From positions 186,001 to 250,000 of the forward strand of contig NZ_FOMZ01000002.1 in the NCBI RefSeq assembly GCF_900112765.1: a stretch of DNA of 64,000 nt. Reading direction: 5' to 3'. The number at the start of each line of letters is the position of its first letter. Positions within the stretch are counted from its first letter, which is position 1. Position numbers and translations under genes: made by a program. The notes beneath the pieces are model-generated. The model searched no databases. It was not told the origin of the DNA and was given only the letters and a program-made list of their open reading frames with translations. Origin of the DNA: Actinopolyspora alba. GTDB lineage: Bacteria; Actinomycetota; Actinomycetes; Mycobacteriales; Pseudonocardiaceae. This document shows, in pieces, positions 1 through 64,000 of the stretch.

Positions 1-404
1 TAGGGCTCGCTCAGCGCGGTGGCACGCAGGTAGGAGGTGTAGGCCAGGCACGTCGGCGAGGTCTGGACACCCGCCATCTCGTCCTCGGTGAGACCGAGCT
101 GTTCGATGTAACCGGCGTGCAGCTTGCGCTCCTCGGCCAGCGCTCCGTGTGCGCTGCCTGCCAGAAAAGCCGCGTCTGCGGGGTCGTCGGCCCTGCTCGC
201 GGCGGCGGCCAGTGCCTGCGCGAATCCGAACAGGTAGCGCGAGTCCTGCACGATGTAGAACGCGAACCGGTCCCGTGGCAGGCTGCCGTCGGCCAGTGCC
301 GTGTTGAACGGGTGGCGCACGATCGCACGTTGCAGTTCCGCCGTGTAAGCCCAGGCTTCGGCGCAGAAACCGCCGGGGACGGGGTCGGGAAGGCGGTAGC
401 TCAT
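1..404 (-). CDS. tenA: TenA/thiaminase II family protein, 3' end outside window
   Basis: The ATG at 404 is preceded by GGAGG. The reading frame stays open to base 1, giving about 134 residues of a protein that normally has about 220. Visible segments such as RHPFNTALADGSLPRDRF and YIVQDSRYLFGFAQALA match the TenA fold, whose members hydrolyse aminopyrimidines for salvage into thiamine. It lies 44 bp downstream of thiD and reads the same way, so it is probably in the same TPP-riboswitch-controlled unit. The catalytic C-terminal part lies outside the window, so activity (TenA_C or TenA_E type) cannot be judged. The family call is fairly secure; the precise reaction is inferred. Confidence 0.85.
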   Translation of the reverse strand, partial: MSYRLPDPVPGGFCAEAWAYTAELQRAIVRHPFNTALADGSLPRDRFAFYIVQDSRYLFGFAQALAAAASRADDPADAAFLAGSAHGALAEERKLHAGYIEQLGLTEDEMAGVQTSPTCLAYTSYLRATALSEP

Positions 405-448
405 GTCTTTCCTCCGCTTCGGCGGTTCGACGTGGTGGGACGGGATGG

Positions 449-1270
449 TCAGGTGCGTGGCGTGCCCTCAGCCGGCCACCAGCGGTAAAAGTGGTGCACC
501 GGGCCGTGGCCCTGTCCGACGTCGAGCAGGTCGGCCGCGCGCAGCGCACCGGTGAGGTAGTCCTTGGCCTCGCGCACGGCGGTGGACCAGTCTCGCCCCA
601 GGGCACGCAGTGCCGCCGTGGCGGCCGAGAGGGTGCATCCCGTGCCGTGGTCGTTCTTGGTCACCACTCGCTCGTGCGACAACAGTTCGACACCGCTCGC
701 GGTGCGCAGCACGTCCACGCTGGATTCACCGCCCAGGTGACCGCCCTTCAGCAGCACCCGCTCGACTCCCAGCCCGGCCAGCCGCTCGGCCTGGGCGGAC
801 ATCCCCTCGGTACCGGTCGTCTCCGACACACCGAGCAGGTCCGCCGCTTCGGGCAGGTTGGGTGTGATCAGGTCAACGTGGGGCAGTAACTCGTCCCGCA
901 ACGCACGGACGGCGTCGGCGGCGAGCAACCGGTCGCCGCTCTTGGCGACCATCACCGGGTCCAGCACGATCTCGCGTGCCGAGTACTCGGACAGCACCCC
1001 GGCCACGGTTCGGATGATATCCGTGTCCGAGAGCATCCCGATCTTGATCGCGTCGACCCGCACGTCGTCGAACAGGGTCCGTAGCTGATCGGCCACGAAC
1101 TCCGCAGGGATCTCCCGCACCGAGGAGACTCCCGTGGTGGTCTGGGCCACGAGCGCCGTGGTCACCGCCATACCGTAGGTGCCGTGGGCGGAGAAAGCCT
1201 TCAGATCGGCCTGAATGCCCGCTCCCCCGCTGGGATCGGTACCGGCGATCGTGAGCACGTTCGGAATCAC
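449..1270 (-). CDS. thiD: Hydroxymethylpyrimidine (phosphate) kinase ThiD
   Basis: A ribokinase-fold kinase that phosphorylates HMP and HMP-P for thiamine synthesis in the cytoplasm. The start is set at GTG 1270, where the protein opens with IPNVLTIAGTDPSGGAGIQADLK, the family N-terminus; an upstream in-frame extension to 1393 is proline/arginine-rich and falls in the riboswitch leader. AGGGG precedes the GTG. The C-terminal GTGCTLSAA motif (about residue 225) forms the anion hole and catalytic base region. Its 273 residues match the family length. A TPP riboswitch lies about 150 nt upstream on the same strand, so repression by TPP is expected. tenA follows. Confidence 0.94.
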   Translation of the reverse strand: MIPNVLTIAGTDPSGGAGIQADLKAFSAHGTYGMAVTTALVAQTTTGVSSVREIPAEFVADQLRTLFDDVRVDAIKIGMLSDTDIIRTVAGVLSEYSAREIVLDPVMVAKSGDRLLAADAVRALRDELLPHVDLITPNLPEAADLLGVSETTGTEGMSAQAERLAGLGVERVLLKGGHLGGESSVDVLRTASGVELLSHERVVTKNDHGTGCTLSAATAALRALGRDWSTAVREAKDYLTGALRAADLLDVGQGHGPVHHFYRWWPAEGTPRT

Positions 1271-1415
1271 TGCTGCCCCTCTCACGGCTGGACGAGCACG
1301 GGGGCATGGCGACGGCGTACGTGGTTCGTCCGGAACGGCCGCACACCGCCCCGGGAACAGCTGGAACCACCCGGCAACCGGGCGTGACGGCACACGTACG
1401 AGCCGGCAACACCGC

Positions 1416-1496
1416 GACGTCCCTCCGCTAGTGCGAACTAGTTCAGGTTCGACGGGTCTCTCTCAGCCCGACCGAACGGCCGGGCACCCCGCGTCA
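1416..1496 (-). promoter_or_regulatory. TPP riboswitch (THI element)
   Basis: Read on the minus strand, this block has the THI-box landmarks in order: GCGGGGTGCCC, then GGGCTGAGAGAGACCC, then GAACCTGAAC, then CTAGCGGAGGGA. These form the P2-P5 core that binds the pyrophosphate and pyrimidine parts of TPP. About 145 nt of leader separates it from the thiD GTG. This fits control of thiD-tenA by thiamine pyrophosphate. Whether control is on transcription or translation is not obvious. Confidence 0.95.
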
Positions 1497-1594
1497 CTGG
1501 CCGGAGGCGGGTCGTTCGTTCCCACTCCGGCGAACCTCAAGATAGCAGCGGCGGTCAACGCCGAACCGAACAACGCCGCACCCGTTCGGCTCCG

Positions 1595-1837
1595 CTACTC
1601 GATCAGCCCGACCGGAAATCCCGGCAACAGCGCTTCACCCTGCCGTACCTGCTGGTGCAGCGTTCCGGTGGCCAGGGAGTGCATCCGGTCGTTCCTGCCC
1701 TCGGCACGTACCTCCGCCAACGGCTGCCCGGCCCTCACCCGACTGCCGTCCGCCGCCAACCACCGGACGAGCACGCCCCTGGTGGTTTCCGGCATACGGC
1801 CGTCCGGCTGTTCGGCGCAGTACAGCAACTCCGTCAT
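1595..1837 (-). CDS. Small lipoyl/biotinyl-like domain protein lacking the target lysine
   Basis: An 80-residue protein starting at ATG 1837, with GGAGG 8 nt upstream. Residues 20-45 read GVLVRWLAADGSRVRAGQPL, followed by AEVRAEGRND. This resembles the beta-hairpin half of lipoyl/biotinyl domains (G-x-V/I-x-x-W, then G-x-x-V-x-x-G-x-x-L-x-E-V-x). The whole protein contains no lysine, so it could not be lipoylated or biotinylated in the usual way. Longer in-frame extensions upstream are low-complexity and lack a ribosome site. It ends about 100 nt before the TPP riboswitch on the same strand. A link to thiamine genes is positional only. The fold assignment is moderately supported; the function is unknown. 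Confidence 0.7.
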   Translation of the reverse strand: MTELLYCAEQPDGRMPETTRGVLVRWLAADGSRVRAGQPLAEVRAEGRNDRMHSLATGTLHQQVRQGEALLPGFPVGLIE

Positions 1838-2155
1838 CCACTGCCTCCGACTCGGCCAACGCGCGGTGTGCTCTCCGACCGGTCGCTGCCCGACCGGCCG
1901 GCGGGTACCTTCGAAAGGTGCAGCCTCCAAAACGCACAGTCCCGGACGCAACACCGTGCGGACTCGTGTCGCGGAACGCGAACGGCGGTGGGAGCGATCA
2001 CCGCGTGGGCCGGGTCGGGACACCACCGGAAAACCGGCCGGACACCACATCGTGGAACGGTCTCCGGCGAGTTATGTCACACCGAGGGCCGCGGCTGCCG
2101 CACAGCCACTCCGGGATCGTGAGCTCGCGGACGACGGCGGACTAGAGTTGGGGCA
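1838..2155. other. Intergenic region without recognised gene
   Basis: 318 bases between two divergent genes. It probably carries both promoters. Open frames here are proline/arginine-rich and lack ribosome sites. I see no repeat or strong hairpin. Confidence 0.5.
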
Positions 2156-2896
2156 ATGAACAGCACTACCGAAGTACTCAGCAGCACGCGCGCCCGGCAG
2201 AACCCGGGACAGGACCCGGCCGCGGTCTGGGAACCGCTGGCGGGGCTCGCCGAAGCGGCCGCGGCGACCGCGAGTGGCTCCACCACGGTCGCGATCAACC
2301 GCGGTTTCGACCGCAAGGCGCGGGAGCGTGCCCGAGCGCTGCGGCAGCTGCTCGACGAGCGTGGGGTGCGAGCCACCGAGATCACCCCGGCGCCCGACAG
2401 CGAGGAACTGCTCGCCGACAGCAGTGTCGACTCGGTGATCAACCTGGTGGGCACGGGGTCCTGGCAGCCCTACCGGCTGGCCGCCAAGGAACGTGCGGCA
2501 CTGCTGGCACCGCGTCCGGAGGAAGGCGAACCGGGCGAGAGCCTGCGGCGCGACGTGATCGCGATGAACCGGCAGGACTCCCGCAGGGACGCCGCACTGA
2601 GCAGGGTCGTGGTGCTTCCGGAGAACGCGACGGAAGGCAGCCTCACGCTCAACCGTGGCGGTGAGCCGCTGTCCATCCCCGGTGGGCAGGTCGCGATCAC
2701 GCTGCACGAGGGGCAGCTGGACGTCCGCATCGAGGGGCCGGACTACTCCGAGCAGCACTTCACCGCGGACCGGTTGAGCCTGGAGACGCACGGTGGTCCG
2801 CACCGCTTGATCCGCGACGAGATGCCGATCGCGGAGTTCGAGGGCTCGCTGGATTTCGTCTGCGAGCGGGAAGGTCTGGTCGTTCGCTCGGTCTGA
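2156..2896 (+). CDS. Uncharacterised 246-aa protein, possibly a decayed lipid-kinase-like fold
   Basis: The ATG at 2156 follows GTTGGGG. No family is recognised with certainty. The N-terminal half (about 40-110) alternates strand and helix (TTVAINRGFDRKARERARAL, then VDSVINLVGTGSW), similar in pattern to a diacylglycerol-kinase/NAD-kinase N-lobe but without its GGDGT signature. The C-terminal 40 residues (IRDEMPIAEFEGSLDF, then ending VVRSV) resemble the beta-rich tail of YegS-type lipid kinases, where a DGE motif is followed by a VLPGALRV-like strand. There is no signal peptide or membrane segment, so it is probably cytoplasmic. The lipid-kinase relation is weak and inferential. Confidence 0.6.
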   Translation: MNSTTEVLSSTRARQNPGQDPAAVWEPLAGLAEAAAATASGSTTVAINRGFDRKARERARALRQLLDERGVRATEITPAPDSEELLADSSVDSVINLVGTGSWQPYRLAAKERAALLAPRPEEGEPGESLRRDVIAMNRQDSRRDAALSRVVVLPENATEGSLTLNRGGEPLSIPGGQVAITLHEGQLDVRIEGPDYSEQHFTADRLSLETHGGPHRLIRDEMPIAEFEGSLDFVCEREGLVVRSV

Positions 2897-3001
2897 CCAC
2901 CGCCGGTTCTCCCCGGCGTCTCCGGGACCGACCGGAGCGCGCCGAGGAACCTCTCGTGCCACGAGCCGCCTGTTCCGGTCGTGGCGAGTTGTCCGAAGCT
3001 C

Positions 3002-3406
3002 TCAACGTCCCCGTCCGCCGGTGAGCCGAACACCGAGTGTGGCCACCCCGGCGACGGCGAGCGCCGGAACCGCCAGCGCCAGTGGCGCGAGCGTCCCTGG
3101 CGCGAGGGCGTTGTGGAGACTCCAGAGCGCGATGCACATCGCCGCACATGCCGCCAGGAACGCGGTGACCGTCAACAACCGACGACGGCGCGGGAGTTCA
3201 CGAAGTCTCGCGCGGGCGTGGGAGGGAAGTCGGCCCACGGTCACCGCGATCGGCAGCACGGCCGCCGCCAGGACCAGCAGCCCGAGGGCCGAATCGGCTC
3301 GCCTCGGCGAGTCGCCGAGGCCGATCAGCAGGCCCAGTGTTCCGACGGCCAGGACCAGCAGGGCCCGGTCGAGCACTCGCCACAGCCGCGTGTCGTAACC
3401 GCTCAC
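3002..3406 (-). CDS. Small integral membrane protein, four predicted segments
   Basis: A 134-residue hydrophobic protein from GTG 3406. Segments rich in Leu/Ala/Val fall near residues 12-32, 40-60, 78-100 and 106-125, separated by basic loops (RARLRELPRRRR), which suggests cytoplasmic loops by the positive-inside rule. No enzymatic motif is visible. The frame also allows an ATG at 3487, but that would place the start against the palindrome at 3488-3507 and leave no ribosome site. It is divergent from the acyl-CoA ligase and may share its operator. Function unknown. Confidence 0.65.
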   Translation of the reverse strand: MSGYDTRLWRVLDRALLVLAVGTLGLLIGLGDSPRRADSALGLLVLAAAVLPIAVTVGRLPSHARARLRELPRRRRLLTVTAFLAACAAMCIALWSLHNALAPGTLAPLALAVPALAVAGVATLGVRLTGGRGR

Positions 3407-3487
3407 CCCGATGAGTGTGCCAGCCGATCCGGAGATCTGGACATTACTGACGCTTCTCCCCTTCCTTGCTGACGCCACACAAGGCAT

Positions 3488-3507
3488 TATCTACTCACGA
3501 GTAGATA
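3488..3507. promoter_or_regulatory. Perfect inverted repeat, probable TetR-type operator
   Basis: TATCTACTC, a 2-bp AC spacer, then GAGTAGATA: two perfect 9-bp arms. It ends 18 bp before the acyl-CoA ligase GTG and lies between divergent genes. Size and symmetry fit a TetR/FadR-class dimer site. No regulator gene is adjacent. The DNA here is more AT-rich than its surroundings. Confidence 0.65.
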
Positions 3508-3524
3508 GAGTTGTGAGGTGTCGC

Positions 3525-5228
3525 GTGACGAGTGAACGGACCCCTGAGAGCCGGTCTCGGAGCCCGTTGCCAGGGGCAGCCGGTGAACGCCGAACCGAGC
3601 AGAGCGCGGTATCCCGATGGTTCGCACGACGGGCGCCGGTACTGCTCGACGCCCTTACCCTGATCAGACAGGGTGTCGTCCGCCCGATGCGTCCGGACAG
3701 GCTGCTGCGGATCGCGATGGCCTACCGACGTTGGGGGATCGCGATTCCACTCGGATACGCGGTGGGCGCGATACGCCACCCCGACCGGCCCGCCGTGATC
3801 GACGAGCGCGGCGCGCTGAGCTTCGCCGAAGTGGAGCAGCGCACCACCCGACTGGCGAACGGGCTTCGCGAGTACGGGGTGGAATCCGGTTCCAGGGTGG
3901 CGATCCTGTGCCGGAACCATCACGGCTTCGTCGAGGGCCTGCTGGCTGCGAGCAAACTGGGTGCCGATTCCGTGCTGCTCAACACCGGCATGAGCGCCGA
4001 GCAGATGTCGGCCGTACTGGCCGAGCAGAGCGTGGCGGTGGTGATCTCCGACTCCGAGTTCACCGAGGGGCTGCGACTACCGGACGGCGTGGAACTGCTC
4101 GTGAGCTGGACAGAGAGCACGACGAGCGACACCACGCTGGAACAGCTGATCGGACGCTCCCCCTCGACTCCACTGCCCAAGCGCCCCAGGCACGGCCGGA
4201 TGATCGTGCTGACTTCCGGAACCACCGGCACACCCAAGGGCGCGCGACGCCCCGATCCGCCGAACCTGAGCCCGGCGACGACGATCATGTCCAGGGTGCC
4301 GCTGCGCAGCGGCGAACGAATGCTGGTCTGCGCCCCGATGTTCCACACCTGGGGACTGGCCGCGTTCCAGCTGGGAACGGTGCTCGGAGCCACCCTGGTG
4401 CTGCGCAGGGGATTCGACCCGCAGCAGACTCTCGCCGCGCTACAACGACATCGCTGCGGCGCGATGTTCGCGGTGCCGGTGATGCTGCAACGAATCCTCG
4501 AACTGCCCGAACGACAGCGGCGCAACTACGACCACCGCGAACTGCGGATCGTCGCCTGCAGTGGTTCGGCACTGTCCGGCACACTCGCCACCGAGTTCCA
4601 ACGGGCCTTCGGGCCGGTGCTGTACAACTTCTACGGCTCCACCGAGGCGTCCTGGGTGAGCATCGCGAATCCGGGGGACCTACGCACCTCCCCCGGCACG
4701 GCGGGTAAACCGCCCCGCGGCACGACGCTGCGAATCCTGGACAAGTCCGGCTCCCCGGTGGAGACCGGCGAGACCGGTGGTGTCCACGTCGGCAACGACA
4801 TGCTGTTCGAGGGATACACCAACGGCAAGGAGGTCCGACGAACGAACGGGTTGATGCCCACCGGTGATCTCGGCTACCTCGATCAGGAGGGCCGACTGTT
4901 CATCGTCGGGCGAACCGACGACATGATCGTCTCGGGCGGGGAGAACGTCTACCCCAAGGAGACCGAGGACGTCATCGCCTCCTTCGCGGAAGTCCGCGAG
5001 GTCGCGGTCACCGGAGTCGAGGACCCGAAGCACGGGCAGCGGTTGGCTGCCTTCGTGGTGCCGCACGAAGGCCACGAGTTGGACGAGGACACCGTTCGTG
5101 AGCGGGTGAAGGAGAAGCTCTCCACGTTCGCCCGCCCTCGTGACGTGGTGTTCCTGGACGAACTCCCCCGCAACGCCACCGGCAAGGTGGTCCCGAACCG
5201 GTTGCCCTTCCGGGACGCGTCCGAGTAG
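3525..5228 (+). CDS. fadD: Long-chain fatty-acid--CoA ligase (ANL superfamily)
   Basis: A 567-residue acyl-CoA synthetase, converting fatty acid, ATP and CoA to acyl-CoA through an acyl-AMP intermediate. The P-loop [10 protein letters not shown] is at about 230-239. It is followed by [10 protein letters not shown] (A5-type motif), [18 protein letters not shown] with its catalytic Asp, [13 protein letters not shown], and the C-terminal PRNATGKVV containing the adenylation lysine. GTG 3525, with GAGGTG just upstream, is preferred over the longer frame from 3411 because the latter would run through the operator. Repression by a TetR-type protein binding 3488-3507 is likely. Substrate chain length cannot be read from sequence. 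Confidence 0.92.
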
Positions 5229-5294
5229 AGCTCCGTCTCCCCCGCGCAGCCGGGAATTCCGGGGCGGTGGGACCGCTCGTGCGGCGATCGCTCC

Positions 5295-5341
5295 GGGAGG
5301 TCCGACGTCGTAGTGGTCCGCCACGCCACGTCGGGCCTCCC
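5295..5341 (+). terminator. Strong hairpin after the acyl-CoA ligase
   Basis: GGGAGG-t-CCGACGT pairs with ACGTCGG-g-CCTCCC around a loop of about 19 nt, 67 nt beyond the stop at 5228. There is no T-run, as is common in actinomycetes. Its shape recalls the repeated 3' hairpin elements elsewhere in the window, but it lacks their conserved tail. Confidence 0.6.
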
Positions 5342-5419
5342 GCGCAGCGGGAGCCCGCGGCGGTGACGACGCACCGGCGGTTTCGCGTGCACCCAACGTG
5401 GCGCGTTAGGCTGACCCCG

Positions 5420-6067
5420 GTGAACGATCGTCTAGTGTGGATCGACTGCGAGATGACCGGGCTGGAGCTCGGCAAGGACGCGTTGATCGAGATCGCTGCC
5501 CTGGTCACCGATGCCGACCTGAACATCCTCGGCGAAGGCGTGGACATCGTGATCCACGCCGACGAGGAGACGTTGCGAAACATGCCGGAGGTCGTGCGGG
5601 AGATGCACGACCACTCCGGGCTGACCGAGGAGGTGCGCCGCTCCACGGTCACACTCGCCCAGGCCGAGCAGCGGGTGCTGGAGTACCTGCGGGAGCACGT
5701 GCCGAACGGGCGATCCGCACCGCTGGCGGGGAACTCGATCGCCACCGACCGCGGTTTCATCGCCAGGGACATGCCGGAACTCGACCAGTACCTGCACTAC
5801 CGCATGGTGGACGTCTCCTCCGTCAAGGAGCTGTGCCGCCGGTGGTATCCGCGTATCTACTACGCCCAGCCGGAGAAGGGGCTGGCGCACCGGGCACTGG
5901 CGGACGTGCGGGAATCGATCCGAGAGTTGGCCTACTACCGGCGCACAGCGTTCGTCCCGCAGCCGGGTCCTTCCAGCGAACAGGCACAGGAGATCGCCGC
6001 CGAACTGCTCGCCGACGAGCAGGTCGGCGGCACGGAACGGGCGAAGCGGCGCCTCGAGGAGGAGTGA
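5420..6067 (+). CDS. orn: Oligoribonuclease (3'-5' exoribonuclease, DEDDh)
   Basis: Degrades 2-5 nt RNA and linear dinucleotides such as pGpG to mononucleotides, completing RNA turnover. Exo I is WIDCEMTGL with the metal-binding Asp9 and Glu11. The C-terminal [11 protein letters not shown] segment holds the Exo III His and Asp. At 215 residues it fits actinobacterial Orn; the upstream in-frame extension to 5267 is proline/arginine-rich and overlaps the hairpin, so GTG 5420 is chosen. It stands alone, followed by tRNA-His. The call is secure. Confidence 0.95.
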
Positions 6068-6127
6068 GCCTCGCTCCATCCGGTTGCGCAGCGAAATCGA
6101 GAGCGCGATCGGCAAAAGGGGATCCCG

Positions 6128-6158
6128 TTGCGAGCCCGAAAACCGGCCACGCTAGGAT
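6128..6158 (+). promoter_or_regulatory. Candidate sigma-70-type promoter for tRNA-His
   Basis: TTGCGA (6128-6133) and TAGGAT (6153-6158) are separated by 19 bp and lie about 37 bp before the tRNA. The boxes fit housekeeping actinomycete promoters; the spacing is one or two bases long. Confidence 0.4.
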
Positions 6159-6194
6159 GGGATCCGTTGCCCGGTGATGAGACCGGGTGAGCAC

Positions 6195-6268
6195 GGTGGG
6201 TGTAGCTCAGGCGGTAGAGCACTGGGTTGTGGTCCCAGGAGTCGCGGGTTCGAATCCCGTCACTCACC
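6195..6268 (+). tRNA. tRNA-His (GTG anticodon)
   Basis: A cloverleaf with acceptor GTGGGTG pairing CACTCAC, D-arm AGCTCAGGCGGTAGAGC, anticodon stem CTGGG/CCCAG around loop TTGTGGT (anticodon GTG), and T-arm GCGGGTTCGAATCCCGT. The extra G at position -1 (6195) opposite C73 (6268) is the His identity element. CCA is not encoded. Confidence 0.97.
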
Positions 6269-6277
6269 CCGCAGAGG

Positions 6278-6320
6278 GCGGCCCCGACATCGGTTTCCGG
6301 TGTCGGGGCCGCCGTTTTCG
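6278..6320 (+). terminator. Intrinsic terminator after tRNA-His
   Basis: GGCGGCCCCGACA pairs with TGTCGGGGCCGCC around a short loop and is followed by GTTTTCG. It begins about 10 nt after the tRNA. Confidence 0.85.
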
Positions 6321-6489
6321 TATCGGGCGGCGTTCACACGGACCGTCCGCACGACGTACGCCGGACCGGGGTCCGCACCCCACCGCTCCCCCGGTCCGGC
6401 TCAACCCGGCGGCTCGTGATCGCCCCTGGCGGCCCGGCGTCATCGGACGCGGGTGCCGGGGTCGGCCCTGGGCGGTCAGTTCTGGGCCG

Positions 6490-7527
6490 TCAGTTCTGGG
6501 CGAAGCGCTCGGGAAGCATCCTGCCCAACCTGCCGGTGAGTTCCAACGCGCGGCGCGCCCAGCGCGGTGATGCCGCCGCCAGACCGCACGTCGGCGTGGG
6601 AACCACCTGTTCAGCGAGGACCCGCTCGGAAAACCCCAGCTTGGTCACGAAGGTGCGTACCGGCTCGACCAGTTCGCGCGATTCCGGCTCGCGCCGGGGC
6701 TCGGTGGTGGGGACCATGCCCAGCAGCACGGGCAGCCCGGCGTCCAGGACCTCGCCGACCTCTTCGGCGAACTCCTCGGAGCAGGACTCCAGCGTCCCGG
6801 CGTCCAGGCTCAGCGCCCCGGCACCGGCCCGGCGCGACAACCGCACGGGCGGCCGTGCCGCGCAGCAGTGCACGATCACCGGCCGTGCCACGGCTTCGCC
6901 CAACCGCTCGATGGTGTGTTCGAGCAGCCGCTGCACCTCGGGCTCCGGGAACGCTGGGACGGTTCCGTAACCCGAGGGAGTGGGCAGATCACCGGAGAGC
7001 ACGGCGGGCAACGTCGGTTCGTCCAGCTGCAGCAGGATCCGCCCACCGGTACGTTCGGCGACCAGCGCGGCGTGCTCGCGAACGCCTTCCACCAGCGCTT
7101 CGGTGAAGTCGCGCAACGCGCCGTGGTCGGTCAGCACGCGGTGCCCGCGCTCCAGTTCGATGCCCGAGGCCAACGTCCAGGGACCGGCGACCTGAAGCTT
7201 GATCAGCCGGGGTTCGGTGTCCGCGGCGGTGACCTCCTCCAGGGCATCGAGATCCCAGCGCAGCAGATCCACCGCCCGGCGCTGGTCGCGTCCCGCCGTA
7301 CGAGCGACCCGGTAACCGGACGGCACGACCTCGACAGCCAGGTCGGGCAGCATCCCGGCGGTGCGCCCCAGCATGTCACCACCCACACCACGAGCGGGCA
7401 GTTCCGGCATCGGGGTCAGGTCGGGCAGTTCCCCCGCCACGATCCGTGCGGTTTCCAGCGGGTCGGTACCGGGCATGGAGCCGATGGCGGTCGCGGTACC
7501 GGGGTTCCAGGGCTGTCGCTGCGTCAC
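6490..7527 (-). CDS. MetE-type (cobalamin-independent) methionine synthase C-terminal homologue
   Basis: A 345-residue single-barrel relative of the MetE/UROD superfamily. The full MetE has about 760 residues and an N-terminal barrel that is missing here. It opens TATAIGSMPGTDPLETARIV. The zinc-type site is present as VHCCA (about residue 220) and PTPTCGLAAASPRWA (about 310), i.e. His-Cys and Cys ligands, so methyl transfer to a thiol is plausible. In actinobacteria this family commonly sits beside mnmA and cysteine desulfurase, as here. The methyl donor and physiological acceptor are not known from sequence, so no gene symbol is given. Confidence 0.85.
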   Translation of the reverse strand: MTQRQPWNPGTATAIGSMPGTDPLETARIVAGELPDLTPMPELPARGVGGDMLGRTAGMLPDLAVEVVPSGYRVARTAGRDQRRAVDLLRWDLDALEEVTAADTEPRLIKLQVAGPWTLASGIELERGHRVLTDHGALRDFTEALVEGVREHAALVAERTGGRILLQLDEPTLPAVLSGDLPTPSGYGTVPAFPEPEVQRLLEHTIERLGEAVARPVIVHCCAARPPVRLSRRAGAGALSLDAGTLESCSEEFAEEVGEVLDAGLPVLLGMVPTTEPRREPESRELVEPVRTFVTKLGFSERVLAEQVVPTPTCGLAAASPRWARRALELTGRLGRMLPERFAQN

Positions 7528-7670
7528 GCGACCATTATCGCAACCGAGTTCGCGCCCTCCGCCAAACGGGAATCAGGCGTTTCTCATGGGAGCGGGTCCA
7601 CACCGAGAGTCGTCAGAGATCGCTGCCCTCGAACGTTGCATCATGGTCGCTTCGGTGCGGCGAGCGCCGA

Positions 7671-7813
7671 ACTCCCACCACTTACGCAGTCGGCACCGCC
7701 GCGGGTTCTCCCGTGCGGCTCTCGCGAGGACGGCACCGACGTTGTGTAGTTACTACCCGATGTCGGGGCACCCGCGGCGAGAGCCGTGCGAGAGGTTCCG
7801 CCACGCAACCACC
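7671..7813 (+). repeat. 3'-UTR hairpin element, copy A (downstream of mnmA)
   Basis: Contains CGGCTCTCGC and GCGAGAGCCG as outer arms, CCGAC/GTCGG as the middle stem and GTAG/CTAC as the apical stem. The conserved tail GGTTCCGCCACGCAACCA ends 24 nt from the mnmA stop, so the mnmA transcript would read the tail first and then the hairpin. The 7528-7837 gap holds nothing else recognisable. Confidence 0.8.
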
Positions 7814-7837
7814 CTGGCCAACCGGGCAGTGAACCGT

Positions 7838-8932
7838 TTATCGAGTAGCGGAGATCTTGGCACTTCCGAGCACGAGATCACCGGCCTCCTCGGGCCGGTA
7901 GAGCACCACCGACTGCCCGGGAGCCACGCCGCGCATCGGCTCGTGGAGCCGCACCCGGACGCCCTCGTCCGTCGTCTCGGCCACGGCACGACAGGTCTCA
8001 CCGTGTGCACGGATCTGGGCCACGCACTCGGTCGGACCGTCGATGGGGCTCTCGGAGGGCCAGATCGGCCGATCCGCGTCGATCTCGGTCACCGAGAGTC
8101 GTTCCGCCGAACCGACCTCGACCGTGCCGGAAACCGGCTCCAGCGAGAGCACGTAACGCGGCCGTCCGTCGGCGGCGGGCTTGTCGATGCCGAGTCCCTT
8201 GCGCTGCCCCACCGTGAAACCGTGCACTCCGGAGTGCTCGGCGAGCACCTCGCCCGAGTCGGCGTCGACCATCTCGCCCGGCCGTTCACCCAGCTTGGAG
8301 TCCAGGAACTTCTTGGTGTCGCCGTCCGGGATGAAGCAGATGTCGTGGCTGTCCGGTTTTCGCGCCACAGCGAGATCGCGCCGCTCCGCCTCCTCGCGTA
8401 CCTCCGACTTCAGCGAGTGGCCCAGCGGGAACATCGCGTGCCGCAGCTGTTGCGGGGTCAGCGAGGCGAGCACGTAGGACTGGTCCTTGTCCTCGTCCCT
8501 GCTGCGGCGCAGTTCCGGAGCTCCCGACTCCTGCGAGAGCCTGGCGTAGTGGCCCGTCGAGACGGCGTCGAAGCCGAGCGCGACGGCCTTCTCCAGCAAC
8601 GCCTCGAACTTGATCTTCTCGTTGCAGGTCATGCACGGGTTGGGGGTACGTCCCGCGGCGTACTCACCCACGAAGGTCTCGATGACCTCCTCGCTGAACC
8701 GCTCGGCGAAGTCCCAGACGTAGAACGGGATCCCCAGAATGTCCGCGGCACGTCGCGCGTCGCGGGAGTCCTCCACGGTGCAACAGCCGCGGGCTCCCGT
8801 TCGCAACGTCCCCGGTTTGGCGGACAACGCCAAGTGCACGCCGGTGACGTCGTGCCCCGCGTCCACAGCTCGGGCGGCAGCCACCGCCGAATCCACACCG
8901 CCGCTCATCGCCGCGAGTACTCGCACCCTCAC
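7838..8932 (-). CDS. mnmA: tRNA-specific 2-thiouridylase MnmA
   Basis: Inserts sulfur at C2 of the wobble uridine in tRNA Lys/Glu/Gln. The PP-loop is SGGVDSA (residues 10-16). The catalytic Cys103 lies in [12 protein letters not shown] and the persulfide Cys199 in DSHDICF. The C-terminal beta-barrel is complete, for 364 residues. Its GTG start overlaps the cysteine desulfurase stop (GTGA), so the sulfur donor and user are translationally coupled. A hairpin repeat lies just beyond the stop. Confidence 0.96.
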
Positions 8933-10152
8933 ACCTCCGTAGGCGCGGTGGCCGATCCCACCGAAGTCTTGCTCAAACCGGAGAGCCCTGCGCCACGGGC
9001 CCGCCGCACGGCCGGTTCCAGCGCGTCCAGGAACGCACGGACGTCCTCACGGGTCGAGTCGTGTCCGAGCGAGAGCCGCAGCGACCCCCGGGCGACCCGC
9101 ACGTCGGCGCCCATCGCCAACAATACGTGGCTGGGTTCGGCGACACCGGCGGTGCACGCGGATCCGGTGGAGCACTCGATGCCGTTGGCGTCGAGCAGCA
9201 TCAACAGGCTGTCCCCTTCACAGCCGGGGAAGGTGAAGTGCGCGTTCCCCGGCAACCGGCCGCCCTCGACGGTACCCGGATCGCCGTTGAGCACCGCGTC
9301 CGGCACGGCCGAACGCACTCCCTCGACGAGTTCGTCGCGCAGGGCGGCGAGCTCCGCCGCGTGGTGCTCCCGGCGGTCGACCGCCTCGCGCAGCGCACTG
9401 GCGAGGGCCAGCACGGCCGGTGTGTCCAGCGTGCCGGAACGGACCTCGCGCTCCTGGCCTCCCCCGTGCAGCAGCGGCGTGCAGGTGACGTCCCTGCCCA
9501 GCACCAGCACCCCGACGCCGTAGGGACCACCGATCTTGTGCCCGGTCATCGTCAGCGCCGACACCCCGGAGGACTCGAAGTCCACGGGCAGCGTCTCCAC
9601 GGCCTGAACGGCGTCGGTGTGCAGCGGTATGCCGTACCGGACGGCCACCTCCGCCAGCTCCGGAATCGGGTTGACCGTGCCGACCTCGTTGTTGGCCCAC
9701 ATCACGGTGGCGAGCGCGACCTCGTCCGGGGCCCGACGAACCACCTCCTCCAGCACTTCGGGAGTCACCCTGCCGTACGAGTCGACCTCCAGCCAGGTGA
9801 CCTCGGCCCCCTCGTGCTCGGCCAGCCACTCCACGGTGTCGAGCACCGCGTGATGCTCCACGGCGGAGGCGAGCACCCGACGACGCCGCGGATCGGCGCC
9901 CCTGCGGCCCCAGAAGATGCCCTTCACCGCGAGGTTGTCGCTCTCGGTGCCACCACCGGTGAACAGCACCTCGGACGGGCGAGCGCCGAGTGCGGCCGCG
10001 ATGTCCTCGCGGGATTCCTCCACGGCACGACGAGCTCGTCTGCCGGAGGTGTGCAGGGACGAGGCGTTGCCCAGCGTGGCGAGCGCTTCGGTCATGACCT
10101 CGATCGCGCCCGCACGCATCGGGGTGGTTGCCGCGTGGTCCAGGTACGTCAT
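8929..10152 (-). CDS. Cysteine desulfurase (NifS/IscS family)
   Basis: A PLP enzyme that takes sulfur from cysteine as an enzyme-bound persulfide. It begins [12 protein letters not shown]. The PLP lysine is K206 in [12 protein letters not shown], and the persulfide Cys333 is in [11 protein letters not shown] on a short loop (NifS/IscS class). Start ATG 10152 overlaps the upstream MFS stop (ATGA), and its own stop overlaps the mnmA start. It is 407 residues long. Position suggests it feeds MnmA for tRNA thiolation; a broader Fe-S role cannot be excluded. Confidence 0.94.
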
Positions 10153-11552
10153 CGCCCGTCCAGGATAATCCCTCGGGAACGCGCCACCAGGCGCGCACCC
10201 AGCGAGCCCGTCAGCATCAGCAGCCCCGCGAGCACGACCACGCCCAGGGTCGGTTCCCGGGTGCTGGCCAGCAGGTTCACCAGCGCCCCTCCCAAGCCGA
10301 CCAGCAGTGCCTGCCCGAGCATGTCGGAGATCTGCAACGCGGCCGAGTTGAACCCTCGTTCGGCCTGGTCCGAGAGCCCCAGCACCCGTACGGCCGTGCT
10401 GGCGACGGATATCCCCATACCGGCACCCGCGATCGACCAGAACACGAAGATCGCCCGGTCCGCTCCCCATTCCGGCGCCAGCAGCGCCACGCCGAGCACG
10501 CCGACGACCACCAGCACGAATCCGGACGCCACCAGGTGCTCCCTGCTGAAACGCCCCTGTCTGCCCTGCCAGAACGAGCCCAACGACCAGCCCAGCGAGG
10601 CCACGGTCAGCGGAATTCCGGCCAACACCGCCGAATAGCCGTGCACGACGGTCAGCACCAGCGGAATGAAGGCCTCCGCGGTGAAGAAGACACCGGCCAG
10701 CAGCCCGCGCGCCAGCACCATGACCGGGATGCCCGGACGGGCCGAGAGCGTCCCGGTGGGCAGCAGCACCCGCACACAGCCCCACAGCGAGGCGATCGCC
10801 GCCACGCCGAGAACCGCCGAGAGCACCGAGGGATGGTCGGCACTCCAGTTGAGCACCACTGTGGCGAGCCCGGCGCCGAGCGCCGCGGGCACCAGTCCCG
10901 GTCTTGCCGTGGGCAACGCCTCGGGGCCGCTCCCGGCGCGCCGGATGGTGGGAGCGAGGAGCACCGCCCCGAGCAGCACGAACGGTGCCAGCCCGAGAAA
11001 GACCCACCGCCAGTGGAGCTGTTCGGTGATCAACCCCGCCAGTGCGGGCCCGAGCAGCGAGGGAAGAACCCAGGCCGCGGACATCGCGCCGAATGCCCTG
11101 GGGTGGTGCCGCTGGGGGTAGACCCTGGCGATCATCACGTACAGCGGCACGGCGACGCTGCCGCCACCCAGTCCCTGCATGGCACGGGCGAGCAGTAGCA
11201 CGGGCATGTTCGGCGCCGACCCGGCGAGCAGGAGTCCCGCCGCGAACAGGGGCAGCGCGAGCAGCAGTGGCAGGGCGGGCCCGTGCCGGTCGGCGAGCCG
11301 GCCCGCGAAGACGGTCCCGACCGCGCTGGCGGCCATGAACAGGGTGAACGCCCAGGAGTACCACCGCTGTCCGTCCAGTTCGGAGGCGATGGTGGGCAGT
11401 GCCGTCGCCACCCCCATCGCCTCGAAGGCGACCAGCGTGACCACCAGCAGCAGGCCGATGGTGAAGTTACGGTACCGCGGTGCCCACAGTGGACTCCCGG
11501 GCTCCGGATCCGTCGCGGCGGTCGTTTCGCGGGGGTCGTTCCGATCGGTCAC
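10149..11552 (-). CDS. MFS transporter, DHA-type exporter
   Basis: A 467-residue membrane protein with about 14 hydrophobic segments, which points to the DHA2 (EmrB-like) group of drug/proton antiporters. MFS motif A appears as GRLADRHGP between segments 2 and 3. GTG 11552 is the most reasonable start ([18 protein letters not shown] precedes the first segment), although no good ribosome site is seen and it overlaps the plsC end by 86 bp; a downstream start is possible. It ends overlapping the cysteine desulfurase start. Linkage to the acyltransferases may mean a lipid or amphiphile substrate, which is inference. Confidence 0.85.
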
Positions 11553-12543
11553 CGCACGATGCTGCGACTTCCACCGCGGTGCAAGTCCAGTGGTTTCCGG
11601 CGGGACGTGGATCACACGCTTCGGTGACGACCCGGGCGCAGTAGGAGGCCAGCTCCCGCCGTGCGGCGGGATTGTCGCGCCGCACGGCGGCGTAACCGCT
11701 GGTTCCCGGCCGTCCAGGGGCACTCGTGGCAGCGCCGAGTGCGACCGAACCGCGCCCGTGGTCGAACCGCACCGGCCAAGCGGTGGCCGTGGCACCGGGT
11801 GACGGCAGCGGGATCAGCTCCACGACGAGGCCACGCACCGCCAGCACCTCGCGCAGCGAACCCAGCAGGGTGTCCTCGCCGAGGAACGCGGCGACGGTGG
11901 TGGGTTCCCCGCTCGCCAGTTCGTACCGCAGTGCGACGGGTCGGACCGGGGCGCCCGCGTCCAACGCCGCCTGGAAGACGGCGGGACGGTACCGCCCGGA
12001 CGCACGACCGCACCGAGTCGTGCCTTCCGGGAACGCACCGACCACGTGGCCGTGGCGCAGTGCCTCGGTTACGGAGCCGACCGCGACGGGAAGCCCGCTG
12101 GGACGGTTCCTGTCGATGAACAGCGTTCCCGCCCGCACCGCGAGCATCCCGAGCAACGGCCACTCGCGCACCTCGGCCTTGGCCAACAGACGCATGGGAC
12201 ACACCGCTTGCAGCGCGAGCACGTCCAACCAGGACACGTGGTTGGACACCACCAGTGCTCCCACGTCCTCCCCCGCGCGGGGTGGCGGAACTCCGCGCAC
12301 TCGCAGCCGCACACCGAGGGCGGCGAGAACGCCGGTGAACCAGGTTCGGGCGGCGGTGCGACGCAGGCTTTCGGACAACACCGGCATGGCCGAGGCGAGC
12401 AGCACCCCGTACAGCAGCAGCACCGCCACCGCCAGCACCCGGCGGAGTCGGCGGGTGAACGTGGCGCGGGGCAACGTCCCCCGATGGGGCAGGCAGTACG
12501 TGTCGCACGGCGAGTTCGGTGTCCAGGTGTCGGCCCCGTTCAC
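11467..12543 (-). CDS. 1-acyl-glycerol-3-phosphate acyltransferase family (PlsC/OlsA-like)
   Basis: A 358-residue O-acyltransferase with the HX4D motif NHVSWLD (H102-D107) and FPEGTTR (171-177), after an N-terminal membrane segment (about 36-53). GTG 12543 overlaps the stop of the preceding GNAT/OlsB-like gene (GTGA) and follows GGGGGAG. In bacteria with ornithine lipids, OlsB N-acylates ornithine and OlsA, a PlsC relative, adds the second acyl chain; this coupled pair fits that arrangement. A housekeeping lysophosphatidate acyltransferase role is the alternative. The C-terminal about 50 residues are polar and not conserved-looking. Confidence 0.85.
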   Translation of the reverse strand: MNGADTWTPNSPCDTYCLPHRGTLPRATFTRRLRRVLAVAVLLLYGVLLASAMPVLSESLRRTAARTWFTGVLAALGVRLRVRGVPPPRAGEDVGALVVSNHVSWLDVLALQAVCPMRLLAKAEVREWPLLGMLAVRAGTLFIDRNRPSGLPVAVGSVTEALRHGHVVGAFPEGTTRCGRASGRYRPAVFQAALDAGAPVRPVALRYELASGEPTTVAAFLGEDTLLGSLREVLAVRGLVVELIPLPSPGATATAWPVRFDHGRGSVALGAATSAPGRPGTSGYAAVRRDNPAARRELASYCARVVTEACDPRPAGNHWTCTAVEVAASCGDRSERPPRNDRRDGSGARESTVGTAVP

Positions 12544-13325
12544 GACTCCCCCAGGAAGCGGTCGAGGTACCGACGGTCGATGTCGTGCGAATCCAGCAGC
12601 ACGAAGAAGTCCGCGACGCCGAACTCCGGGTCGTGGGCGGGCGGGCCGCACACCCGGGCTCCCAACCGCAGGTACCCGCGCAGCAGCGGTGGCAGCCGGA
12701 CACGATCCGGAGCGGGCACGACTCGGGTGGGCCAGGGCTGGTAGGGCCGAACCCGGTGGGAGCGGGAGGCGTAGTGACGGCGGCGAACCGTCTGCCAAAC
12801 GCCGGCGGCCGACGTTCCGCCGTCCCGCAACGACACCGAGGCGCATCCCGCGAGCCAACGATGGCCGTGCAACAGCAGGTATCGAGCGATACCGGCCCAG
12901 ATCAGACCTATCACCGCCCCGGTGCGGTGGTCCGGGTGCACGCAGGAGCGCCCGGTTTCCACCAGGTCCGAGCGCAGCGGTGCCAAGGCGGTGAGGTCGA
13001 ACTCGTCGTCGGAGTAGAGCCGCCCCGCCGCGAGGGCGTGCTGCGGCGGCAGCATCCGGTAGGTACCGACGATCTCGCCCGAGCGTTGCGCTCGCACCAC
13101 GAGGTGATCGCAGAACTCGTCGAAGCGGTCGGTCTCGATCCCGTCCTCGTCCTGGTGGACCAGGGCCCCCATCTCCGTGGCGAACACCCGGTGGCGCAAC
13201 CGCTGGGCGGCTCGAATCTCGGCTGGTTCCCTGGTCAGAAGCAATGAGTAGCGATCGGTCCCGCTCCGGTCCCGCCCGTCGGTGACGGCCAGCAACGTGG
13301 CATCGGATCGCGCTGTTTCGGCCAT
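12540..13325 (-). CDS. GNAT-fold N-acyltransferase, OlsB-like
   Basis: A 261-residue member of the OlsB/hemolysin-like acyl-ACP N-acyltransferase group. It carries LRHRVFATEMGAL (about 44-56), DEDGIETDRFDEFCDHLVV (about 58-76), IVGTYRMLPP and ETGRSCVHPDHR, which together form the family's GNAT core. OlsB makes lyso-ornithine lipid from ornithine and 3-hydroxyacyl-ACP. It is the first gene of a five-gene leftward chain with overlaps at each junction. The exact amine acceptor is not visible in the sequence; ornithine is the best guess. Confidence 0.82.
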   Translation of the reverse strand: MAETARSDATLLAVTDGRDRSGTDRYSLLLTREPAEIRAAQRLRHRVFATEMGALVHQDEDGIETDRFDEFCDHLVVRAQRSGEIVGTYRMLPPQHALAAGRLYSDDEFDLTALAPLRSDLVETGRSCVHPDHRTGAVIGLIWAGIARYLLLHGHRWLAGCASVSLRDGGTSAAGVWQTVRRRHYASRSHRVRPYQPWPTRVVPAPDRVRLPPLLRGYLRLGARVCGPPAHDPEFGVADFFVLLDSHDIDRRYLDRFLGES

Positions 13326-13448
13326 GTCCGCAGATGTAGCCGGGTCCGTGCGACCACCGACAGTGGCACCGGACGGACGTAACGAGAACTTCGGGTGAAT
13401 GACGGGTACCCGAGGCCCGCCGGAGCTCGGGAGCGGGGCCGACAGCGT

Positions 13449-13488
13449 TCGGGGGCGGAAGAGACCGGCCGGTCTCTTCCGCCCCCGA
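13449..13488. terminator. 40-nt perfect palindrome between etfA and olsB-like gene
   Basis: The two 20-nt halves are exact reverse complements (left half TCGGGGGCGGAAGAGACCGG). It lies 23 nt after the etfA stop and before the olsB-like promoter region further right. It would form a very stable hairpin closing the etfBA transcript. Confidence 0.8.
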
Positions 13489-13511
13489 GGACGCCGTGGA
13501 ACGAGCGGGCG

Positions 13512-14471
13512 TCAGCCCTTGCGGTTGCCGACCTCCTCGGTCAACTGCGGGGCCACCTTGAACAGGTCACCGACGACACCGAAGTCGGCGATCTCGAAGA
13601 TCGGTGCCTCGGCGTCCTTGTTGACGGCCACGATGGTCTTGGAGGTCTGCATCCCGGCGCGGTGCTGGATGGCACCGGAGATCCCCAACGCGAGGTAGAG
13701 CTGCGGGGAGACCGTCTTGCCGGTCTGACCGACCTGGAACTGGGCGGGGTAGTAACCCGAGTCGACCGCGGCGCGCGAGGCACCGACGGCGGCGCCGAGG
13801 GAATCCGCGAGCTTCTCGATCACCTCGAAGCTCTCCGCACTGCCGACACCACGGCCGCCAGAAACCACCACGTTGGCCTCGGTCAGCTCGGGACGGTCTC
13901 CCGATTCCGCGGGCTGCCTGCCGGTGACGGCACCGGACTTGCCCGCGTCGGTGCCCGGAACCTCGACGGATTCGCGCGCACCGCCACCGTCCAGCGTCTC
14001 CGGCTCGACGCTGCCCGGCAGCATCGACACCACCGGAGCACCGGAAGCGGCCTTGGCCCTTGCCTGGTACGACCCGCCGAACAGCGAGTAGTCGGCCACC
14101 CCGTCGGAATCGATGTCGGCGACCTCGGACAGCAACCCGCTGCCGGTACGTACCGCCAGCCTGCCCGCGATCTCCTTGCCGTCGACGCTGGCCGCCAGCA
14201 GCACCGCCGCGGGGGAGACGCGCTCGACGAGGCTCGACAGCACGTCGACCTGCGGCGTGACCAGGTAGTTGTCGATGTCGGCCGATTCCGCCGTGTAAAC
14301 CTTGGCGGCACCGGCCGAAGCCAACGCATCGGCGATCTTGTCGGTGGCACCGGGGCCACCGGTGACCACAGCGGCGGGCTCGCCGAGTCGGCGGGCCACC
14401 GTGAGCATCTCGTACGTAACCTTCTTGACCTCGCCACCCGCGTGGTCGACGAGGACCAAAACCTCAGACAT
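13512..14471 (-). CDS. etfA: Electron transfer flavoprotein, alpha subunit
   Basis: A 319-residue FAD-binding subunit that takes electrons from acyl-CoA dehydrogenases. It begins [16 protein letters not shown] (ATG 14471). The C-terminal FAD domain shows [28 protein letters not shown] and [21 protein letters not shown], the family signature. It lies downstream of etfB with a 167-bp gap containing no gene. The perfect palindrome after its stop closes the unit. Confidence 0.96.
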
Positions 14472-14638
14472 GGATAACGCCCTTCTCAAACGCGACCGAA
14501 GCCGAAACACACCACGACTCGAAACGATCCGGACTCGTCACGACCAACCGCGCGAACGGCCGAGGATCGTCGTGCGAGTGCCGGAACGCGGCACCCGGCC
14601 GGAACCGGCGGAGCCGAATCCCCTTGCGGTGAGGAACC

Positions 14639-15421
14639 TCAGACGAGGTTCTTGCCCGACAGGAACTCGACGATGCGGGTGCCGCCGTCGCCCTCGTCGG
14701 TGACCTGCTGGCCTGCTTCCTTCGGCGGCGCGGGCGCGGAGGAGACCATCTGCGTCAGCGCGCCGGACAGTCCGACCTCCTCGGCCTCGATACCGGCGTC
14801 AGCCAGCGCCAGCGTGGAAACCGGCTTCTTCTTCGCGGCCATGATGCCCTTGAACGAGGGGTACCGCGGCTCGTTGATCTTCTCGGTGACGCTGACCACA
14901 GTGGGGAGCTCGGCGCGCACACTGGTCACCCCGGCGTCGGTCTCGCGTTCGATCGAGACCGTCGATCCGTCGACCGACAGCGAGCGGGCGTAGGTGAGCT
15001 GCGGCCAGCCCAGCAGTTCGGCCAGCATCGCGGGAACGGCACCGCTGCGTCCGTCCGTGGACTCGTTACCGGCGATGATCATGTCCACCGAATCCAGCGT
15101 GCCGACCACCTTGGCCAGCGCCTTGGCCGTACCGACCGCGTCGGTACCGTGCAGCGACTCATCCGTGAGGTGCACGGCCTTGTCCGCACCCATCGACAGC
15201 GCCTTGCGGATCGCGTCGGACGCACCCTCGGGGCCCATGCACAGCACGGTCACCTCACCGCCGTGGGCCTCCTTGGCCAGCAACGCCTCCTCAACGGCCC
15301 GCTCGTTGATCTCATCCAACACCACATCGGCGGATGCCCGATCCAACGTGTGGTCCGAGTCGGACAACTTGCGCTCGGACCACGTGTCCGGCACCTGCTT
15401 CACCAGGACGACAATATTCAT
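14639..15421 (-). CDS. etfB: Electron transfer flavoprotein, beta subunit
   Basis: A 260-residue AMP-binding partner of EtfA. It opens with MNIVVLVKQVPDTW, has GADKAVHLTDESLHGTDAVG and AGNESTDGRSGAVPAMLAELLG, and includes the TVVSVTEKINEPRYPSFKGI adenine-site loop. ATG 15421 follows GAGAGGG. Divergent from degV across 292 bp that should hold both promoters. The pair serves fatty-acid beta-oxidation, matching the enoyl-CoA hydratase and thiolase elsewhere in the window. Confidence 0.96.
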   Translation of the reverse strand: MNIVVLVKQVPDTWSERKLSDSDHTLDRASADVVLDEINERAVEEALLAKEAHGGEVTVLCMGPEGASDAIRKALSMGADKAVHLTDESLHGTDAVGTAKALAKVVGTLDSVDMIIAGNESTDGRSGAVPAMLAELLGWPQLTYARSLSVDGSTVSIERETDAGVTSVRAELPTVVSVTEKINEPRYPSFKGIMAAKKKPVSTLALADAGIEAEEVGLSGALTQMVSSAPAPPKEAGQQVTDEGDGGTRIVEFLSGKNLV

Positions 15422-15713
15422 GGGCCCTCTCCGACCTCCTGCGGACTGTTGACGGCTTCCTGGCTGAGTAGTCCCGGCGCGGCATGTCCCCGGGAAGGTT
15501 GACCTTGCCACGTAGCCCCGTGAAAAGCACAGTGACGCCAACCACCATGGATGTTACCGGCCGGTAGCCCCAGCGTAACCCGGATACGAGGGTGACGGTA
15601 CTCACTCCGTAGCGCCTTTCCACGGCGGGGCACCGAACAGCGGGGACGACCACGTGCGACTCCCCCAACACGGGGCATTCATACGAAAAGGTGATCAACG
15701 CTAGCCTGAAAGT

Positions 15714-16553
15714 ATGAATCGACGCGTCGCCATCGTTACGGACTCCACCGCATCGATCCCCGCCGCTCTGGCCGAGGAGCTGGGCATCACGGTCGTGCAG
15801 CTGGATCTGAGCATCGACGGGGAAAGCGACGACGAGCGACGCGTCCCGCACGACAGACTCGCCGAGGCGATGCGATCGGGACGACCGGTGACCACCGCCG
15901 CTCCGCCGGCCCCCGCGTTCTTCTGGAACTACGCGGACGCCGTCAGCGAGGGTGTCGAGGCGATCGTCTCGGTGCACCTTTCCGGCGGTCTCTCGGCCAC
16001 CTGCGAGGCGGCACGCGCCGCGGCGGCCGAGGTCAGCGTGCCGGTGCACGTGATCGACTCCGGGATGTGCGGGCTGGGATTCGGTCTACCGGTGATCGCT
16101 GCGGCCGAGGCCGCCGCCCGAGGGGACGACGTGCACACGGTGCTGGAGCTGCTGCACCGGCGGCTGAACGGCACCACGGAGATGGTCTACGTCGACACCC
16201 TGGAGTACTTGCGGCGCAGCGGGCGGGTCAGCGGCGGGCAGGCCACCCTCGCGCGGGCACTGTCGATCAAACCACTGCTGGTGATGCGCGACGGCGAACT
16301 GCACGAGCTGACCAAGGGAATCGGGCCGGAACGGGTGCTGCGCAAGGCAGTGGAGCGGGCGGCGCGTACCGCGTCAGGACGGGTCGACATCGCCACGGAG
16401 CACTTCCAGGCTCCCGAACGCGCCAAGTGGGTGCTGGAAAAGCTCAACCGCGGGTTGTCACCGCAGCGGGAACCGTTCCTGGAGGAGACCAGCGCGATCA
16501 TCGGCGCGCACGCCGGCCCCGGAGCAGTGGGAATCACGATCACGCCCGCGTGA
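15714..16553 (+). CDS. DegV family fatty-acid-binding protein
   Basis: A 279-residue DegV protein. VAIVTDSTASIP at the N-terminus and the conserved VHLSGGLSATCEAARAAA and VIDSGMCGLG motifs define the two-domain lipid-binding fold; FVYVDTLEYLRRSGR-type and LSIKPLL segments follow. In Firmicutes, such FakB proteins present fatty acids to the kinase FakA. No FakA (DAK-domain) gene lies beside it; the DhaKL proteins at 51-53 kb are a separate set. The ATG at 15714 has a weak ribosome site. Confidence 0.9.
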   Translation: MNRRVAIVTDSTASIPAALAEELGITVVQLDLSIDGESDDERRVPHDRLAEAMRSGRPVTTAAPPAPAFFWNYADAVSEGVEAIVSVHLSGGLSATCEAARAAAAEVSVPVHVIDSGMCGLGFGLPVIAAAEAAARGDDVHTVLELLHRRLNGTTEMVYVDTLEYLRRSGRVSGGQATLARALSIKPLLVMRDGELHELTKGIGPERVLRKAVERAARTASGRVDIATEHFQAPERAKWVLEKLNRGLSPQREPFLEETSAIIGAHAGPGAVGITITPA

Positions 16554-16582
16554 GGCCGAAGTTCGGTCTCTCACCCCACGTA

Positions 16583-16750
16583 GGTGGTTGCGTGGCGGAA
16601 CCTCCGGAGGCGCCTCGCCGCGGGTGCCCCGACATCGGGTAGCGACCTACACAACGTCGGGGCCTTCCTCGCGAGGCACTCCCCGGAGAACCCGCGGTCG
16701 GTCCTGCTGCGAGGGTGGTCGGGGCTCGGCCTGCGGAAGTGGTGGGAGTG
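16583..16750 (-). repeat. 3'-UTR hairpin element, copy B (downstream of degV)
   Basis: Reads TGGTTGCGTGGCGGAACC starting about 30 nt beyond the degV stop, then the hairpin with GCCCCGAC/GTCGGGGC as the middle stem and GTAG/CTAC as the apical stem. It is in opposite orientation to copy C in the same gap. Confidence 0.8.
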
Positions 16751-16774
16751 AGGCTACTCGTCGGCGCTGGTGGC

Positions 16775-16800
16775 CCGGCGATTTCTCGAGAAATCGCCGG
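16775..16800. repeat. Short palindromic element, perfect 26-nt copy
   Basis: Core CGATTTCTCGAGAAATCG flanked by CCGG and CCGG: every base pairs. The best of several related palindromes in intergenic DNA of this window. Confidence 0.8.
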
Positions 16801-16827
16801 AGCTCGGGGCCACACCACCCCACTGCG

Positions 16828-16853
16828 CCGTCGATTTCGCGAGAAATTGACGG
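16828..16853. repeat. Short palindromic element, second copy
   Basis: CCGTCGATTTCGC facing GAGAAATTGACGG: the same core with two mismatches between arms, 27 nt beyond the perfect copy. Confidence 0.7.
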
Positions 16854-16884
16854 AACGGTGAAGGGGTGTGACCACGGGGCGTAA

Positions 16885-16898
16885 ATTTCTCGAGAAAT
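16885..16898. repeat. Short palindromic element, third copy
   Basis: ATTTCTCGAGAAAT, a perfect 14-nt core. Its flanks GGCGTAA and CGCCGCGCC pair only partly. Confidence 0.7.
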
Positions 16899-16930
16899 CG
16901 CCGCGCCCTTGGTGCTCCGAAAGCCGAACC

Positions 16931-17061
16931 CCGACCACCAGCGCAGCCTGCGCCGCCGCGGGTTCTCCGGTGCGGCTCTCGCGAGGAAGTCCCGACGTGG
17001 CGTAGGTGGCTACTCGATATCGGGCCTCCCGGAGCGCGAGCCGTGCCAGAGGTTCCGCCAC
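16931..17061 (+). repeat. 3'-UTR hairpin element, copy C (downstream of hrpA)
   Basis: The tail GAGGTTCCGCCAC ends about 36 nt from the hrpA stop. Middle stem CCCGA/TCGGG and apical stem GTAG/CTAC are conserved. The whole 16554-17096 gap is filled by two hairpin copies back to back with three short palindromes between them. Confidence 0.75.
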
Positions 17062-17096
17062 CCGCGCCCTACGGCAAGCGGGCGACCACAGTGCGG

Positions 17097-20000
17097 TCAG
17101 GGTTGGAGCTTGTCCATGGCCCGGTGTATCCGCTTCTCCGAGACCGAGTGCGGCGTCCCCAGCTCCTGCGCGAAGTAACTCACCCGCAGTTCTTCGATCA
17201 TCCAACCGATCGACCAGAGCCGCTCGCCCACCGGTTTGCCCTCCCCCACGGAGTCGAGCATCTCCTGGTAGCGCTGCTCCACGCCACGTACCCGTTCCAT
17301 CAGATCTCGATCCCGACCTGGATGCTGCGCGACCTTCCGCAACCGGTAGGAGACGGCTTCGAGGTAGCGCCGCAGATCGGCCAACCGCCACCACCCCGTC
17401 TCGGTGACGAAACCGGGGTAGATCAGGTTGGACAGCTGGGTGCGGATGTCCTCGGCGGCGTCGGCGGAAAGCGAGCGTGTGCCGTCCAGTTCGGCCTCGA
17501 CCCGCTGTTGGGTGGTAAGCACCTGCTCCACGGTGGACAGCACCCGCTCGGAGGTCTCGTTCAGCCCCTCACGCACCTGCCGCACCACGGTGGCGAAGGC
17601 CTCCTGGTCCGCGGGCACGCCCCCGGCTCGATCGATGAGCGCGTCCGCGGCGCAGGCGATGCAGTCCTCGAAGAGGGTCTCGGGATCCCCGTGCGGACTA
17701 CGGCCGAACACCAGCTTCGCCGAGTTCGTCAGCTGCCGCCGCAGGAACTTCACCGGCGAGGGCAGGTTCAGCAGCACCAATCGGCGGGCACCACGACGTT
17801 GCTGGTCGCGTTGTTCGGCGACCGTGTCGAAAGCGCGAATGCCGACGCTGTCACCCTCGTCGACCAGCGCCGGGTAGGCCTTGACCACCTGGCCGTTGCG
17901 CTGCCGCTCGAAAGTTCCGGGAACCTTGCCGAAGTCCCACTCGCGCAACCCGTGCCGTTCGATGCTTTCCGCCGCCGCCGATATCTCGGCCCGCAGCCGG
18001 GGGCGCAGTCGCTCGGAGAGCTCCTCCAGGTCCTTGCCCTCCGCGAGGATGCGTTCCTCACCGCTGTTCTCGTCGCCCTCCACCACGCGGAAGGTCATCC
18101 GCAGATGGTCGGGAATCCGTTGCGGATCCCAGGCGTCGAGCGGAACGTTGACCCCGGTCATGCGCCGCAGTTCGGCGGAGAGCGCTTCGAGCAGCGGACC
18201 CTCGTACGGTCGCAGCCGCGCGAGCAGCGCCCTGACGTGGTCGGGAACCGGCACGAACTCACGTCGCCACTGCTTGGGCAGTGCCTTGAGCAGCGCCGTG
18301 ATCAGCTCCTCGCGGAGCCCTGGGATCTGCCAGTCGAAACCGGCGGGGCTGAGCTGGTTGAGCACGGCCACCGGCACGTGCACGGTCACCCCGTCTGCGT
18401 CACTGCCGGGCTCGAACTGGTAGCTCAGCCGCAACCGGTGCCTGCCCTGCTGCCAGAAGTCCGGGTAGTCGGTGTCGGTCACGCTCGCGGAGGTCTCGTT
18501 GAACAGCAACGACCTCGGGAAGGTGAGCAGGTCGGGCTGCCGGCGCCGGACCTTCTTCCACCAGGTGTCGAAGTGGCGGGCGGAAACCACCTCGGCACCG
18601 ACCCGCTGGTCGTAGAAGTCGTAGAGCGCGTCGTCGTCCACGACGATGTCGCGGCGCCGGGCGCGCTGTTCCAGCTCCTCGACCTCCGCGAGCAGCTTGC
18701 GGTTGGTGTGGAAGAACTCGTGGCGGGTGTCCCAGTCGCCCTCGACCAGGGCGTGCCGGATGAACAGCTCGCGGCAGAGTTCGGGTTCGACGCGGCCGTA
18801 GTTGACCTTGCGGCCCGCCACGAGCGGAACGCCGTAGAGCGTCACTCGTTCATAGGCCATCACCGCGCCCTTGTCCTTCTCCCAGTGCGGCTCGCTGTAG
18901 TGCCGCTTGACCAGGTGCCCCGCCAGTCGCTCGATCCAGGCGGGTTCCACCTTCGCGACGGTGCGCGCCCAGAGCCGGGAGGTCTCCACCAGTTCGGCCG
19001 CCATGACCCACTGCGGCTGCTTCTTGAACAGCGCCGAGCCGGGGAAGATCGCGAACTTCGCACCCCGCGCACCCAGGTACTCGGTGCCGGAGCGGCGGTT
19101 GGAACCGGACTTGCGCTCGGTGTCCTTCAACCCGATGTGCGAGAGCAGCCCGGCCAGCAGCGACTGGTGCACCCGGTCCTCGTCGGCGGGCTCGTCGTTG
19201 ATCGAGATGTCGAGCGAGTTGACCATCTGCCGCAGCTGGCTGTAGAGGTCCTGCCACTCCCGCACCCGGATGTAGTTCAGGTACTCGTTGCGGCACATTC
19301 GTCGGAACTGGTTGCCGGAGAGCTCCTTGCGCTGGTCACGCAGGTACTGCCAGAGATTGAGGTAGGCGAGGAAGTCGGACTGCTTGTTGTGGAACCTGGC
19401 GTGCTGCTGATCGGCTGCCTGCTGGTGCTCCGTGGGACGTTCCCTGGGATCCTGGATCGACAGTCCGGCCGCCACGACCATCGTCTCGTGCACGCACCCG
19501 TTCACCTCGGCCTCGACGATCATCCTGGCCAGCCTCGGGTCGATCGGCAGCTGCGCCAGCTTCGAGCCGACCTTGGTCAGCCGCTGGTTGTCCTGCTTGC
19601 CCCGCTTGGTGGACTGCTCCAGCGCGCCCAGCTCGTGCAGCAGGTTCACCCCGTCGGTGATCTGCCGCCGGTCGGGGGGTTCCACGAACGGGAACGAGGC
19701 CACCTCGCCCAGCCCCAGCGAGGTCATCCGCAGGATCACCGAGGCGAGGTTCGTGCGCAGGATCTCCGGATCGGTGAACTCCTGCCGGGCCAGGAAGTCC
19801 TCCTCGGAGTACAGCCGGACGCAGATCCCCTCGGACTCGCGACCGCAGCGCCCCTTGCGCTGGTTGGCCGAAGCCTGCGAGACGGGCTCGACGGGCAGCC
19901 GCTGCACCCTGGTCCGGAAGCTGTAGCGGGATATCCGCGCGGTGCCGGGGTCGATGACGTACTTGATGCCCGGCACGGTCAACGAGGTCTCGGCGACGTT

Positions 20001-21056
20001 GGTGGCGAGCACGATGCGCCGCGTGGAGTGCCGCTGGAAAACGCGCTGCTGTTCGGCCGAGGACAGCCGCGCGTACAGCGGAAGCACCTCGGTCCGGGCC
20101 GGTTTGCGCTGTTCCAGCGCCTCCGCGGCGTCGCGGATCTCCCGCTCACCGCTGAGAAAGATCAGGATGTCACCGGGCCCCTCGGCGCACAGCTCGTCCA
20201 CCGCGTCGCCGATGGCCGTGATCTGGTCGCGCTCGACGTCCTCGAGCTCGTCGGAGTCGTCGACCAGCGGCCGGTACCGCACCTCGACGGGATAGGTGCG
20301 GCCGGAGACCTCCACGATCGGCGCGTCGTCGAAGTGCCTGGAGAACCGCTCCGGATCGATGGTCGCCGAGGTGATGATCACCTTGAGGTCGGGGCGCTTG
20401 GGCAGGATCTGCTTGACGTAGCCGAGGATGAAATCGATGTTGAGGCTGCGCTCGTGGGCCTCGTCGATGATCAGCGTGTCGTAGCGCCGCAGCAGCCTGT
20501 CCCGCTGGATCTCCGCGAGCAGGATGCCGTCGGTCATCTGCTTGACCAGGGTGTCCTCGTCGGCGCGTTCGGTGAACCGAACCTGGTATCCGACCGCGCC
20601 GCCCACCTCGACGTCGAGTTCGGTGGCGATCCGCTCGGCGACGGTGCGCGCGGCGAGCCTGCGCGGCTGGGTGTGGCCGATCGAACCGAATACGCCGCGG
20701 CCCAGTTCCAGGCACATCTTCGGCAGCTGCGTCGTCTTGCCCGAACCGGTCTCCCCGGCGACGATGACCACCTGGTTGTCCCGGATCGCGCTCATCAGGT
20801 CCTCCCGCCGCCCGGTGACGGGAAGCTCCGCGGGATAGGTGATCTCGGGAACCTGCTCCCTGCGGCGGGTGACGCGCTCGTGCGCGGCCGTGATGTCGTC
20901 CGAGATCTCGGACGCGACGCCGCGCAACGCCTCCTGGTCGCGGATCTTGTGCGCGCCTTCGATGCGCCGCCGCAGCCGCCGGTGGTCCTGCGGCATGAGT
21001 TCGTCGAGGCGGTCGCGGAGCTCGGACAGCGAGGGCGGAACGGGTGCAGTGGCCAT
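17097..21056 (-). CDS. hrpA: ATP-dependent RNA helicase HrpA (DEAH box)
   Basis: A 1319-residue DEAH helicase. Walker A is GETGSGKTT (101-109), the DEAH box is IIDEAHERS (198-201), motif III is SATID and motif VI is QRKGRCGRESEG. The long C-terminal HrpA-specific region (about 600-1319) is present, so it is not the shorter HrpB. ATG 21056 follows GGAGAG. HrpA is linked to rescue of stalled ribosomes and RNP remodelling in other bacteria. It stands alone, convergent with degV across the repeat-filled gap. Confidence 0.95.
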   Translation of the reverse strand: MATAPVPPSLSELRDRLDELMPQDHRRLRRRIEGAHKIRDQEALRGVASEISDDITAAHERVTRRREQVPEITYPAELPVTGRREDLMSAIRDNQVVIVAGETGSGKTTQLPKMCLELGRGVFGSIGHTQPRRLAARTVAERIATELDVEVGGAVGYQVRFTERADEDTLVKQMTDGILLAEIQRDRLLRRYDTLIIDEAHERSLNIDFILGYVKQILPKRPDLKVIITSATIDPERFSRHFDDAPIVEVSGRTYPVEVRYRPLVDDSDELEDVERDQITAIGDAVDELCAEGPGDILIFLSGEREIRDAAEALEQRKPARTEVLPLYARLSSAEQQRVFQRHSTRRIVLATNVAETSLTVPGIKYVIDPGTARISRYSFRTRVQRLPVEPVSQASANQRKGRCGRESEGICVRLYSEEDFLARQEFTDPEILRTNLASVILRMTSLGLGEVASFPFVEPPDRRQITDGVNLLHELGALEQSTKRGKQDNQRLTKVGSKLAQLPIDPRLARMIVEAEVNGCVHETMVVAAGLSIQDPRERPTEHQQAADQQHARFHNKQSDFLAYLNLWQYLRDQRKELSGNQFRRMCRNEYLNYIRVREWQDLYSQLRQMVNSLDISINDEPADEDRVHQSLLAGLLSHIGLKDTERKSGSNRRSGTEYLGARGAKFAIFPGSALFKKQPQWVMAAELVETSRLWARTVAKVEPAWIERLAGHLVKRHYSEPHWEKDKGAVMAYERVTLYGVPLVAGRKVNYGRVEPELCRELFIRHALVEGDWDTRHEFFHTNRKLLAEVEELEQRARRRDIVVDDDALYDFYDQRVGAEVVSARHFDTWWKKVRRRQPDLLTFPRSLLFNETSASVTDTDYPDFWQQGRHRLRLSYQFEPGSDADGVTVHVPVAVLNQLSPAGFDWQIPGLREELITALLKALPKQWRREFVPVPDHVRALLARLRPYEGPLLEALSAELRRMTGVNVPLDAWDPQRIPDHLRMTFRVVEGDENSGEERILAEGKDLEELSERLRPRLRAEISAAAESIERHGLREWDFGKVPGTFERQRNGQVVKAYPALVDEGDSVGIRAFDTVAEQRDQQRRGARRLVLLNLPSPVKFLRRQLTNSAKLVFGRSPHGDPETLFEDCIACAADALIDRAGGVPADQEAFATVVRQVREGLNETSERVLSTVEQVLTTQQRVEAELDGTRSLSADAAEDIRTQLSNLIYPGFVTETGWWRLADLRRYLEAVSYRLRKVAQHPGRDRDLMERVRGVEQRYQEMLDSVGEGKPVGERLWSIGWMIEELRVSYFAQELGTPHSVSEKRIHRAMDKLQP

Positions 21057-21176
21057 ACTCTCTCCAGGATAGAGATCCCGGCGGGCGGCACGCCGCCGTG
21101 CTTCACGAATCACACTCGACGGTCCCGACGACGGCCGCGCCGAGCGGAAGGGAGCCGGGCGGAAGCGGGGGCGGTA

Positions 21177-22358
21177 TCAGCCCGTCTCCGCGCGGCACAG
21201 TATCGCCGTGGGGGTTCTGCCCACGCGGGTGAGCACCACGGTGGCCGCCTCGTCGCCGGAGAGCTTGAGCCTCCGGCGCAGGGCGTCCGGATCAATGTCG
21301 AGGCCGCGGACCAGAATCTCCAGCCGCCCGACACCGTGGCCGCGCAGCAGCGCACGCAGGCTCTTCTCGTTGTACTTGCCGTGCTCCAGCACTCGGAACG
21401 CCCGCACGCCCGGGGGTGGTGTCTCACCGGTCAGGTAGGCGATGCGGTGGTCGAGCTGCCCCAGGCCGTAGCGGGCGGCGTAGTGCCGCACCAGCCCGGC
21501 GCGCACGACGGCGCCGTCCGGATCCACCAGCCACTCCCCGATCGACCGCTCCGGGCAGTCGTCCGGCTCGGCGTCGGTGACGCGCAGCTTCGTCCCACCC
21601 GACTCGTCGAGCAGGGTGGCCCCGCGACGCACCGCCGGTTCGGCCAGGCCGCCGAACCACAGCGACGCCTCACGCACCTGCCCGGCCAGCGAGACCAGCT
21701 CGATCTCGGCCCGTTCCGGCACCGCCTCGAAGTCCAGTCCGGGCGCGCACTTCACGACCAGGTCGCGGTCCCGGTAGGTCTCGACCAGCTCCCGCAGCGG
21801 CGGTTCCAGGTCCTCCGGGCTCCACTTCCTGCGTCCCGCGCCGTCGCGGCGGCCGGGGTCGGCGACCACCGTGGTCGCCGTGGTCACCGGTCGCAGTGCG
21901 TCCGCCCGCACCAGCATCGGTTCGACACCGCGCGCAGCCAGGTTGCCGCGGGCCATGCGGAGCCGCACCTCGTCGCGATCGGAACCGACGAAGCTCCGGG
22001 CCAGCGGCGCGATCTCCGCGAGATCCGCCCCGATGGAACAGGTGACGTCGTGCACGTCCCTGCCCACCAGCCGGGCGGCGCGGTGCGCGGCGACCGAACC
22101 GGTCGTGGCCTGCTGCAACGCGGTGTCGGTGAACAGCCAGTCCGCGGCGTCGCGCAGCTTGGCGGCGGCCCTGCGACGCAGCGCGACGGTCTCCAGCACC
22201 GCCGCGGCGTACCGCTCGCCCGCCACCTCCCGGGCGGCTGCCGTGTCCGCCAGGCGGGAGGAGTCGGTCAGCGGGAGTCGCGCGACCCGTTCCAACGCCT
22301 GCCGTCCCGGTGCGGAACGCAGAAACGCGACGTCGGAAGGGTCGAACCGGTATGCCAC
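21177..22358 (-). CDS. Class I SAM-dependent methyltransferase with THUMP-like C-terminal domain
   Basis: A 393-residue protein. HDVTCSIGADLAEIAPLA (about 103-120) is the SAM-binding motif I in the order seen in this actinobacterial family. VVADPGRRDGAGRR (about 165) takes the place of the catalytic DPPR-type motif. A C-terminal section (about 300-393) with KYNEKSLRALLRGHGVGRLEIL resembles the THUMP-like domain. Nucleic acid (probably RNA) methylation is the expected role; the target is unknown. It ends 12 bp after the enoyl-CoA hydratase stop on the minus strand, so it is downstream of it, probably co-transcribed. Confidence 0.8.
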   Translation of the reverse strand: MAYRFDPSDVAFLRSAPGRQALERVARLPLTDSSRLADTAAAREVAGERYAAAVLETVALRRRAAAKLRDAADWLFTDTALQQATTGSVAAHRAARLVGRDVHDVTCSIGADLAEIAPLARSFVGSDRDEVRLRMARGNLAARGVEPMLVRADALRPVTTATTVVADPGRRDGAGRRKWSPEDLEPPLRELVETYRDRDLVVKCAPGLDFEAVPERAEIELVSLAGQVREASLWFGGLAEPAVRRGATLLDESGGTKLRVTDAEPDDCPERSIGEWLVDPDGAVVRAGLVRHYAARYGLGQLDHRIAYLTGETPPPGVRAFRVLEHGKYNEKSLRALLRGHGVGRLEILVRGLDIDPDALRRRLKLSGDEAATVVLTRVGRTPTAILCRAETG

Positions 22359-22370
22359 GATGCCGCCGGA

Positions 22371-23153
22371 TCAGTTGCCGGTGAACTCGGCCTTGCCGGG
22401 ACCGTTCTCGATGAACGAGCGCATCCCGATCTTCTGGTCCTCGGTGGCGAACAGCGAGGTGAACAGGTGGGTCTCGATCCGTAGCCCGGTGTGCAGATCG
22501 ACCTCCAGTCCCTCGTCGATGGCCCGCTTCGCCGCGGCGAGCGCGTGGACGGGGCCGTTGACGAACTGCTCGGCCCAGCGGCGCGCGGCGGCGTAGACGT
22601 CCTCGGCGGCCACGATCTCGTCAACCATACCGATCGACAGCGCCTCCTGCGCTTCGACGAACCTGCCGCTGAAGACGATGTCCTTGGCCTTGCTCGGGCC
22701 GACCAGCCGAGCCAGTCGCTGCGTGCCACCGGCACCGGGGATCACGCCGAGCAGGATCTCGGGCTGTCCTACTTTGAGTCCCTCGGCGGCGATGCGGCGG
22801 TCGCAGGTGAGCGCCAGCTCGAAACCGCCCCCGAGCGCGTATCCGGTCATGGCGGCCACCGTGGGCTTGGGAATCTCGGCCACCGCGGTCAACGCGGCGG
22901 AGAGCCCGCTGCGCTCCTTGCTCGCCATCTCGGTGGCCGACTTCTCCGACATCTCCTTGATGTCGGCACCGGCCGCGAACACCTTCTCGCCACCGTAGAC
23001 GATCACCGCACGCACGTCGTCCCGCTCGGCGGCCTCGTTGGCTACCTCCAGAATCTCGCGCTCGACCTGGCTGTTGAGCGCGTTCATCTTGGGCCGATCC
23101 AGCCGGATCGTGCCGATACCGCCGTCCACTTCGAGCCCGACGAACTCACCCAC
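22371..23153 (-). CDS. Enoyl-CoA hydratase/isomerase family protein
   Basis: A 260-residue crotonase. GTG 23153 has AGGAGG 7 nt upstream, and the protein opens GEFVGLEVDGGIGTIRLDRP. The oxyanion-hole segments are FAAGADIKEM and MTGYALGGGFELALTCD. Glu residues in GQPEILLGVIPGAGGTQRL correspond to the two hydratase catalytic glutamates, so true 2-enoyl-CoA hydration is likely. At the head of a two-gene unit with the methyltransferase. Substrate chain length unknown. Confidence 0.92.
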   Translation of the reverse strand: MGEFVGLEVDGGIGTIRLDRPKMNALNSQVEREILEVANEAAERDDVRAVIVYGGEKVFAAGADIKEMSEKSATEMASKERSGLSAALTAVAEIPKPTVAAMTGYALGGGFELALTCDRRIAAEGLKVGQPEILLGVIPGAGGTQRLARLVGPSKAKDIVFSGRFVEAQEALSIGMVDEIVAAEDVYAAARRWAEQFVNGPVHALAAAKRAIDEGLEVDLHTGLRIETHLFTSLFATEDQKIGMRSFIENGPGKAEFTGN

Positions 23154-23424
23154 GTCGCAAACCTCCTGAAAGCCTGTGAAAACGCGCTGATCCAACCACG
23201 AACGGTGCCGCAGGCTACCGCGCTGGAACACCCGCCGCGCCCGTGGCCTCGGTCACAACCACCGCGCCCGGGCTCGCTCCGGGCAGCGCTGGCCCCGCGG
23301 CGGTTCGAGCCCGGGACGTACAGCGCGTGACACCGGCACTCCGCTCGGAGCACAGCACGAACCGAGTGGCCCCGCAGAGCGGTTCAACGCGTACCGGGAC
23401 CAACTCGGTTACCGGACTACCGGA

Positions 23425-23622
23425 TCAGTCGAACCGTTCGTTCTTGACGGCGTCGATGAACGCGGCCCACTGCGTGCCGGTGGTGGTGAAGTACCCGGCG
23501 GAGCGGTCCTTGGTGTCACGCACCGCCGCGCCAGTGCCGATGCGGCCGATCTCGACGCAGTTGGTCTGATTGCTCGACCTACTGGACTTGCGCCAGTTGT
23601 CGGGCAGCTGCGATAGAGTCAC
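23425..23622 (-). CDS. DUF397 domain protein
   Basis: A 65-residue actinomycete-specific protein: WRKSSRSSNQTNCVEIG, then VRDTKDRSAGYFTTTGTQWAAFIDAV. It begins at GTG 23622, overlapping the stop of the XRE regulator (GTGA), the usual arrangement. In Streptomyces BldB-, WhiJ- and AbaA-type loci such small acidic partners modulate the regulator. Toxin-like and antitoxin-like roles have been proposed for such pairs. Direct partner function is inferred from linkage. Confidence 0.92.
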   Translation of the reverse strand: MTLSQLPDNWRKSSRSSNQTNCVEIGRIGTGAAVRDTKDRSAGYFTTTGTQWAAFIDAVKNERFD

Positions 23623-24470
23623 GCTGTATTCTCCAATCGGTCGGCCACGGCGGCGATGTGCCCGATCGAGTCCTCCGGGTTCATCGCCACACGGGCGAGA
23701 TGATCTCTCGCGTCGAGATAAGCTGTCACGTCCTCGTCGTCGCGCAGCGTCGCGCTGGACCTGTGGTGTTCGAGGTGCACTACAGGCTCGGCGCGGCTGA
23801 ATTCCAACAGAACGAACGGTCCCGTGTGCGCCGGGGTCCACCCAGCGGTCGCCGGGATCACACGAATCTCGACATTGTCACGTTTTCCCAGTTCGGCCAG
23901 GTGGTACAACTGATCGACGTGGGTGTCGCGGTCGCCGATCCGCTGGTACAGCACGGCCTCCAGCAGGAACGCCACGTAGTGCGCTGCGTTCCGCCGCCGG
24001 GTAATGATGTCCTTGCGGCCCAACCGCATGTTGACCCACTTGTCGACATCATCGCTGTCCGTGCCGACGATGGCACGCACGTAGTCCGAGGTCTGCGTCA
24101 GACCCGGCATGAGCACCGGAGCCACGTCGGTAATCGTGGACGCGTTGCGTTCGTATTCCAGCAATGCCGCCAGTTGATCCTGCGCACCCGTCTGTCCCAC
24201 GGAGACGGAGTTCGCCGGTTCGTTGGCCGCCGCCCGCGCCATGTCGGTCAACCGGTCGCGTTCCGCGCTGGACAGTCCGAGCACAGCACAGACCGCTGAT
24301 ACCGAGTCGGACGAGGGCACCCGCGAGCCGTTTTCCCACCGGACGATCACGGTGTGCGTCACGTCCAGCCGTGCGGCCAGGTCACGCATCGTCAAGTTCG
24401 CCTGCGTACGCGCGTAGCGCAGTTCGGAGCCCAGCAGGTAGGCACGCGGCGCCGGGTTGGTCTCGGCCAT
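23619..24470 (-). CDS. XRE-family regulator with DUF5753 domain
   Basis: A 283-residue protein. The helix-turn-helix is at about 15-70 (LRYARTQANLTMRDLAARLD, then SVSAVCAVL). The C-terminal DUF5753 domain is recognised by LALLEYERNA-type, PVLMPGLTQTSDYVRAI, RRRNAAHYVAFLLEAVLYQRIG and FVLLEFSRAEPVVHLEHH. It is coupled to DUF397 downstream. Repeated GGTACC sites in the 130-bp divergent promoter region are plausible operators for autoregulation and control of the small-gene chain to the right. Confidence 0.92.
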   Translation of the reverse strand: MAETNPAPRAYLLGSELRYARTQANLTMRDLAARLDVTHTVIVRWENGSRVPSSDSVSAVCAVLGLSSAERDRLTDMARAAANEPANSVSVGQTGAQDQLAALLEYERNASTITDVAPVLMPGLTQTSDYVRAIVGTDSDDVDKWVNMRLGRKDIITRRRNAAHYVAFLLEAVLYQRIGDRDTHVDQLYHLAELGKRDNVEIRVIPATAGWTPAHTGPFVLLEFSRAEPVVHLEHHRSSATLRDDEDVTAYLDARDHLARVAMNPEDSIGHIAAVADRLENTA

Positions 24471-24532
24471 GTCACCAAACTCTAGCGTATTCAGCCAGCG
24501 CGCCAGATCATCCGATTAGGCGATTGATCATT

Positions 24533-24577
24533 CGGTACCGGTACCGGGATTATTTGGTACCAGCACCAAGCGGTACT
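24533..24577. promoter_or_regulatory. Cluster of GGTACC-type sites between XRE gene and small-gene chain
   Basis: Two abutting GGTACC units form the perfect 14-nt palindrome CGGTACCGGTACCG (24533-24546). A third GGTACC is at 24556-24561 and a GGTACT at 24572-24577, each 16 bp from its neighbour. The region is relatively AT-rich. The best guess is an operator for the adjacent XRE protein. Confidence 0.55.
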
Positions 24578-24600
24578 CAATCCAGCATGGAGCGTATCGA

Positions 24601-24819
24601 ATGCCACAACGATATGACTTGACAGAATTCGGCGAACGGGCGAGGTGTGTTCATGAGGGTGGCTCGGGGTCGGTGCGGGTGTGGATGTCGCCGCACACGC
24701 CGGACGTGGTCCAGATCGACACGCCGACCGTCTACAACCGGACACGGTGGACGCTCGCGCAGGCCCGGCACCTGCGCGCGGTGCTGGACGCGGCGATCCG
24801 GGCGGGAGAACGGGCATGA
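24601..24819 (+). CDS. Small hypothetical protein, 72 aa
   Basis: First of three overlapping small genes divergent from the XRE/DUF397 pair. The sequence (PQRYDLTEFGERARCVHEGG, later WTLAQARHLRAVLDAAIRAG) ends in an amphipathic helix. No ribosome site is evident before ATG 24601, but the frame is well coded and its stop overlaps the next start (ATGA). Small genes of this type often accompany XRE/DUF397 loci in actinomycetes. Function unknown. Confidence 0.7.
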   Translation: MPQRYDLTEFGERARCVHEGGSGSVRVWMSPHTPDVVQIDTPTVYNRTRWTLAQARHLRAVLDAAIRAGERA

Positions 24820-25019
24820 GTCCCGGCGAGTTCGCGATGTGGGTCGCGCACGAGCAGTGGCGCATGGAACAGCTCTCGCACGACATCGCCGGGCGGCTGG
24901 CCACCGGACGGCAGTGCCGCGAGGCCGCCGAGGTGTTCGAACAGATGGCCGACCACCTCCGGCGCTACGCCGACGAGCTGGACGGGACCACCGTCGTCGA
25001 CGGCGACACCGATGCCTGA
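24816..25019 (+). CDS. Small helical hypothetical protein, 67 aa
   Basis: Begins at ATG 24816 within the previous stop (ATGA overlap), so it is translationally coupled. The sequence (SPGEFAMWVAHEQWRMEQLS, then EAAEVFEQMADHLRRYADEL) is predicted to be almost wholly helical and acidic, suggesting a small binding protein. No known domain. It overlaps the next gene by 8 bp. Confidence 0.7.
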   Translation: MSPGEFAMWVAHEQWRMEQLSHDIAGRLATGRQCREAAEVFEQMADHLRRYADELDGTTVVDGDTDA

Positions 25020-25239
25020 CGAGGTCCGGGCCGACGCGGCGCTGACCGAGATCATGCCCGCCCTCGGACTGGCCCGGTTCTCGCACTGGCGCGGCACGTT
25101 GCCGCTGTCGGCCGTGACGAAACGCCGTCCCGGAAGCAGCGACCTCCCCGGTCGGCCCACGGCGGACAGCCCGCTCACACTCGACGGGACGGACCCGGAT
25201 CTGCTCGCCCGCGTGCTGGCCGGACTCCGCGCCCTGTAA
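25012..25239 (+). CDS. Small hypothetical protein, 75 aa
   Basis: ATG 25012 lies 8 bp inside the preceding gene. The protein (PDEVRADAALTEIMPALGLA, then FSHWRGTLPLSAV) has a helical N-terminus and a Pro/Ser-rich middle. No recognised domain. Overlap with its neighbour and actinomycete-like codon use support it as a real member of the chain. Confidence 0.6.
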   Translation: MPDEVRADAALTEIMPALGLARFSHWRGTLPLSAVTKRRPGSSDLPGRPTADSPLTLDGTDPDLLARVLAGLRAL

Positions 25240-25356
25240 GCCACGGCCCGACACCGTCGAGACCCCGACATCCGGTGCCGGGCCGTCCACCGCCCGGCCG
25301 GTCTCTCCCCTTCCCCGTCCGGCCGGGCGGTTCCCACCACCACCGAGGGGACGAAA

Positions 25357-25590
25357 GTGGACCTGCCCGAGATCCTCGAACCACTTCCCGGCACCTGGCG
25401 TACCCGGGGTTTGCACTGGCACGGCTACCTGCTGCCCGCTGTGACCGGGGTCAGGGAACGCAGGTACCACACACCGAGCGAGGTGCTGACGGATCCGCAC
25501 CACACCGCCGTGTGGGTCACGGAAACCATCCACACCCACAGCACCCGCGACGTGTTCTTCAGCTGGAACACCCCTGGAATCACACGTTGA
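25357..25590 (+). CDS. Small hypothetical protein, 77 aa
   Basis: GTG 25357 follows GAGGGGACGAAA. The sequence (DLPEILEPLPGTWRTRGLHW, HGYLLPAVTGVRERRYH, ending FFSWNTPGITR) looks like a compact beta-rich domain with many aromatic and histidine residues. No family is recognised. Its stop overlaps a TTG that opens a further 54-codon frame. Confidence 0.6.
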   Translation: MDLPEILEPLPGTWRTRGLHWHGYLLPAVTGVRERRYHTPSEVLTDPHHTAVWVTETIHTHSTRDVFFSWNTPGITR

Positions 25591-25751
25591 ACGGCGAGGA
25601 CGAACGCGACAACTCTCGCGACCGGTGGGTACTCACCAAAGGTGGCGACGTCGACGCCGTGATCGAGACCAACAGTTGCCAGCTCTATCTATACATCAAC
25701 TCACGGACGCCCCTGCAGCGCACGGAAAATACCGAGAGCGCGCCCACCTAG
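25587..25751 (+). CDS. Possible coupled small protein, 54 aa
   Basis: TTG 25587 overlaps the preceding stop as TTGA. The frame encodes NGEDERDNSRDRWVLTKGGD, then VDAVIETNSCQLYLYINSRT. There is no separate ribosome site, so it would depend on coupling. The rare start and lack of a known family keep confidence low. Confidence 0.35.
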   Translation: MNGEDERDNSRDRWVLTKGGDVDAVIETNSCQLYLYINSRTPLQRTENTESAPT

Positions 25752-25819
25752 CATCTCACCTTCCCGGAGGATCGCCCTCGCAATAGATGCGGGTGAGAAT
25801 CCTTCCGGAGGTGATTACG

Positions 25820-25909
25820 ATGGGTTCATGCCGGATGTGTAGCGGGAACGCCGATCGGGACGGGGAGCTGTGCGACTCGTGCCGGAACCAATCCGATCCG
25901 GGGAACTGA
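25820..25909 (+). CDS. Two-CxxC (zinc-ribbon-like) miniprotein, 29 aa
   Basis: ATG 25820 is preceded by a near-perfect Shine-Dalgarno, GGAGGTGA, 5 nt upstream. The peptide starts MGSCRMCSGNADRDGEL and continues CDSCRNQSDPGN, giving C4-x2-C7 and C18-x2-C21. Four cysteines at zinc-knuckle spacing in 29 residues suggest a metal-binding mini-domain. A hairpin 13 nt after the stop would end the transcript. Function unknown. Confidence 0.6.
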   Translation: MGSCRMCSGNADRDGELCDSCRNQSDPGN

Positions 25910-25921
25910 CGGAAAACGCGA

Positions 25922-25956
25922 GGCGCCCCGCTAGGCAGCGGGACGCCCCGATTTTG
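25922..25956. terminator. Bidirectional hairpin terminator
   Basis: GGCGCCCCGCT pairs with AGCGGGACGCC (one mismatch) across a 3-4 nt loop and is followed by CCCCGATTTT. It closes the miniprotein transcript and overlaps the last codons of the convergent gene. Confidence 0.65.
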
Positions 25957-26260
25957 TCCGCGCCCGCGAATCCGCCGACCAGCGCACAATACACCCGTTG
26001 ATGAACGCGATGCCCTGATACGAGCGCCGCAGCAACCAATTCCGCCACGCCTCGGCGGTCTCGGGGGTTTCCCTGGCTGCCGCGGGGTCGTGCTCTCCGT
26101 ACGGGTAGTGCCAGTATCCGCGCCACTCGTCCTTGAGTCTCTCGCGGCGTACGAGTGCGTCGGTCACGTCCTCGTTGGACAAGTCGAGCTCGGACTCCGG
26201 GGGATCTTCGGGGAGCACATCCCACTTGCCGTACTCGGCGGGCGTCGGAAACGGGCGCAT
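25931..26260 (-). CDS. Hypothetical protein, 109 aa
   Basis: Starts at ATG 26260 with RPFPTPAEYGKWDVLPEDPP. It has an acidic middle (ESELDLSNEDVTDALV), then WRGYWHYPYGEHDPAAARET and WLLRRSYQGIAFINGCIVRW. Aromatic-rich, no signal peptide, no known family. The frame extends to 26308 but lacks a better start. It lies alone and convergent with the CxxC miniprotein in the accessory segment. Confidence 0.6.
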   Translation of the reverse strand: MRPFPTPAEYGKWDVLPEDPPESELDLSNEDVTDALVRRERLKDEWRGYWHYPYGEHDPAAARETPETAEAWRNWLLRRSYQGIAFINGCIVRWSADSRARTKSGRPAA

Positions 26261-26486
26261 GGCGCGGATCATACGACACCGGACGGACACCGCGAACCGA
26301 CGAGACAACCACCAAACGCACTACACTGGTGAGCAATCCAGTAATGCTGATGCGCCGTCCCCGACCGAGGCCGGTGTTTTCTTGTGTTCCCGGCTTTCTA
26401 TGCGACGAAGAACGCACCACGCTCGAACCTGAACCGCTCCCGCTCGTACGCCTTCGCTGTCGTCCCCTGCTGATAGGAGATCAGTA

Positions 26487-26657
26487 ATGCTCGACGAGCT
26501 CCGCTGTCAGCTGTGGCAGGTGGCCAGTGGCTCCGACCAGGTGCACGTGCGGCAGGCGCTGGGACGGCTCAGCCTGGCCCATGAGAAGAGCGGCGAAGCC
26601 CTGCAGGCCATGACGCTGGCTTCCGACCATACGCGCGACTACACCACTGCCCTGTAA
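26487..26657 (+). CDS. Small helical protein upstream of the deaminase toxin, 56 aa
   Basis: ATG 26487 has TAGGAG 7 nt upstream. The peptide (LDELRCQLWQVASGSDQVHV, then RQALGRLSLAHEKSGEALQA) should form two amphipathic helices. It ends 9 bp before the toxin GTG, so the genes are co-transcribed. Small helical proteins often precede polymorphic toxins in actinomycetes and may act as secretion partners or chaperones. It is not a clear WXG100 protein. Role inferred from position. Confidence 0.65.
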   Translation: MLDELRCQLWQVASGSDQVHVRQALGRLSLAHEKSGEALQAMTLASDHTRDYTTAL

Positions 26658-26666
26658 GGAGCCAAG

Positions 26667-27500
26667 GTGTCCGATTCCGACGTGCGACACCTGGCAAACG
26701 AGGTCAGCGGTGCTCTCGCACAACTACCCACCGAACAACTACAACAGGCACGGGTCTGGCTCGACGAGTACGCCCTGCCCACCCTCGATGAGATCTCCGA
26801 CGGCAGCCGGAACCCACAACTGTACGAGGCCATCGGCCTGTTCCACCAGGCTCGCGAGCTCATCGACGACGTGCTCGCCCTGTGCGGGAGCTCCCGCAAG
26901 CATCTGGTGGATTACCTCGCCGGGCTCGGCATGAGCGGCGACCAGCCTCCGCCCAGTATTCCCCACCCATCGACCTACCGGCCTCCGGTCAGCGACGTCC
27001 CCGGCTCGATCGACGAGTGGGTGCATCAGGCCCGCGAGGAACTACCGGATCGGGACCAACCTCGGTCCCCCACGCAGGGAATACTGCGTTTCCCCGGATC
27101 GGGGGATGTTGCCCTGCGCAGTGGTGGCAGGGGGCGCCCTATCTGGAACGCTGGAACTGAAAGGTGGGAGCGTGGACCGGACTCCGAGGAAACACCGGAA
27201 CAGCGAACGCAGCGGGAACGGGTCAGCCGGATCGACGTGGTACTGACCGGTGATCCCACTTTCGGCGGCGACCGGCTACGCGCTGGGCCACCGGCGGTAT
27301 CCCAACACGTGGAGACACAGGCAGCGATGCGGATGCGCGAAGCCGGAATCACCCACGGAGCCGTCACGATCAACAACCGGATGTGCTCCGGCGATCTCTC
27401 CTGCGAGAAGGCGATCCGCACCATCCTGCCCCGCGGCTCGATTCTGGACGTGTGGGAACCCGGAGCTACCCAGCCACGACGAATCGAGGGACAAGCATGA
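26667..27500 (+). CDS. DddA-like (SCP1.201-family) deaminase toxin
   Basis: A 277-residue protein; GTG 26667 follows AAGGAG. Residues 1-90 form a helical domain (DVRHLANEVSGALAQLPTEQ). About 91-190 is a proline-rich and basic linker. The C-terminus (about 205-270) is a deaminase: HVETQAAMRMREAGITHGAV with zinc-ligand His214 and catalytic Glu216, then INNRMCSGDLSCEKAI with Cys240 and Cys246, then LPRGSILDVW. Relatives deaminate cytosine in double-stranded DNA or in other nucleic acids. The next gene, overlapping by ATGA, is Imm1-like. No signal peptide is seen. Family call strong; substrate inferred. Confidence 0.88.
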   Translation: MSDSDVRHLANEVSGALAQLPTEQLQQARVWLDEYALPTLDEISDGSRNPQLYEAIGLFHQARELIDDVLALCGSSRKHLVDYLAGLGMSGDQPPPSIPHPSTYRPPVSDVPGSIDEWVHQAREELPDRDQPRSPTQGILRFPGSGDVALRSGGRGRPIWNAGTERWERGPDSEETPEQRTQRERVSRIDVVLTGDPTFGGDRLRAGPPAVSQHVETQAAMRMREAGITHGAVTINNRMCSGDLSCEKAIRTILPRGSILDVWEPGATQPRRIEGQA

Positions 27501-27964
27501 CCACCATCGACACTGCCACCGTCGTCACCGTGCTCTTCGATCAAGACGAGCGCACCCACACAGCCAGCGCCCCGGACGGGGTCGAAACACTGCTCGACCT
27601 CGTTCTCGCCGAGAACACCGACTACAGCCGCACCACCATCGTCTGCGCCTGGGACCGACCAGCACGCTCCGACCGAGACGAAGGAGGAGCCCTGTTCCCA
27701 CCGGCCTACCTGCGGGTGGCCTCCCACCCGCCTACCGGCTGGGCAGCGATGACCTGGATCGGCACCGACACCGTGCTGGACACTCTCAACCCACACGCAC
27801 CCGAGGACGCACCGGAACTGGTGTTCGCCTGCGACGGCCCCGACCTCCTGCCCGCCTCGGCCTCACTTCCCCAAACCGAGGTACGCCGGGCCCTGACCGA
27901 ATACACCCACAGCGGGGAACGCCCCACCACCGTGCAGTGGCAGCAGGGCTTTCTCATCCTCTAA
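27497..27964 (+). CDS. Imm1-family immunity protein
   Basis: A 155-residue acidic protein from ATG 27497, overlapping the toxin stop. The pattern DTATVVTVLFDQDERTH, then ETLLDLVLAENT, TTIVCAWDR and a C-terminal EVRRALTEYTHSGERPTTVQW matches Imm1, the family usually paired with SCP1.201-like deaminases. It should bind and block the toxin in the producing cell. The coupling ensures immunity whenever the toxin is made. Confidence 0.87.
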   Translation: MTTIDTATVVTVLFDQDERTHTASAPDGVETLLDLVLAENTDYSRTTIVCAWDRPARSDRDEGGALFPPAYLRVASHPPTGWAAMTWIGTDTVLDTLNPHAPEDAPELVFACDGPDLLPASASLPQTEVRRALTEYTHSGERPTTVQWQQGFLIL

Positions 27965-27991
27965 CCGCGCACTCCCACCGGAAAACCACGA

Positions 27992-28780
27992 TCAGTCGCG
28001 CCGCGTCGCGAAGTAGCGATCCCCGGTGCGCTGCAACCGCAGGTCCTGGCCGAAGGTCTCGGAGAGGTTCCGCTCGGTGAGCACGTCATCGAGCAGCCCC
28101 TGCGCGACCACGCCGCCCTCGCGAAGCAGCAGCGCGTGGGTGAATCCCGGCGGGATCTCCTCCACGTGGTGCGTCACCAGCGTCATCGCGGGCGCGTCCG
28201 GGTCGAGGGCCAACGCCGAGAGCCTGGCGACCAGGTCCTCGCGCCCACCGAGATCCAGCCCGGCAGCGGGTTCGTCCAGCAACAGCATCTCGGGATCGGT
28301 CATCAGCGCCCGCGCGATCAGGGCACGTTTCCGCTCTCCCTCGGAGAGGGTGCCGAAGGGCCGATCGGCCAGCTCGGCGATGCCCATGCCGCGCAGCAGT
28401 TCCTCGGCGCGCTCGGTGTCGATGTGGTCGTAGTCCTCGTTCCACCTGCCGACCACCGCGTAACCCGCGCTGACCACGACGTCGCGCACGAGCTCCTCGG
28501 TGGGCATCCTCGACGCCAACGCGGCCGAGCACAGCCCGATGCGAGGGCGCAGCTCGAAAACGTTGGTGCTGCCGAGCCGCTCACCGAGCACGTCGACAGC
28601 GCCGGTGGTGGGATACATCTCGGCACCGGCGAGCTTGAGGACGGTCGTCTTCCCCGCGCCGTTGGGCCCGAGTACCACCCAGCGCTCGTCCAGCTCGACC
28701 GACCAGTCCACATCGGTCACGAGTGTGTTCGCCGCCCGCCGGACACTGACGCCATCCATCCGGATGACCAGGTCGTCCAC
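27992..28780 (-). CDS. ABC transporter ATP-binding protein
   Basis: A 262-residue ATPase from GTG 28780 (GGGAGG 5 nt upstream). Walker A is GPNGAGKTT (38-46), signature LSEGERKR (145-152), Walker B LLLDEP (166-171) and the H-loop THHVEE. A membrane partner is absent from both flanks, so it may work with a distant permease or be a non-transport ABC protein (ModF/YlmA type). It is convergent with the immunity gene and divergent from the TPR membrane protein. Confidence 0.9.
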   Translation of the reverse strand: MDDLVIRMDGVSVRRAANTLVTDVDWSVELDERWVVLGPNGAGKTTVLKLAGAEMYPTTGAVDVLGERLGSTNVFELRPRIGLCSAALASRMPTEELVRDVVVSAGYAVVGRWNEDYDHIDTERAEELLRGMGIAELADRPFGTLSEGERKRALIARALMTDPEMLLLDEPAAGLDLGGREDLVARLSALALDPDAPAMTLVTHHVEEIPPGFTHALLLREGGVVAQGLLDDVLTERNLSETFGQDLRLQRTGDRYFATRRD

Positions 28781-28888
28781 GTCTACCTCCCAGCCGTGAC
28801 CGGCCGTTGTGCGCGCGTTGGTCGACACGCGCTTCGCCTCCGCCGCGGACCGGCGGGGTTTCCGCGTCCGCGCTTGTCATTGTCCCGC

Positions 28889-28917
28889 TCTCCCGGTGGG
28901 GCTCCTCCACCGGGAGA
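28889..28917. other. Stem-loop upstream of the ABC ATPase gene
   Basis: TCTCCCGGTGG pairs perfectly with CCACCGGGAGA around a 7-nt loop, in the divergent promoter region. It could be an operator or a leader hairpin. Confidence 0.45.
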
Positions 28918-28944
28918 CAACCCCACCGGCCACGATATGCCAGT

Positions 28945-28965
28945 TTTTCCCGCGAAATCGACGGC
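28945..28965. repeat. Degenerate short palindromic element
   Basis: TTTTTCCCGCGAAATCGACGG matches the right half of the ATTTC-n-GAAAT palindromes, while its left half is eroded. Unlike the others it lies between two divergent genes. Confidence 0.4.
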
Positions 28966-28999
28966 CGATTCCGACGGGGACGAGTAACATCCCTCGCCC

Positions 29000-30163
29000 G
29001 TGCATCCCTGGTTGAGACTACTCGGCAAACCCTGGTTCGTGGCTGCGACGGTGGCCCTGGTCGTACTGACGACCGTGGAAACAGTCCTGGGCAACGGCGC
29101 TCTCGGTGTGCTCGCGGCCGTGACCGGGGCACTGCTCGGCACGATCGTGCTCCCCATGTGCACTCGGACGGGCCTACTGCTGGGCTCGTTCCTCCTGGGA
29201 CTGCGGGTTCGACACATCGTGATCGGCGCGGGGCGTCGACTCGGCACCGTACGCGCCGGACAAGTGGAAGTGACCTTTCGCACACTGCCCGTGGTGCTCA
29301 GCGCGGACATCGGTCCACGGCGGGAACCGGTCATCACGCGCTGCTGGACGGCCGGACTCGTCTCGGCGCTGTTCGGGGTGGCCGTGGCTACCGCGGGTTG
29401 GTTCGGGCTCGGGACACCGTTCTGGGACGGCTTCGCGCCTGCCGCGAGCGCGGTGCTGCTGTACCAGCTGATCCCCGGCAGGACGCCGCTGCGCACCTCG
29501 ACGGGATGGCTGCTGTTCGGACTACCCAGACAGGACGCGGGACGGGCACGGGAGTTCCGCGCGGGCGCTTACGCCGCCGAGGCACACACGCTGCTGCAAC
29601 GCGGTGAGCTCGACCGGGCGCGGGCCGTGGTGGACGAGCTCGACCGGATCGCACCGGACTCGCACACCGCGCTGTCCTGCCGGGTGACCATGCACGAGGC
29701 GCGCGGTGAGTTCGACACGGCCACCATGCTGCTGCTGGGACGGCTGTCCGAGCAGCAACCGCCGCGACGGGAGATGTGCTACATGCTCGCGGGACTGGCC
29801 GGACTGGGGCTGGCCGCGGCGGAGGCGGGACAGCTTCCCGCCGCCGACATCGTGCCCACGGCCGAGCGGGCGCTGCACGACTCCGTCCGGCTGGGCTTCC
29901 CCGCCTTCGAGCTCAGCGGAACGTTCGGGCTGCTCGCGCTGTCACAGGGCGAAACGGCGGAGGCGGTCCGGCTGTGCGGGACCGGGGCGGAGTACTCGAC
30001 CTCGACCACCAGCCGGGCGGACAACCTGGCGACGCTGGCGAGGGCGTACATGGCCGAGGGCGAGAACGGGCGGGCTCGCGAGACGCTGGCCGACGCGGAA
30101 CGCCTCGCGGACTGGTGGCCTCGGGTCCGCTCGGTGCGGGAACGCCTGGACGTGGTGGGTTGA
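29000..30163 (+). CDS. Membrane protein with TPR-like cytoplasmic region
   Basis: A 387-residue protein from GTG 29000. Hydrophobic segments lie at about 10-30, 34-52, 58-75, 117-138 and 143-160. They are followed by a helical-repeat region (about 190-387) with TPR-like units such as EAHTLLQRGELDRARAVVDE and LATLARAYMAEGENGRARET. M50-like or rhomboid-like catalytic motifs are absent (no HExxH). Probably a scaffolding or sensing membrane protein. Function unknown. Confidence 0.75.
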   Translation: MHPWLRLLGKPWFVAATVALVVLTTVETVLGNGALGVLAAVTGALLGTIVLPMCTRTGLLLGSFLLGLRVRHIVIGAGRRLGTVRAGQVEVTFRTLPVVLSADIGPRREPVITRCWTAGLVSALFGVAVATAGWFGLGTPFWDGFAPAASAVLLYQLIPGRTPLRTSTGWLLFGLPRQDAGRAREFRAGAYAAEAHTLLQRGELDRARAVVDELDRIAPDSHTALSCRVTMHEARGEFDTATMLLLGRLSEQQPPRREMCYMLAGLAGLGLAAAEAGQLPAADIVPTAERALHDSVRLGFPAFELSGTFGLLALSQGETAEAVRLCGTGAEYSTSTTSRADNLATLARAYMAEGENGRARETLADAERLADWWPRVRSVRERLDVVG

Positions 30164-30235
30164 GCGGCGTTCCCGCGGTCGACCAGCGCGGGCACGCACA
30201 GGAGCACCGGAGCGAGGCCGTTCGATAGGAGCGGT

Positions 30236-32797
30236 TCACGACTTCTCGTCGGCGGGCACCACCTTGCCGAGCTCGGCGGGGCTGGAGAGCAACCGGTGCT
30301 TGGGCAGCACCCGAACGGTGTAGCCGGCGGGTCCGGTGTGCGGCAGCGTCACGGTGGCCTGGTAGCCGCCGTCGGCGACACAGCGCATCGAAGTGGTGAC
30401 GAAGTCGCGCAGCTCGTCGGAGTCGTCCACCCTGCCCACCACGACCTGCACGGTCACGTCGGAGTCGTGCAGGCCCGCGAGCTCCACCAGCGCGCGCACG
30501 GTGATCTTGCCGCCGAGCAGCGGGGTGGAACCGTCCTCAACGGACATGTAGGTGTCGGTGACCCGCACCGCGCTCCACGCCTCGTCCAGCCGCTCCCGAT
30601 AGCTCGCGATCTCCTTCGCCCCCCGGTAGTCGTTCGCGGTGGCGGCCTGCACCGAGCGCACCGCGGGCGAGTAGTGGTTGTCGACGTACTCGCGCACCAT
30701 GCGGGAGGAGTGCACCTTGGGTCCCAGCGTGGCCAGCGTGTGCCGCACCATCGACATCCAGCGACCGGGCAGGCCGTCGCTGTTTCGCTCGTAGAACATC
30801 GGGGCGACGTGCTCGGTGATCAGCTCGTAGAGCGCGTTGGCCTCCAGATCGTCCCTGCGTTCCGGATCGCTGACCCCGTCGGCGTTGGGGATGGCCCAGC
30901 CGTTGTGGCCGTCGTACATCTCGTCCCACCAGCCGTCGCGCACCGAGAGGTTCAACCCGCCGTTGAGCGCCGACTTCATGCCGGAGGTTCCGCAGGCCTC
31001 CAGCGGACGCACCGGGTTGTTCAACCACACGTCGCAGCCCGCGTAGAGGTACCTGGCCAGTGACATGTCGTAGTCGGGCAGGAAGACGATGCGGTGGCGC
31101 ACCTCGGGATCGTCGGCGAACCGGACGATGCGCTGGATCATGGCCTTGCCACCCTCGTCGGCGGGATGTGACTTGCCCGCGACCACCACCTGCACGGGAC
31201 GGTCCGGATCCAGCAGCAGGGCGCGCAGCCGTTCGGGGTCCCGCAGCATCAGGGTGAGCCGTTTGTAGGTGGGCACTCTCCTGGCGAACCCGATGGTCAG
31301 CACATCGGGATCGAAGACCGAGTCGCACCAGCCCAGCTCCAGCTCGGAGGCACCACGCCGCAACCAGGCATGCCGCAGCCTGCGTCGCACCTCCTCGACG
31401 AGCCTGCCGCGCAACGAGCTGCGCAGCTCCCACAGCAGCGAGTCGCTGACCGGCTCGATGCCGCGCAGCCCCGCCCCCTGGTCCATCTCCGACTCGCCGA
31501 TCAGCTTGCCGAGTTCCCGCGCCGACCAGGTGGGACCGTGCACCCCGTTGGTGACCGAGGAGATCGGGATCTCCTCCGTGTCGAAACCGGGCCACAGACC
31601 GCTGAACATCCGCCTGCTGACACCGCCGTGCAGCTCGGAGACGCCGTTGGCGCGCTGCGCCAACCGCAACCCCATGTTGGCCATGTTGAAAGTACCCGGT
31701 TTGTCCTCGGCACCGAGCTCGACGACCTTGTCCGTCGGAACTCCGGGAAGCAACGACTGCGCGGAGCCGTCACCGAAGTAGTGCCGGACCAGGTGAATCG
31801 GGAAGCGGTCGATCCCCGCGGGGACCGGGGTGTGGGTGGTGAACACGGTACCGGCGCGGACCGCGGCCACCGCCTCGTCGAAGCCGAGACCGGGATCGGC
31901 GAGCAGTTCCCTGATGCGCTCCAGCCCGAGGAAACCGGCGTGGCCCTCGTTGGTGTGGAACACCTCGGGGGCGGGTGTGCCGGTCAGCTCGCAGTAGGCG
32001 CGCACCGCGCGCACCCCACCGATGCCCGCGAGGATCTCCTGCCTGATCCGATGGCTGGCGTCCCCGCCGTAGAGCCGGTCGGTGACGCCCCGCAGGTCGT
32101 CCTCGTTGTCGTCGACGTCACTGTCCAGCAGCAACAACGGGACGCGCCCCACCTGGGCCTTCCAGATCCGGGCCCGCAGCAGCCTGCCCTCGGGCACCGC
32201 GACGTGCACCATCACGGGCTCCCCGGAGGGACGGGTCAACAGCTCCAGCGGCAGCCCGCGCGGATCCAGCACCGGGTACTGCTCCACCTGCCATCCCTCG
32301 GGGGAGAGCGACTGCCGGAAGTAACCGGAGCGGTAGAGCAGCCCCACTCCCACCAGCGGAAGCCCGAGGTCGGAGGCGGACTTGAGATGGTCCCCGGCCA
32401 GCACCCCGAGCCCACCGGAGTAGTTGGGGAGCGCCTCGGTCAGACCGAACTCCATCGAGAAGTACGCGATCGACGAGGGCAGCGGTGTTCCCTCGTCGCG
32501 GCGTTGCTGGTACCACCGCGGCACCGTGAGATAACGACGCAGGTCGTCGTCGACCGCGCGGCAGCGGGCGAGGAAGTCCTCGTCCGCGGCCAACCTGTCC
32601 AACCGCTCCGCGGGGACCTCGGCCAGCAGTCGGAGCGGATCGCCACCGACCTCCGTCCACACGTCCGGTTCGACGGAGGCGAAAAGATCCTGGGTGGGCG
32701 GATGCCAACTCCAGCGCAGGTTGATGGCCAGTCGGCCCAGGGCCTGTAGGGAATCCGGCAGGTGCGCGCTGACGGTGAAGCGACGAACGGCTCTCAC
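30236..32797 (-). CDS. glgP: Alpha-glucan (glycogen) phosphorylase, GT35
   Basis: An 853-residue PLP-dependent enzyme releasing glucose-1-phosphate from glycogen or maltodextrin. It has NYSGGLGVLAGDHLKSASDL near the N-terminus, NEGHAGFLGLERI, and the C-terminal PLP-lysine site EACGTSGMKSALNGGLNLSV. The DUF3417 N-terminal domain of actinobacterial GlgP (VSAHLPDSLQALGRLAINLR, then WSWHPPTQDLF) is present. GTG 32797 is chosen because the upstream frame to 33067 is low-complexity. Convergent with the TPR membrane gene. Confidence 0.95.
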   Translation of the reverse strand: MRAVRRFTVSAHLPDSLQALGRLAINLRWSWHPPTQDLFASVEPDVWTEVGGDPLRLLAEVPAERLDRLAADEDFLARCRAVDDDLRRYLTVPRWYQQRRDEGTPLPSSIAYFSMEFGLTEALPNYSGGLGVLAGDHLKSASDLGLPLVGVGLLYRSGYFRQSLSPEGWQVEQYPVLDPRGLPLELLTRPSGEPVMVHVAVPEGRLLRARIWKAQVGRVPLLLLDSDVDDNEDDLRGVTDRLYGGDASHRIRQEILAGIGGVRAVRAYCELTGTPAPEVFHTNEGHAGFLGLERIRELLADPGLGFDEAVAAVRAGTVFTTHTPVPAGIDRFPIHLVRHYFGDGSAQSLLPGVPTDKVVELGAEDKPGTFNMANMGLRLAQRANGVSELHGGVSRRMFSGLWPGFDTEEIPISSVTNGVHGPTWSARELGKLIGESEMDQGAGLRGIEPVSDSLLWELRSSLRGRLVEEVRRRLRHAWLRRGASELELGWCDSVFDPDVLTIGFARRVPTYKRLTLMLRDPERLRALLLDPDRPVQVVVAGKSHPADEGGKAMIQRIVRFADDPEVRHRIVFLPDYDMSLARYLYAGCDVWLNNPVRPLEACGTSGMKSALNGGLNLSVRDGWWDEMYDGHNGWAIPNADGVSDPERRDDLEANALYELITEHVAPMFYERNSDGLPGRWMSMVRHTLATLGPKVHSSRMVREYVDNHYSPAVRSVQAATANDYRGAKEIASYRERLDEAWSAVRVTDTYMSVEDGSTPLLGGKITVRALVELAGLHDSDVTVQVVVGRVDDSDELRDFVTTSMRCVADGGYQATVTLPHTGPAGYTVRVLPKHRLLSSPAELGKVVPADEKS

Positions 32798-33003
32798 GGA
32801 CGCGCAGGGTATCTCGCCGGGACGCGAGTCCCGAACCACCCACGCGCGAAACCCGGCATGCGAGCCTGGTGTACGTGCCCACCGGACCCCGCCGCGACCG
32901 CGTTCTCCGAGCGAATCGTGCCGAAACGGACTCGCGGACCTCGACGACGGCGCGGAGCCGGCCCCCTTCGGGGAGATCCGTTCGGAAGGCGCGGTGCCGG
33001 GTC

Positions 33004-34287
33004 GTGTCGCTGCTGCCGCTGGTGCTGCTCGCGGTGCTGAGCGGTTGTACCGCGATCCGAAGCGCACCCACCCCCGATCCGGGTGTCCTTCGTCACGCCG
33101 TGGCTCCCTCCTTCGTGTTCGGGACCGATTCCTCCGCCGTGGACGAACTGGCGGCGACGGTGGTCACCGACGCGCAGGACTACTGGGAGGGCGAGTTCCG
33201 CCGAGTGTTCGGACGGGACTGGCACGACCTGGACGGCGGCTTCTTCTCGGTGGACACCACCGACGAGAACGCCACACCGCCGCCGTGTTCGGCCGACGTG
33301 GCGGAGCTGACCGGCAACGCCTACTACTGCGCCTCCGTGGACGCGATCGCGTGGGATCGCGCGGCGATGCTGCCGGTGCTGCGCGACCACTACGGCCAGT
33401 CGGCCGTGGTGCTGGTGCTGGCGCACGAGATCGGGCACGCGGTGGCGCATCGGCTCGACGGCGAACCCGCGTCCGGCGAGCGGAGTCCGCTGCGGATCGA
33501 GACCACCGCGGACTGCTACGCGGGCAGCTACGTGCGGTGGGTCGTCGACGGTGACTCGCGACGGCTGCGAATGGACTCGGCCGAACTGGACGCCGCGTTG
33601 CGAGCGCTGATCAATTTCGCGGATCCGGCGGCCCGAGGCGTCGCCGACGCGCACGGCACCGCCTACGAGCGCACGGGCGCGTTCCAGGACGGCTACACGA
33701 ACGGTCCGCGAACGTGCACCACCGGGCGCGAGCTCAGCGGTGAGTGGTCGGCCGGAGGCGGCTCGCGGGGCAACCGCGACGTGACGGCGCTGCTGCGCGA
33801 CCGAGTTCCCCCGGCCCGACAGTTCTTCGACGAGCTGGTGGAACGGCGGGGCGGTCGGTGGGATCCGCCGAAGCTGCTGGCACCGGAGGCGGCCGGATGC
33901 GCGGGGGCCGCCATCCTCACCGACTGCGGTGGGAACGTGCTCGCGGTCAATCGCGAACGACTACGGCGTTCGATCTACGAGCTCGGTGACCAGGCCGCCG
34001 AAACGTCCCTGATCGGCGCGTTCGCCACCGCCGCCGCACGGGGGACGGCTTCCGGGACGCCGGAACGGCGGGGAATCCGTGCCGCGTGTCTCACGGGTGC
34101 CTACACGGGTCACCTGGTACGCGACACCGATCGCGCATCCGGCTCGGACCTGAACGAGGCGATCCGCGCCGTGCTCGCCGCTGACGCGGCACGCCGGGAG
34201 GTGTTCGGCACGAGCACGGCCAGTGGCTTCGAGGAGTTGCGGGCGTTCCGGGCCGGGGTGAGCGGTACCGCGAAGTCCTGTTCGTAG
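33004..34287 (+). CDS. Secreted lipoprotein, neutral zinc metallopeptidase-like (first of tandem pair)
   Basis: 427 residues from GTG 33004: a short signal peptide with lipobox LSGC (Cys15). The zinc motif LAHEIGHAV has H141, E142, H145; a downstream TADCYAG supplies the probable third-ligand region. The domain resembles YpfJ-type putative neutral zinc metallopeptidases. The start is uncertain, since the frame continues to 32869; the signal peptide is short and lacks an obvious basic n-region from 33004. A paralogue follows. Predicted lipid-anchored extracellular protease; substrate unknown. Confidence 0.8.
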   Translation: MSLLPLVLLAVLSGCTAIRSAPTPDPGVLRHAVAPSFVFGTDSSAVDELAATVVTDAQDYWEGEFRRVFGRDWHDLDGGFFSVDTTDENATPPPCSADVAELTGNAYYCASVDAIAWDRAAMLPVLRDHYGQSAVVLVLAHEIGHAVAHRLDGEPASGERSPLRIETTADCYAGSYVRWVVDGDSRRLRMDSAELDAALRALINFADPAARGVADAHGTAYERTGAFQDGYTNGPRTCTTGRELSGEWSAGGGSRGNRDVTALLRDRVPPARQFFDELVERRGGRWDPPKLLAPEAAGCAGAAILTDCGGNVLAVNRERLRRSIYELGDQAAETSLIGAFATAAARGTASGTPERRGIRAACLTGAYTGHLVRDTDRASGSDLNEAIRAVLAADAARREVFGTSTASGFEELRAFRAGVSGTAKSCS

Positions 34288-34467
34288 GGTGCCGCCCCGT
34301 GCGGAACGACACGTCGAGTTGTGCGAACCTCCGGGATTCAGGTGGTTCTCGGGCGGGTGCGCCTGGGGAAGTGTCGGGGATGGTTCATTCGCTACGCTGC
34401 GCGTGGCGCTCTGCCGAGCCGAGGTGGAGGGACAGGACCCGAGCGATTTCGAGGATGGGACACGTCA

Positions 34468-35928
34468 GTGGGACGAAGCTCGACGACGCGGCGCCTGCTG
34501 GCAGGTTCGGCGACCGCCGTCGCACTGTGCTTGTTGGTGACGGGGTGCTCCCGTCCGATCGACGGAATTCCGACCGCCAACGACGAGCCGGAGGTCGACA
34601 CGGTGGCCGGGCTGCCCGCCAGTGACGGCCCGAGTGGCCGCAAGCCGGGTGTCACGGACGCGAAGTTGCCGGTGGTCGGGAGTACCGGTGGTGAGATCGA
34701 CACCCTCGCGGTCGACACGGTCGCCGACGTGCGGCAGTACTGGAAAACGGCCTATCCGGACACTTTCGACGGCACCGCGTTCCGTCCGATCGCACGGTTG
34801 GTCTCGTACGATTCCCGGAACACCGACAGGCGCGTCTGCGGACAGCGGCTGGCCGGGTTGGCGAACGCCTTCTACTGCCCGCGAAGCGACACGATCGCCT
34901 GGGACCGCGGGGTGCTGCTGCCGAAGCTGCGCAGCACGTTCGGGCAGCTCGCCCCGGTAACCGTGCTGGCGCACGAGATCGGGCACGCGGTACAACACCG
35001 GGCGGGCCTCGTGGACGACGACACACCGACGCTGGTCAGCGAACAACAGGCGGACTGCTTCGCCGGGGCGTTCTTCCGGCACGCGGCGGAGGGCTCGGCA
35101 CCACACATCCGCGTGTCGACCGGTAACGGGCTCAACACCGTCATGGGAGTACTCAGCTACATCCGGGACGCGCCGGGGCGGACCGGCTTCGCGGATCCCC
35201 GGGCTCACGGCACCGCCTTCGACCGTGTTTCGGCGTTTCAGTACGGCTTCAGCGACGGCCCGAGCCGGTGTGCCGAGATAACCGAGAAGTCGGTCACGGA
35301 ACGAACCACCCAGTTCCACTTCTGGAAGGACAAGCAGGAGTCGGATCTTCCGGTGGAGGCGGACAACATCCGAGCCGTGGCGCGGAGCCTGCGGAAGGTC
35401 TTCAGCGAGACCGGGTTCGCTCCCCCGAGGGTGATCATCGGTCCCCGATCCTGCGGCGGTGCCGACAGCACCGAGCCCGTTTCGTACTGCGTGGAGACCA
35501 ACACCGTCTCGGTCCGGCTGGCCGGGCTGCGGGAGATCGCCCAGCCACCCACGGACGGCGAACGCACCGCGGGCTACGGAGACTTCGCCGCCTATGCCCA
35601 GCTGGCCTCCCGCTACACCTTGGCCGTGCAGGAATCGGCGGGGTTGTCGCTGCGTGGTGACGGGGCGGGGCTGCGTACCGCGTGTCTGGTGGGCGCGTGG
35701 AGCGGCCTGCTCGTGGAGGATCCGATCGGGCAACGCAATCCGGTCGGCAAGCTGCGAATCGCCCCTGGCGACGTCGACGAGGGCGTGGCGGCGCTGCTGG
35801 GTGAGGACAGTCTGATCGCAGCGGACATGACCGGTAGTCAGGTACCCGCCGGGTTCCCCCGGGTCGAGGCGTTCCGCATCGGATTCCAACAGGGAATGAC
35901 CCCCTGCGCCTCCGAGTACGGCACCTGA
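34468..35928 (+). CDS. Secreted lipoprotein, neutral zinc metallopeptidase-like (second of tandem pair)
   Basis: 486 residues from GTG 34468. The signal peptide GRSSTTRRLLAGSATAVALC ends in lipobox LVTGC (Cys27). The active site VLAHEIGHAVQHRAG has H169, E170, H173, followed by SEQQADCFAGAFFRHA. It shares with the upstream gene the blocks around FYCPRSDTIAWDRGVLLPKL, FADPRAHGTAFDRVSAFQYG and LRTACLVGAWSGLLV, so the two arose by tandem duplication. Paired cysteines outside the lipobox suggest extracellular disulfides. Confidence 0.86.
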   Translation: MGRSSTTRRLLAGSATAVALCLLVTGCSRPIDGIPTANDEPEVDTVAGLPASDGPSGRKPGVTDAKLPVVGSTGGEIDTLAVDTVADVRQYWKTAYPDTFDGTAFRPIARLVSYDSRNTDRRVCGQRLAGLANAFYCPRSDTIAWDRGVLLPKLRSTFGQLAPVTVLAHEIGHAVQHRAGLVDDDTPTLVSEQQADCFAGAFFRHAAEGSAPHIRVSTGNGLNTVMGVLSYIRDAPGRTGFADPRAHGTAFDRVSAFQYGFSDGPSRCAEITEKSVTERTTQFHFWKDKQESDLPVEADNIRAVARSLRKVFSETGFAPPRVIIGPRSCGGADSTEPVSYCVETNTVSVRLAGLREIAQPPTDGERTAGYGDFAAYAQLASRYTLAVQESAGLSLRGDGAGLRTACLVGAWSGLLVEDPIGQRNPVGKLRIAPGDVDEGVAALLGEDSLIAADMTGSQVPAGFPRVEAFRIGFQQGMTPCASEYGT

Positions 35929-36025
35929 CCGGCGAGTTCCCGTCTCATCTCCCTGGAACGAGTCCGGTGGCGCCTGCCGCCGAGTTCGCTACGGGGACGG
36001 AAGAAGCGGGCACCCCGTCGGTCGA

Positions 36026-36052
36026 GGCACCCCGCGGCTCTCGCGGGGTGCC
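36026..36052. terminator. Hairpin terminator between convergent genes
   Basis: GGCACCCCGCG pairs with CGCGGGGTGCC around a 5-nt loop. It lies 98 nt after the metallopeptidase stop and 14 nt beyond the stop of the YbbN-like gene, so it can serve both. Confidence 0.75.
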
Positions 36053-36066
36053 GACTCTCAGGTGGC

Positions 36067-37041
36067 TCAGAAGAGCGCGCTGGCCAGCGAACGCCGCGCG
36101 TCGGCGACTCGCTGATCGCCTTCCGGGAACAGGCCGAACATCTCCAGCAGTTCCTCGCGGACACGATCGCGGTCCGCACCCGAAGTGCGCCGGACCGTAC
36201 CGATCAGCCGGTTGAAGGCATCCTCCACGCGCTGTTGCGCCAGTTCGGCGTCGGCGGCGGCGAGCTGTGCCTCGACGTCGTCGGGTGCGCCCTCGGCACG
36301 CTCGATCGCGCCGGGATCGGCGCTCTCGGCACGGGCGGTGAACCGGACCTGTGCGAGTGCGGCCTTGGCCTGCTCGTTGTCCGGCTCCGCGTCGAGGATC
36401 GACTGGTACGCCTGTTCGGCGGCCGCGTACTCACCGCGTTCCAGCGCCTGCTCGGCCGCGGTGAACCGGGAGTCCTCCTGCTCCTCCTCAGCGGCGCCCG
36501 CGCCCTGCTCGGCGGCGCTGATACCGGGAAGCTGATCGCGCTGCGAGTCCAGGATGGAACTGATCCACTGCCGGATCTGTTCCTCCGGCTGCACGCCCTG
36601 GAACGCCTCGACCGGCTGCCCACCCGCGATGGCGATCACCGTGGGGATCGACTGGACACCGAACAGCTGCGCGATGCGCTGGTTGTTGTCCACATCGATG
36701 GTGGCCAGCACCCAGGATCCGCCGCCCTCGCCGGCGAGCTTTTCCAGAATGGGGGAGAGCTGCTTGCACGGCTGGCACCAGGTCGCCCACAGGTCGACCA
36801 CGACCGGCACCTGCATCGACCGGTCGACCACCTCGGCCTGGAAGTTGGCCTCGGTGACCTCGACGACCGAAGCGCCTGCCCCGCCGGAGTCACCACCGGA
36901 GCCCGAGCCCGCGGACGCGGACTTGGCCTGGGCGTCGGCCCGGTTCTTCAACCCCGACAGGTCGACCGCCCCTGCCATGGAGGCGGCGGCCGCCGAGCTC
37001 TGCGCTGCATCGGAATTCTGGCGTGGATCAGGCCGTGTCAC
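36067..37041 (-). CDS. Thioredoxin-TPR co-chaperone, YbbN/CnoX-like
   Basis: 324 residues from GTG 37041. After a Gly/Ser/Ala-rich N-terminus of about 58 residues comes a thioredoxin domain with the full active site [11 protein letters not shown] (C89, C92) and cis-Pro segment [10 protein letters not shown]. The second half is TPR-like helices ([20 protein letters not shown]). In E. coli CnoX (YbbN) the WCxxC is changed to SxxC; here both cysteines remain, so redox activity is possible alongside chaperone holding. The N-terminal extension is typical of actinobacterial members. Confidence 0.88.
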
Positions 37042-37343
37042 ACCCCCATCGTGCCACGCCGCCAGTGGCAGGCGGTGCACACCCCGACACCCCGGTCCGG
37101 CAAGGCGAAGAGCCCGGAATAGATCACCGAACGCGTTCGAGCAGGCATTTTATCTCTCGATCGAGTTAGCTTTGATCACTCGATCAGGGAGATCTGGCGA
37201 AAATCTCTAATCTCCGAGCGGGACAGCGTCGAAACCCACTCACGAGTCCGCGAGAGGCGCCGCACCATGCGGTGCCCCGCAACTCCGTAGGGACTCGATC
37301 GGGATTTTTCCCTACCCACAAGTTCGACGAGAGGTATCAGACA

Positions 37344-37601
37344 GTGCGTATTGCAACCCGTGTTGCCGGTGCAGCAGGCGTCGCCACCCTGGGGATGATG
37401 ACCATGGGTACGGTCGCGTTCGCCGACACCAAGGACAACGACGGCATCAACGCGGTGGACGACAACAACATCAGCGCGGTGCCGATCCAGGCCTGCAACA
37501 ACAACATCAGCGCCGTCATCGGTGTCACCCTCAACCTGCTGACGGCCCAGAACTCCCAGTGCGTCAACGCCCCGGTGGTCGACCACCCGCTGTCCAAGTG
37601 A
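37344..37601 (+). CDS. Secreted chaplin/rodlin-like small protein
   Basis: 85 residues from GTG 37344, with GAGAGGT upstream. A signal peptide (RIATRVAGAAGVATLGMMTM) ends near GTVAFA, cleaved before DTKDND. The mature 58 residues carry two NNISAV units around VPIQACN and end LNLLTAQNSQCVNAPVVDHP. Two cysteines and Asn/Val/Ile-rich repeats are reminiscent of chaplins and rodlins, which coat aerial hyphae and spores. It is too short and divergent for a firm assignment. The unusually Asn-rich content contrasts with its neighbours. Confidence 0.65.
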   Translation: MRIATRVAGAAGVATLGMMTMGTVAFADTKDNDGINAVDDNNISAVPIQACNNNISAVIGVTLNLLTAQNSQCVNAPVVDHPLSK

Positions 37602-37911
37602 GCTGACGGAGCTCCGCTGGGCGGCACGAGGAGCGTCCCGATCCGGGAACGTTCCGAGGCCGCCCCGTGAGTTGGTTGTCCGCCGCGGCGGGTGGGTCCG
37701 CCTCGCATCCGGTGAACCACGGATGCGGTCGGCGTCCTCACGGACCCGGGACGCCACGAACGACGGGGATTCGCACCCCGTCGCGGCGGGCACTTCACAC
37801 GGCACGCGCGTCCGCGCGACGCGCGTGCCGGCGGCCGTTCTCGGTTGTCCGGTTCTTGGCTGTCCGGCTCTTGGTCGCCCGCCCCGCTCGGCCGAACCAC
37901 CGGGATCGATC
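37602..37911. other. Intergenic region with two hairpins
   Basis: 37619-37665 forms a branched stem closed by GGGCGGC/GCCGCCC with an inner TCCCG/CGGGA, a likely terminator for the secreted-protein gene. 37801-37829 is a perfect 12-bp stem (GGCACGCGCGTC) with a 5-nt loop, 83 nt from the end of the convergent thiamine-binding gene. Just after it come two imperfect copies of CTGTCCGGCTCTTGG. No gene is seen. Confidence 0.6.
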
Positions 37912-38217
37912 TCAGCTGCCGCCTTCGAGCCGCTGCTCGACGCGCTCGACCTTCTCCCGGAGTTGGTCGGTGTGACCCGGCCGGATGTCGGCCTTGATCA
38001 CCAGACTGGTGCGGGGTGCCCTGGACGACACGGCCTCGGTGGCACGCCGAACCACGTCCATCACCTCCTCCCACTCGCCTTCAACGGTGGTGAACATGGC
38101 GTTCGTCTCGTGCGGTAATCCGGAGTCGCGCACGATCCGCACCGCCTCCGCGACAGCGGCACTCACGCTGTCGGAGTCCCCCGCCCCGGAGGGGGCCACG
38201 CTGAATGCGACCAACAT
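37912..38217 (-). CDS. MTH1187/YkoF-family thiamine-binding protein
   Basis: A 101-residue ferredoxin-like protein: [20 protein letters not shown], then [20 protein letters not shown] with the conserved T-x-x-E-G-E/D pattern, and [13 protein letters not shown]. This family (formerly DUF77) binds thiamine or related pyrimidines and is often regulated by or linked to thiamine genes. No TPP riboswitch is seen upstream here. Function beyond ligand binding is not established. Confidence 0.9.
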
Positions 38218-38388
38218 GTGTGTTTCTCCTGACTACGAAGTCTCGTTTCCATCGGGATTCGCGGAGGGGTACCGCGACGAACCTACCGGCACCGCGTGGC
38301 GGACGTGTCGGACACGCGCCGACCACGGCTGCGGCGAACACCCCACATCGCCCGTTCGTGCAACAGCACGCTGCTAGCGTCGAATGCC

Positions 38389-38889
38389 ATGAGCCCCCGC
38401 CAACCGCTGCCATTCGATCCCATAGCTCGCGCGGCCGAGACCTGGTCGCAACGTATCGGTCCTTCGTCGACGATGGCCGCGGTGACCAGCATCATGCGGG
38501 TCCAGCAAATCCTGCAGTCGGCGGTCGACTCGGCACTGCGGCCGCACAACCTGACTTTCGCCCGCTACGAGGCGCTCGTACTGCTGTCATTCTCCCGGCA
38601 GGGAAGCCTCCCGATGCGTGTCATGGGGGACCGGCTGCAACTGCACCCGACCAGTGTCACCAACATCGTCGATCGGCTGGAAGCCGACGAACTGGTGCGA
38701 CGCGTCCCCCATCCGACCGATCGACGTACAACGCTGGTGGAGATCACCGAACACGGCCGCACGGTGACGGACAAGGCCACCGAATCGGTCACCGACATCG
38801 ACTTCGGGCTCTCGGGCATCACCGAACGACAGACGCAGCAGCTCACCGAGCTGCTCGGCAAGGTCAGACAGGCTTCCGGGGACTTCTGA
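38389..38889 (+). CDS. MarR-family transcriptional regulator
   Basis: 166 residues from ATG 38389. A winged helix-turn-helix core lies at about 60-110: FARYEALVLLSFSRQGSLPM, then MGDRLQLHPTSVTNIVDRLE, with the wing VRRVPHPTDRRTTLVEITE. The N-terminal ISR-type dimer helix and C-terminal helix are present. Divergent from the thiamine-binding gene across 171 bp, which might hold its operator. Effector unknown. Confidence 0.92.
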   Translation: MSPRQPLPFDPIARAAETWSQRIGPSSTMAAVTSIMRVQQILQSAVDSALRPHNLTFARYEALVLLSFSRQGSLPMRVMGDRLQLHPTSVTNIVDRLEADELVRRVPHPTDRRTTLVEITEHGRTVTDKATESVTDIDFGLSGITERQTQQLTELLGKVRQASGDF

Positions 38890-39115
38890 CCGAATTCTTC
38901 CGGCTCGGTCGTCCGAAGCTCGTCGAGCGGAACCACCCGACGATTCCCGCTCCCGACGCGGAGTCCTCGAGTGGGCACGGTCCCGGCAACCCCGGAGCCG
39001 TGTCACAGCTCCCGGCTGTTCGCCCCCACGAGGGGCTGGAACGCCGCGGGCCGAAACCGCCGTGCGACGACCCACCGTCCCGCGACCGGAGACGGCCACG
39101 CACGTCACGCCCCGG

Positions 39116-39475
39116 TCAGTTCAACGCACGCAACGCGCCGACCAGCCTCGACAACGACGTGGGCCCCAACGGTTCCGGTGTGGTGAGCAGTCCGCGTCGC
39201 AGCGCCCAGCGCTCGAAAACCACCGATCCGAACGGCGGGACCGAAGCGATCAGGGCGAGCACCAGCACCCGGAAACTCCACCGCAGCGGCCCGTACACCA
39301 CCAGGCTGACGACTACGTAAGCGGTGAACACCAGACCGTGAATCCATCCCATGACGGTCACGGCCTCGGGAAAACCGAACCCGTACTTGAGCACCATCGC
39401 GAGCAGCAACCCGGCCCACGAGACAGCCTCGGCGACCGCGATCAGTCGGAACCATCCGACACCAGTCCTGAGCAC
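39116..39475 (-). CDS. DUF3817 membrane protein
   Basis: 119 residues from GTG 39475: three hydrophobic segments, with GWFRLIAVAEAVSWAGLLLA at the start, MGWIHGLVFTAYVV in the middle and LIASVPPFGSVVFERWA towards the end, matching the DUF3817 pattern (E-G, H-G, F-E motifs). Widely conserved and often beside MarR genes in actinobacteria. Convergent with MarR here. Function unknown. Confidence 0.88.
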   Translation of the reverse strand: MLRTGVGWFRLIAVAEAVSWAGLLLAMVLKYGFGFPEAVTVMGWIHGLVFTAYVVVSLVVYGPLRWSFRVLVLALIASVPPFGSVVFERWALRRGLLTTPEPLGPTSLSRLVGALRALN

Positions 39476-39588
39476 GATCTCACCGTATCGTGGGAGCCTT
39501 CCGCTCCGATGTCCGGTATGCACCGGTGTGGGTACGACACGGGCGCACCGGACTGGTCGTTGTCGGTGGAATCTCGTTCAATGACGGT

Positions 39589-40932
39589 ATGACTCGTTGG
39601 GTGCTGCACTTGGACATGGACGCCTTCTACGCGTCCGTGGAACAGCTCACCCGCCCAACGCTGCGCGAGCGGGCCGTGCTCGTCGGTGGAACGGGACCGC
39701 GCGGCACCGTGGCCGGAGCCAGCTATCCGGCGAGGAAGTACGGAGCTCGCTCCGCCATGCCCATGTCGGAGGCCAGACGCCGGTGCCGCACCGCCGTGGT
39801 GCTGCCGCCGCGTTTCCGGCTCTACCGGGAGGTGAGCGAGCGTGTCTTCACGATAGTCAGGCAGCTTTCCGAGCGGTTCGAGCAGGTTTCGATCGACGAG
39901 GCGTTCCTGGAGCCGATCGAGTTGACCGGGTCCGCTCCGGAAGTCGTGGCGGAGTTCGCGGAAGCCCTCCGTGGCCGGGTGGCCACCGAGGTCGGAGTGC
40001 CCGCGTCCGTCGGGGCCGGGTCGGGCAAGCAACTGGCCAAGATCGCCTCGGGAATGGCGAAACCGGACGGCTCGATGGTTGTTCCCCCCGACGAGGAGAG
40101 GGAGCTGTTGGCCGAGCTGCCGGTACGCCGCCTGTGGGGCATCGGCCCCATCGGTGAATCCAAACTGCGCCGCATCGGGGTGCAGACGATCGGTGAACTC
40201 GCGGCGTTGAAACTCGGCGACGTGACCTCGTTGCTGGGGCAGGCGCACGGCACCGAACTGCACGAACTGGCGCACGGCATCGACGAGCGGGCCGTGACCG
40301 AACGGGCCGAGGCCAAACAGGTCAGTGCCGAGACGACCTTCGACACCGACCACACGGATCCGGCAGTGCTGGCGGAGGAGATAGTCGGCATGGCCGAAGC
40401 CGCCCATCGACGGCTGGTGGCCTCCGAGCGCGCGGCACGCACCATCACCCTGAAGGTGCGCGATGCCGACTTCAGCACCATCAGCCGCTCCGAAACGCTG
40501 TCCTCGGCCACCACCGAACGCGAGGAACTGGTGGCCGCCGCGCGACGGCTGGCCGGAATCGCGGTCAGTCCCGGCGTGCCCGTACGGCTGGTCGGGGTCT
40601 CGTACTCGGGACTGACCGTCGCCGAACAGGCCACCCTGTTCCGGGTTCCCGAGACCGACGAGAGCGAACGCCCACCCGCCTCCCCGGAACCACCCCGCTC
40701 ACCCACGCCCACCGTCACCGCCGAGGGGAGGCAGTGGCGGCAGGGCGACGATGTGAGCCACCCCAGCTGGGGACACGGCTGGGTGCAGGGCTGCGGCCAC
40801 GGACGGGTGAGCGTGCGGTTCGAGACATCGACCACCGGCCCCGGAAGGATGCGCACCTTCGACAGCGGGGATCGCGAACTGGTGGCAGCGGACCCGCTCG
40901 ACAGTCTCGGCGGAAGCGGTGAACCGGCCTGA
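39589..40932 (+). CDS. dinB: DNA polymerase IV (Y-family, DinB) with C-terminal extension
   Basis: 447 residues from ATG 39589. Catalytic acidic residues are Asp9 in HLDMDAFYASVE and Asp103/Glu104 in VSIDEAFLEP. The thumb HhH region LRRIGVQTIGEL and the little finger follow. After about residue 365 a proline-rich linker leads to a tail (QGDDVSHPSWGHGWVQGCGH, then RVSVRFET) resembling the Tudor-like domain at the C-terminus of UvrD/PcrA. Translesion synthesis role. No LexA box is seen upstream, and no canonical beta-clamp motif was identified. Confidence 0.93.
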   Translation: MTRWVLHLDMDAFYASVEQLTRPTLRERAVLVGGTGPRGTVAGASYPARKYGARSAMPMSEARRRCRTAVVLPPRFRLYREVSERVFTIVRQLSERFEQVSIDEAFLEPIELTGSAPEVVAEFAEALRGRVATEVGVPASVGAGSGKQLAKIASGMAKPDGSMVVPPDEERELLAELPVRRLWGIGPIGESKLRRIGVQTIGELAALKLGDVTSLLGQAHGTELHELAHGIDERAVTERAEAKQVSAETTFDTDHTDPAVLAEEIVGMAEAAHRRLVASERAARTITLKVRDADFSTISRSETLSSATTEREELVAAARRLAGIAVSPGVPVRLVGVSYSGLTVAEQATLFRVPETDESERPPASPEPPRSPTPTVTAEGRQWRQGDDVSHPSWGHGWVQGCGHGRVSVRFETSTTGPGRMRTFDSGDRELVAADPLDSLGGSGEPA

Positions 40933-41010
40933 CCGCTCGGCCTGCGACTGGCGCCGGTCCCCGTGCGCCGCTCCGCTCACCGCGGCGCTTCGGTGATCGT
41001 TCCGGATTCG

Positions 41011-41035
41011 GAGATCTCGCGGGAAATCGACGCCG
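41011..41035. repeat. Partial short palindromic element
   Basis: GAGATCTCGCGGGAAATCGACG: the right arm is intact, the left arm altered. It lies 47 nt before the better copy at 41058. Confidence 0.45.
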
Positions 41036-41057
41036 CCCCGGCCGCACCACCTCACCG

Positions 41058-41086
41058 GCGCGGCGATTTCGCGAGAAATCGACGCG
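41058..41086. repeat. Short palindromic element
   Basis: Core CGATTTCGCGAGAAATCG (41064-41081) with CGCGG and CGCGG flanks; near-perfect symmetry, the centre GCGA being asymmetric. Confidence 0.7.
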
Positions 41087-41100
41087 GCTTCGGCGCTGCC

Positions 41101-41170
41101 GAACCCCTACCACTCTCACAGCCGGTACCACCGCGAGAGGCTCCGCAACCACACCGCCACGCAACCCGCG
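41101..41170 (+). repeat. Degenerate 3'-UTR hairpin element, copy F
   Basis: GAACCCCTACCACTCTC and CGAGAGGCTCCGCAACCA resemble the two ends of the family; the hairpin body is deleted. Its tail ends 17 nt from the stop of the minus-strand gene at 41187, the same geometry as the full copies. Confidence 0.45.
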
Positions 41171-41186
41171 TGGAGCAAGGTCGCGA

Positions 41187-42023
41187 TCAGGTTTCGGGTG
41201 TCGGGGGCCGCCTGCGGTAGTTCCCCACCCAGACGCGCGGCGCGGCGGCCTGAACGGCCTGTTCCAACCGCTTGGGAAGTCTGCTCAGCACCGGCAGGTG
41301 GAATCGGTAACGCACCGAGGGGAGCCCCTGCATGGGCGGGGGCTCCTCGACCCGCCAGCGCTCCAGTTCGGGATGCCTGCCGGGAAACGCGGAATCCGCG
41401 GGGAACAGTTCCAGACAACGCCGACGCTCGGGATGCACCAGCCTGCGGTTCTCGATCGGGCGCAGCGAACCGATCCCGGCAGCCGCTACCTCGTCCCAGG
41501 GCACCGCGAACACCTCACCACTGGTGCGGGGGCAGATGCCGCGCTGGTCCACCAGGAACCCGCGACCGCTCAACGACCCCTTGGCCGAGGTGATGAACCA
41601 GACGAAAGAGACCCCGAACACGAGCTGCCAGATCCACAGCCACACCCCGCCGGGGGAATCGACCAGCGCCGCCGCGCACAACACGGTCAGGAAACCGCTG
41701 ATACCACCGCCGACCGCGAGGTTGCGGAAGGCCGCGGCGCTGACGTCGATGTCACGGGCGTGCTCGCCGAGCAGCACGGCCCGACCGCCCGCACGTTCCG
41801 GGCCCGCGCTGTTCGGGTCACCACCCGCTCGTCGCTGCACCCGCGTGGACGGATAGGCGTCCTGCCTGGTGCTCCCGGTAGCGGACGGCGGAGTGGGCTC
41901 CCCCGGCGGGACGTTGCGACGTTCCACGACCGTTTCCTGCTGCGGAACCGTACGGCGTGGGGCCGTCCTTCCCTCCGGATCCACACGATCGGCGCGTTGC
42001 CATCCCCCGGGTAGCCACTTCAT
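41187..42023 (-). CDS. Hypothetical membrane protein with PH-like C-terminal region
   Basis: 278 residues from ATG 42023. The first 90 residues are polar and low-complexity. Two hydrophobic segments follow (about 103-122, GGGISGFLTVLCAAAL; and 127-148, WLWIWQLVFGVSFVWFI). The remainder (FLVDQRGICPRTSGEVFAVP, WDEVAAAGIGS) has the beta-strand pattern of bacterial PH domains, as in DUF3093-like proteins. No enzyme motif. Function unknown; a cell-envelope role is likely from topology. Confidence 0.7.
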   Translation of the reverse strand: MKWLPGGWQRADRVDPEGRTAPRRTVPQQETVVERRNVPPGEPTPPSATGSTRQDAYPSTRVQRRAGGDPNSAGPERAGGRAVLLGEHARDIDVSAAAFRNLAVGGGISGFLTVLCAAALVDSPGGVWLWIWQLVFGVSFVWFITSAKGSLSGRGFLVDQRGICPRTSGEVFAVPWDEVAAAGIGSLRPIENRRLVHPERRRCLELFPADSAFPGRHPELERWRVEEPPPMQGLPSVRYRFHLPVLSRLPKRLEQAVQAAAPRVWVGNYRRRPPTPET

Positions 42024-42112
42024 GGCACCAGAATATCCTCACCAGCGGTGTTCAGGTGTCACGGACCGCCGCTGGAACGCACCGACGGTCGCGTGAACCC
42101 GATCACCTCCGA

Positions 42113-43300
42113 TCAGCCACGCGGCGCGTGCAGCAGCAGGGCGTCACCCTGCCCGCCACCGCCGCACAGCGCGGCGACACCGTCGCCGCCCCCTCGCCGA
42201 TCGAGTTCGAGGGCCAGGTGCAACGCGAGCCGCGCTCCCGACATGCCGATGGGGTGCCCGAGCGCGATCGCTCCCCCGTTGACGTTGACCTTTTCCTCGT
42301 CGATCCCCAGCACCTCGGTGGAAACGATCCCCACGGCGGCGAACGCCTCGTTGATCTCGACCAGGTCGAGGTCGGTCGGTGCCACTCCCGCACGGTGGCA
42401 GGCCCGGTTGATCGCGTTGGAGGGCTGCTCGTGCAGACTGGCGTCCGGCCCCGAGACCACGCCGTGCCTGCCGATCTCGACGAGCCAGTCGAGCCCCAGC
42501 TCCTCGGCTTTGGACTTGCGCATCACCACCACGGCCGCGGCTCCGTCCGAGATCTGCGAAGCGGTCCCTGCCGTGATCGTGCCGTCCGGATCGAAGGCGG
42601 GGCGCAGTTTGCCGAGCCCCTCCGCCGTGGTGTCACCGCGGATTCCCTCGTCGCTGTCGACGATCACCGGGTCGCCCTTGCGGCGCGGCACTGTCACCGG
42701 CGCGATCTCCTCCGCGAACACACCGCGTTCGGCGGCCGCGGCAGCCCGCTGGTGCGACCGTGCGGCGAACTCGTCCTGCCGGGCACGGGTCAGCCCGTAA
42801 CGACCGTTGTGCTTCTCGGTGGAGGCCCCCATCGCGACCTGGTCGAACGAGCAGAACAGGCCGTCGTGGGCCATGTGGTCGAGCATCCGCACGTCGCCGT
42901 ACTTGAAACCCTCCCGCGAATCGCCCAGCAGGTGCGGCGCCCGCGTCATGGATTCCTGCCCGCCCGCCACGACGACGTCGAACTCACCGGCGCGGATCTG
43001 CTGATCGGCCAACGCGATCGCGTCCAGCCCGGAGAGGCAGACCTTGTTGACGGTCAACGCGGGAACGTCCATGCCGATGCCCGCCGCCACGGCCGCCTGC
43101 CTGGCCGGGATCTGCCCGGCACCTGCCGTGAGCACCTGCCCCATGATCGTGTACTCGACCTGCTCCGGAGCGACCCCGGAACGGCGCAGCGCCTCGGCTA
43201 TGGCGATCCCGCCGAGCTGAGCTCCGGAGAAGTCCTTCAGCGAGCCCAGCAGCCTGCCCATGGGGGTACGGGCCCCGGCTACGATCACGGAACTTTCCAC
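42113..43300 (-). CDS. Acetyl-CoA C-acetyltransferase (thiolase)
   Basis: 395 residues from GTG 43300, with GGAGGCAGCC directly upstream. Nucleophile Cys88 is in [16 protein letters not shown], the catalytic His in [17 protein letters not shown], and the second Cys in [14 protein letters not shown]. Condenses or cleaves acetoacetyl-CoA or longer beta-ketoacyl-CoA. Divergent from methylmalonyl-CoA epimerase. Degradative or biosynthetic direction cannot be decided from sequence. Confidence 0.94.
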
Positions 43301-43520
43301 GGCTGCCTCCGATGCGGTGATGGGAAGTCTTGGGTAACGAACGGTCCGCCTGGTTGACACCGGTCGGGCGGTCGAGCACGGTTGTCCCCCGTCCGGTCAC
43401 CATGATGAACCGTGCCGACCGGCCGAACCATACCCGCACGGAACCGCGCGACCCGCTGTGAGACGAAGCACACTGCTGTGACGTTTCCACCGTGCCGCGC
43501 CGGCGGGTTAGGGTGCCGCC

Positions 43521-43958
43521 ATGCGGGAGGAACTCGGTGAGCTGGTGACCGCGGTCGATCACGTGGGGGTCGCGGTGGCCGACCTCGACAGGGCGATCGA
43601 CTTCTACCGGAACACCTTCGGTCTGGTGGCCACTCATCGCGAGACCAACCAGGAGCAGGGGGTGCACGAGGCGATGCTGGCCGCCCCCGACTCCGCCGAG
43701 TCGGACACGAGGGTGCAGCTGCTGGCCCCGGCCGACGAGAGTTCCACGATCGCGAAGTTCCTGGACAAGAACGGTCCAGGGCTACAGCAGCTCGCCTTCC
43801 GCGTAACCGACGTCGAGGCCGCGTGCGCGACGTTGCGGAACAGGGACGTACGGCTGCTGTTCGAGACACCACGGCGGGGAACCGCGAACAGTCTGGTGAA
43901 CTTCGTCCATCCCAAGGACGCGGGTGGTGTGCTGGTGGAGCTGGTCGAACCGGCTTGA
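43521..43958 (+). CDS. mce: Methylmalonyl-CoA epimerase
   Basis: A 145-residue VOC-fold enzyme that interconverts (2R)- and (2S)-methylmalonyl-CoA in propionate metabolism. DHVGVAVADLDRAIDFYR contains metal ligand His14. HEAMLAAPDS, LQLLAP-type, GPGLQQLAFRVTD and the C-terminal FVHPKDAGGVLVELVEP hold the further ligands (terminal Glu140). The mutase genes are not in the window. The preceding bases include AGGGTG as ribosome site. Confidence 0.93.
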   Translation: MREELGELVTAVDHVGVAVADLDRAIDFYRNTFGLVATHRETNQEQGVHEAMLAAPDSAESDTRVQLLAPADESSTIAKFLDKNGPGLQQLAFRVTDVEAACATLRNRDVRLLFETPRRGTANSLVNFVHPKDAGGVLVELVEPA

Positions 43959-44032
43959 CGGCCCCAGCGGTTCCGGCGCACCGGTGGGCGCGGTCGGGCA
44001 CAACGACCGCGCGGACACCGGTGAGCGGTCGT

Positions 44033-44419
44033 TCAGTGCTGTCCCGCCATTCCCGAGCGGTGGGCCGAGTTGGCCTCCGGCAACGCCGCGACCCCTACGA
44101 TCACGGCCAGCACTCCCACCACCCAGGAGGTCCAGGCCGCGCCGCCGAAAGCGGCGAACCCGAGTGCCCAGGGTGAGATCACCAGCAGGATCCCGAGCAG
44201 CACGTGCGCGTACTCGCTCGTTATGGATCCCGGCATCGCGAGTGACCACACTCCGGAGACTCCGAGCAGCACGCCGAGCACGATCATCGACGTCAGCGCC
44301 GCCGGACCGGTGAGAGTCCACAGCGTAGCCAGAATCAGATAGACACCGAGTATCACGGCTCCCCAGTCCTGCCACCGGGTCCACGGCCGTGTCTTCGAAC
44401 CAGCCGAACCACGAGCCAT
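44033..44419 (-). CDS. SPW-repeat membrane protein
   Basis: A 128-residue four-helix membrane protein. RWQDWGAVILGVYLILA and LLVISPWALGFA are the two halves of the SPW repeat family, common in actinobacteria and alphaproteobacteria. GAGAGGTG precedes the ATG at 44419. Function unknown. Confidence 0.9.
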   Translation of the reverse strand: MARGSAGSKTRPWTRWQDWGAVILGVYLILATLWTLTGPAALTSMIVLGVLLGVSGVWSLAMPGSITSEYAHVLLGILLVISPWALGFAAFGGAAWTSWVVGVLAVIVGVAALPEANSAHRSGMAGQH

Positions 44420-44589
44420 AGTCGATCACCTCTCCCCCCTCGTGACCGCTGGAAGCACATTTTCCTCCCTGGCCGGCCGAGCGGTCAAATTGTGAGACAG
44501 CTCGCATCGAGGGGCGGATTCCCGGCCCGTTCCGGACGCGGAGCGCGCACCGGACAACATCGACAACGGTTCGGAGGTAGCGTAGTGCC

Positions 44590-46410
44590 ATGGGTCTTGC
44601 CGACGATCGTGATCTGCTACCGCTGGGATCGGGCTTCGACATCGTTCGTAAGGGTGGCTACGACAGAGCCCAGGTCGACGAGCACCTGGAACGTATCGAC
44701 GCGGACCTGCGCCTGCTCACCTCGGATCGTGACGCGGCGGTCTCGCAGTCAGGGGAACTGTCCAAACAACTGGAATCGGCGCGCTCCGAGATCGAGAGCC
44801 TACGTGGACAGGTCGAGCGGCTGGGGAAACCGCCGACCACGATGGAAGGACTCAGCGAGCGCCTGCAACGAATGCTGCGACTCGCCCAGGAGGAAGCGGG
44901 CGAGATTCGTTCCAAAGCGGAGAGTGACGCCACCGAGCGGCGGGAGCGCGCCGAGCGGGAGGCCACCGATCTCCGCAACCGCTACGAGCAGTTGATCTCC
45001 GAGCTCGACTCACGACGCGCCGAGATGGAGTCCGAGCACCGCTCGGTTCTGGAGACCGCGAGGGCCGAGGCCGAGCGCATCACGACCGAGGCCGAGGAGA
45101 ACCGCAAGCGGGCCGACGAGGAGTCCGAGGCACGTCGCGCCCAGGTCGAGGAGGACTTCGAGATCGCCATGGCGGCTCGCCGCAGCGAGTCGATGCGAAC
45201 CCTCGCCGACCAGGAGGCCAACAGCAAGGCCGAGGCCGAGCGTCGTGTCAGCGAGGCCGCCGAGGAGGCCGACCGCAGGCTGCGGGAGGCCAGCGGGGAG
45301 GCTCACCGCCTGGTCCAGGAAGCCACCGAGGAGGCCGAGCGGCTCACCCGGGAGAGCACCGAGGCCGCGGAGCAACGCGAGCGGGAGAGCAAGCAGGCTG
45401 CCGAGCGACGCGAACGAGAGAGCATCGAGGCAGCCGAGAAACGGGAACGCGAAAGTGTCGAGGCAGCCGAGAAGCGGGAACGCGAGAGCAGGGAAGCGGC
45501 CGAGCGACGCGAACGCGAGAGCATCGAGGCCGCCGAGAAGCGCGAGCGCGACAGCAAGGCCGAAGCCGAACGCCTGGTCACCGAAGCGCAGGAACAGGCG
45601 AGGCTGACAACGCAACGTGCCACCGAGGAGGCCACCCGCCTCCTGGAGGAGGCGACCCTCGAGAGCGACCGACTGCGCCGCAGGGCCCGTGCGGACGCCG
45701 AGGAACGGATAACGGCCACCACGCGGGAGTGCGAACGGCGGTTGAGCACGGTTGACGAGCAGGTCGGCACCCTGACCGAGCTGCGTGACAGCGTGGCCGG
45801 GAAGCTGCGGGACGCGGCCGAACTGCTCGGGCAGACCACTCCGCTGCTGGACAGGCTCACCAACGACGACGAGGCGGAACAGCAGCTGCGGGAATCCGCC
45901 GCCACCGCACGCGAGACGGCCCGGTCGGAAGCGATCGCCGCGCTGGACGAGCCGGAACGGGACAGCGGGGAGCCCTCCTCGTCCGAGATTGCCGGCACGG
46001 AAACGACCGAAACCGAGACCAGCTCGGCGACCGTGGGCGCGGAGAACGGCAACACCGCGACGATACGGTTCGCACTGGCCGACATCGAGAGTTCGGGTGT
46101 CCCGCTCGCCGATCCGTCCGGCAACGGTCACGCCGGACCGGAAACCGCCGATTCCACCACCGACGGGAAAGCGGGCTCCAACGGGACGGAGCCGAGCGGG
46201 AAGGCATCACTGGAGGCGGCTACCGAAAAGATCGATCGTTCGAAGCTCCCGCAGCGGGGAACGGACGCGAACGGGGGCGTGGACGCCCACGACCCACCGA
46301 CCAGGCGGATCCCACTTCCCGACCTCGGGAACGGCTCGGCACCGACGGGGGACGACGACTCGGGAACCGAGCCGGAGCACGGCTCCGATCAGCCCGTTCA
46401 GCAGCACTGA
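44590..46410 (+). CDS. DivIVA-like coiled-coil protein with hendecad repeats
   Basis: 606 residues from ATG 44590 (GGAGGTAG upstream). The N-terminus FDIVRKGGYDRAQVDEHLER resembles the DivIVA/Wag31 membrane-targeting segment. Residues 35-430 are an almost unbroken, highly charged coiled coil. At 255-320 six consecutive 11-residue units of the form ESxxAAExRER occur. The last about 150 residues are acidic and disordered (repeated Thr/Glu/Asp/Gly). Related proteins (FilP, Scy, DivIVA) organise polar growth in actinomycetes. A specific role is inferred. Confidence 0.82.
   Translation: MGLADDRDLLPLGSGFDIVRKGGYDRAQVDEHLERIDADLRLLTSDRDAAVSQSGELSKQLESARSEIESLRGQVERLGKPPTTMEGLSERLQRMLRLAQEEAGEIRSKAESDATERRERAEREATDLRNRYEQLISELDSRRAEMESEHRSVLETARAEAERITTEAEENRKRADEESEARRAQVEEDFEIAMAARRSESMRTLADQEANSKAEAERRVSEAAEEADRRLREASGEAHRLVQEATEEAERLTRESTEAAEQRERESKQAAERRERESIEAAEKRERESVEAAEKRERESREAAERRERESIEAAEKRERDSKAEAERLVTEAQEQARLTTQRATEEATRLLEEATLESDRLRRRARADAEERITATTRECERRLSTVDEQVGTLTELRDSVAGKLRDAAELLGQTTPLLDRLTNDDEAEQQLRESAATARETARSEAIAALDEPERDSGEPSSSEIAGTETTETETSSATVGAENGNTATIRFALADIESSGVPLADPSGNGHAGPETADSTTDGKAGSNGTEPSGKASLEAATEKIDRSKLPQRGTDANGGVDAHDPPTRRIPLPDLGNGSAPTGDDDSGTEPEHGSDQPVQQH
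45352..45549 (+). repeat. Six tandem 33-bp units inside the coiled-coil gene
   Basis: 198 bp encoding six 11-residue repeats (ESTEAAEQRER, ESKQAAERRER, ESIEAAEKRER, ESVEAAEKRER, ESREAAERRER, ESIEAAEKRER). The units differ at synonymous sites, so they are not a very recent expansion. Confidence 0.9.
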
Positions 46411-46417
46411 CCGGACA

Positions 46418-46437
46418 CCCCGGTTACCTCACCGGGG
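46418..46437. terminator. Short hairpin between convergent genes
   Basis: CCCCGGT pairs with ACCGGGG around a 6-nt loop, 8 nt after the coiled-coil gene stop. It may serve both converging transcripts. Confidence 0.5.
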
Positions 46438-46478
46438 CGGCCCGGTGTGCCCGTAGCGTTCCGGTGGGTGGTCGTCGT

Positions 46479-47297
46479 TCATTCGCCCAACCACTCCCGC
46501 ACGGCGTGGGCGAACGCCTCGGGGGTCTCCAGCGGGGAGAGGTGCCCGGCTTCGGGCAGAGTGACGACCTCGGAGCGGGGCAGCAGCGCCGCCGTGTCAC
46601 GCGCGGACCGGGGTGGGCAGAGGGTGTCCTCGGTGCCTGCCAGCACCAGGGCCGGCCCCCGGTAGGCGCGCAGCGTCTCGGAGCTGTCCGGGCGGTTCGC
46701 CATGGCACGCTGTGCCCACGCGACCCCGGCGGGAGGCTGTTGCTCGACCAGTTCGCGTGCCTGCTCGACCACGTTGCCGCGCCGCTGCCGGGTGGTGTCG
46801 CCGAGGATCCCCGGCAGGGTGTTCTCGGCCAGCCAGCCCGTGATCCCCTCCCGCTCGGCCCGATCGGCGATCCGCAGCCGGTTGTCGCGCTGTTCGGCGG
46901 AGTCCGCCTCCGCCTTGGTGTCGGCTAGGATCATCCCCTCGAGCCGCTCCGGCGCCTTGCGGGCCATCGCCATCGCCACGTAGCCGCCCATGGAACACCC
47001 CGCCACGTACGCCCGCCGCAACCGCAGCTGGTCGAGCAGCGCGAGCACGTCCTCGGCGACCGTTTCCATGCCGGGTTCTTCCGGAACGGTCCGCTGTGGG
47101 TCGTCGGAGGTGAGTTCGCTCGTGGCGGCTTCCCGCGAGGAGCGCTGCCCCATCCCGCGTTGATCGGGGGCGATGACTCTGACGTGGTCCTCGAGTTCCG
47201 TACGCACCCCCTGCCACATCCGTGCGTCCACCGGGAACGCGTGCAGCAGCACGACCGGCGTCCCGATTCCAGACTCGACGTAGTGCACGATCTCCAT
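46479..47297 (-). CDS. Alpha/beta-fold hydrolase
   Basis: 272 residues from ATG 47297. The nucleophile elbow is AGCSMGGYVAMA (Ser about 123), the oxyanion segment LLHAFPVDARMW, the acid in AGTEDTLCPP and the histidine in PEAGHLSPLETP. The order and spacing match 3-oxoadipate enol-lactonase/haloperoxidase-like hydrolases. Substrate unknown. Convergent with the coiled-coil gene; divergent from GNAT. Confidence 0.88.
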   Translation of the reverse strand: MEIVHYVESGIGTPVVLLHAFPVDARMWQGVRTELEDHVRVIAPDQRGMGQRSSREAATSELTSDDPQRTVPEEPGMETVAEDVLALLDQLRLRRAYVAGCSMGGYVAMAMARKAPERLEGMILADTKAEADSAEQRDNRLRIADRAEREGITGWLAENTLPGILGDTTRQRRGNVVEQARELVEQQPPAGVAWAQRAMANRPDSSETLRAYRGPALVLAGTEDTLCPPRSARDTAALLPRSEVVTLPEAGHLSPLETPEAFAHAVREWLGE

Positions 47298-47491
47298 AAT
47301 GCCGTAACGGATCACCGCACGCGCGGTGCGGTGATCTTCCCGTACGTACTTGCCGGGACCGCGCGCTTGCCGGGACAGGGTGGAAACCCGCTGCCCGGAG
47401 CAGCGTGCACCAGGACGAGTCACCACGGGGGTGCACGGACCGAACGAGTGATCGGAATACCCGCCTTCCCGAAAGAAGAACCAGTGTTCAC

Positions 47492-48013
47492 ATGAGCGAT
47501 GAGCGCATCACGGAACGCCTTCGACTGCGCCCGCCCCATCCTTCGGACGAAGCCGCGGTCACGGCGATGCACACCGATCCCCGCACCAACAGACATCGCG
47601 CCGCCGGAGTCCCCCAACCGGAGCAGGTGCGCTCCGATCTCGGCGACTGGATACGGCGCTGGAACAGCGACGGCATCAGCTACTGGGTGGTGGAGTCGCT
47701 GACCGAGGAGGGACTGCTCGGGGTAGGTGGACTCCGGCGAATCGAACTCGAAACCGAACCGGCTCTCAACCTCTACTACAGGTTCCGCCCCGAAGCGTGG
47801 AACAGGGGATATGCGGTGGAAATGGCCACCGCGGCCCTGGAACTGGCCGAAGAACGATGTCCTCGCCTGCCGGTGGTACTCAGAACCAGACCGACCAACG
47901 GGCCCGCGCTGCGGGTGGCCGAGAAACTGGGATTCGAGTTCGCGGCCTCACGTGTAACCGATGGAGCCGAGGAGTGGATTTATCGACACGCCGGGCCGGA
48001 AACTTCTCACTGA
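47492..48013 (+). CDS. GNAT-family N-acetyltransferase (RimJ/RimL type)
   Basis: 173 residues from ATG 47492. SDERITERLRLRPPHPSDEA at the N-terminus, YRFRPEAWNRGYAVEMATAA (acetyl-CoA pyrophosphate loop region) and TRPTNGPALRVAEKLGFEF are typical of the RimJ/L subgroup (Acetyltransf_3). It stands alone. Substrate may be a protein N-terminus or small amine; not determinable. Confidence 0.9.
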   Translation: MSDERITERLRLRPPHPSDEAAVTAMHTDPRTNRHRAAGVPQPEQVRSDLGDWIRRWNSDGISYWVVESLTEEGLLGVGGLRRIELETEPALNLYYRFRPEAWNRGYAVEMATAALELAEERCPRLPVVLRTRPTNGPALRVAEKLGFEFAASRVTDGAEEWIYRHAGPETSH

Positions 48014-48068
48014 AAATCTTCCGACCCGGTCGCTGTCGGGTCCGGCAGGTGAATCCCGCCGCGGACTC

Positions 48069-48818
48069 TCAGGAGTCCACGATCGTCACCTGGTGGGTGT
48101 CGACCTCACCGTCCCAGTAGCGGGGCAACGGGGTGGGAACGTCCGGGGCGACCGCGCTGACGACGGCGTCGAGCGCCTGGTCGGCCTTGCCTACCCACAG
48201 GTGCTTGGTGTCGGGGAATCCGGTGACCTCGGCCTGGGTCAGCGGGGCGAACCTCCGGCGTGCCTCATCGGGACGCAAGTAGTCGTCGAATTCCGGGATC
48301 AGGGCGTGCACCGGTTTGCCGGACTCGGCCCAGGCACGCAGATGTCGCTCTTCGCTCCAGCGCAGCGGTGGTGAGAGGAGCACCGCGCCCGTGACCGACG
48401 GGTCCAGGCCGTGCACCAGCGTCAGATCGGTGCCGAAGGACCAGCCGAGCAACCAGACATCGGGCAGATCGTGGAACTCGGCGTACTCCAGGGCCGCGGC
48501 GACGTCGAAGCGTTCCGAGTCACCGTTGTCGAAGGCACCGTCGCTGCGGCCCGCCTCGCTCGCGGTACCGCGCGTGTTGAAACGCAACACGGCGAGATCG
48601 GCCAACGCGGGCAGGCGCCAGGCCGCCTTCCGCAGCAGATGCGAGTCCATCATCCCACCGTGGGTGGGAAGCGGGTGCAGACACACCAGGGTGGCTCGGG
48701 GAGAACGGTGCTGTGGCAGGGCGAGTTCGCCCACCAGCCGCAGCCCGTCCGCGGTGTGCAGCGTGATCGGCTCACGGCGGCCCGGGAGCACGGTGTTGGC
48801 GCGGATTTCGGTGCTCAT
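48069..48818 (-). CDS. Alpha/beta hydrolase, dienelactone-hydrolase-like
   Basis: 249 residues from ATG 48818. LVCLHPLPTHGGMMDSHLLR, RFNTRGTASEAGRSDGAFDN, nucleophile WLLGWSFGTDLTLVH (Ser in G-W-S-F-G) and DTKHLWVGKADQALDAV for the Asp region match the family annotated as alpha/beta hydrolases related to XynA/serine peptidases of the DLH superfamily. Cytoplasmic by lack of a signal. Substrate unknown. Confidence 0.87.
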   Translation of the reverse strand: MSTEIRANTVLPGRREPITLHTADGLRLVGELALPQHRSPRATLVCLHPLPTHGGMMDSHLLRKAAWRLPALADLAVLRFNTRGTASEAGRSDGAFDNGDSERFDVAAALEYAEFHDLPDVWLLGWSFGTDLTLVHGLDPSVTGAVLLSPPLRWSEERHLRAWAESGKPVHALIPEFDDYLRPDEARRRFAPLTQAEVTGFPDTKHLWVGKADQALDAVVSAVAPDVPTPLPRYWDGEVDTHQVTIVDS

Positions 48819-48987
48819 CGTCGCGATCCTGCCACGAAGGGGTGAGTTCTCGTAGTCGGGTCAGCACCGGAGTTCCCCGGCTCACTCCGGGAGCGGGCTG
48901 CGGTTCGTCCGCTTCGGAGCTCGACGGGCACGGCCGGCGCTCCGGCCGGTAGCGGACCCCGTGGTGGAGCACCGCCCGACGGGTCTC

Positions 48988-49296
48988 TTACCGGAGGCCG
49001 AATCCGCGTCCACTGCGTTTGCGGCCGTTCCAGCATCCGGTGTGCCAGTGGCGGCGGTCCCGAACGGTGCCGTACTCGTCGGCGGGCCAAGCGACGACGT
49101 GTCCCACACCGGGACGTATCTCGTGGTCACAGCCGGGGCAGCGGTAGTCCTTCTGCGCCTGGGCTGCCGGCACGGTTCGCACGATCCAGTCACCGTCCGG
49201 CCCCGTCTCGGTACGCGCGAAACCGAAACCGGACCCGAGCGGGCGCGCCGTGGAATCCGGTCGACGAGAACTCTTGGGGCGGTTGCGGCGAGGCAC
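48988..49296 (-). CDS. Conserved actinobacterial zinc-ribbon protein
   Basis: 102 residues from GTG 49296. The core DYRCPGCDHEIRPGVGHVVA, then WPADEYGTVRDRRHWHTGCW, has Cys-x2-Cys and His-x4-Cys type ligands for one zinc. This protein family is found throughout actinomycetes and is often labelled ATP/GTP-binding, without visible basis here. The Arg-rich ends could contact nucleic acid. Function unknown. Confidence 0.82.
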   Translation of the reverse strand: MPRRNRPKSSRRPDSTARPLGSGFGFARTETGPDGDWIVRTVPAAQAQKDYRCPGCDHEIRPGVGHVVAWPADEYGTVRDRRHWHTGCWNGRKRSGRGFGLR

Positions 49297-49443
49297 GTCC
49301 CAACGTTAACCGGCGGGTTCAGCCCCCGAAAGCACCTCCCCGGCCGGGGTGTCCACGAGTGGCTCCATCTGAGGGCTGTTCGCGATCGGGGGGTTCGCCC
49401 ACCCGGGCCGAGCTGCCTCGCCTTTCCCGCTCGTGTCGGGGCT

Positions 49444-49470
49444 GCGTAAATTTCCCACGAAATCGCCGGG
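49444..49470. repeat. Degenerate short palindromic element
   Basis: CGTAAATTTCCCACGAAATCG, the same family as 16775-16800, with a changed centre. It sits distal to hairpin copy D, as at 16.8 and 41.0 kb. Confidence 0.5.
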
Positions 49471-49510
49471 CCCTCGGTGCGGTACCGAGTCGCACCACGA
49501 CCGCAGTGGA

Positions 49511-49646
49511 AACTCCCACCACCCTCGCAGCAGGACCGACCGCGGGTTCTCCCGTGCGGCTCTCGCGAGGACGCCGGAGACGTTGTGTAGTTGCCCTACC
49601 CGGTGTCTCCGGACCCGCAGCGAGAGCCGTGCGCGAGGTTCCGCCA
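49511..49646 (+). repeat. 3'-UTR hairpin element, copy D (downstream of DUF3558-like gene)
   Basis: Outer arms CGGCTCTCGC/GCGAGAGCCG are retained, but the middle stem is CCGGAGAC/GTCTCCGG rather than CCGAC/GTCGG: both sides changed together. Apical GTAG/CTAC kept. The tail ends 42 nt from the stop at 49689. The 49297-49688 gap contains only this and the palindrome. Confidence 0.8.
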
Positions 49647-49688
49647 AGTGAGGGCCCGAGACAACCACGGTGCCGACTTCGTGCCGGG

Positions 49689-50744
49689 TCACCGTTTCGG
49701 GAGTTCGGGCCAGACGTGTTCGGCCAGCCCACGAGCGTACTCGCACGCCCGCACCCCGTCGGCCTCCGGCAGAAAGACCACCAGCATCGCGACCTCGACC
49801 TCACCGGCAGTGGGACCACCGAACGGGATGTGGCCGGTCTCCGCTGCGCACAGCCCCACCTTCGGGTCGTCACCGATGATGTCGACCACGGTACGTCTGC
49901 CCGCGGTGCGCTCCACGACAGCCGTGGCGTCCCGCCTGCGCGGTGGTTCTCCAGCGGTGAGCGTCAGTTCGACGCTGGGCACCCGGATGCTCTCACCGCC
50001 CCAACGACACCGGTGCCCGGCGGGACTCGCCCGCCGCTCGGCTCGCCGCAGCCCCGCGACCCGGTGCACGACCTCCGTCGGCAGGAGCCCGCACGAATCC
50101 GTCCTGGCCAGCGAGTTCGGCGGAAAGTCCCGGTGCTCGACCCCACCGGCCAGCACGGCCTCGGCGGCGGCCTCCGCTCCCGAGCCGGCCACGGTGCACA
50201 GCCCCACCTCCGGATCGCCGGACAGCAGGTCGACGTCGACACTCATGGCGATTCCGTCCGAGAACAGGATCCGCCTGCCGCAGTGCTCGGGAACCGGCTG
50301 CTCGTCGACCACCCGGAGGCCACCGACGTGCCGAACGGGATTGTCGGAGGTCAACTCAGCGGCGTTCACGTCCTGCAGCCGTCCCACGGCCAGTTGCAAC
50401 AGTCCGCCGGACTCCGGACGCAGGTGGAACAGGCAGTAGTCCAACGAGACGGTGTCCGCACGATTCACTTTTCCGAACCGTTCGAGCCGCCGGGCCCGCA
50501 GCAGCCCGCACGGATCGAGCGTGGCCAGGTCTCCCAGCACCGCGCTGGAGACCCCCCGCTCTCCCCTACGCGTGGAATCCCCGGACGGAAACACCGCACA
50601 ACCGGCGAGCAGTCCGAACAACAGTCCGAGCACCACGAACGATCGGATGCCTCGGTAACGCGGGCGCGTGGCCCCGCGTCCTCCACCGGGGAACGTGCGG
50701 AACGGTTCGCGCACCGGAACTGTTCGAGATGTCGTCGGGCTCAC
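49689..50744 (-). CDS. Lipoprotein with duplicated DUF3558-like domain
   Basis: 351 residues from ATG 50744, which overlaps the dhaM stop (ATGA). A hydrophobic segment SFVVLGLLFGLLAGC ends in a lipobox (Cys about 49) after a basic N-terminus. Two domains begin LATLDPCGLLRA and ARTDSCGLLP, the LDPC-type motif of DUF3558 proteins of mycobacteria and relatives, each with paired cysteines (DYCLF, EHCGR, GLCTV; HRCRW, GLCAA). Probably cell-surface. The coupling to dhaM is surprising and its meaning unknown. Confidence 0.8.
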   Translation of the reverse strand: MSPTTSRTVPVREPFRTFPGGGRGATRPRYRGIRSFVVLGLLFGLLAGCAVFPSGDSTRRGERGVSSAVLGDLATLDPCGLLRARRLERFGKVNRADTVSLDYCLFHLRPESGGLLQLAVGRLQDVNAAELTSDNPVRHVGGLRVVDEQPVPEHCGRRILFSDGIAMSVDVDLLSGDPEVGLCTVAGSGAEAAAEAVLAGGVEHRDFPPNSLARTDSCGLLPTEVVHRVAGLRRAERRASPAGHRCRWGGESIRVPSVELTLTAGEPPRRRDATAVVERTAGRRTVVDIIGDDPKVGLCAAETGHIPFGGPTAGEVEVAMLVVFLPEADGVRACEYARGLAEHVWPELPKR

Positions 50745-51460
50745 CCTTCGAAATCGCGGTCGGCCAGTTCGGTCACACGTCGCAGCGCCGACTCGGCGTC
50801 CGGGCCGGTGGCCTGGAGCCCGATGCGGTCGCCCTTGCGCGCCCCGAGCCCCATGACGCCGAGCACGCTGCGGGCATCCGCGGAGTTCCCACCCGCTGTG
50901 ACGGTGACCTCCGCGTCGAGCCCGGTCAACACGCGCGCCAACAGCGCGGCGGGTCTGGCGTGCAGTCCCGCTTCGTTGCGCAGGACCAGGTCCTGTTTCG
51001 CTCGCGGAGATGTCGTGACGGAGGACTGGGTTCCGGAATCCGTACCTTCAGCCGCGGTGGTCGCCTGTTCGGGGGAATCGACGGTGCCCCCCACGGCACG
51101 CTCCGCCGCGTCGACAACGGTTTTCAGCCCGTCGCCTCCCTGTGCCGAGGCAGCGGCGGCGACGGCACCCTCGACGAGCGGGGCCTCCGCCACCACGGCG
51201 GTGTCCGGATCGGGCAACGACTCGACGGCGAGTTCCGCCGTCATGCGGGCACTGCCCAGGTCGTACAGCAACACCACCCCCGCACCGGTCTCGGCATCGG
51301 CCAGTGCGGCCGACGTCGCCTCGAAGTCGGTTCCGAGTCCTCCGGCCGACATACCGCCCGCGGGTTCGACCCTGACGTCGGGAGCGAGTTGCCCCAACAG
51401 TTCGACGACACCGCGCGCGAGGGCGTCGCTGTGCGAAACGATCACGAGTCCGACCGGCAT
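50741..51460 (-). CDS. dhaM: PTS-dependent dihydroxyacetone kinase phosphotransferase subunit DhaM
   Basis: 239 residues. An EIIA-Man-like domain (about 1-130) with phosphorylatable His10 in GLVIVSHSDALARG is joined by a Thr/Ser linker to an HPr-like domain (about 155-239) with His167 in NEAGLHARPAALLA. It passes phosphate from the PTS to DhaL-ADP. There is no C-terminal enzyme I fragment as in E. coli DhaM. ATG 51460 overlaps the dhaL stop (TGATG); a GTG one codon earlier is the alternative. Confidence 0.93.
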   Translation of the reverse strand: MPVGLVIVSHSDALARGVVELLGQLAPDVRVEPAGGMSAGGLGTDFEATSAALADAETGAGVVLLYDLGSARMTAELAVESLPDPDTAVVAEAPLVEGAVAAAASAQGGDGLKTVVDAAERAVGGTVDSPEQATTAAEGTDSGTQSSVTTSPRAKQDLVLRNEAGLHARPAALLARVLTGLDAEVTVTAGGNSADARSVLGVMGLGARKGDRIGLQATGPDAESALRRVTELADRDFEG

Positions 51461-52095
51461 CACTCGGCTCCTTCGACGTCGGCGAACGCGGCCAGTAACA
51501 AGGCCACGGAACGGGCCCCCGGGTCGAGGTGCCCGGCGCTGCGGTCCCCGAGGTAGGAAGCGCGCCCCTTCCTGGCGACCAGCGGCACGGTGGAGCGGGC
51601 CCCCACCTCGGCCGCCTCGGCCGCCGCCGACAGCGTCGCGGCCGGTTCACCACCCCGGCCCGCGCTCTCCTCCGCGGCACGCACGGCGGGAAGCAGCGCG
51701 TCGATCATCGTCTTGTCCTCGGGTTCCGCCTTGCCGCGGGCCACGACCCCGTCCACCCCCGCACGCAACGAGGCCGCGAGCGCCGTACCGTCGAGCGATT
51801 CGGCGTCCCCCGCGGTGGATGCCGCGCGCAGGAATGCGGTACCGAACAACGGGCCGGAGGCCCCACCCACGGAGGAGATCAGGGTGGTGGCCACCAGTTT
51901 GAGAACGGCACCGGGTGTGGGCGGCTCGGCGAGTTCCAGCTGTGCCACCACCGCGCGGAAACCCCGGTCCATGTTCTCCCCGTGATCGCCGTCACCGATA
52001 GCTCTGTCCAGTTCGACCAGCTCGTCGCGGTGGGCAGACATCACCTCGGCACCCCGACGTACCGCGGCGATGACTTCTCGTGCCGTGCAAGACAT
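51460..52095 (-). CDS. dhaL: Dihydroxyacetone kinase subunit DhaL
   Basis: 211 residues from ATG 52095 (GAGG upstream). The ADP/Mg site is DRAIGDGDHGENMDRGF, with three Asp/His-type ligands; SSVGGASGPLFGTAFLRA and the C-terminal DPGARSVALLLAA complete the fold. DhaL holds ADP as a cofactor that DhaM rephosphorylates, then phosphorylates dihydroxyacetone bound to DhaK. It follows dhaK after 144 bp and overlaps dhaM. Confidence 0.94.
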   Translation of the reverse strand: MSCTAREVIAAVRRGAEVMSAHRDELVELDRAIGDGDHGENMDRGFRAVVAQLELAEPPTPGAVLKLVATTLISSVGGASGPLFGTAFLRAASTAGDAESLDGTALAASLRAGVDGVVARGKAEPEDKTMIDALLPAVRAAEESAGRGGEPAATLSAAAEAAEVGARSTVPLVARKGRASYLGDRSAGHLDPGARSVALLLAAFADVEGAE

Positions 52096-52239
52096 GCGGT
52101 CCTCTATCCTGTCTTCGGGAGTCCTCACGCGACAGCCGGAGAACTCACGCGGGAATACGGCGGTGACGAACCACCGGTGCGGCAGCGACGCCGGACAGCG
52201 TCGCGCCCCGCCGAACGGATCATTCACGGGCCCCGTGTC

Positions 52240-53235
52240 TCACCAGGTCAATGCGGGGGTGCTCACCGGTGCGTCCCACAGCTGCCGCAGCTCGTCATCC
52301 AGCTTGAGCAGTGTAAAGCTCATCCCCTGCATTTCCAGACTGGTGATGTAGGGCCCGACCAGTCTCCGGGTGACGCGAACACCGCGCTCCGCGAGGAACC
52401 GCTCGGCGACACCGTGCGCGAGATACAGTTCCGTCGGAGGTGTGCCCCCCATCGAGTTGGTGAACAACAGCACCTCGTCGCCCTCCCGGAACGGCAGATC
52501 CTCCAGGATCGGCTCGAGCAACCGTCGCACGATCCGGTCGGCCGACTCCAGCTCGACCCGTTCCCTGCCGGGTTCGGCGTGGATGCCCACACCGATCTCC
52601 ATCTCGTAGTCGGCGAGCTCGAAGCTCGGTTCACCGACGTGGGGGACGGTGGGAGCGGTCAACGCCATCCCCATGGAACGCACTCCGGCACTGACACGTT
52701 CGGCGATCTCGTGGCAGCTCGCCAGGTCGTGACCTCGTGCGGCGGCGGCACCGACGATCTTCTCCAGCAGGACGGTCCCGCCCACCCCGCGGCGCCCCGC
52801 GGTGTTGGTGGAGTCCCGTACCGCCACGTCGTCCTGGACCACGACGGTGCGTACCCCGATGTCCTCCGCCTCGGCCAGCTCGGCTGCGGTCTCGAAGTTG
52901 AGCACGTCGCCGGTGTAGTTCTTGACCACCAACAGCGTTCCCGCACCACCGTCCACTTCCCGGACAGCCGCTTGCACGGCGTCCGGGGTGGGTGAAGTGA
53001 ACACCGCCCCCGGGACGGCGGCGTCCAGCATGCCGGAACCGACGAACCCGACGTGCAACGGTTCGTGCCCGGAACCTCCGCCGGAGACGACGGCCACCTT
53101 GTCGGAGACCGGGGCGTCGACACGGGTCACGAAGTCCGGCTCCAGGTGAACCCGCAGTCGATCGGGATGGGCGGCGGCCATGCCGCGCAGCGCGTCGGTC
53201 ACGACATCGGCGGGAGCGTTGATGATCTTCTTCAC
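52240..53235 (-). CDS. dhaK: Dihydroxyacetone kinase subunit DhaK
   Basis: 331 residues from GTG 53235 (AGGAGG upstream). The substrate site is SGGGSGHEPLHVGFVG, then KNYTGDVLNFETA; dihydroxyacetone is held covalently by His219 in EIGVGIHAEPG (E. coli His218). TLLVV and STNTAGRRGVGGTVLLEKI are conserved. First gene of dhaKLM. No DhaR/DhaS regulator is adjacent. Confidence 0.95.
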   Translation of the reverse strand: MKKIINAPADVVTDALRGMAAAHPDRLRVHLEPDFVTRVDAPVSDKVAVVSGGGSGHEPLHVGFVGSGMLDAAVPGAVFTSPTPDAVQAAVREVDGGAGTLLVVKNYTGDVLNFETAAELAEAEDIGVRTVVVQDDVAVRDSTNTAGRRGVGGTVLLEKIVGAAAARGHDLASCHEIAERVSAGVRSMGMALTAPTVPHVGEPSFELADYEMEIGVGIHAEPGRERVELESADRIVRRLLEPILEDLPFREGDEVLLFTNSMGGTPPTELYLAHGVAERFLAERGVRVTRRLVGPYITSLEMQGMSFTLLKLDDELRQLWDAPVSTPALTW

Positions 53236-53576
53236 TGGCGACCTCCTGACAGACCGTGGCGCTTTAGGCCCGGCTCCACCGCCGGATTCCCGGAACCGAT
53301 ACCTACCGGGTCGGGAGGACGGGCACACGCCGGACGAATCCACCTGGAGCCCGGAGCCGGCCGACCGGGTCGTGAACGGTTCCGCGCACCCAGGATCCTT
53401 CGGGACACCACAGTCCGGCAACAGTCGAGTACCGGCCAGTCGAAAAGTCGTTCCACCGGGACGGTCCCGTCGAAGTGGTGCCGCCCGCTCGCCAGTGGCC
53501 GGCCACGTGCCGGGACCCAGTGACACACCCTCGAACGGGTGAGGGACCGCGCGGGCGCCGTGTCAACGCGGAACGC
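53236..53576. other. Intergenic region upstream of dhaK
   Basis: 341 bases between dhaK (leftward) and the end of the aldehyde dehydrogenase gene. It should hold the dhaKLM promoter. A weak 5-bp stem, CCCTC/GAGGG, lies near 53530, close to the dehydrogenase stop. No gene or repeat found. Confidence 0.5.
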
Positions 53577-55103
53577 TCACCGGCGTCCGCGAATCAGCTT
53601 CATCAGCCGCACCAGATACCGGACGGTCCGCGCGGAACGGCCGAAGGTCATCGGATCGATCGGCATGCGGAACCGGGTCCGGGTGACGGACTGTGCCCTG
53701 GCGAACTCACGCAGCCCGTCGGCACCGTGAATCCGGCCGAAACCGGAGTCCCCCACCCCGCCGAACGGCAGGGCAGGCACGGCGGCGAACGAGATCACCG
53801 AGTTCACCGCGACCATCCCGGTGCGCATGCGGCGTGCCAGCTCCGTCCCCCTGGAACGTGAGAAAACCGTTCCGCCGAGGCCGTAGTTGCCGTCGTTGGC
53901 ACGCTCGACGCCTTCATCCGCGGTGCTCACCCGGTTGATCACGATCGTGGGACCGAAGGTCTCCTCCGTGACCGCGGCCGAGTCCTCCGGCACGTCGGTG
54001 AGCACCACCGGATCGACGTAGGGCGGGCGGACCGAGCTCTCGCCGCCCAGTTCGGCCTTCCCGCCGGAACGGACGGCATCGGCGATGTGCTCGCGGATCA
54101 CCTCCACCTGCGAACCCATCGTGATGGGACCGAGATCGGCGGTGGGCTGTCCGCCCGGGCGCAGCTTCTCCGCGCGGTCGAGCACCAGCTGGACGAACCG
54201 CTCGGCCACGGAGTCGACCACGTAGACGCGCTCCACCCCGATACAGGTCTGTCCCGCGTTGGAGACGGCTCCCCACACCGCGGCCTCGGCGGCAGCACGC
54301 AGATCGGCGTCCGAATCCACGATCAGGGCGTCCTTGCCGCCGCACTCCACCAGCACCGGGGTCAACGACTCCGAGCAGGTGGCCATCACCCGCTTGCCGG
54401 TTTCGGTCGAACCGGTGAAGGCGATTTTGTCCGTCTCGGCACGACACAGCGCGGCACCGGTATCGCCGAATCCGGTAACCACCTGCAGTACGGGCTGTTC
54501 GGGAACCACCTCGGCGAAGGTCCGCCGCAGCCACTCCCCCACGCCGGGGGTCAGCTCGCTGGGCTTGAACACCACCGAGTTACCCGCGGCGAGCGCGTAG
54601 GCGATGGATCCCATCGGGGTGAAGGCGGGGTAGTTCCACGGTCCGATGACTCCCACGACGCCGAACGCGCGGTACTCCACGGTGGCGGCCTGGTTGGCCA
54701 TGAGGACCCCGGCGGAAACCCCGCGCCTGCGGAGCACCTTGGACGCGTTGGCGGCCGCCCAGTGCAGGTGGTCCACGACGAGCACCAGTTCGAGTCTGGC
54801 GTCGTCCATCGGCTTACCGGTCTCCGCGGAGATCAGTTCCGCGGCCTCGTCCAACCGCGAGACCAGCAGCTCCCGCCAGGCATCCAGCCGGAGTTTCCGC
54901 TGTTGGAACCCCAGTTCCTCCCACCAGTGCTGGGCGTCGCGAGCGGTGCGGACGGCATCGGCGACGTGCTCCCGATCATGAATCGGGTGGGTGCCCACCA
55001 CTTCACCGGTACGCGGATCGATGGATTCGAAGATGGAACCGGGCGAGGTGTCGGCCGTCTTCTCGACAGGTACTTCGACACCGCCACGGGCGGTCTGGGT
55101 CAT
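53577..55103 (-). CDS. NAD(P)-dependent aldehyde dehydrogenase (succinic-semialdehyde type)
   Basis: 508 residues from ATG 55103 (GGGGAGG upstream). Asn157 in IGPWNYPAF, cofactor loop FTGSTETGKRVM, Glu253 in LVECGGKDA and nucleophile Cys287 in SNAGQTCIGVERV are all present. The C-terminal basic tail (RYLVRLMKLIRGRR) is typical of the actinobacterial GabD2-like group, but substrate cannot be assigned. Stands between dhaKLM and the SSS transporter. Confidence 0.92.
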   Translation of the reverse strand: MTQTARGGVEVPVEKTADTSPGSIFESIDPRTGEVVGTHPIHDREHVADAVRTARDAQHWWEELGFQQRKLRLDAWRELLVSRLDEAAELISAETGKPMDDARLELVLVVDHLHWAAANASKVLRRRGVSAGVLMANQAATVEYRAFGVVGVIGPWNYPAFTPMGSIAYALAAGNSVVFKPSELTPGVGEWLRRTFAEVVPEQPVLQVVTGFGDTGAALCRAETDKIAFTGSTETGKRVMATCSESLTPVLVECGGKDALIVDSDADLRAAAEAAVWGAVSNAGQTCIGVERVYVVDSVAERFVQLVLDRAEKLRPGGQPTADLGPITMGSQVEVIREHIADAVRSGGKAELGGESSVRPPYVDPVVLTDVPEDSAAVTEETFGPTIVINRVSTADEGVERANDGNYGLGGTVFSRSRGTELARRMRTGMVAVNSVISFAAVPALPFGGVGDSGFGRIHGADGLREFARAQSVTRTRFRMPIDPMTFGRSARTVRYLVRLMKLIRGRR

Positions 55104-55295
55104 GCTCGGCCTCCCCACCGGTCGGTGTTCGCCGGTCGCGACGTCGCTGATGTGACGCGGCCTACGCGATTCGGCCGAACGGCGACGCACGCGACCTCCG
55201 CGCGGGCACGTGCCCGCGCGGAGGTTCAACGAATCATCGGCTCAATGGTTGCGCCGAACCCGCGACCGGGGAAACGGGGAGTAGACGAGGTCCCG

Positions 55296-55571
55296 CTAGG
55301 AGGACTCACTCTCCGAGTCGGTGGGAACGACGATCGGACGCAACCAACCCCAGAGGATGAAGGAACCGGCGAAGATCAGCATGCCGATACCGCTCCAGAG
55401 GTTGATGTTGACTCCCGCCGCCTGATCGATCTCCCGCGAGCTGGTGCCGAACAACCCCATCAGGGTGCAGACCAGACCGTAGAGCACGAACAGCGCGGCG
55501 ATCACCTGGCGAACGTCGAACACTCCGGCACGCTGCCCGCTGCGGGAGCCGTTCTCGTTGGATGCGCTCAT
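55296..55571 (-). CDS. Small membrane protein following the SSS transporter
   Basis: 91 residues from ATG 55571 (GGGAGG 6 nt upstream). Two hydrophobic segments (about 23-43, VIAALFVLYGLVCTLMGLFG; and 58-78, LWSGIGMLIFAGSFILWGWL) flank IDQAAGVNINLW. It begins 27 bp after the symporter stop, so it is co-transcribed. A partner is often found next to such symporters in actinomycetes. Role unknown. Confidence 0.85.
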   Translation of the reverse strand: MSASNENGSRSGQRAGVFDVRQVIAALFVLYGLVCTLMGLFGTSSREIDQAAGVNINLWSGIGMLIFAGSFILWGWLRPIVVPTDSESESS

Positions 55572-55598
55572 ACTTGCCTCCCGATATGGCGAACGTGG

Positions 55599-57278
55599 TT
55601 AGCCGAAGACGATGTTGAGGATGATGACTATCACCAACACGATCCCGGCCAGCAGTCCTGGCCTGCGGTACCAGCCCGAGTCCTCGCCGGTCGTCGAGGC
55701 GGTGCGCTCCTCCTTCGGCGTCAGACCGTAAACCAGTCCGACGAGCTCGGCGGCGGGCTTGGGCCTGGTGGCCAGGCTGACCACGACGCTGACGAGGATG
55801 TCGACCACGAAGGCCGCGCCTGCTCCGACGAAGCTCGCTCCCTGTCCCAGCAGGTCCAGCACACCGGTCTCGGCCATCAGGAAGACGCTCAACGAGGCAG
55901 CGGTACCGAGCACGAGACCGGACCAACCGGCGGCCGGGGTCATGCGCTTCCAGAACATACCGAGGATGAACGTGGCGAACAACGGCGCGTTGAACAGCGA
56001 GAACAGCTGCTGCAGGTAGTCCATCAGGTTCGAGTAGCCCGAAGCGATGAACGCGGTACCGATCGCGATGACCGTGGAGCCCACCGTGACCCAGCGGCCC
56101 ATGTTCAGGTAGTAGCTGTCCGGGCGGTTCCGGATGACGTAGGCCTGCCAGATGTCGTAGGTGAACACGGTGTTGAACGAACTCAGGTTCGCGGCCATGC
56201 CCGCCATGAACGATGCCAGCAATCCGGCGAGCGCGATACCCAGGATGCCGTTGGGCAGCAGATCACGCATCAGCAGCAGGAGGGCGTCGTTGTACTCGAC
56301 GTTGCCCTCACCCGTCTGCTTGAACACCATCATTTCCTGGACGGAAGCACCGGCGATCATACCGGGGATGATCACCAGGAACGGGATGAGCATCTTCGGG
56401 AAGGCGCCGATGATCGGGGTGCGCTGCGCGGCGGACATGCTCTTGGACGCCATCGCACGCTGGACCTCGACGAAGTTGGTGGTCCAGTAGCCGAAGGCCA
56501 GCACGAAGCCGAGCCCGAAGACGATTCCCAGCACCGACAGGAAGTTGCTGCCGAACCCGGTGAGCTCGTTACCCGGCCAGGCCGAGAGCTCGTTGGCGCC
56601 GTACTGGGTACTGACCTTGTCGACGAGTCCGGACCAACCGCCGACCTTGATCATGCCGACGATGGTCAGCGGGAGAAGCGCGGCGACGATGACGAAGAAC
56701 TGCAGGACCTCGTTGTAGATCGCCGCGGAGAGGCCACCGAGCCCGGTGTAGCTGAGCACGATCAACGCGGCGATGATCACGGAGACCCACAGCGGCCAGC
56801 CGAGCAGGACGTTGACGATGCTGGCGAGCAGGAACAGGTTCACACCCGCGATGAGCAGCTGCGCCACCGCGAAGCTGATGGCGTTGACCAGATGCGCGGC
56901 CTTGCCGAAACGGCGCAGCATGAATTCCGGAACGCTGCGCACCTTCGAGCCGTAGTAGAACGGCATCATCACGACGCCGAGGAACAGCATCGCCGGGATG
57001 GCGCCGACCCAGAAGTAGTGCATCGTCGGCATGCCGTACTGGGCGCCGTTGGCGGACATACCGATGATCTCGACGGCACCGAGGTTGGCCGCTATGAAGG
57101 CCAGGCCCGTCACCCACGCGGGCAGTGACCGCCCGGAGAGGAAGAAGTCAAGACTGCTCGACACCGAACGACGCGCCAGGAGCCCGATCCCGAGCACGAA
57201 CGCGAAGTAGAGCGCGAGCAGCAGATAGTCGACCGGCCCGGCGTCCAGTCGAAGCTGCTCCTGCGCTAGCACATGCAC
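55599..57278 (-). CDS. Sodium:solute symporter (SSS/SLC5 family)
   Basis: 559 residues from GTG 57278 (GGAGGTGGGG upstream). About 14 hydrophobic segments with the LeuT-fold SSS motifs: SGRSLPAWVTGLAFIAANLG, RRFGKAAHLVNAISF, SYTGLGGLSAAIYNEVLQFF (Na+ site region) and LASFMAGMAANLSSFNTVFT. It is closest in pattern to the sugar/inositol (SGLT-like) branch, but the substrate is unproven. With the 91-aa gene it forms a leftward unit. Confidence 0.92.
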   Translation of the reverse strand: MHVLAQEQLRLDAGPVDYLLLALYFAFVLGIGLLARRSVSSSLDFFLSGRSLPAWVTGLAFIAANLGAVEIIGMSANGAQYGMPTMHYFWVGAIPAMLFLGVVMMPFYYGSKVRSVPEFMLRRFGKAAHLVNAISFAVAQLLIAGVNLFLLASIVNVLLGWPLWVSVIIAALIVLSYTGLGGLSAAIYNEVLQFFVIVAALLPLTIVGMIKVGGWSGLVDKVSTQYGANELSAWPGNELTGFGSNFLSVLGIVFGLGFVLAFGYWTTNFVEVQRAMASKSMSAAQRTPIIGAFPKMLIPFLVIIPGMIAGASVQEMMVFKQTGEGNVEYNDALLLLMRDLLPNGILGIALAGLLASFMAGMAANLSSFNTVFTYDIWQAYVIRNRPDSYYLNMGRWVTVGSTVIAIGTAFIASGYSNLMDYLQQLFSLFNAPLFATFILGMFWKRMTPAAGWSGLVLGTAASLSVFLMAETGVLDLLGQGASFVGAGAAFVVDILVSVVVSLATRPKPAAELVGLVYGLTPKEERTASTTGEDSGWYRRPGLLAGIVLVIVIILNIVFG

Positions 57279-57837
57279 GCTACCCCACCTCCAAATTAAA
57301 CAAGTTCAAACGGTAATCACCATTCACCAAAGCAGGTGAACAATACCCCACAGTGCGCCGAGTCACAGAGGGGCCGATATCAATTCGTTGACTACGGACG
57401 CTAAATCGATCAGGCACGCTCAGCCAAGCGGCCGAACGGAAGATCACCCTAGCCGATCAGGAGCAGTCCGTACTGCGACATCCATCCCAGCGCGGACATG
57501 CCGCTCGAGTCCGTGGCCGCACGGCGGCGCGGCACCGGAACGAAAACGGGAACCAACACGACCGCGATCGAGGATCGAACATCGCACAGCACGACAAGAA
57601 AGATCAACAAATTGTCACGAAGAGTAACCAAAAAAATGAATCACACTCGAACATTCGGAGCGGTCTCGCCAGCGCGACATCCAGCCGAACACGCACAGTC
57701 GAGAATCCGCACCACACAACCGCTACACGGGCCACTACCAGGGAGAGATATTAACCCGAAAAGTGCAGTGAATTCCGAACATCTACCACGGGAAAGAGAT
57801 CACACATAGCATCATATCGACCGCAGGAGGTGAATCG
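57279..57837. other. AT-richer intergenic region
   Basis: 559 bases between the divergent symporter and the small-gene cluster. Base composition is distinctly less GC-rich than its neighbours, particularly 57270-57370 and 57590-57650, as expected for promoters or regulator sites. An open frame at 57498-57809 has poor codon use. I see no tRNA or clear hairpin. Confidence 0.5.
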
Positions 57838-57948
57838 ATGAGCATCGCCGCCGTACTGGCGCTACTGGCTGTGACACTGGTGGTGGGCCCCTGGTTGCTA
57901 CTTCGCTGGCTCTCCGCCACACCACGGCGCGGCACGCCGCATGGTTGA
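57838..57948 (+). CDS. Single-span membrane miniprotein, 36 aa
   Basis: ATG 57838 has a perfect AGGAGGTGA 4 nt upstream. The peptide starts SIAAVLALLAVTLVVGPWLL, then LRWLSATPRRG, one transmembrane helix with a basic tail. Its size and layout recall the MetS-type small subunits of sodium-coupled transporters; the symporter gene is divergent next door. It could be a symporter accessory. Function unproven. Confidence 0.65.
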   Translation: MSIAAVLALLAVTLVVGPWLLLRWLSATPRRGTPHG

Positions 57949-58008
57949 ACCGGCTCGGTCGCGGAGCGAGAAGTCCGAACCCGAGTCACCGAGCGAGGAG
58001 GCACTTCC

Positions 58009-58164
58009 GTGAACGAACGGACCCCGCAGTCGGCCGCGTCGTGGACACGACGCCGAGGGGTGCCCGGCGAACGCCGGTTGCCGACCGGAGCAGCGACGGA
58101 ACCGACCGCTGCGCTCACCCCGGTGACTCGAACACCGAAACGTGGCAAGGAGACCGAGCAGTGA
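58009..58164 (+). CDS. Small basic protein, 51 aa
   Basis: GTG 58009 follows GAGGAGG by 8 nt. The peptide is rich in Arg, Thr and Pro (NERTPQSAASWTRRRGVPGE). Its stop overlaps the next start (GTGA). The strong ribosome site and the coupling are the main support. No family known. Confidence 0.5.
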   Translation: MNERTPQSAASWTRRRGVPGERRLPTGAATEPTAALTPVTRTPKRGKETEQ

Positions 58165-58418
58165 CGGCTCCCGCGATCCCCGAAACACTTACCCCCGTCG
58201 AGGCGGATCCGCCGCGACGGGCACCACGTCCGTGCCGGACGCATCGCTACGTAACCGCGTTCCGGGGGGAACTGCCACGACAGCACTCCCTGGGAGCCAC
58301 CGCCCCGGCGGCGTACCGACCGCCGGAGTTCCCCGTACACGGCTGGAGCACCCCACGGGTGAGCTCGCCGGACATGGAGCTGATGGAGCGGATTCTGAAC
58401 GGACTCCGTCAACTCTGA
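58161..58418 (+). CDS. Small hypothetical protein, 85 aa
   Basis: GTG 58161 overlaps the previous stop. The sequence (TAPAIPETLTPVEADPPRRA, then HRYVTAFRGELPRQHSLGA) ends in an amphipathic helix (MELMERILNGLRQL). A hairpin-element tail begins 28 nt beyond its stop, with the same spacing as at proven genes, which supports it as a real gene. Function unknown. Confidence 0.6.
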   Translation: MTAPAIPETLTPVEADPPRRAPRPCRTHRYVTAFRGELPRQHSLGATAPAAYRPPEFPVHGWSTPRVSSPDMELMERILNGLRQL

Positions 58419-58445
58419 GAGCGTTCCCCGAACATACCGCGCAGC

Positions 58446-58508
58446 TGGTTGCGTGGCGGAACCTCTCGCACCGCTCTCGCCGCGGGCACCCCGACATCGA
58501 GCAGGCAC
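58446..58508 (-). repeat. Truncated 3'-UTR hairpin element, copy E
   Basis: TGGTTGCGTGGCGGAACC, then the outer and middle right arms of the hairpin (GGCACCCCGACATCGAGCAG). The distal half is missing: it ends at the nucS stop. Confidence 0.7.
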
Positions 58509-59168
58509 TCAGAAGAGCCGGTACTCGTCGGGGGTGATCCCACGCAGCTGTTCGTAGTCCAGCGTCACACAGCGGATCCCACGATCCTCCGCGAGCGTGC
58601 GTGCCTGTGGTTTGATCTGCTGCGCCGCGAAAACGCCGCCGACGGGTGCCAGCACGGGGTCACGGTTGAGCAGCTCGAGATACCGGGTCAACTGTTCGAC
58701 TCCGTCGATCTCGCCGCGCCGCTTGATCTCGACGGCGACGTTGCCGCCCTGGGAGTCACGACACATCAGGTCGACCGGCCCTATCGGGGTCGGATACTCC
58801 CGGCGCACCAGGCTCCAACCATCACCGAGCGTGCTGACGTGCTCGGCGAGCAGCTGCTGCAGGTGCGACTCGACGCCGTCCTTGACCAGTCCCGGTTCCG
58901 CTCCCAACTCGTAGTTGGAGTCCTGCAGGATCTCCTTGATGTCGATGACCAGCTTCTCGCCCGCCTTGTTCTGCACGGTCCACACATCGGGATCCTCGAT
59001 CAGCCAGCAGGGCGGACTCATCCAGTTCAACGGCTTGTAGGCTCGGTCGTCGGAGTGCACGGACACCGAGCCGTCGGCTTTGATCAACAGCAGTCGTGTC
59101 GCCAACGGCAGATGAGCGTTGAGCCTGCCGATGTAGTCGACCTTGCAGGAAGCGATTACCAGACGCAC
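58509..59168 (-). CDS. nucS: Mismatch-specific endonuclease NucS/EndoMS
   Basis: 219 residues from GTG 59168. The N-terminal DNA-binding domain ([31 protein letters not shown]) is followed by the RecB-like nuclease: [13 protein letters not shown] holds the Asp and [20 protein letters not shown] the Glu-x-Lys. NucS carries out non-canonical mismatch repair in actinobacteria lacking MutS/MutL. No beta-clamp motif is visible beyond the terminal DEYRLF, though NucS proteins usually bind the clamp through their C-terminus. Confidence 0.95.
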
Positions 59169-59244
59169 TCGACAGAGCGTAAAGGCAAGCCCCACCGCTT
59201 CCGACAACCGCCTACCGGGACCACGTCCAAAGAGGACCGAGCAG

Positions 59245-59826
59245 ATGCGAACCGAGAGCAGCAGGCAGGTTTACGCCAATGCGTGGATGACCGTCCGCGA
59301 GGACGCCGTCCGACGCGCCGACGGTTCCGACGGGATCTACGGCGTCGTGGACAAGCCCGACTACGCTCTGATCATCCCGCTGGAAACCGGTGAGGGGAGC
59401 GACGCTCCGGGAACCGAACGAGTACGGCTGGTCGAGCAGTACCGCTATCCACTGGGGATACGCCGTTGGGAGTTTCCGCAGGGAACGGCACCCGGTCTCA
59501 CCGAGCTCGACGGGCTGGAACTCGCCCGGCGCGAGCTGCGCGAGGAGACCGGCCTGCGGGCCGAGCGTCTCGTCGAACTCGGTTCGCTGGACGTGGCGCC
59601 CGGGCTGTCCAGTCAACGGGGTCGCGCCTTCCTCGCCACCGGTCTCACCCTCGGCGAACACGAACGTGAGCCCGAGGAACAGGACATGCGCTCGGCCTGG
59701 TTCACGCGTGCGGACCTCGAAAGGATGATCCGGCGGAGTGAGATAACCGATGCGCAGTCCATCGCCGCCTACACGCTGTTGTTGTTGCACGAACGAGGCG
59801 GAGCGGACGAGGCGCACGGCTCGTAG
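59245..59826 (+). CDS. NUDIX hydrolase (ADP-ribose pyrophosphatase-like)
   Basis: 193 residues from ATG 59245 (AGAGGA upstream). The NUDIX helix is [14 protein letters not shown] (about 93-106), with the Glu residues for Mg2+; the region before it ([11 protein letters not shown]) is one residue longer than the classic GX5EX7REUXEEXGU spacing. WEFPQG and [14 protein letters not shown] are typical of ADP-ribose and related NDP-sugar hydrolases. Divergent from nucS. Substrate uncertain. Confidence 0.88.
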
Positions 59827-59901
59827 GGGAGCGCACGACGCGGTGCGGTCGTCTCGTCGAAACCGATGAGCGCCGAGGACGCCGACGCCTAACCTCGGAA
59901 C

Positions 59902-60561
59902 GTGCCCGATCAACTGTTGCCGTTCCTGATCCTGGCCGTTTTGATCACGATAGCCCCCGGCCCCGACATCACTCTCGGGCTGCGCAACAGCCTGCGTGGC
60001 GGATCGAGCGCGATGTGGTGGACCGGACTCTGATGCTGCAGCGGGCTGGGGGTGCACGCGACTGCCTCGGTCATCGGGCTGTCGACCGTGTTGGCCACTT
60101 CGGCCACGGCCTACGCGGCGCTTCGGGCAGCCGGAGCGGGATATCTTCTCTGGCTGGGATTCCAAAGCCTGCTGGGTGCCGTGCGTGCGAACCGGACGCT
60201 CGCGACCCCGTTCGATTCGGGGGTCACGGCCGCCACGGACACACTCGGAAGGAGCGCGGCTTACCGGCAGGGGCTCTTGAGTAACCTGCTCAATCCGAAG
60301 ATCGCGGTGCTGTTCCTGACACTGCTGCCCCAGTTCGTCGGGCCGAGCGAACCACACGCGAGAACCTCGCTGCAACTGGCACTGGCGTTCATCGCGGTCG
60401 GGCTGCTGTGGTGGCGGCTGACTTCCTGGTTGTTCGGCAGCATCCAAGGCGTGCTGCGCCGCCGCTGGTTCCGTACCGCGCTGGAGTCGACCACCGGCCT
60501 GGTGCTGATCGCGTTGGGAGTGCGCGTGGCCTTCACCATTTGGCGGGACGGCATACCTTGA
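59902..60561 (+). pseudogene. LysE/RhtB-family exporter interrupted by one in-frame UGA
   Basis: The frame from GTG 59902 begins PDQLLPFLILAVLITIAPGP, then DITLGLRNSLRGGSS, the LysE signature. It meets TGA at 60031-60033 (codon 44), then continues in the same frame to 60561 with CCSGLGVHATASVIGLS and QGLLSNLLNPKIAVLFL. The interrupted codon sits where family members have Gly (xLGxxxGxxxH), so GGA to TGA is the simplest explanation. No frameshift occurs. The remaining 219 codons are intact, so the event is recent, or an assembly or sequencing error, or readthrough. An internal GTG at 60052 exists. Confidence 0.8.
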
Positions 60562-60646
60562 ACATCCGCCCGGTGGACCACCGCGACGCTCACGGCCCCG
60601 TTCCCGCGAGCGCCAGGAATCACGGGAAAACGGGGCGACACGGCAC

Positions 60647-61036
60647 TCAGTCGTGACCGCCGAGCAGCAGCAACGGGATCGCGGCCACGATCACGACGCC
60701 CTCGGCGACCCCGGCCAGCAGCTGCGGAACCCCCACCGCCACTTCCTCGGAACCGAACAGGCCGATGGTGACGGCGAGGAAGAAGGCGACCAGCGTGAGA
60801 ACGCCGAACCCGAGCGAACCGAGGACGGGAAGCCAGTGCTTCCACCACAGCAACACGAACGCGAGCACCACCCCCGCGACCGCGTTGAGCAGAAAGAGCG
60901 GTCCGATCACCGCTACGTCGCGCACACCTTGCGCCCAGAGTTCGAGGTGCACCACGGCGGACATGAGCAGTCCTGTCGCCACCAGTGTCCTCAACAACTC
61001 GACGGTCGCGCGTCCGGCTCGGTCAGAAGGGCTCAT
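60647..61036 (-). CDS. Four-segment membrane protein, 129 aa
   Basis: ATG 61036. Hydrophobic segments at about 13-31 (LVATGLLMSAVVHLELWAQG), 41-62, 70-92 and 104-125; short polar loops. The first helix contains His and Glu (SAVVHLELW). No family is named with confidence. Divergent from the Rieske gene and convergent with the broken LysE gene. Confidence 0.75.
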   Translation of the reverse strand: MSPSDRAGRATVELLRTLVATGLLMSAVVHLELWAQGVRDVAVIGPLFLLNAVAGVVLAFVLLWWKHWLPVLGSLGFGVLTLVAFFLAVTIGLFGSEEVAVGVPQLLAGVAEGVVIVAAIPLLLLGGHD

Positions 61037-61188
61037 GATATTTCCAGCTCCGCCGTCGAAGTGTCCGTCACCAGGTCCGCCGATGCCCGCGAGCTCCGTT
61101 CACTTCCCGGAATGCTGTACCGCGGTCGGCGACCGTGCCACTATGCCGGTATCGTGCGGTTCGACGCGAGTGACAGCTCGGAGGCGAA

Positions 61189-61650
61189 ATGAGTTCCGAA
61201 CGAGCGACCTCCCGTCGTCGATTGCTGGTCACCGGAGGGGCCGTCGCGGGCGTGACGGCGTTGAGCGGCTGCGGGGACGGTTCCTACAGCGGGTCCTCGT
61301 TGACGACCACCGAGGAGACCGGCTCCCCGACGGGGGAAAGCCCGAAACAGGGCAACGCACTGGCACGTGTCGACGAGGTTCCGGTCGGTGGCGCGCTGAT
61401 AACCGAGGGCCCCGACGACGAGCGGATCGCGCTGGCCCAGCCGAGTGAGGGGGAGTTCACCGCGCACAGCGCGGTGTGCACCCACATGGGCTGCACGGTG
61501 CGGGCCGACGGCGATCGGCTGCGCTGCCCCTGCCACAACTCGGTGTTCGAATCCTCCTCGGGTGAAGTGGTCAGTGGTCCGGCCCGCACCGCGCTTCCCG
61601 GGATCGCCGTTCACGTGGAAGGGGAACGGATCGTCACCGGAGAGGGCTGA
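61189..61650 (+). CDS. Rieske [2Fe-2S] lipoprotein
   Basis: 153 residues from ATG 61189 (GGAGG upstream). A twin-arginine-type signal (SRRRLLVTGGAVAGV) ends in lipobox LSGC (Cys28). The Rieske domain has Cys97-x-His99 in CTHMGC and Cys113-x2-His116 in CPCHNS for the cluster, with Cys102 and Cys115 forming the usual disulfide. Export folded by Tat and lipid anchoring outside the membrane are predicted. It is a stand-alone Rieske protein, not the bc1-complex subunit, which is larger. Electron partner unknown. Confidence 0.92.
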   Translation: MSSERATSRRRLLVTGGAVAGVTALSGCGDGSYSGSSLTTTEETGSPTGESPKQGNALARVDEVPVGGALITEGPDDERIALAQPSEGEFTAHSAVCTHMGCTVRADGDRLRCPCHNSVFESSSGEVVSGPARTALPGIAVHVEGERIVTGEG

Positions 61651-61943
61651 CCGGGTTTTTCACCCAAGGGAGCGCCGGAACGCACGTCGGAACCCCATGT
61701 CCGCGATACGCTCCGTCCGTGTCCGCCGGGCACGGACGTCCCGCTCCAGCCGAACGGTAGCTCCGTCCCGGTGAAACGAGACGAACGCGGAAAGGTGTGG
61801 CACGGCGTCCGCGGTAACGACGGTCCTCCTGGGAGGGCCGGTCCCTGTTCGAGGGACTGCTCGCCGCGTGAATCGACACTCGGCGACGACGGACGGGACC
61901 GACCCTGAATCAAACGGCCTGTCGGGCAGAGCGGAAGAATCCG

Positions 61944-62147
61944 TCAGACGCCGAACTCGCCGTTGCGGATCCCGGAAGCGAACGCCGCCATCTCCGCCCC
62001 GGTGAACTCGAGTACCGGTCCGTCGGGATCGCGTGAGTTCCTTATGCCGTAGGTATCACCGAGTCGCGCCACTTCGACGCACTCGGTTCCCTCGATGCTG
62101 GAGGCTTCCGCCTTGCGGAAGGTGGCCTGCGACCAGTCGAAGCTCAT
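61944..62147 (-). CDS. DUF397 domain protein without an adjacent XRE gene
   Basis: 67 residues from ATG 62147 (GAGGAG 6 nt upstream): SFDWSQATFRKAEASSIEGT, then CVEVARLGDTYGIRNSRDPD and FTGAEMAAFASGIRNGEF. The same family as the protein at 23.4 kb, but here no DUF5753 regulator is adjacent; the neighbour is a 123-aa protein of unknown type. Confidence 0.88.
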   Translation of the reverse strand: MSFDWSQATFRKAEASSIEGTECVEVARLGDTYGIRNSRDPDGPVLEFTGAEMAAFASGIRNGEFGV

Positions 62148-62222
62148 ATCAGCTCCTCATCGGATCCTGCGGCCCGAGAGTCCGAGACGCTCACGGAACA
62201 CGTTCTGCAGCGGGCCGCGCCT

Positions 62223-62594
62223 TCAGTCGATCGGGAACTTCATCGCGCCCATGCTCTTGAGATCGTGCAGAATCTCCGAGTTGCGCGCGGTGACGGCAGC
62301 GGCCGCACGGGTCTCGCCGGGCACCGGACCGATACGTGAACACAGCTTGCTGAACCTGCCTTCGTCCAGCATCTGGGTCACCTGCTCCCAGGGAGCATCG
62401 CCGTCCCGGGAGTTGTGATCCCATGAACCGCCGCACCGCAGACAGTCGATCTGGACCAGCCACTGCTCGAACGGTCCGGTGAAATCACCGAGCCAGCGCA
62501 GCCGCTCCCGCGGATGCGGGCACTCCGACCGTGTCGGCCGGATCGCGTTCGGATGGTCGAGATCGTGTCGAGGACTCTGCACTCCGTCTTCCAT
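62223..62594 (-). CDS. Hypothetical protein with two cysteine motifs, 123 aa
   Basis: ATG 62594. SECPHPRERLRWLGDFTGP and LVQIDCLRCGGSWDHN contain three cysteines and a histidine that could bind one zinc. The remainder is helical (MLDEGRFSKLCSRIGPVPGE, TARNSEILHDLKSMG). No known family. It precedes the DUF397 gene by 75 bp in the same direction and may be its regulator partner; that is inference. Confidence 0.65.
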   Translation of the reverse strand: MEDGVQSPRHDLDHPNAIRPTRSECPHPRERLRWLGDFTGPFEQWLVQIDCLRCGGSWDHNSRDGDAPWEQVTQMLDEGRFSKLCSRIGPVPGETRAAAAVTARNSEILHDLKSMGAMKFPID

Positions 62595-62686
62595 GGCCGC
62601 GTGAACTCCCCTGCAATGCCGACGACAACCACGTCAAGATCATCGACAGCACACCCAAGGTAACTGAACGAACACCAAATGTAACC

Positions 62687-62700
62687 ACACACAAGTGTGT
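62687..62700. promoter_or_regulatory. Short palindrome in the gap between murA and the hypothetical gene
   Basis: ACACACAAGTGTGT: perfect 6-bp arms with a 2-bp centre, in a locally AT-rich stretch upstream of the 123-aa gene. A candidate operator; nothing else supports it. Confidence 0.35.
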
Positions 62701-62821
62701 AGTTCTCCGGCGAAACGACACCGTCGGGATACCGAGCACAACTCGACGTCCACGCCTGACCTCGGGGAGCTCGCCGGAGGTTCCGCGGGAACGGGCTGTT
62801 CTTCGACGCTCGGGGCTCCCG

Positions 62822-64000
62822 TCAGTCGAACACCCGCTCGATGTCGGCCCCCAGACCGCACAGCTGCTTGACGAAGTCCGGATAACCGCGATCGATGTGG
62901 AAGACGTCCCAGACCTCGGTGGTTCCCTCGGCGCACAGCCCCGCTAGAACGAGTCCCACTCCGGCCCGGATGTCCGAGGCCCACACCGGAGCGCTGGAGA
63001 GCCGTTCCTGTCCCCGCACCACGGCGTGGTGCCCGTCGGTACGCGCATCGGCCCCCATTCGGACCAGTTCCTCGATGAAGCGGAACCGGGATTCGAAGAG
63101 GTTCTCGGTGATCATGGATGTACCGTCGGCCACGGCCGACAAGGCGAGTGCCATCGGCTGCAGGTCGGTGGGAAAACCGGGGAACGGCAACGTGACGTAG
63201 TCCACCGCGCTGGGACGCCGGTCCATGGCCACGCGAAAGCTCTCGTCCTCGAACGACACCTCGGCCCCGGCGCCGCGCAGCTTCTCCAGCACGAGATTCA
63301 CGTTGTTCGGATCCACCCCGTGCACGGTCACGTCACCACGGGTGGCGGCGGCGGCGAAGGCCCAGGTCGCCGCCACGATGCGGTCGCCGATGACCTGGTG
63401 GCGAACCGGTTCGAGCCGCTGCACACCGTGCACTGTCAACGTGGAAGTACCAGCTCCCTCGATCCGTGCACCCATCTGCCGCAGCATCACGCACAGGTCC
63501 ACGATCTCCGGTTCGCGGGCCGCGTTGTCGATCACGGTGGTGCCGTCCGCGAGCACCGAGGCCATCAGAATGTTCTCGGTGGCACCGACGCTGGGGAAGT
63601 CGAGCCATATCCGCGCACCGTGCAGATTATCGGCCTGGGCCACCACGGCACCGTGCTCGATGTGGCTGGATGCCCCCAGCTGCCGCAGCCCGTTCTGGTG
63701 CATGTCCAACGGTCGGGACCCGATCGCGTCCCCGCCGGGCAGGGTGACCACCGCGCGCCTGCAGCGAGCCACGAGCGGCCCGAGTACGCACACCGAGGCA
63801 CGCAACCTGCTCATGTGAACCGAAACGGCTTCATGACTGATATCGGGCGGTGTGGTGATGGTGGTGGTGGGACCGTCGATGCTGACCGAACACCCCAGGC
63901 TGCGCAGCACATCGGCCATCAGCGGGACGTCCAGGATCTCCGGGCAGTTCGTGATGGTCGTCGTCCCCTCGGCCAGCAGCGAAGCGGCCATCAGCTTCAG
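62822..64000 (-). CDS. murA: UDP-GlcNAc 1-carboxyvinyltransferase MurA, 5' end outside window
   Basis: The last 392 codons (about 25-30 N-terminal residues lie beyond the window; frame open from [15 protein letters not shown]). It transfers enolpyruvate from PEP to UDP-GlcNAc, the first step of peptidoglycan synthesis. The catalytic loop reads [15 protein letters not shown]: Asp (codon 63728-63730) replaces the Cys of E. coli MurA, the target of fosfomycin. Mycobacteria also have Asp here and are naturally fosfomycin-resistant. C-terminus [20 protein letters not shown] is canonical. Confidence 0.95.

What the first reader, a model, noticed from the sequence alone, without database searches (positions are those of the whole stretch)
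7671..58508. Family of intergenic hairpin elements anchored beyond stop codons, with covarying stems
Copies at 7671-7813, 16583-16750, 16931-17061, 49511-49646, truncated 58446-58508 and degenerate 41101-41170. In the sense of the preceding gene each reads stop, about 17-43 nt, TGGTTGCGTGGCGGAACC, then a hairpin with outer arms CGGCTCTCGC/GCGAGAGCCG, a middle stem and an apical GTAG/CTAC. The middle stem differs (GCCCCGAC/GTCGGGGC in B, CCGGAGAC/GTCTCCGG in D) but pairs in each full copy. All six copies point their tail at the end of a gene (mnmA, degV, hrpA, DUF3558-like, 85-aa ORF, 41187 gene). This looks like a selected RNA or DNA structure, such as a 3'-UTR stabiliser, terminator or REP-like unit.
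Basis: seen in the sequence. Interest (0 to 1): 0.85.

Follow-up and report, generated by a model that had tools for sequence, protein, structure and literature searches.

The report
Hairpin transposon relics at gene ends
The repeats belong to a large family of short, probably mobile DNA elements in Actinopolyspora and related bacteria that sit directly after stop codons and carry a long hairpin whose two arms change together while the pairing is kept.

Summary
The genome, an Actinopolyspora, has over 100 copies; 83 of 390 genomes of its GTDB family, in 15 of 46 genera, have some. Of 94 own copies examined, 80 lie beyond a gene end, 69 of these 28-47 nt (median 38) past the stop. Stems covary, also at a single-copy site after gatB in three species. 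But in variable stems G.U is no commoner than A.C and the antisense strand folds better, so the pairing looks kept in DNA or on both strands, not as a sense RNA. Best reading: MITE-like mobile elements. In genome G390 all eight 232-234-bp units looked at with 17-bp inverted ends hold the hairpin; 14 of 18 end pairs have identical TNA flanks; one pair encloses an IS5-family transposase. Another genus has other ends and CTAG repeats. One window site has filled and empty alleles, with a dimer directly after the stop. No inverted ends are recognisable on the window copies and repeat tests there were negative, so the IS5 origin is inference from relatives. The REP/RAYT reading fails. Function, stop preference, orientation and replication polarity stay unexplained.

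The parts
7691..7806 (-). full hairpin core downstream of mnmA (stop at 7838-7840); stop-to-hairpin tail 7807-7837
   Evidence: orthologous site filled in G003, G004, G005, G009, shortened in G008, empty in G007
16590..16705 (+). full hairpin core downstream of degV (stop at 16551-16553)
   Evidence: same site in G003, G004, G005, G009 with arm changes
16948..17063 (-). full hairpin core downstream of hrpA (stop at 17097-17099), convergent with the degV copy
   Evidence: full in G009, short form in G003, absent in G004 and G005
49532..49649 (-). full hairpin core downstream of a DUF3558 gene (stop at 49689-49691)
   Evidence: full in G004, G005; short form in G009; decayed in G003
58446..58508 (+). 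truncated copy: tail, 5' arm and part of the apex only
41101..41170 (-). copy without hairpin; tail and 3' part remain
   Evidence: G009 has the full hairpin at this place
5262..5368 (+). divergent or decayed copy, first model base 34 nt past the stop of the 3411-5228 gene
16775..16907 (.). three ATTTC-type palindromes between the degV and hrpA copies; this palindrome is a usual 3' companion in this genome
   Evidence: within 260 nt 3' of 73 of 94 own copies (slightly relaxed pattern), against 3 (strict pattern) in 156,596 nt further away

Best explanation
A family of miniature, non-coding, transposon-like repeats (MITE-like), spread in the past by IS5-family transposases. Anatomy: left end at a stop codon; a ~36-nt tail; a ~115-nt hairpin with conserved base (TGGCGGAACC ... 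GAGAACCCGCGG), conserved inner motif (GCUSCGGGAUC / GCUGUCCUCGC in most) and freely changing but paired arms; then a second short palindrome. Proposed mechanism: insertion at short targets that can themselves be stop codons (TNA: TGA, TAA; or CTAR: CTAG, CTAA) duplicates the stop, so the host gene stays intact and the hairpin becomes its new 3' flank. SHOWN: copy number, stop anchoring, covariation, a filled and empty site, and, in relatives, inverted ends around the hairpin, short flanking repeats and an IS5-family IS with matching ends. INFERRED: that the window's old copies arose the same way; that the transposase moves the short elements; that the hairpin is kept by pairing at DNA level or on both strands; that insertions past stops survive because they are harmless or serve as 3'-end barriers.
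For: Copies. Stop anchoring: 80 of 94 own copies have a gene end on the tail side and 69 of those 80 lie 28-47 nt from the stop; spacing centred on about 38 also among hosts found in G021 and G022. Mobility: the two Actinopolyspora clades fill mostly different sites in the same 64 kb; at window ~13.4 kb G002 has a tandem dimer right after TGA, with a terminator-like hairpin beyond that resembles the one following the stop in the own genome (by eye), while own, G009, G005, G004, G003, G008 and G007 are empty. Ends: GAGCCTGTCTTTGAACT (up to 2 mismatches) occurs 262 times in G390 against 1 for the reversed control; 8 of 8 pairs 232-234 bp apart hold a full hairpin match; 14 of 18 pairs have identical 3-bp TGA or TCA flanks; a 962-bp pair encloses an IS5-family transposase, NF033580 8e-59. 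In G021 four of eight copies with that kind of left end have the stop's CTGA again at the far end (L329, L330, L335, L342; by eye). In genus g16, CTAG/CTAA-containing repeats: L399 ACTAGCG, L404 GGACCTA, L406 CTAGCC by longest common string, L411 and L412 by eye, of 8 G184/G188 loci; L345 10 bp. Covariation: 113 double-change cells against 28.5 shuffled; 288 against 88 over three genera.
Against: No inverted ends could be recognised on the window's own copies. A permutation test for direct repeats around the stop was negative in own (1402 of 2000 permutations reach the observed value), G021 (1318) and G022 (1161), and not significant in 13 low-copy loci (191); a test for inverted ends was not significant in four groups (208, 1187, 1309 and 850 of 2000; weak, since all copies of a family share ends). 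Only one IS with matching ends was seen, in one genome. In G390 stop anchoring was not tested, several units abut the GTGGCGGAACCTCA motif of another element, and in the hairpin's sense the left flank is TCA in 6 of 8 units and TGA in 2. TNA or CTAR targets alone do not explain why nearly all own copies sit at stops, nor why the tail faces the stop. Compensatory change at the single-copy gatB site needs selection or self-templated correction. Replication polarity is unexplained.
Confidence: 0.65

Rival explanations
1. A 3'-UTR RNA structure (terminator, exonuclease barrier or insulator), kept by selection on the transcript of the preceding gene and spread secondarily.
For: Fixed stop distance and gene-sense orientation; orthologous site after gatB in three genomes with one copy each, several paired changes while the genes are 91-93% identical; strong folding; copies concentrated towards the origin in three of four genomes, where I expect core genes.
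Against: In variable stems G.U is not commoner than A.C (29:29, 10:14, 8:6; positions with over 25% non-Watson-Crick cells excluded; without that exclusion G.U leads 77:29, 110:14, 58:6, owing to a few constant positions). Antisense RNA folds better in 58 of 58 own copies folded (of 94), 19 of 20 G021 and 21 of 25 G022 copies. A second hairpin often follows. Five of 22 low-copy loci lie antisense to both neighbours.
Confidence: 0.2
2. REP/REPIN-type element mobilised as single-stranded DNA by a RAYT (Y1 HUH) transposase on the lagging-strand template.
For: Conserved ends with a paired but variable interior, as described for REPINs (PMC3116915, passages); GTAG/CTAC at the apex; orientation co-directional with replication at 23 of 24 convergent sites looked at in G021 and G022; [quoted passage not shown]
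Against: Y1_Tnp is not found in element-bearing genomes G002, G008, G022, G023 and G035; GTAG is at the apex, not 5' of the hairpin; inverted ends and short flanking repeats in relatives; polarity weak in Actinopolyspora (13 co, 6 head-on at convergent G009 sites).
Confidence: 0.08
3. The covariation is a mutational by-product: hairpin-templated repair or gene conversion between copies makes arms agree without any function. (May hold together with the best explanation.)
For: Nearly all changes are Watson-Crick to Watson-Crick, with few one-sided ones; G.U equals A.C; middle-stem types are swapped between species at one site.
Against: Conversion between copies cannot act at the gatB site in genomes where one copy was found; base and inner motif stay conserved while arms change, so something discriminates.
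Confidence: 0.25

Closest known systems
Bacterial MITEs with IS5-family ends (TNA or YTAR target repeats: group rules recalled, not looked up)
   Same: Non-coding, high copy, short; inverted ends and short flanking repeats in relatives; an IS5-family IS with the same ends in the same genome
   Different: Interior is a conserved, covarying hairpin module found with different end types; in Actinopolyspora, G021 and G022 it sits at stop codons; ends unrecognisable in the window copies
REP / BIME / REPIN elements with RAYT
   Same: Extragenic, high copy, paired variable interior with compensatory changes (PMC3116915, passages)
   Different: No RAYT needed; no GTAG/GTGG tag 5' of the hairpin; fixed distance to stops; inverted ends and TNA/CTAG repeats in relatives
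Integron attC sites (recalled)
   Same: Imperfect hairpin directly after a stop codon, recognised by shape more than sequence
   Different: No cassette arrays seen; the attC end motifs as recalled are not in the sequence; hosts are dispersed chromosomal genes. Not tested with a model

Membership tests
MITE (IS5-family ends) | terminal inverted repeats | tested here: inconclusive
   met in G390: 17-mer 262 times, control 1; 8 of 8 pairs 232-234 bp apart hold the hairpin. Not recognisable on the window copies; permutation test not significant
MITE (IS5-family ends) | short target-site repeats | tested here: inconclusive
   G390: 14 of 18 identical TNA; G184/G188: CTAG/CTAA repeats in 5 of 8, two of them by eye; permutation tests negative in own, G021, G022
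MITE (IS5-family ends) | autonomous IS with the same ends | tested here: met
   one 962-bp IS, IS5-family transposase, in G390; not looked for elsewhere
MITE (IS5-family ends) | filled and empty orthologous sites | tested here: met
   window ~13.4 kb, G002 filled, seven Actinopolyspora genomes empty, G001 a remnant, G006 not mapped
REP/REPIN with RAYT | RAYT (Y1_Tnp) gene in the genome | tested here: not met
   element-bearing G002, G008, G022, G023, G035 have no match
REP/REPIN with RAYT | GTAG/GTGG tetranucleotide 5' of the hairpin | tested here: not met
   GTAG lies beside the apical loop
known RNA family (Rfam 15) | match at gathering score | tested here: not met
   only a TPP riboswitch and a tRNA in the window
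intrinsic terminator | hairpin followed by a U run | tested here: not met
   no T run directly after the hairpin in the 30 aligned copies (by eye); termination itself not testable here
sense-RNA structural element | G.U tolerated more than A.C in variable stems | tested here: not met
   29:29, 10:14, 8:6 after leaving out constant non-Watson-Crick positions; raw 77:29, 110:14, 58:6

The most novel reading that the evidence does not exclude
The hairpin core is a portable 3'-end module that has been passed between unrelated IS5-type end pairs (GCCTGTCTTTGAACT with TGA; GAGTGTTTGA with CTAG; two end types by eye within G021) and is kept in place by selection on a structure that works on both strands, so that transposons which target stop codons have supplied a whole group of bacteria with ready-made gene boundaries.
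Probability: 0.3. Interest if true: 0.8.

Novelty: new variant of a known kind. Interest (0 to 1): 0.62.

Why it matters
If right, here is a transposon family whose usual landing site is the stop codon itself, which spares the gene and rewrites its 3' flank, in some genomes at over a hundred places. It is also a caution: strong covariation in repeats need not mean a functional RNA, and the count of G.U against A.C is a simple discriminating test. If the module does act at gene ends, these actinomycetes carry a natural library of 3'-end variants. In the listings of my paper searches (two of them returned nothing) and in passages of three papers I saw no description of it; the library is open-access papers only.

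Tried and rejected
REP/RAYT: rejected on absence of Y1_Tnp matches in five element-bearing genomes; one of ten Y1_Tnp loci (L226, G001) has a copy nearby, not tested against expectation. Horizontal carriers: no blastn match in plasmids for two copies or in phages for one; two viral contigs match the core pattern, not studied. Direct and inverted end-repeat permutation tests: not significant. Long outer helix pairing tail with 3' flank: seen in single folds of G021 copies; in consensus folds only five outer pairs in G021 and none in G022 or own. Shared hosts between genera: 2 of 19 G022 hosts and 1 of 17 G021 hosts match one of 69 own hosts, no formal test. tRNA yardstick for G.U against A.C (21:0 in 16 tRNAs) is biased, since the program appears to draw only pairs it accepts. 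One measure against: on A3 the number of further pair types is not above shuffles (36 against 35.2; 208 of 500). Replication polarity as a general property: strong in G021 and G022, but 36 of 49 (G003) and 69 of 101 (G009) listed matches are near the gene background of about 63%. Selection in those counts: lists are cut by score (25 of 38 G021, 94 of 111 G022, 49 of 131 G003, 101 of 129 G009 matches); of the 25 G021 places I fetched 20, and the only head-on place listed was not among them; the G022 and G009 regions were chosen where matches cluster.
Full report
WHAT IS THERE. The organism is an Actinopolyspora: MnmA is 99% identical to that of A. righensis; G005 contig C7 and G001 contig C5 have the lengths of A. 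righensis NZ_FPAT01000003.1 and A. biskrensis NZ_JACBYW010000005.1. 'Family' below is the unnamed GTDB family f1 of the search tool, which I recall as Pseudonocardiaceae; NCBI files Actinopolyspora in Actinopolysporaceae. G021 has 8,212,805 bases, the length I recall for Saccharopolyspora erythraea NRRL 2338; that name is recalled.

COPY NUMBER AND SPREAD. A covariance model from 33 copies (A1, R1) finds 122 matches in the genome at E<=1e-3 (150 of 8116 candidates scored). Among 61 genomes searched, own included, 16 have matches: all 10 Actinopolyspora (G007 only three) and one genome in each of six further genera of the family; 0 of 24 genomes from other families. A second model from 65 copies (20 own, L142, 19 G021, 25 G022; R2) finds matches in 83 of 390 family genomes and 15 of 46 genera. 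Copy number runs from one to over 100 (G022 111; G397 150 of 150 scored).

POSITION. 94 distinct own copies (102 matches, duplicates dropped by me; own simple gene caller) have a gene end on the tail side in 80 cases and a gene start in 14. Of the 80, 69 begin 28-47 nt past the stop, median 38; nine lie 134-234 nt away, mostly with another hairpin family in between; two lie over 600 nt away. Stops of the 69 are TGA 42, TAG 20, TAA 7. Stop distances among hosts found centre on about 38 in G021 and G022 too, with more scatter. In G390 the left inverted repeat begins 35 nt before the hairpin model, the same architecture.

STRUCTURE. On 94 distinct rows 97.1% of cells pair, with 113 double-change cells against 28.5 in shuffles. 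Across three genera plus L142 96.2% pair, 288 against 88, though the number of pair types is not above shuffles; arm sequences differ widely between genera while base and inner motif stay. At gatB three genomes (G289, G290, G292), each with one match, carry it at the same site with several paired substitutions although the genes are 91-93% identical (GatB by NCBIfam for one); a fourth one-copy genome of that genus, G291, has it at another gene. This speaks against conversion from other copies. In variable stems G.U and A.C are equally frequent (29:29, 10:14, 8:6) once positions with over 25% non-Watson-Crick cells are left out (raw 77:29, 110:14, 58:6). The antisense RNA is more stable in 58 of 58 own copies folded, 19 of 20 and 21 of 25, as expected since the conserved sense mismatches AAC/AAC and CA/CA become wobble-capable on the other strand. 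I read this as pairing kept at DNA level or on both strands.

MOBILITY. Within the own clade sites are shared, with arm swaps, short forms apparently from slippage between CGCACGG repeats, and losses. The clade G001/G002/G006 fills mostly other sites in the same 64 kb (some of its matches are weak, 21-42 bits). At ~13.4 kb G002 carries two tandem copies immediately after the TGA, then sequence that resembles by eye the own genome's post-stop stretch with its G+C-rich terminator-like hairpin; own, G009, G005, G004, G003, G008 and G007 are empty. In G390 (genus g26) the 17-mer GAGCCTGTCTTTGAACT occurs 262 times with up to two mismatches (reversed control 1). Of 18 inverted pairs in the 20 stretches fetched, 14 have identical TGA or TCA flanks; all eight pairs of 232-234 bp hold a full hairpin match; some shorter pairs lack it; one pair of 962 bp encloses a 290-residue IS5-family transposase frame and lies beside a hairpin element. 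Several G390 units abut the GTGGCGGAACCTCA motif of another element, and stop anchoring was not tested there. In G021 four of eight copies with similar left ends show the stop's CTGA again at the far end, by eye. In genus g16 the ends differ (GAGTGTTTGA...GAAACAC) with CTAG/CTAA-containing repeats. Thus the core travels with different ends. The general permutation tests for flanking repeats were negative in own, G021 and G022, as might be expected of old copies but no support.

UNEXPLAINED. (a) Preference for stops beyond what TNA/CTAR would give, and tail-first orientation. (b) At convergent sites, where gene bias cancels, the tail faces the gene co-directional with replication in 10 of 10 (G021) and 13 of 14 (G022) sites, but only 13 against 6 in G009; for the selection of these sites see Tried and rejected. 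(c) Copies thin out away from the origin: 46/35/17/3 by quarter of the replichore in G009, 18/18/12/1 in G003, 38/28/18/10 in G022, less clearly 7/13/2/3 in G021, of the matches listed.

VERDICT. A MITE-like family with a conserved covarying hairpin, lying at stop codons; new variant of a known kind. That the window's copies are IS5-type in origin is inference from relatives.

Noticed in passing
window 16781-16898, 41066-41079, and 73 of 94 own copies: Palindrome ATTTCKCGAGAAAT lies within 260 nt 3' of most own copies (73 of 94) and rarely further away (3 in 156,596 nt): probably a second component of the composite element.
   Followed up: partly
L046, L050, L097, L111 and others, 60-200 nt before the hairpin: A second hairpin family (CCGGCACGTGAGTCGGCG...GTAGCGACCTAC...CCGACTCACGCACC) with a similar tail and apex sits between stop and element near 9 of 94 copies.
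   Followed up: partly
G003, G009, G021, G022: Listed matches cluster towards the replication origin in three of these four; in G021 and G022 they point along replication even at convergent sites.
   Followed up: partly
L420, L423, L425, L431-L433 (G397): Downstream of several copies stand arrays of short units such as GGCACGGCTTCGCCGCAAGGCAGGC.
   Followed up: no
L385, L386: Two IMG/VR contigs hold the core pattern.
   Followed up: no
window 1403-1501 (-): TPP riboswitch, 65 bits.
   Followed up: no
window 45283-45579: Direct repeats at 33-bp spacing, seven overlapping 99-nt matches, within a long open frame.
   Followed up: no
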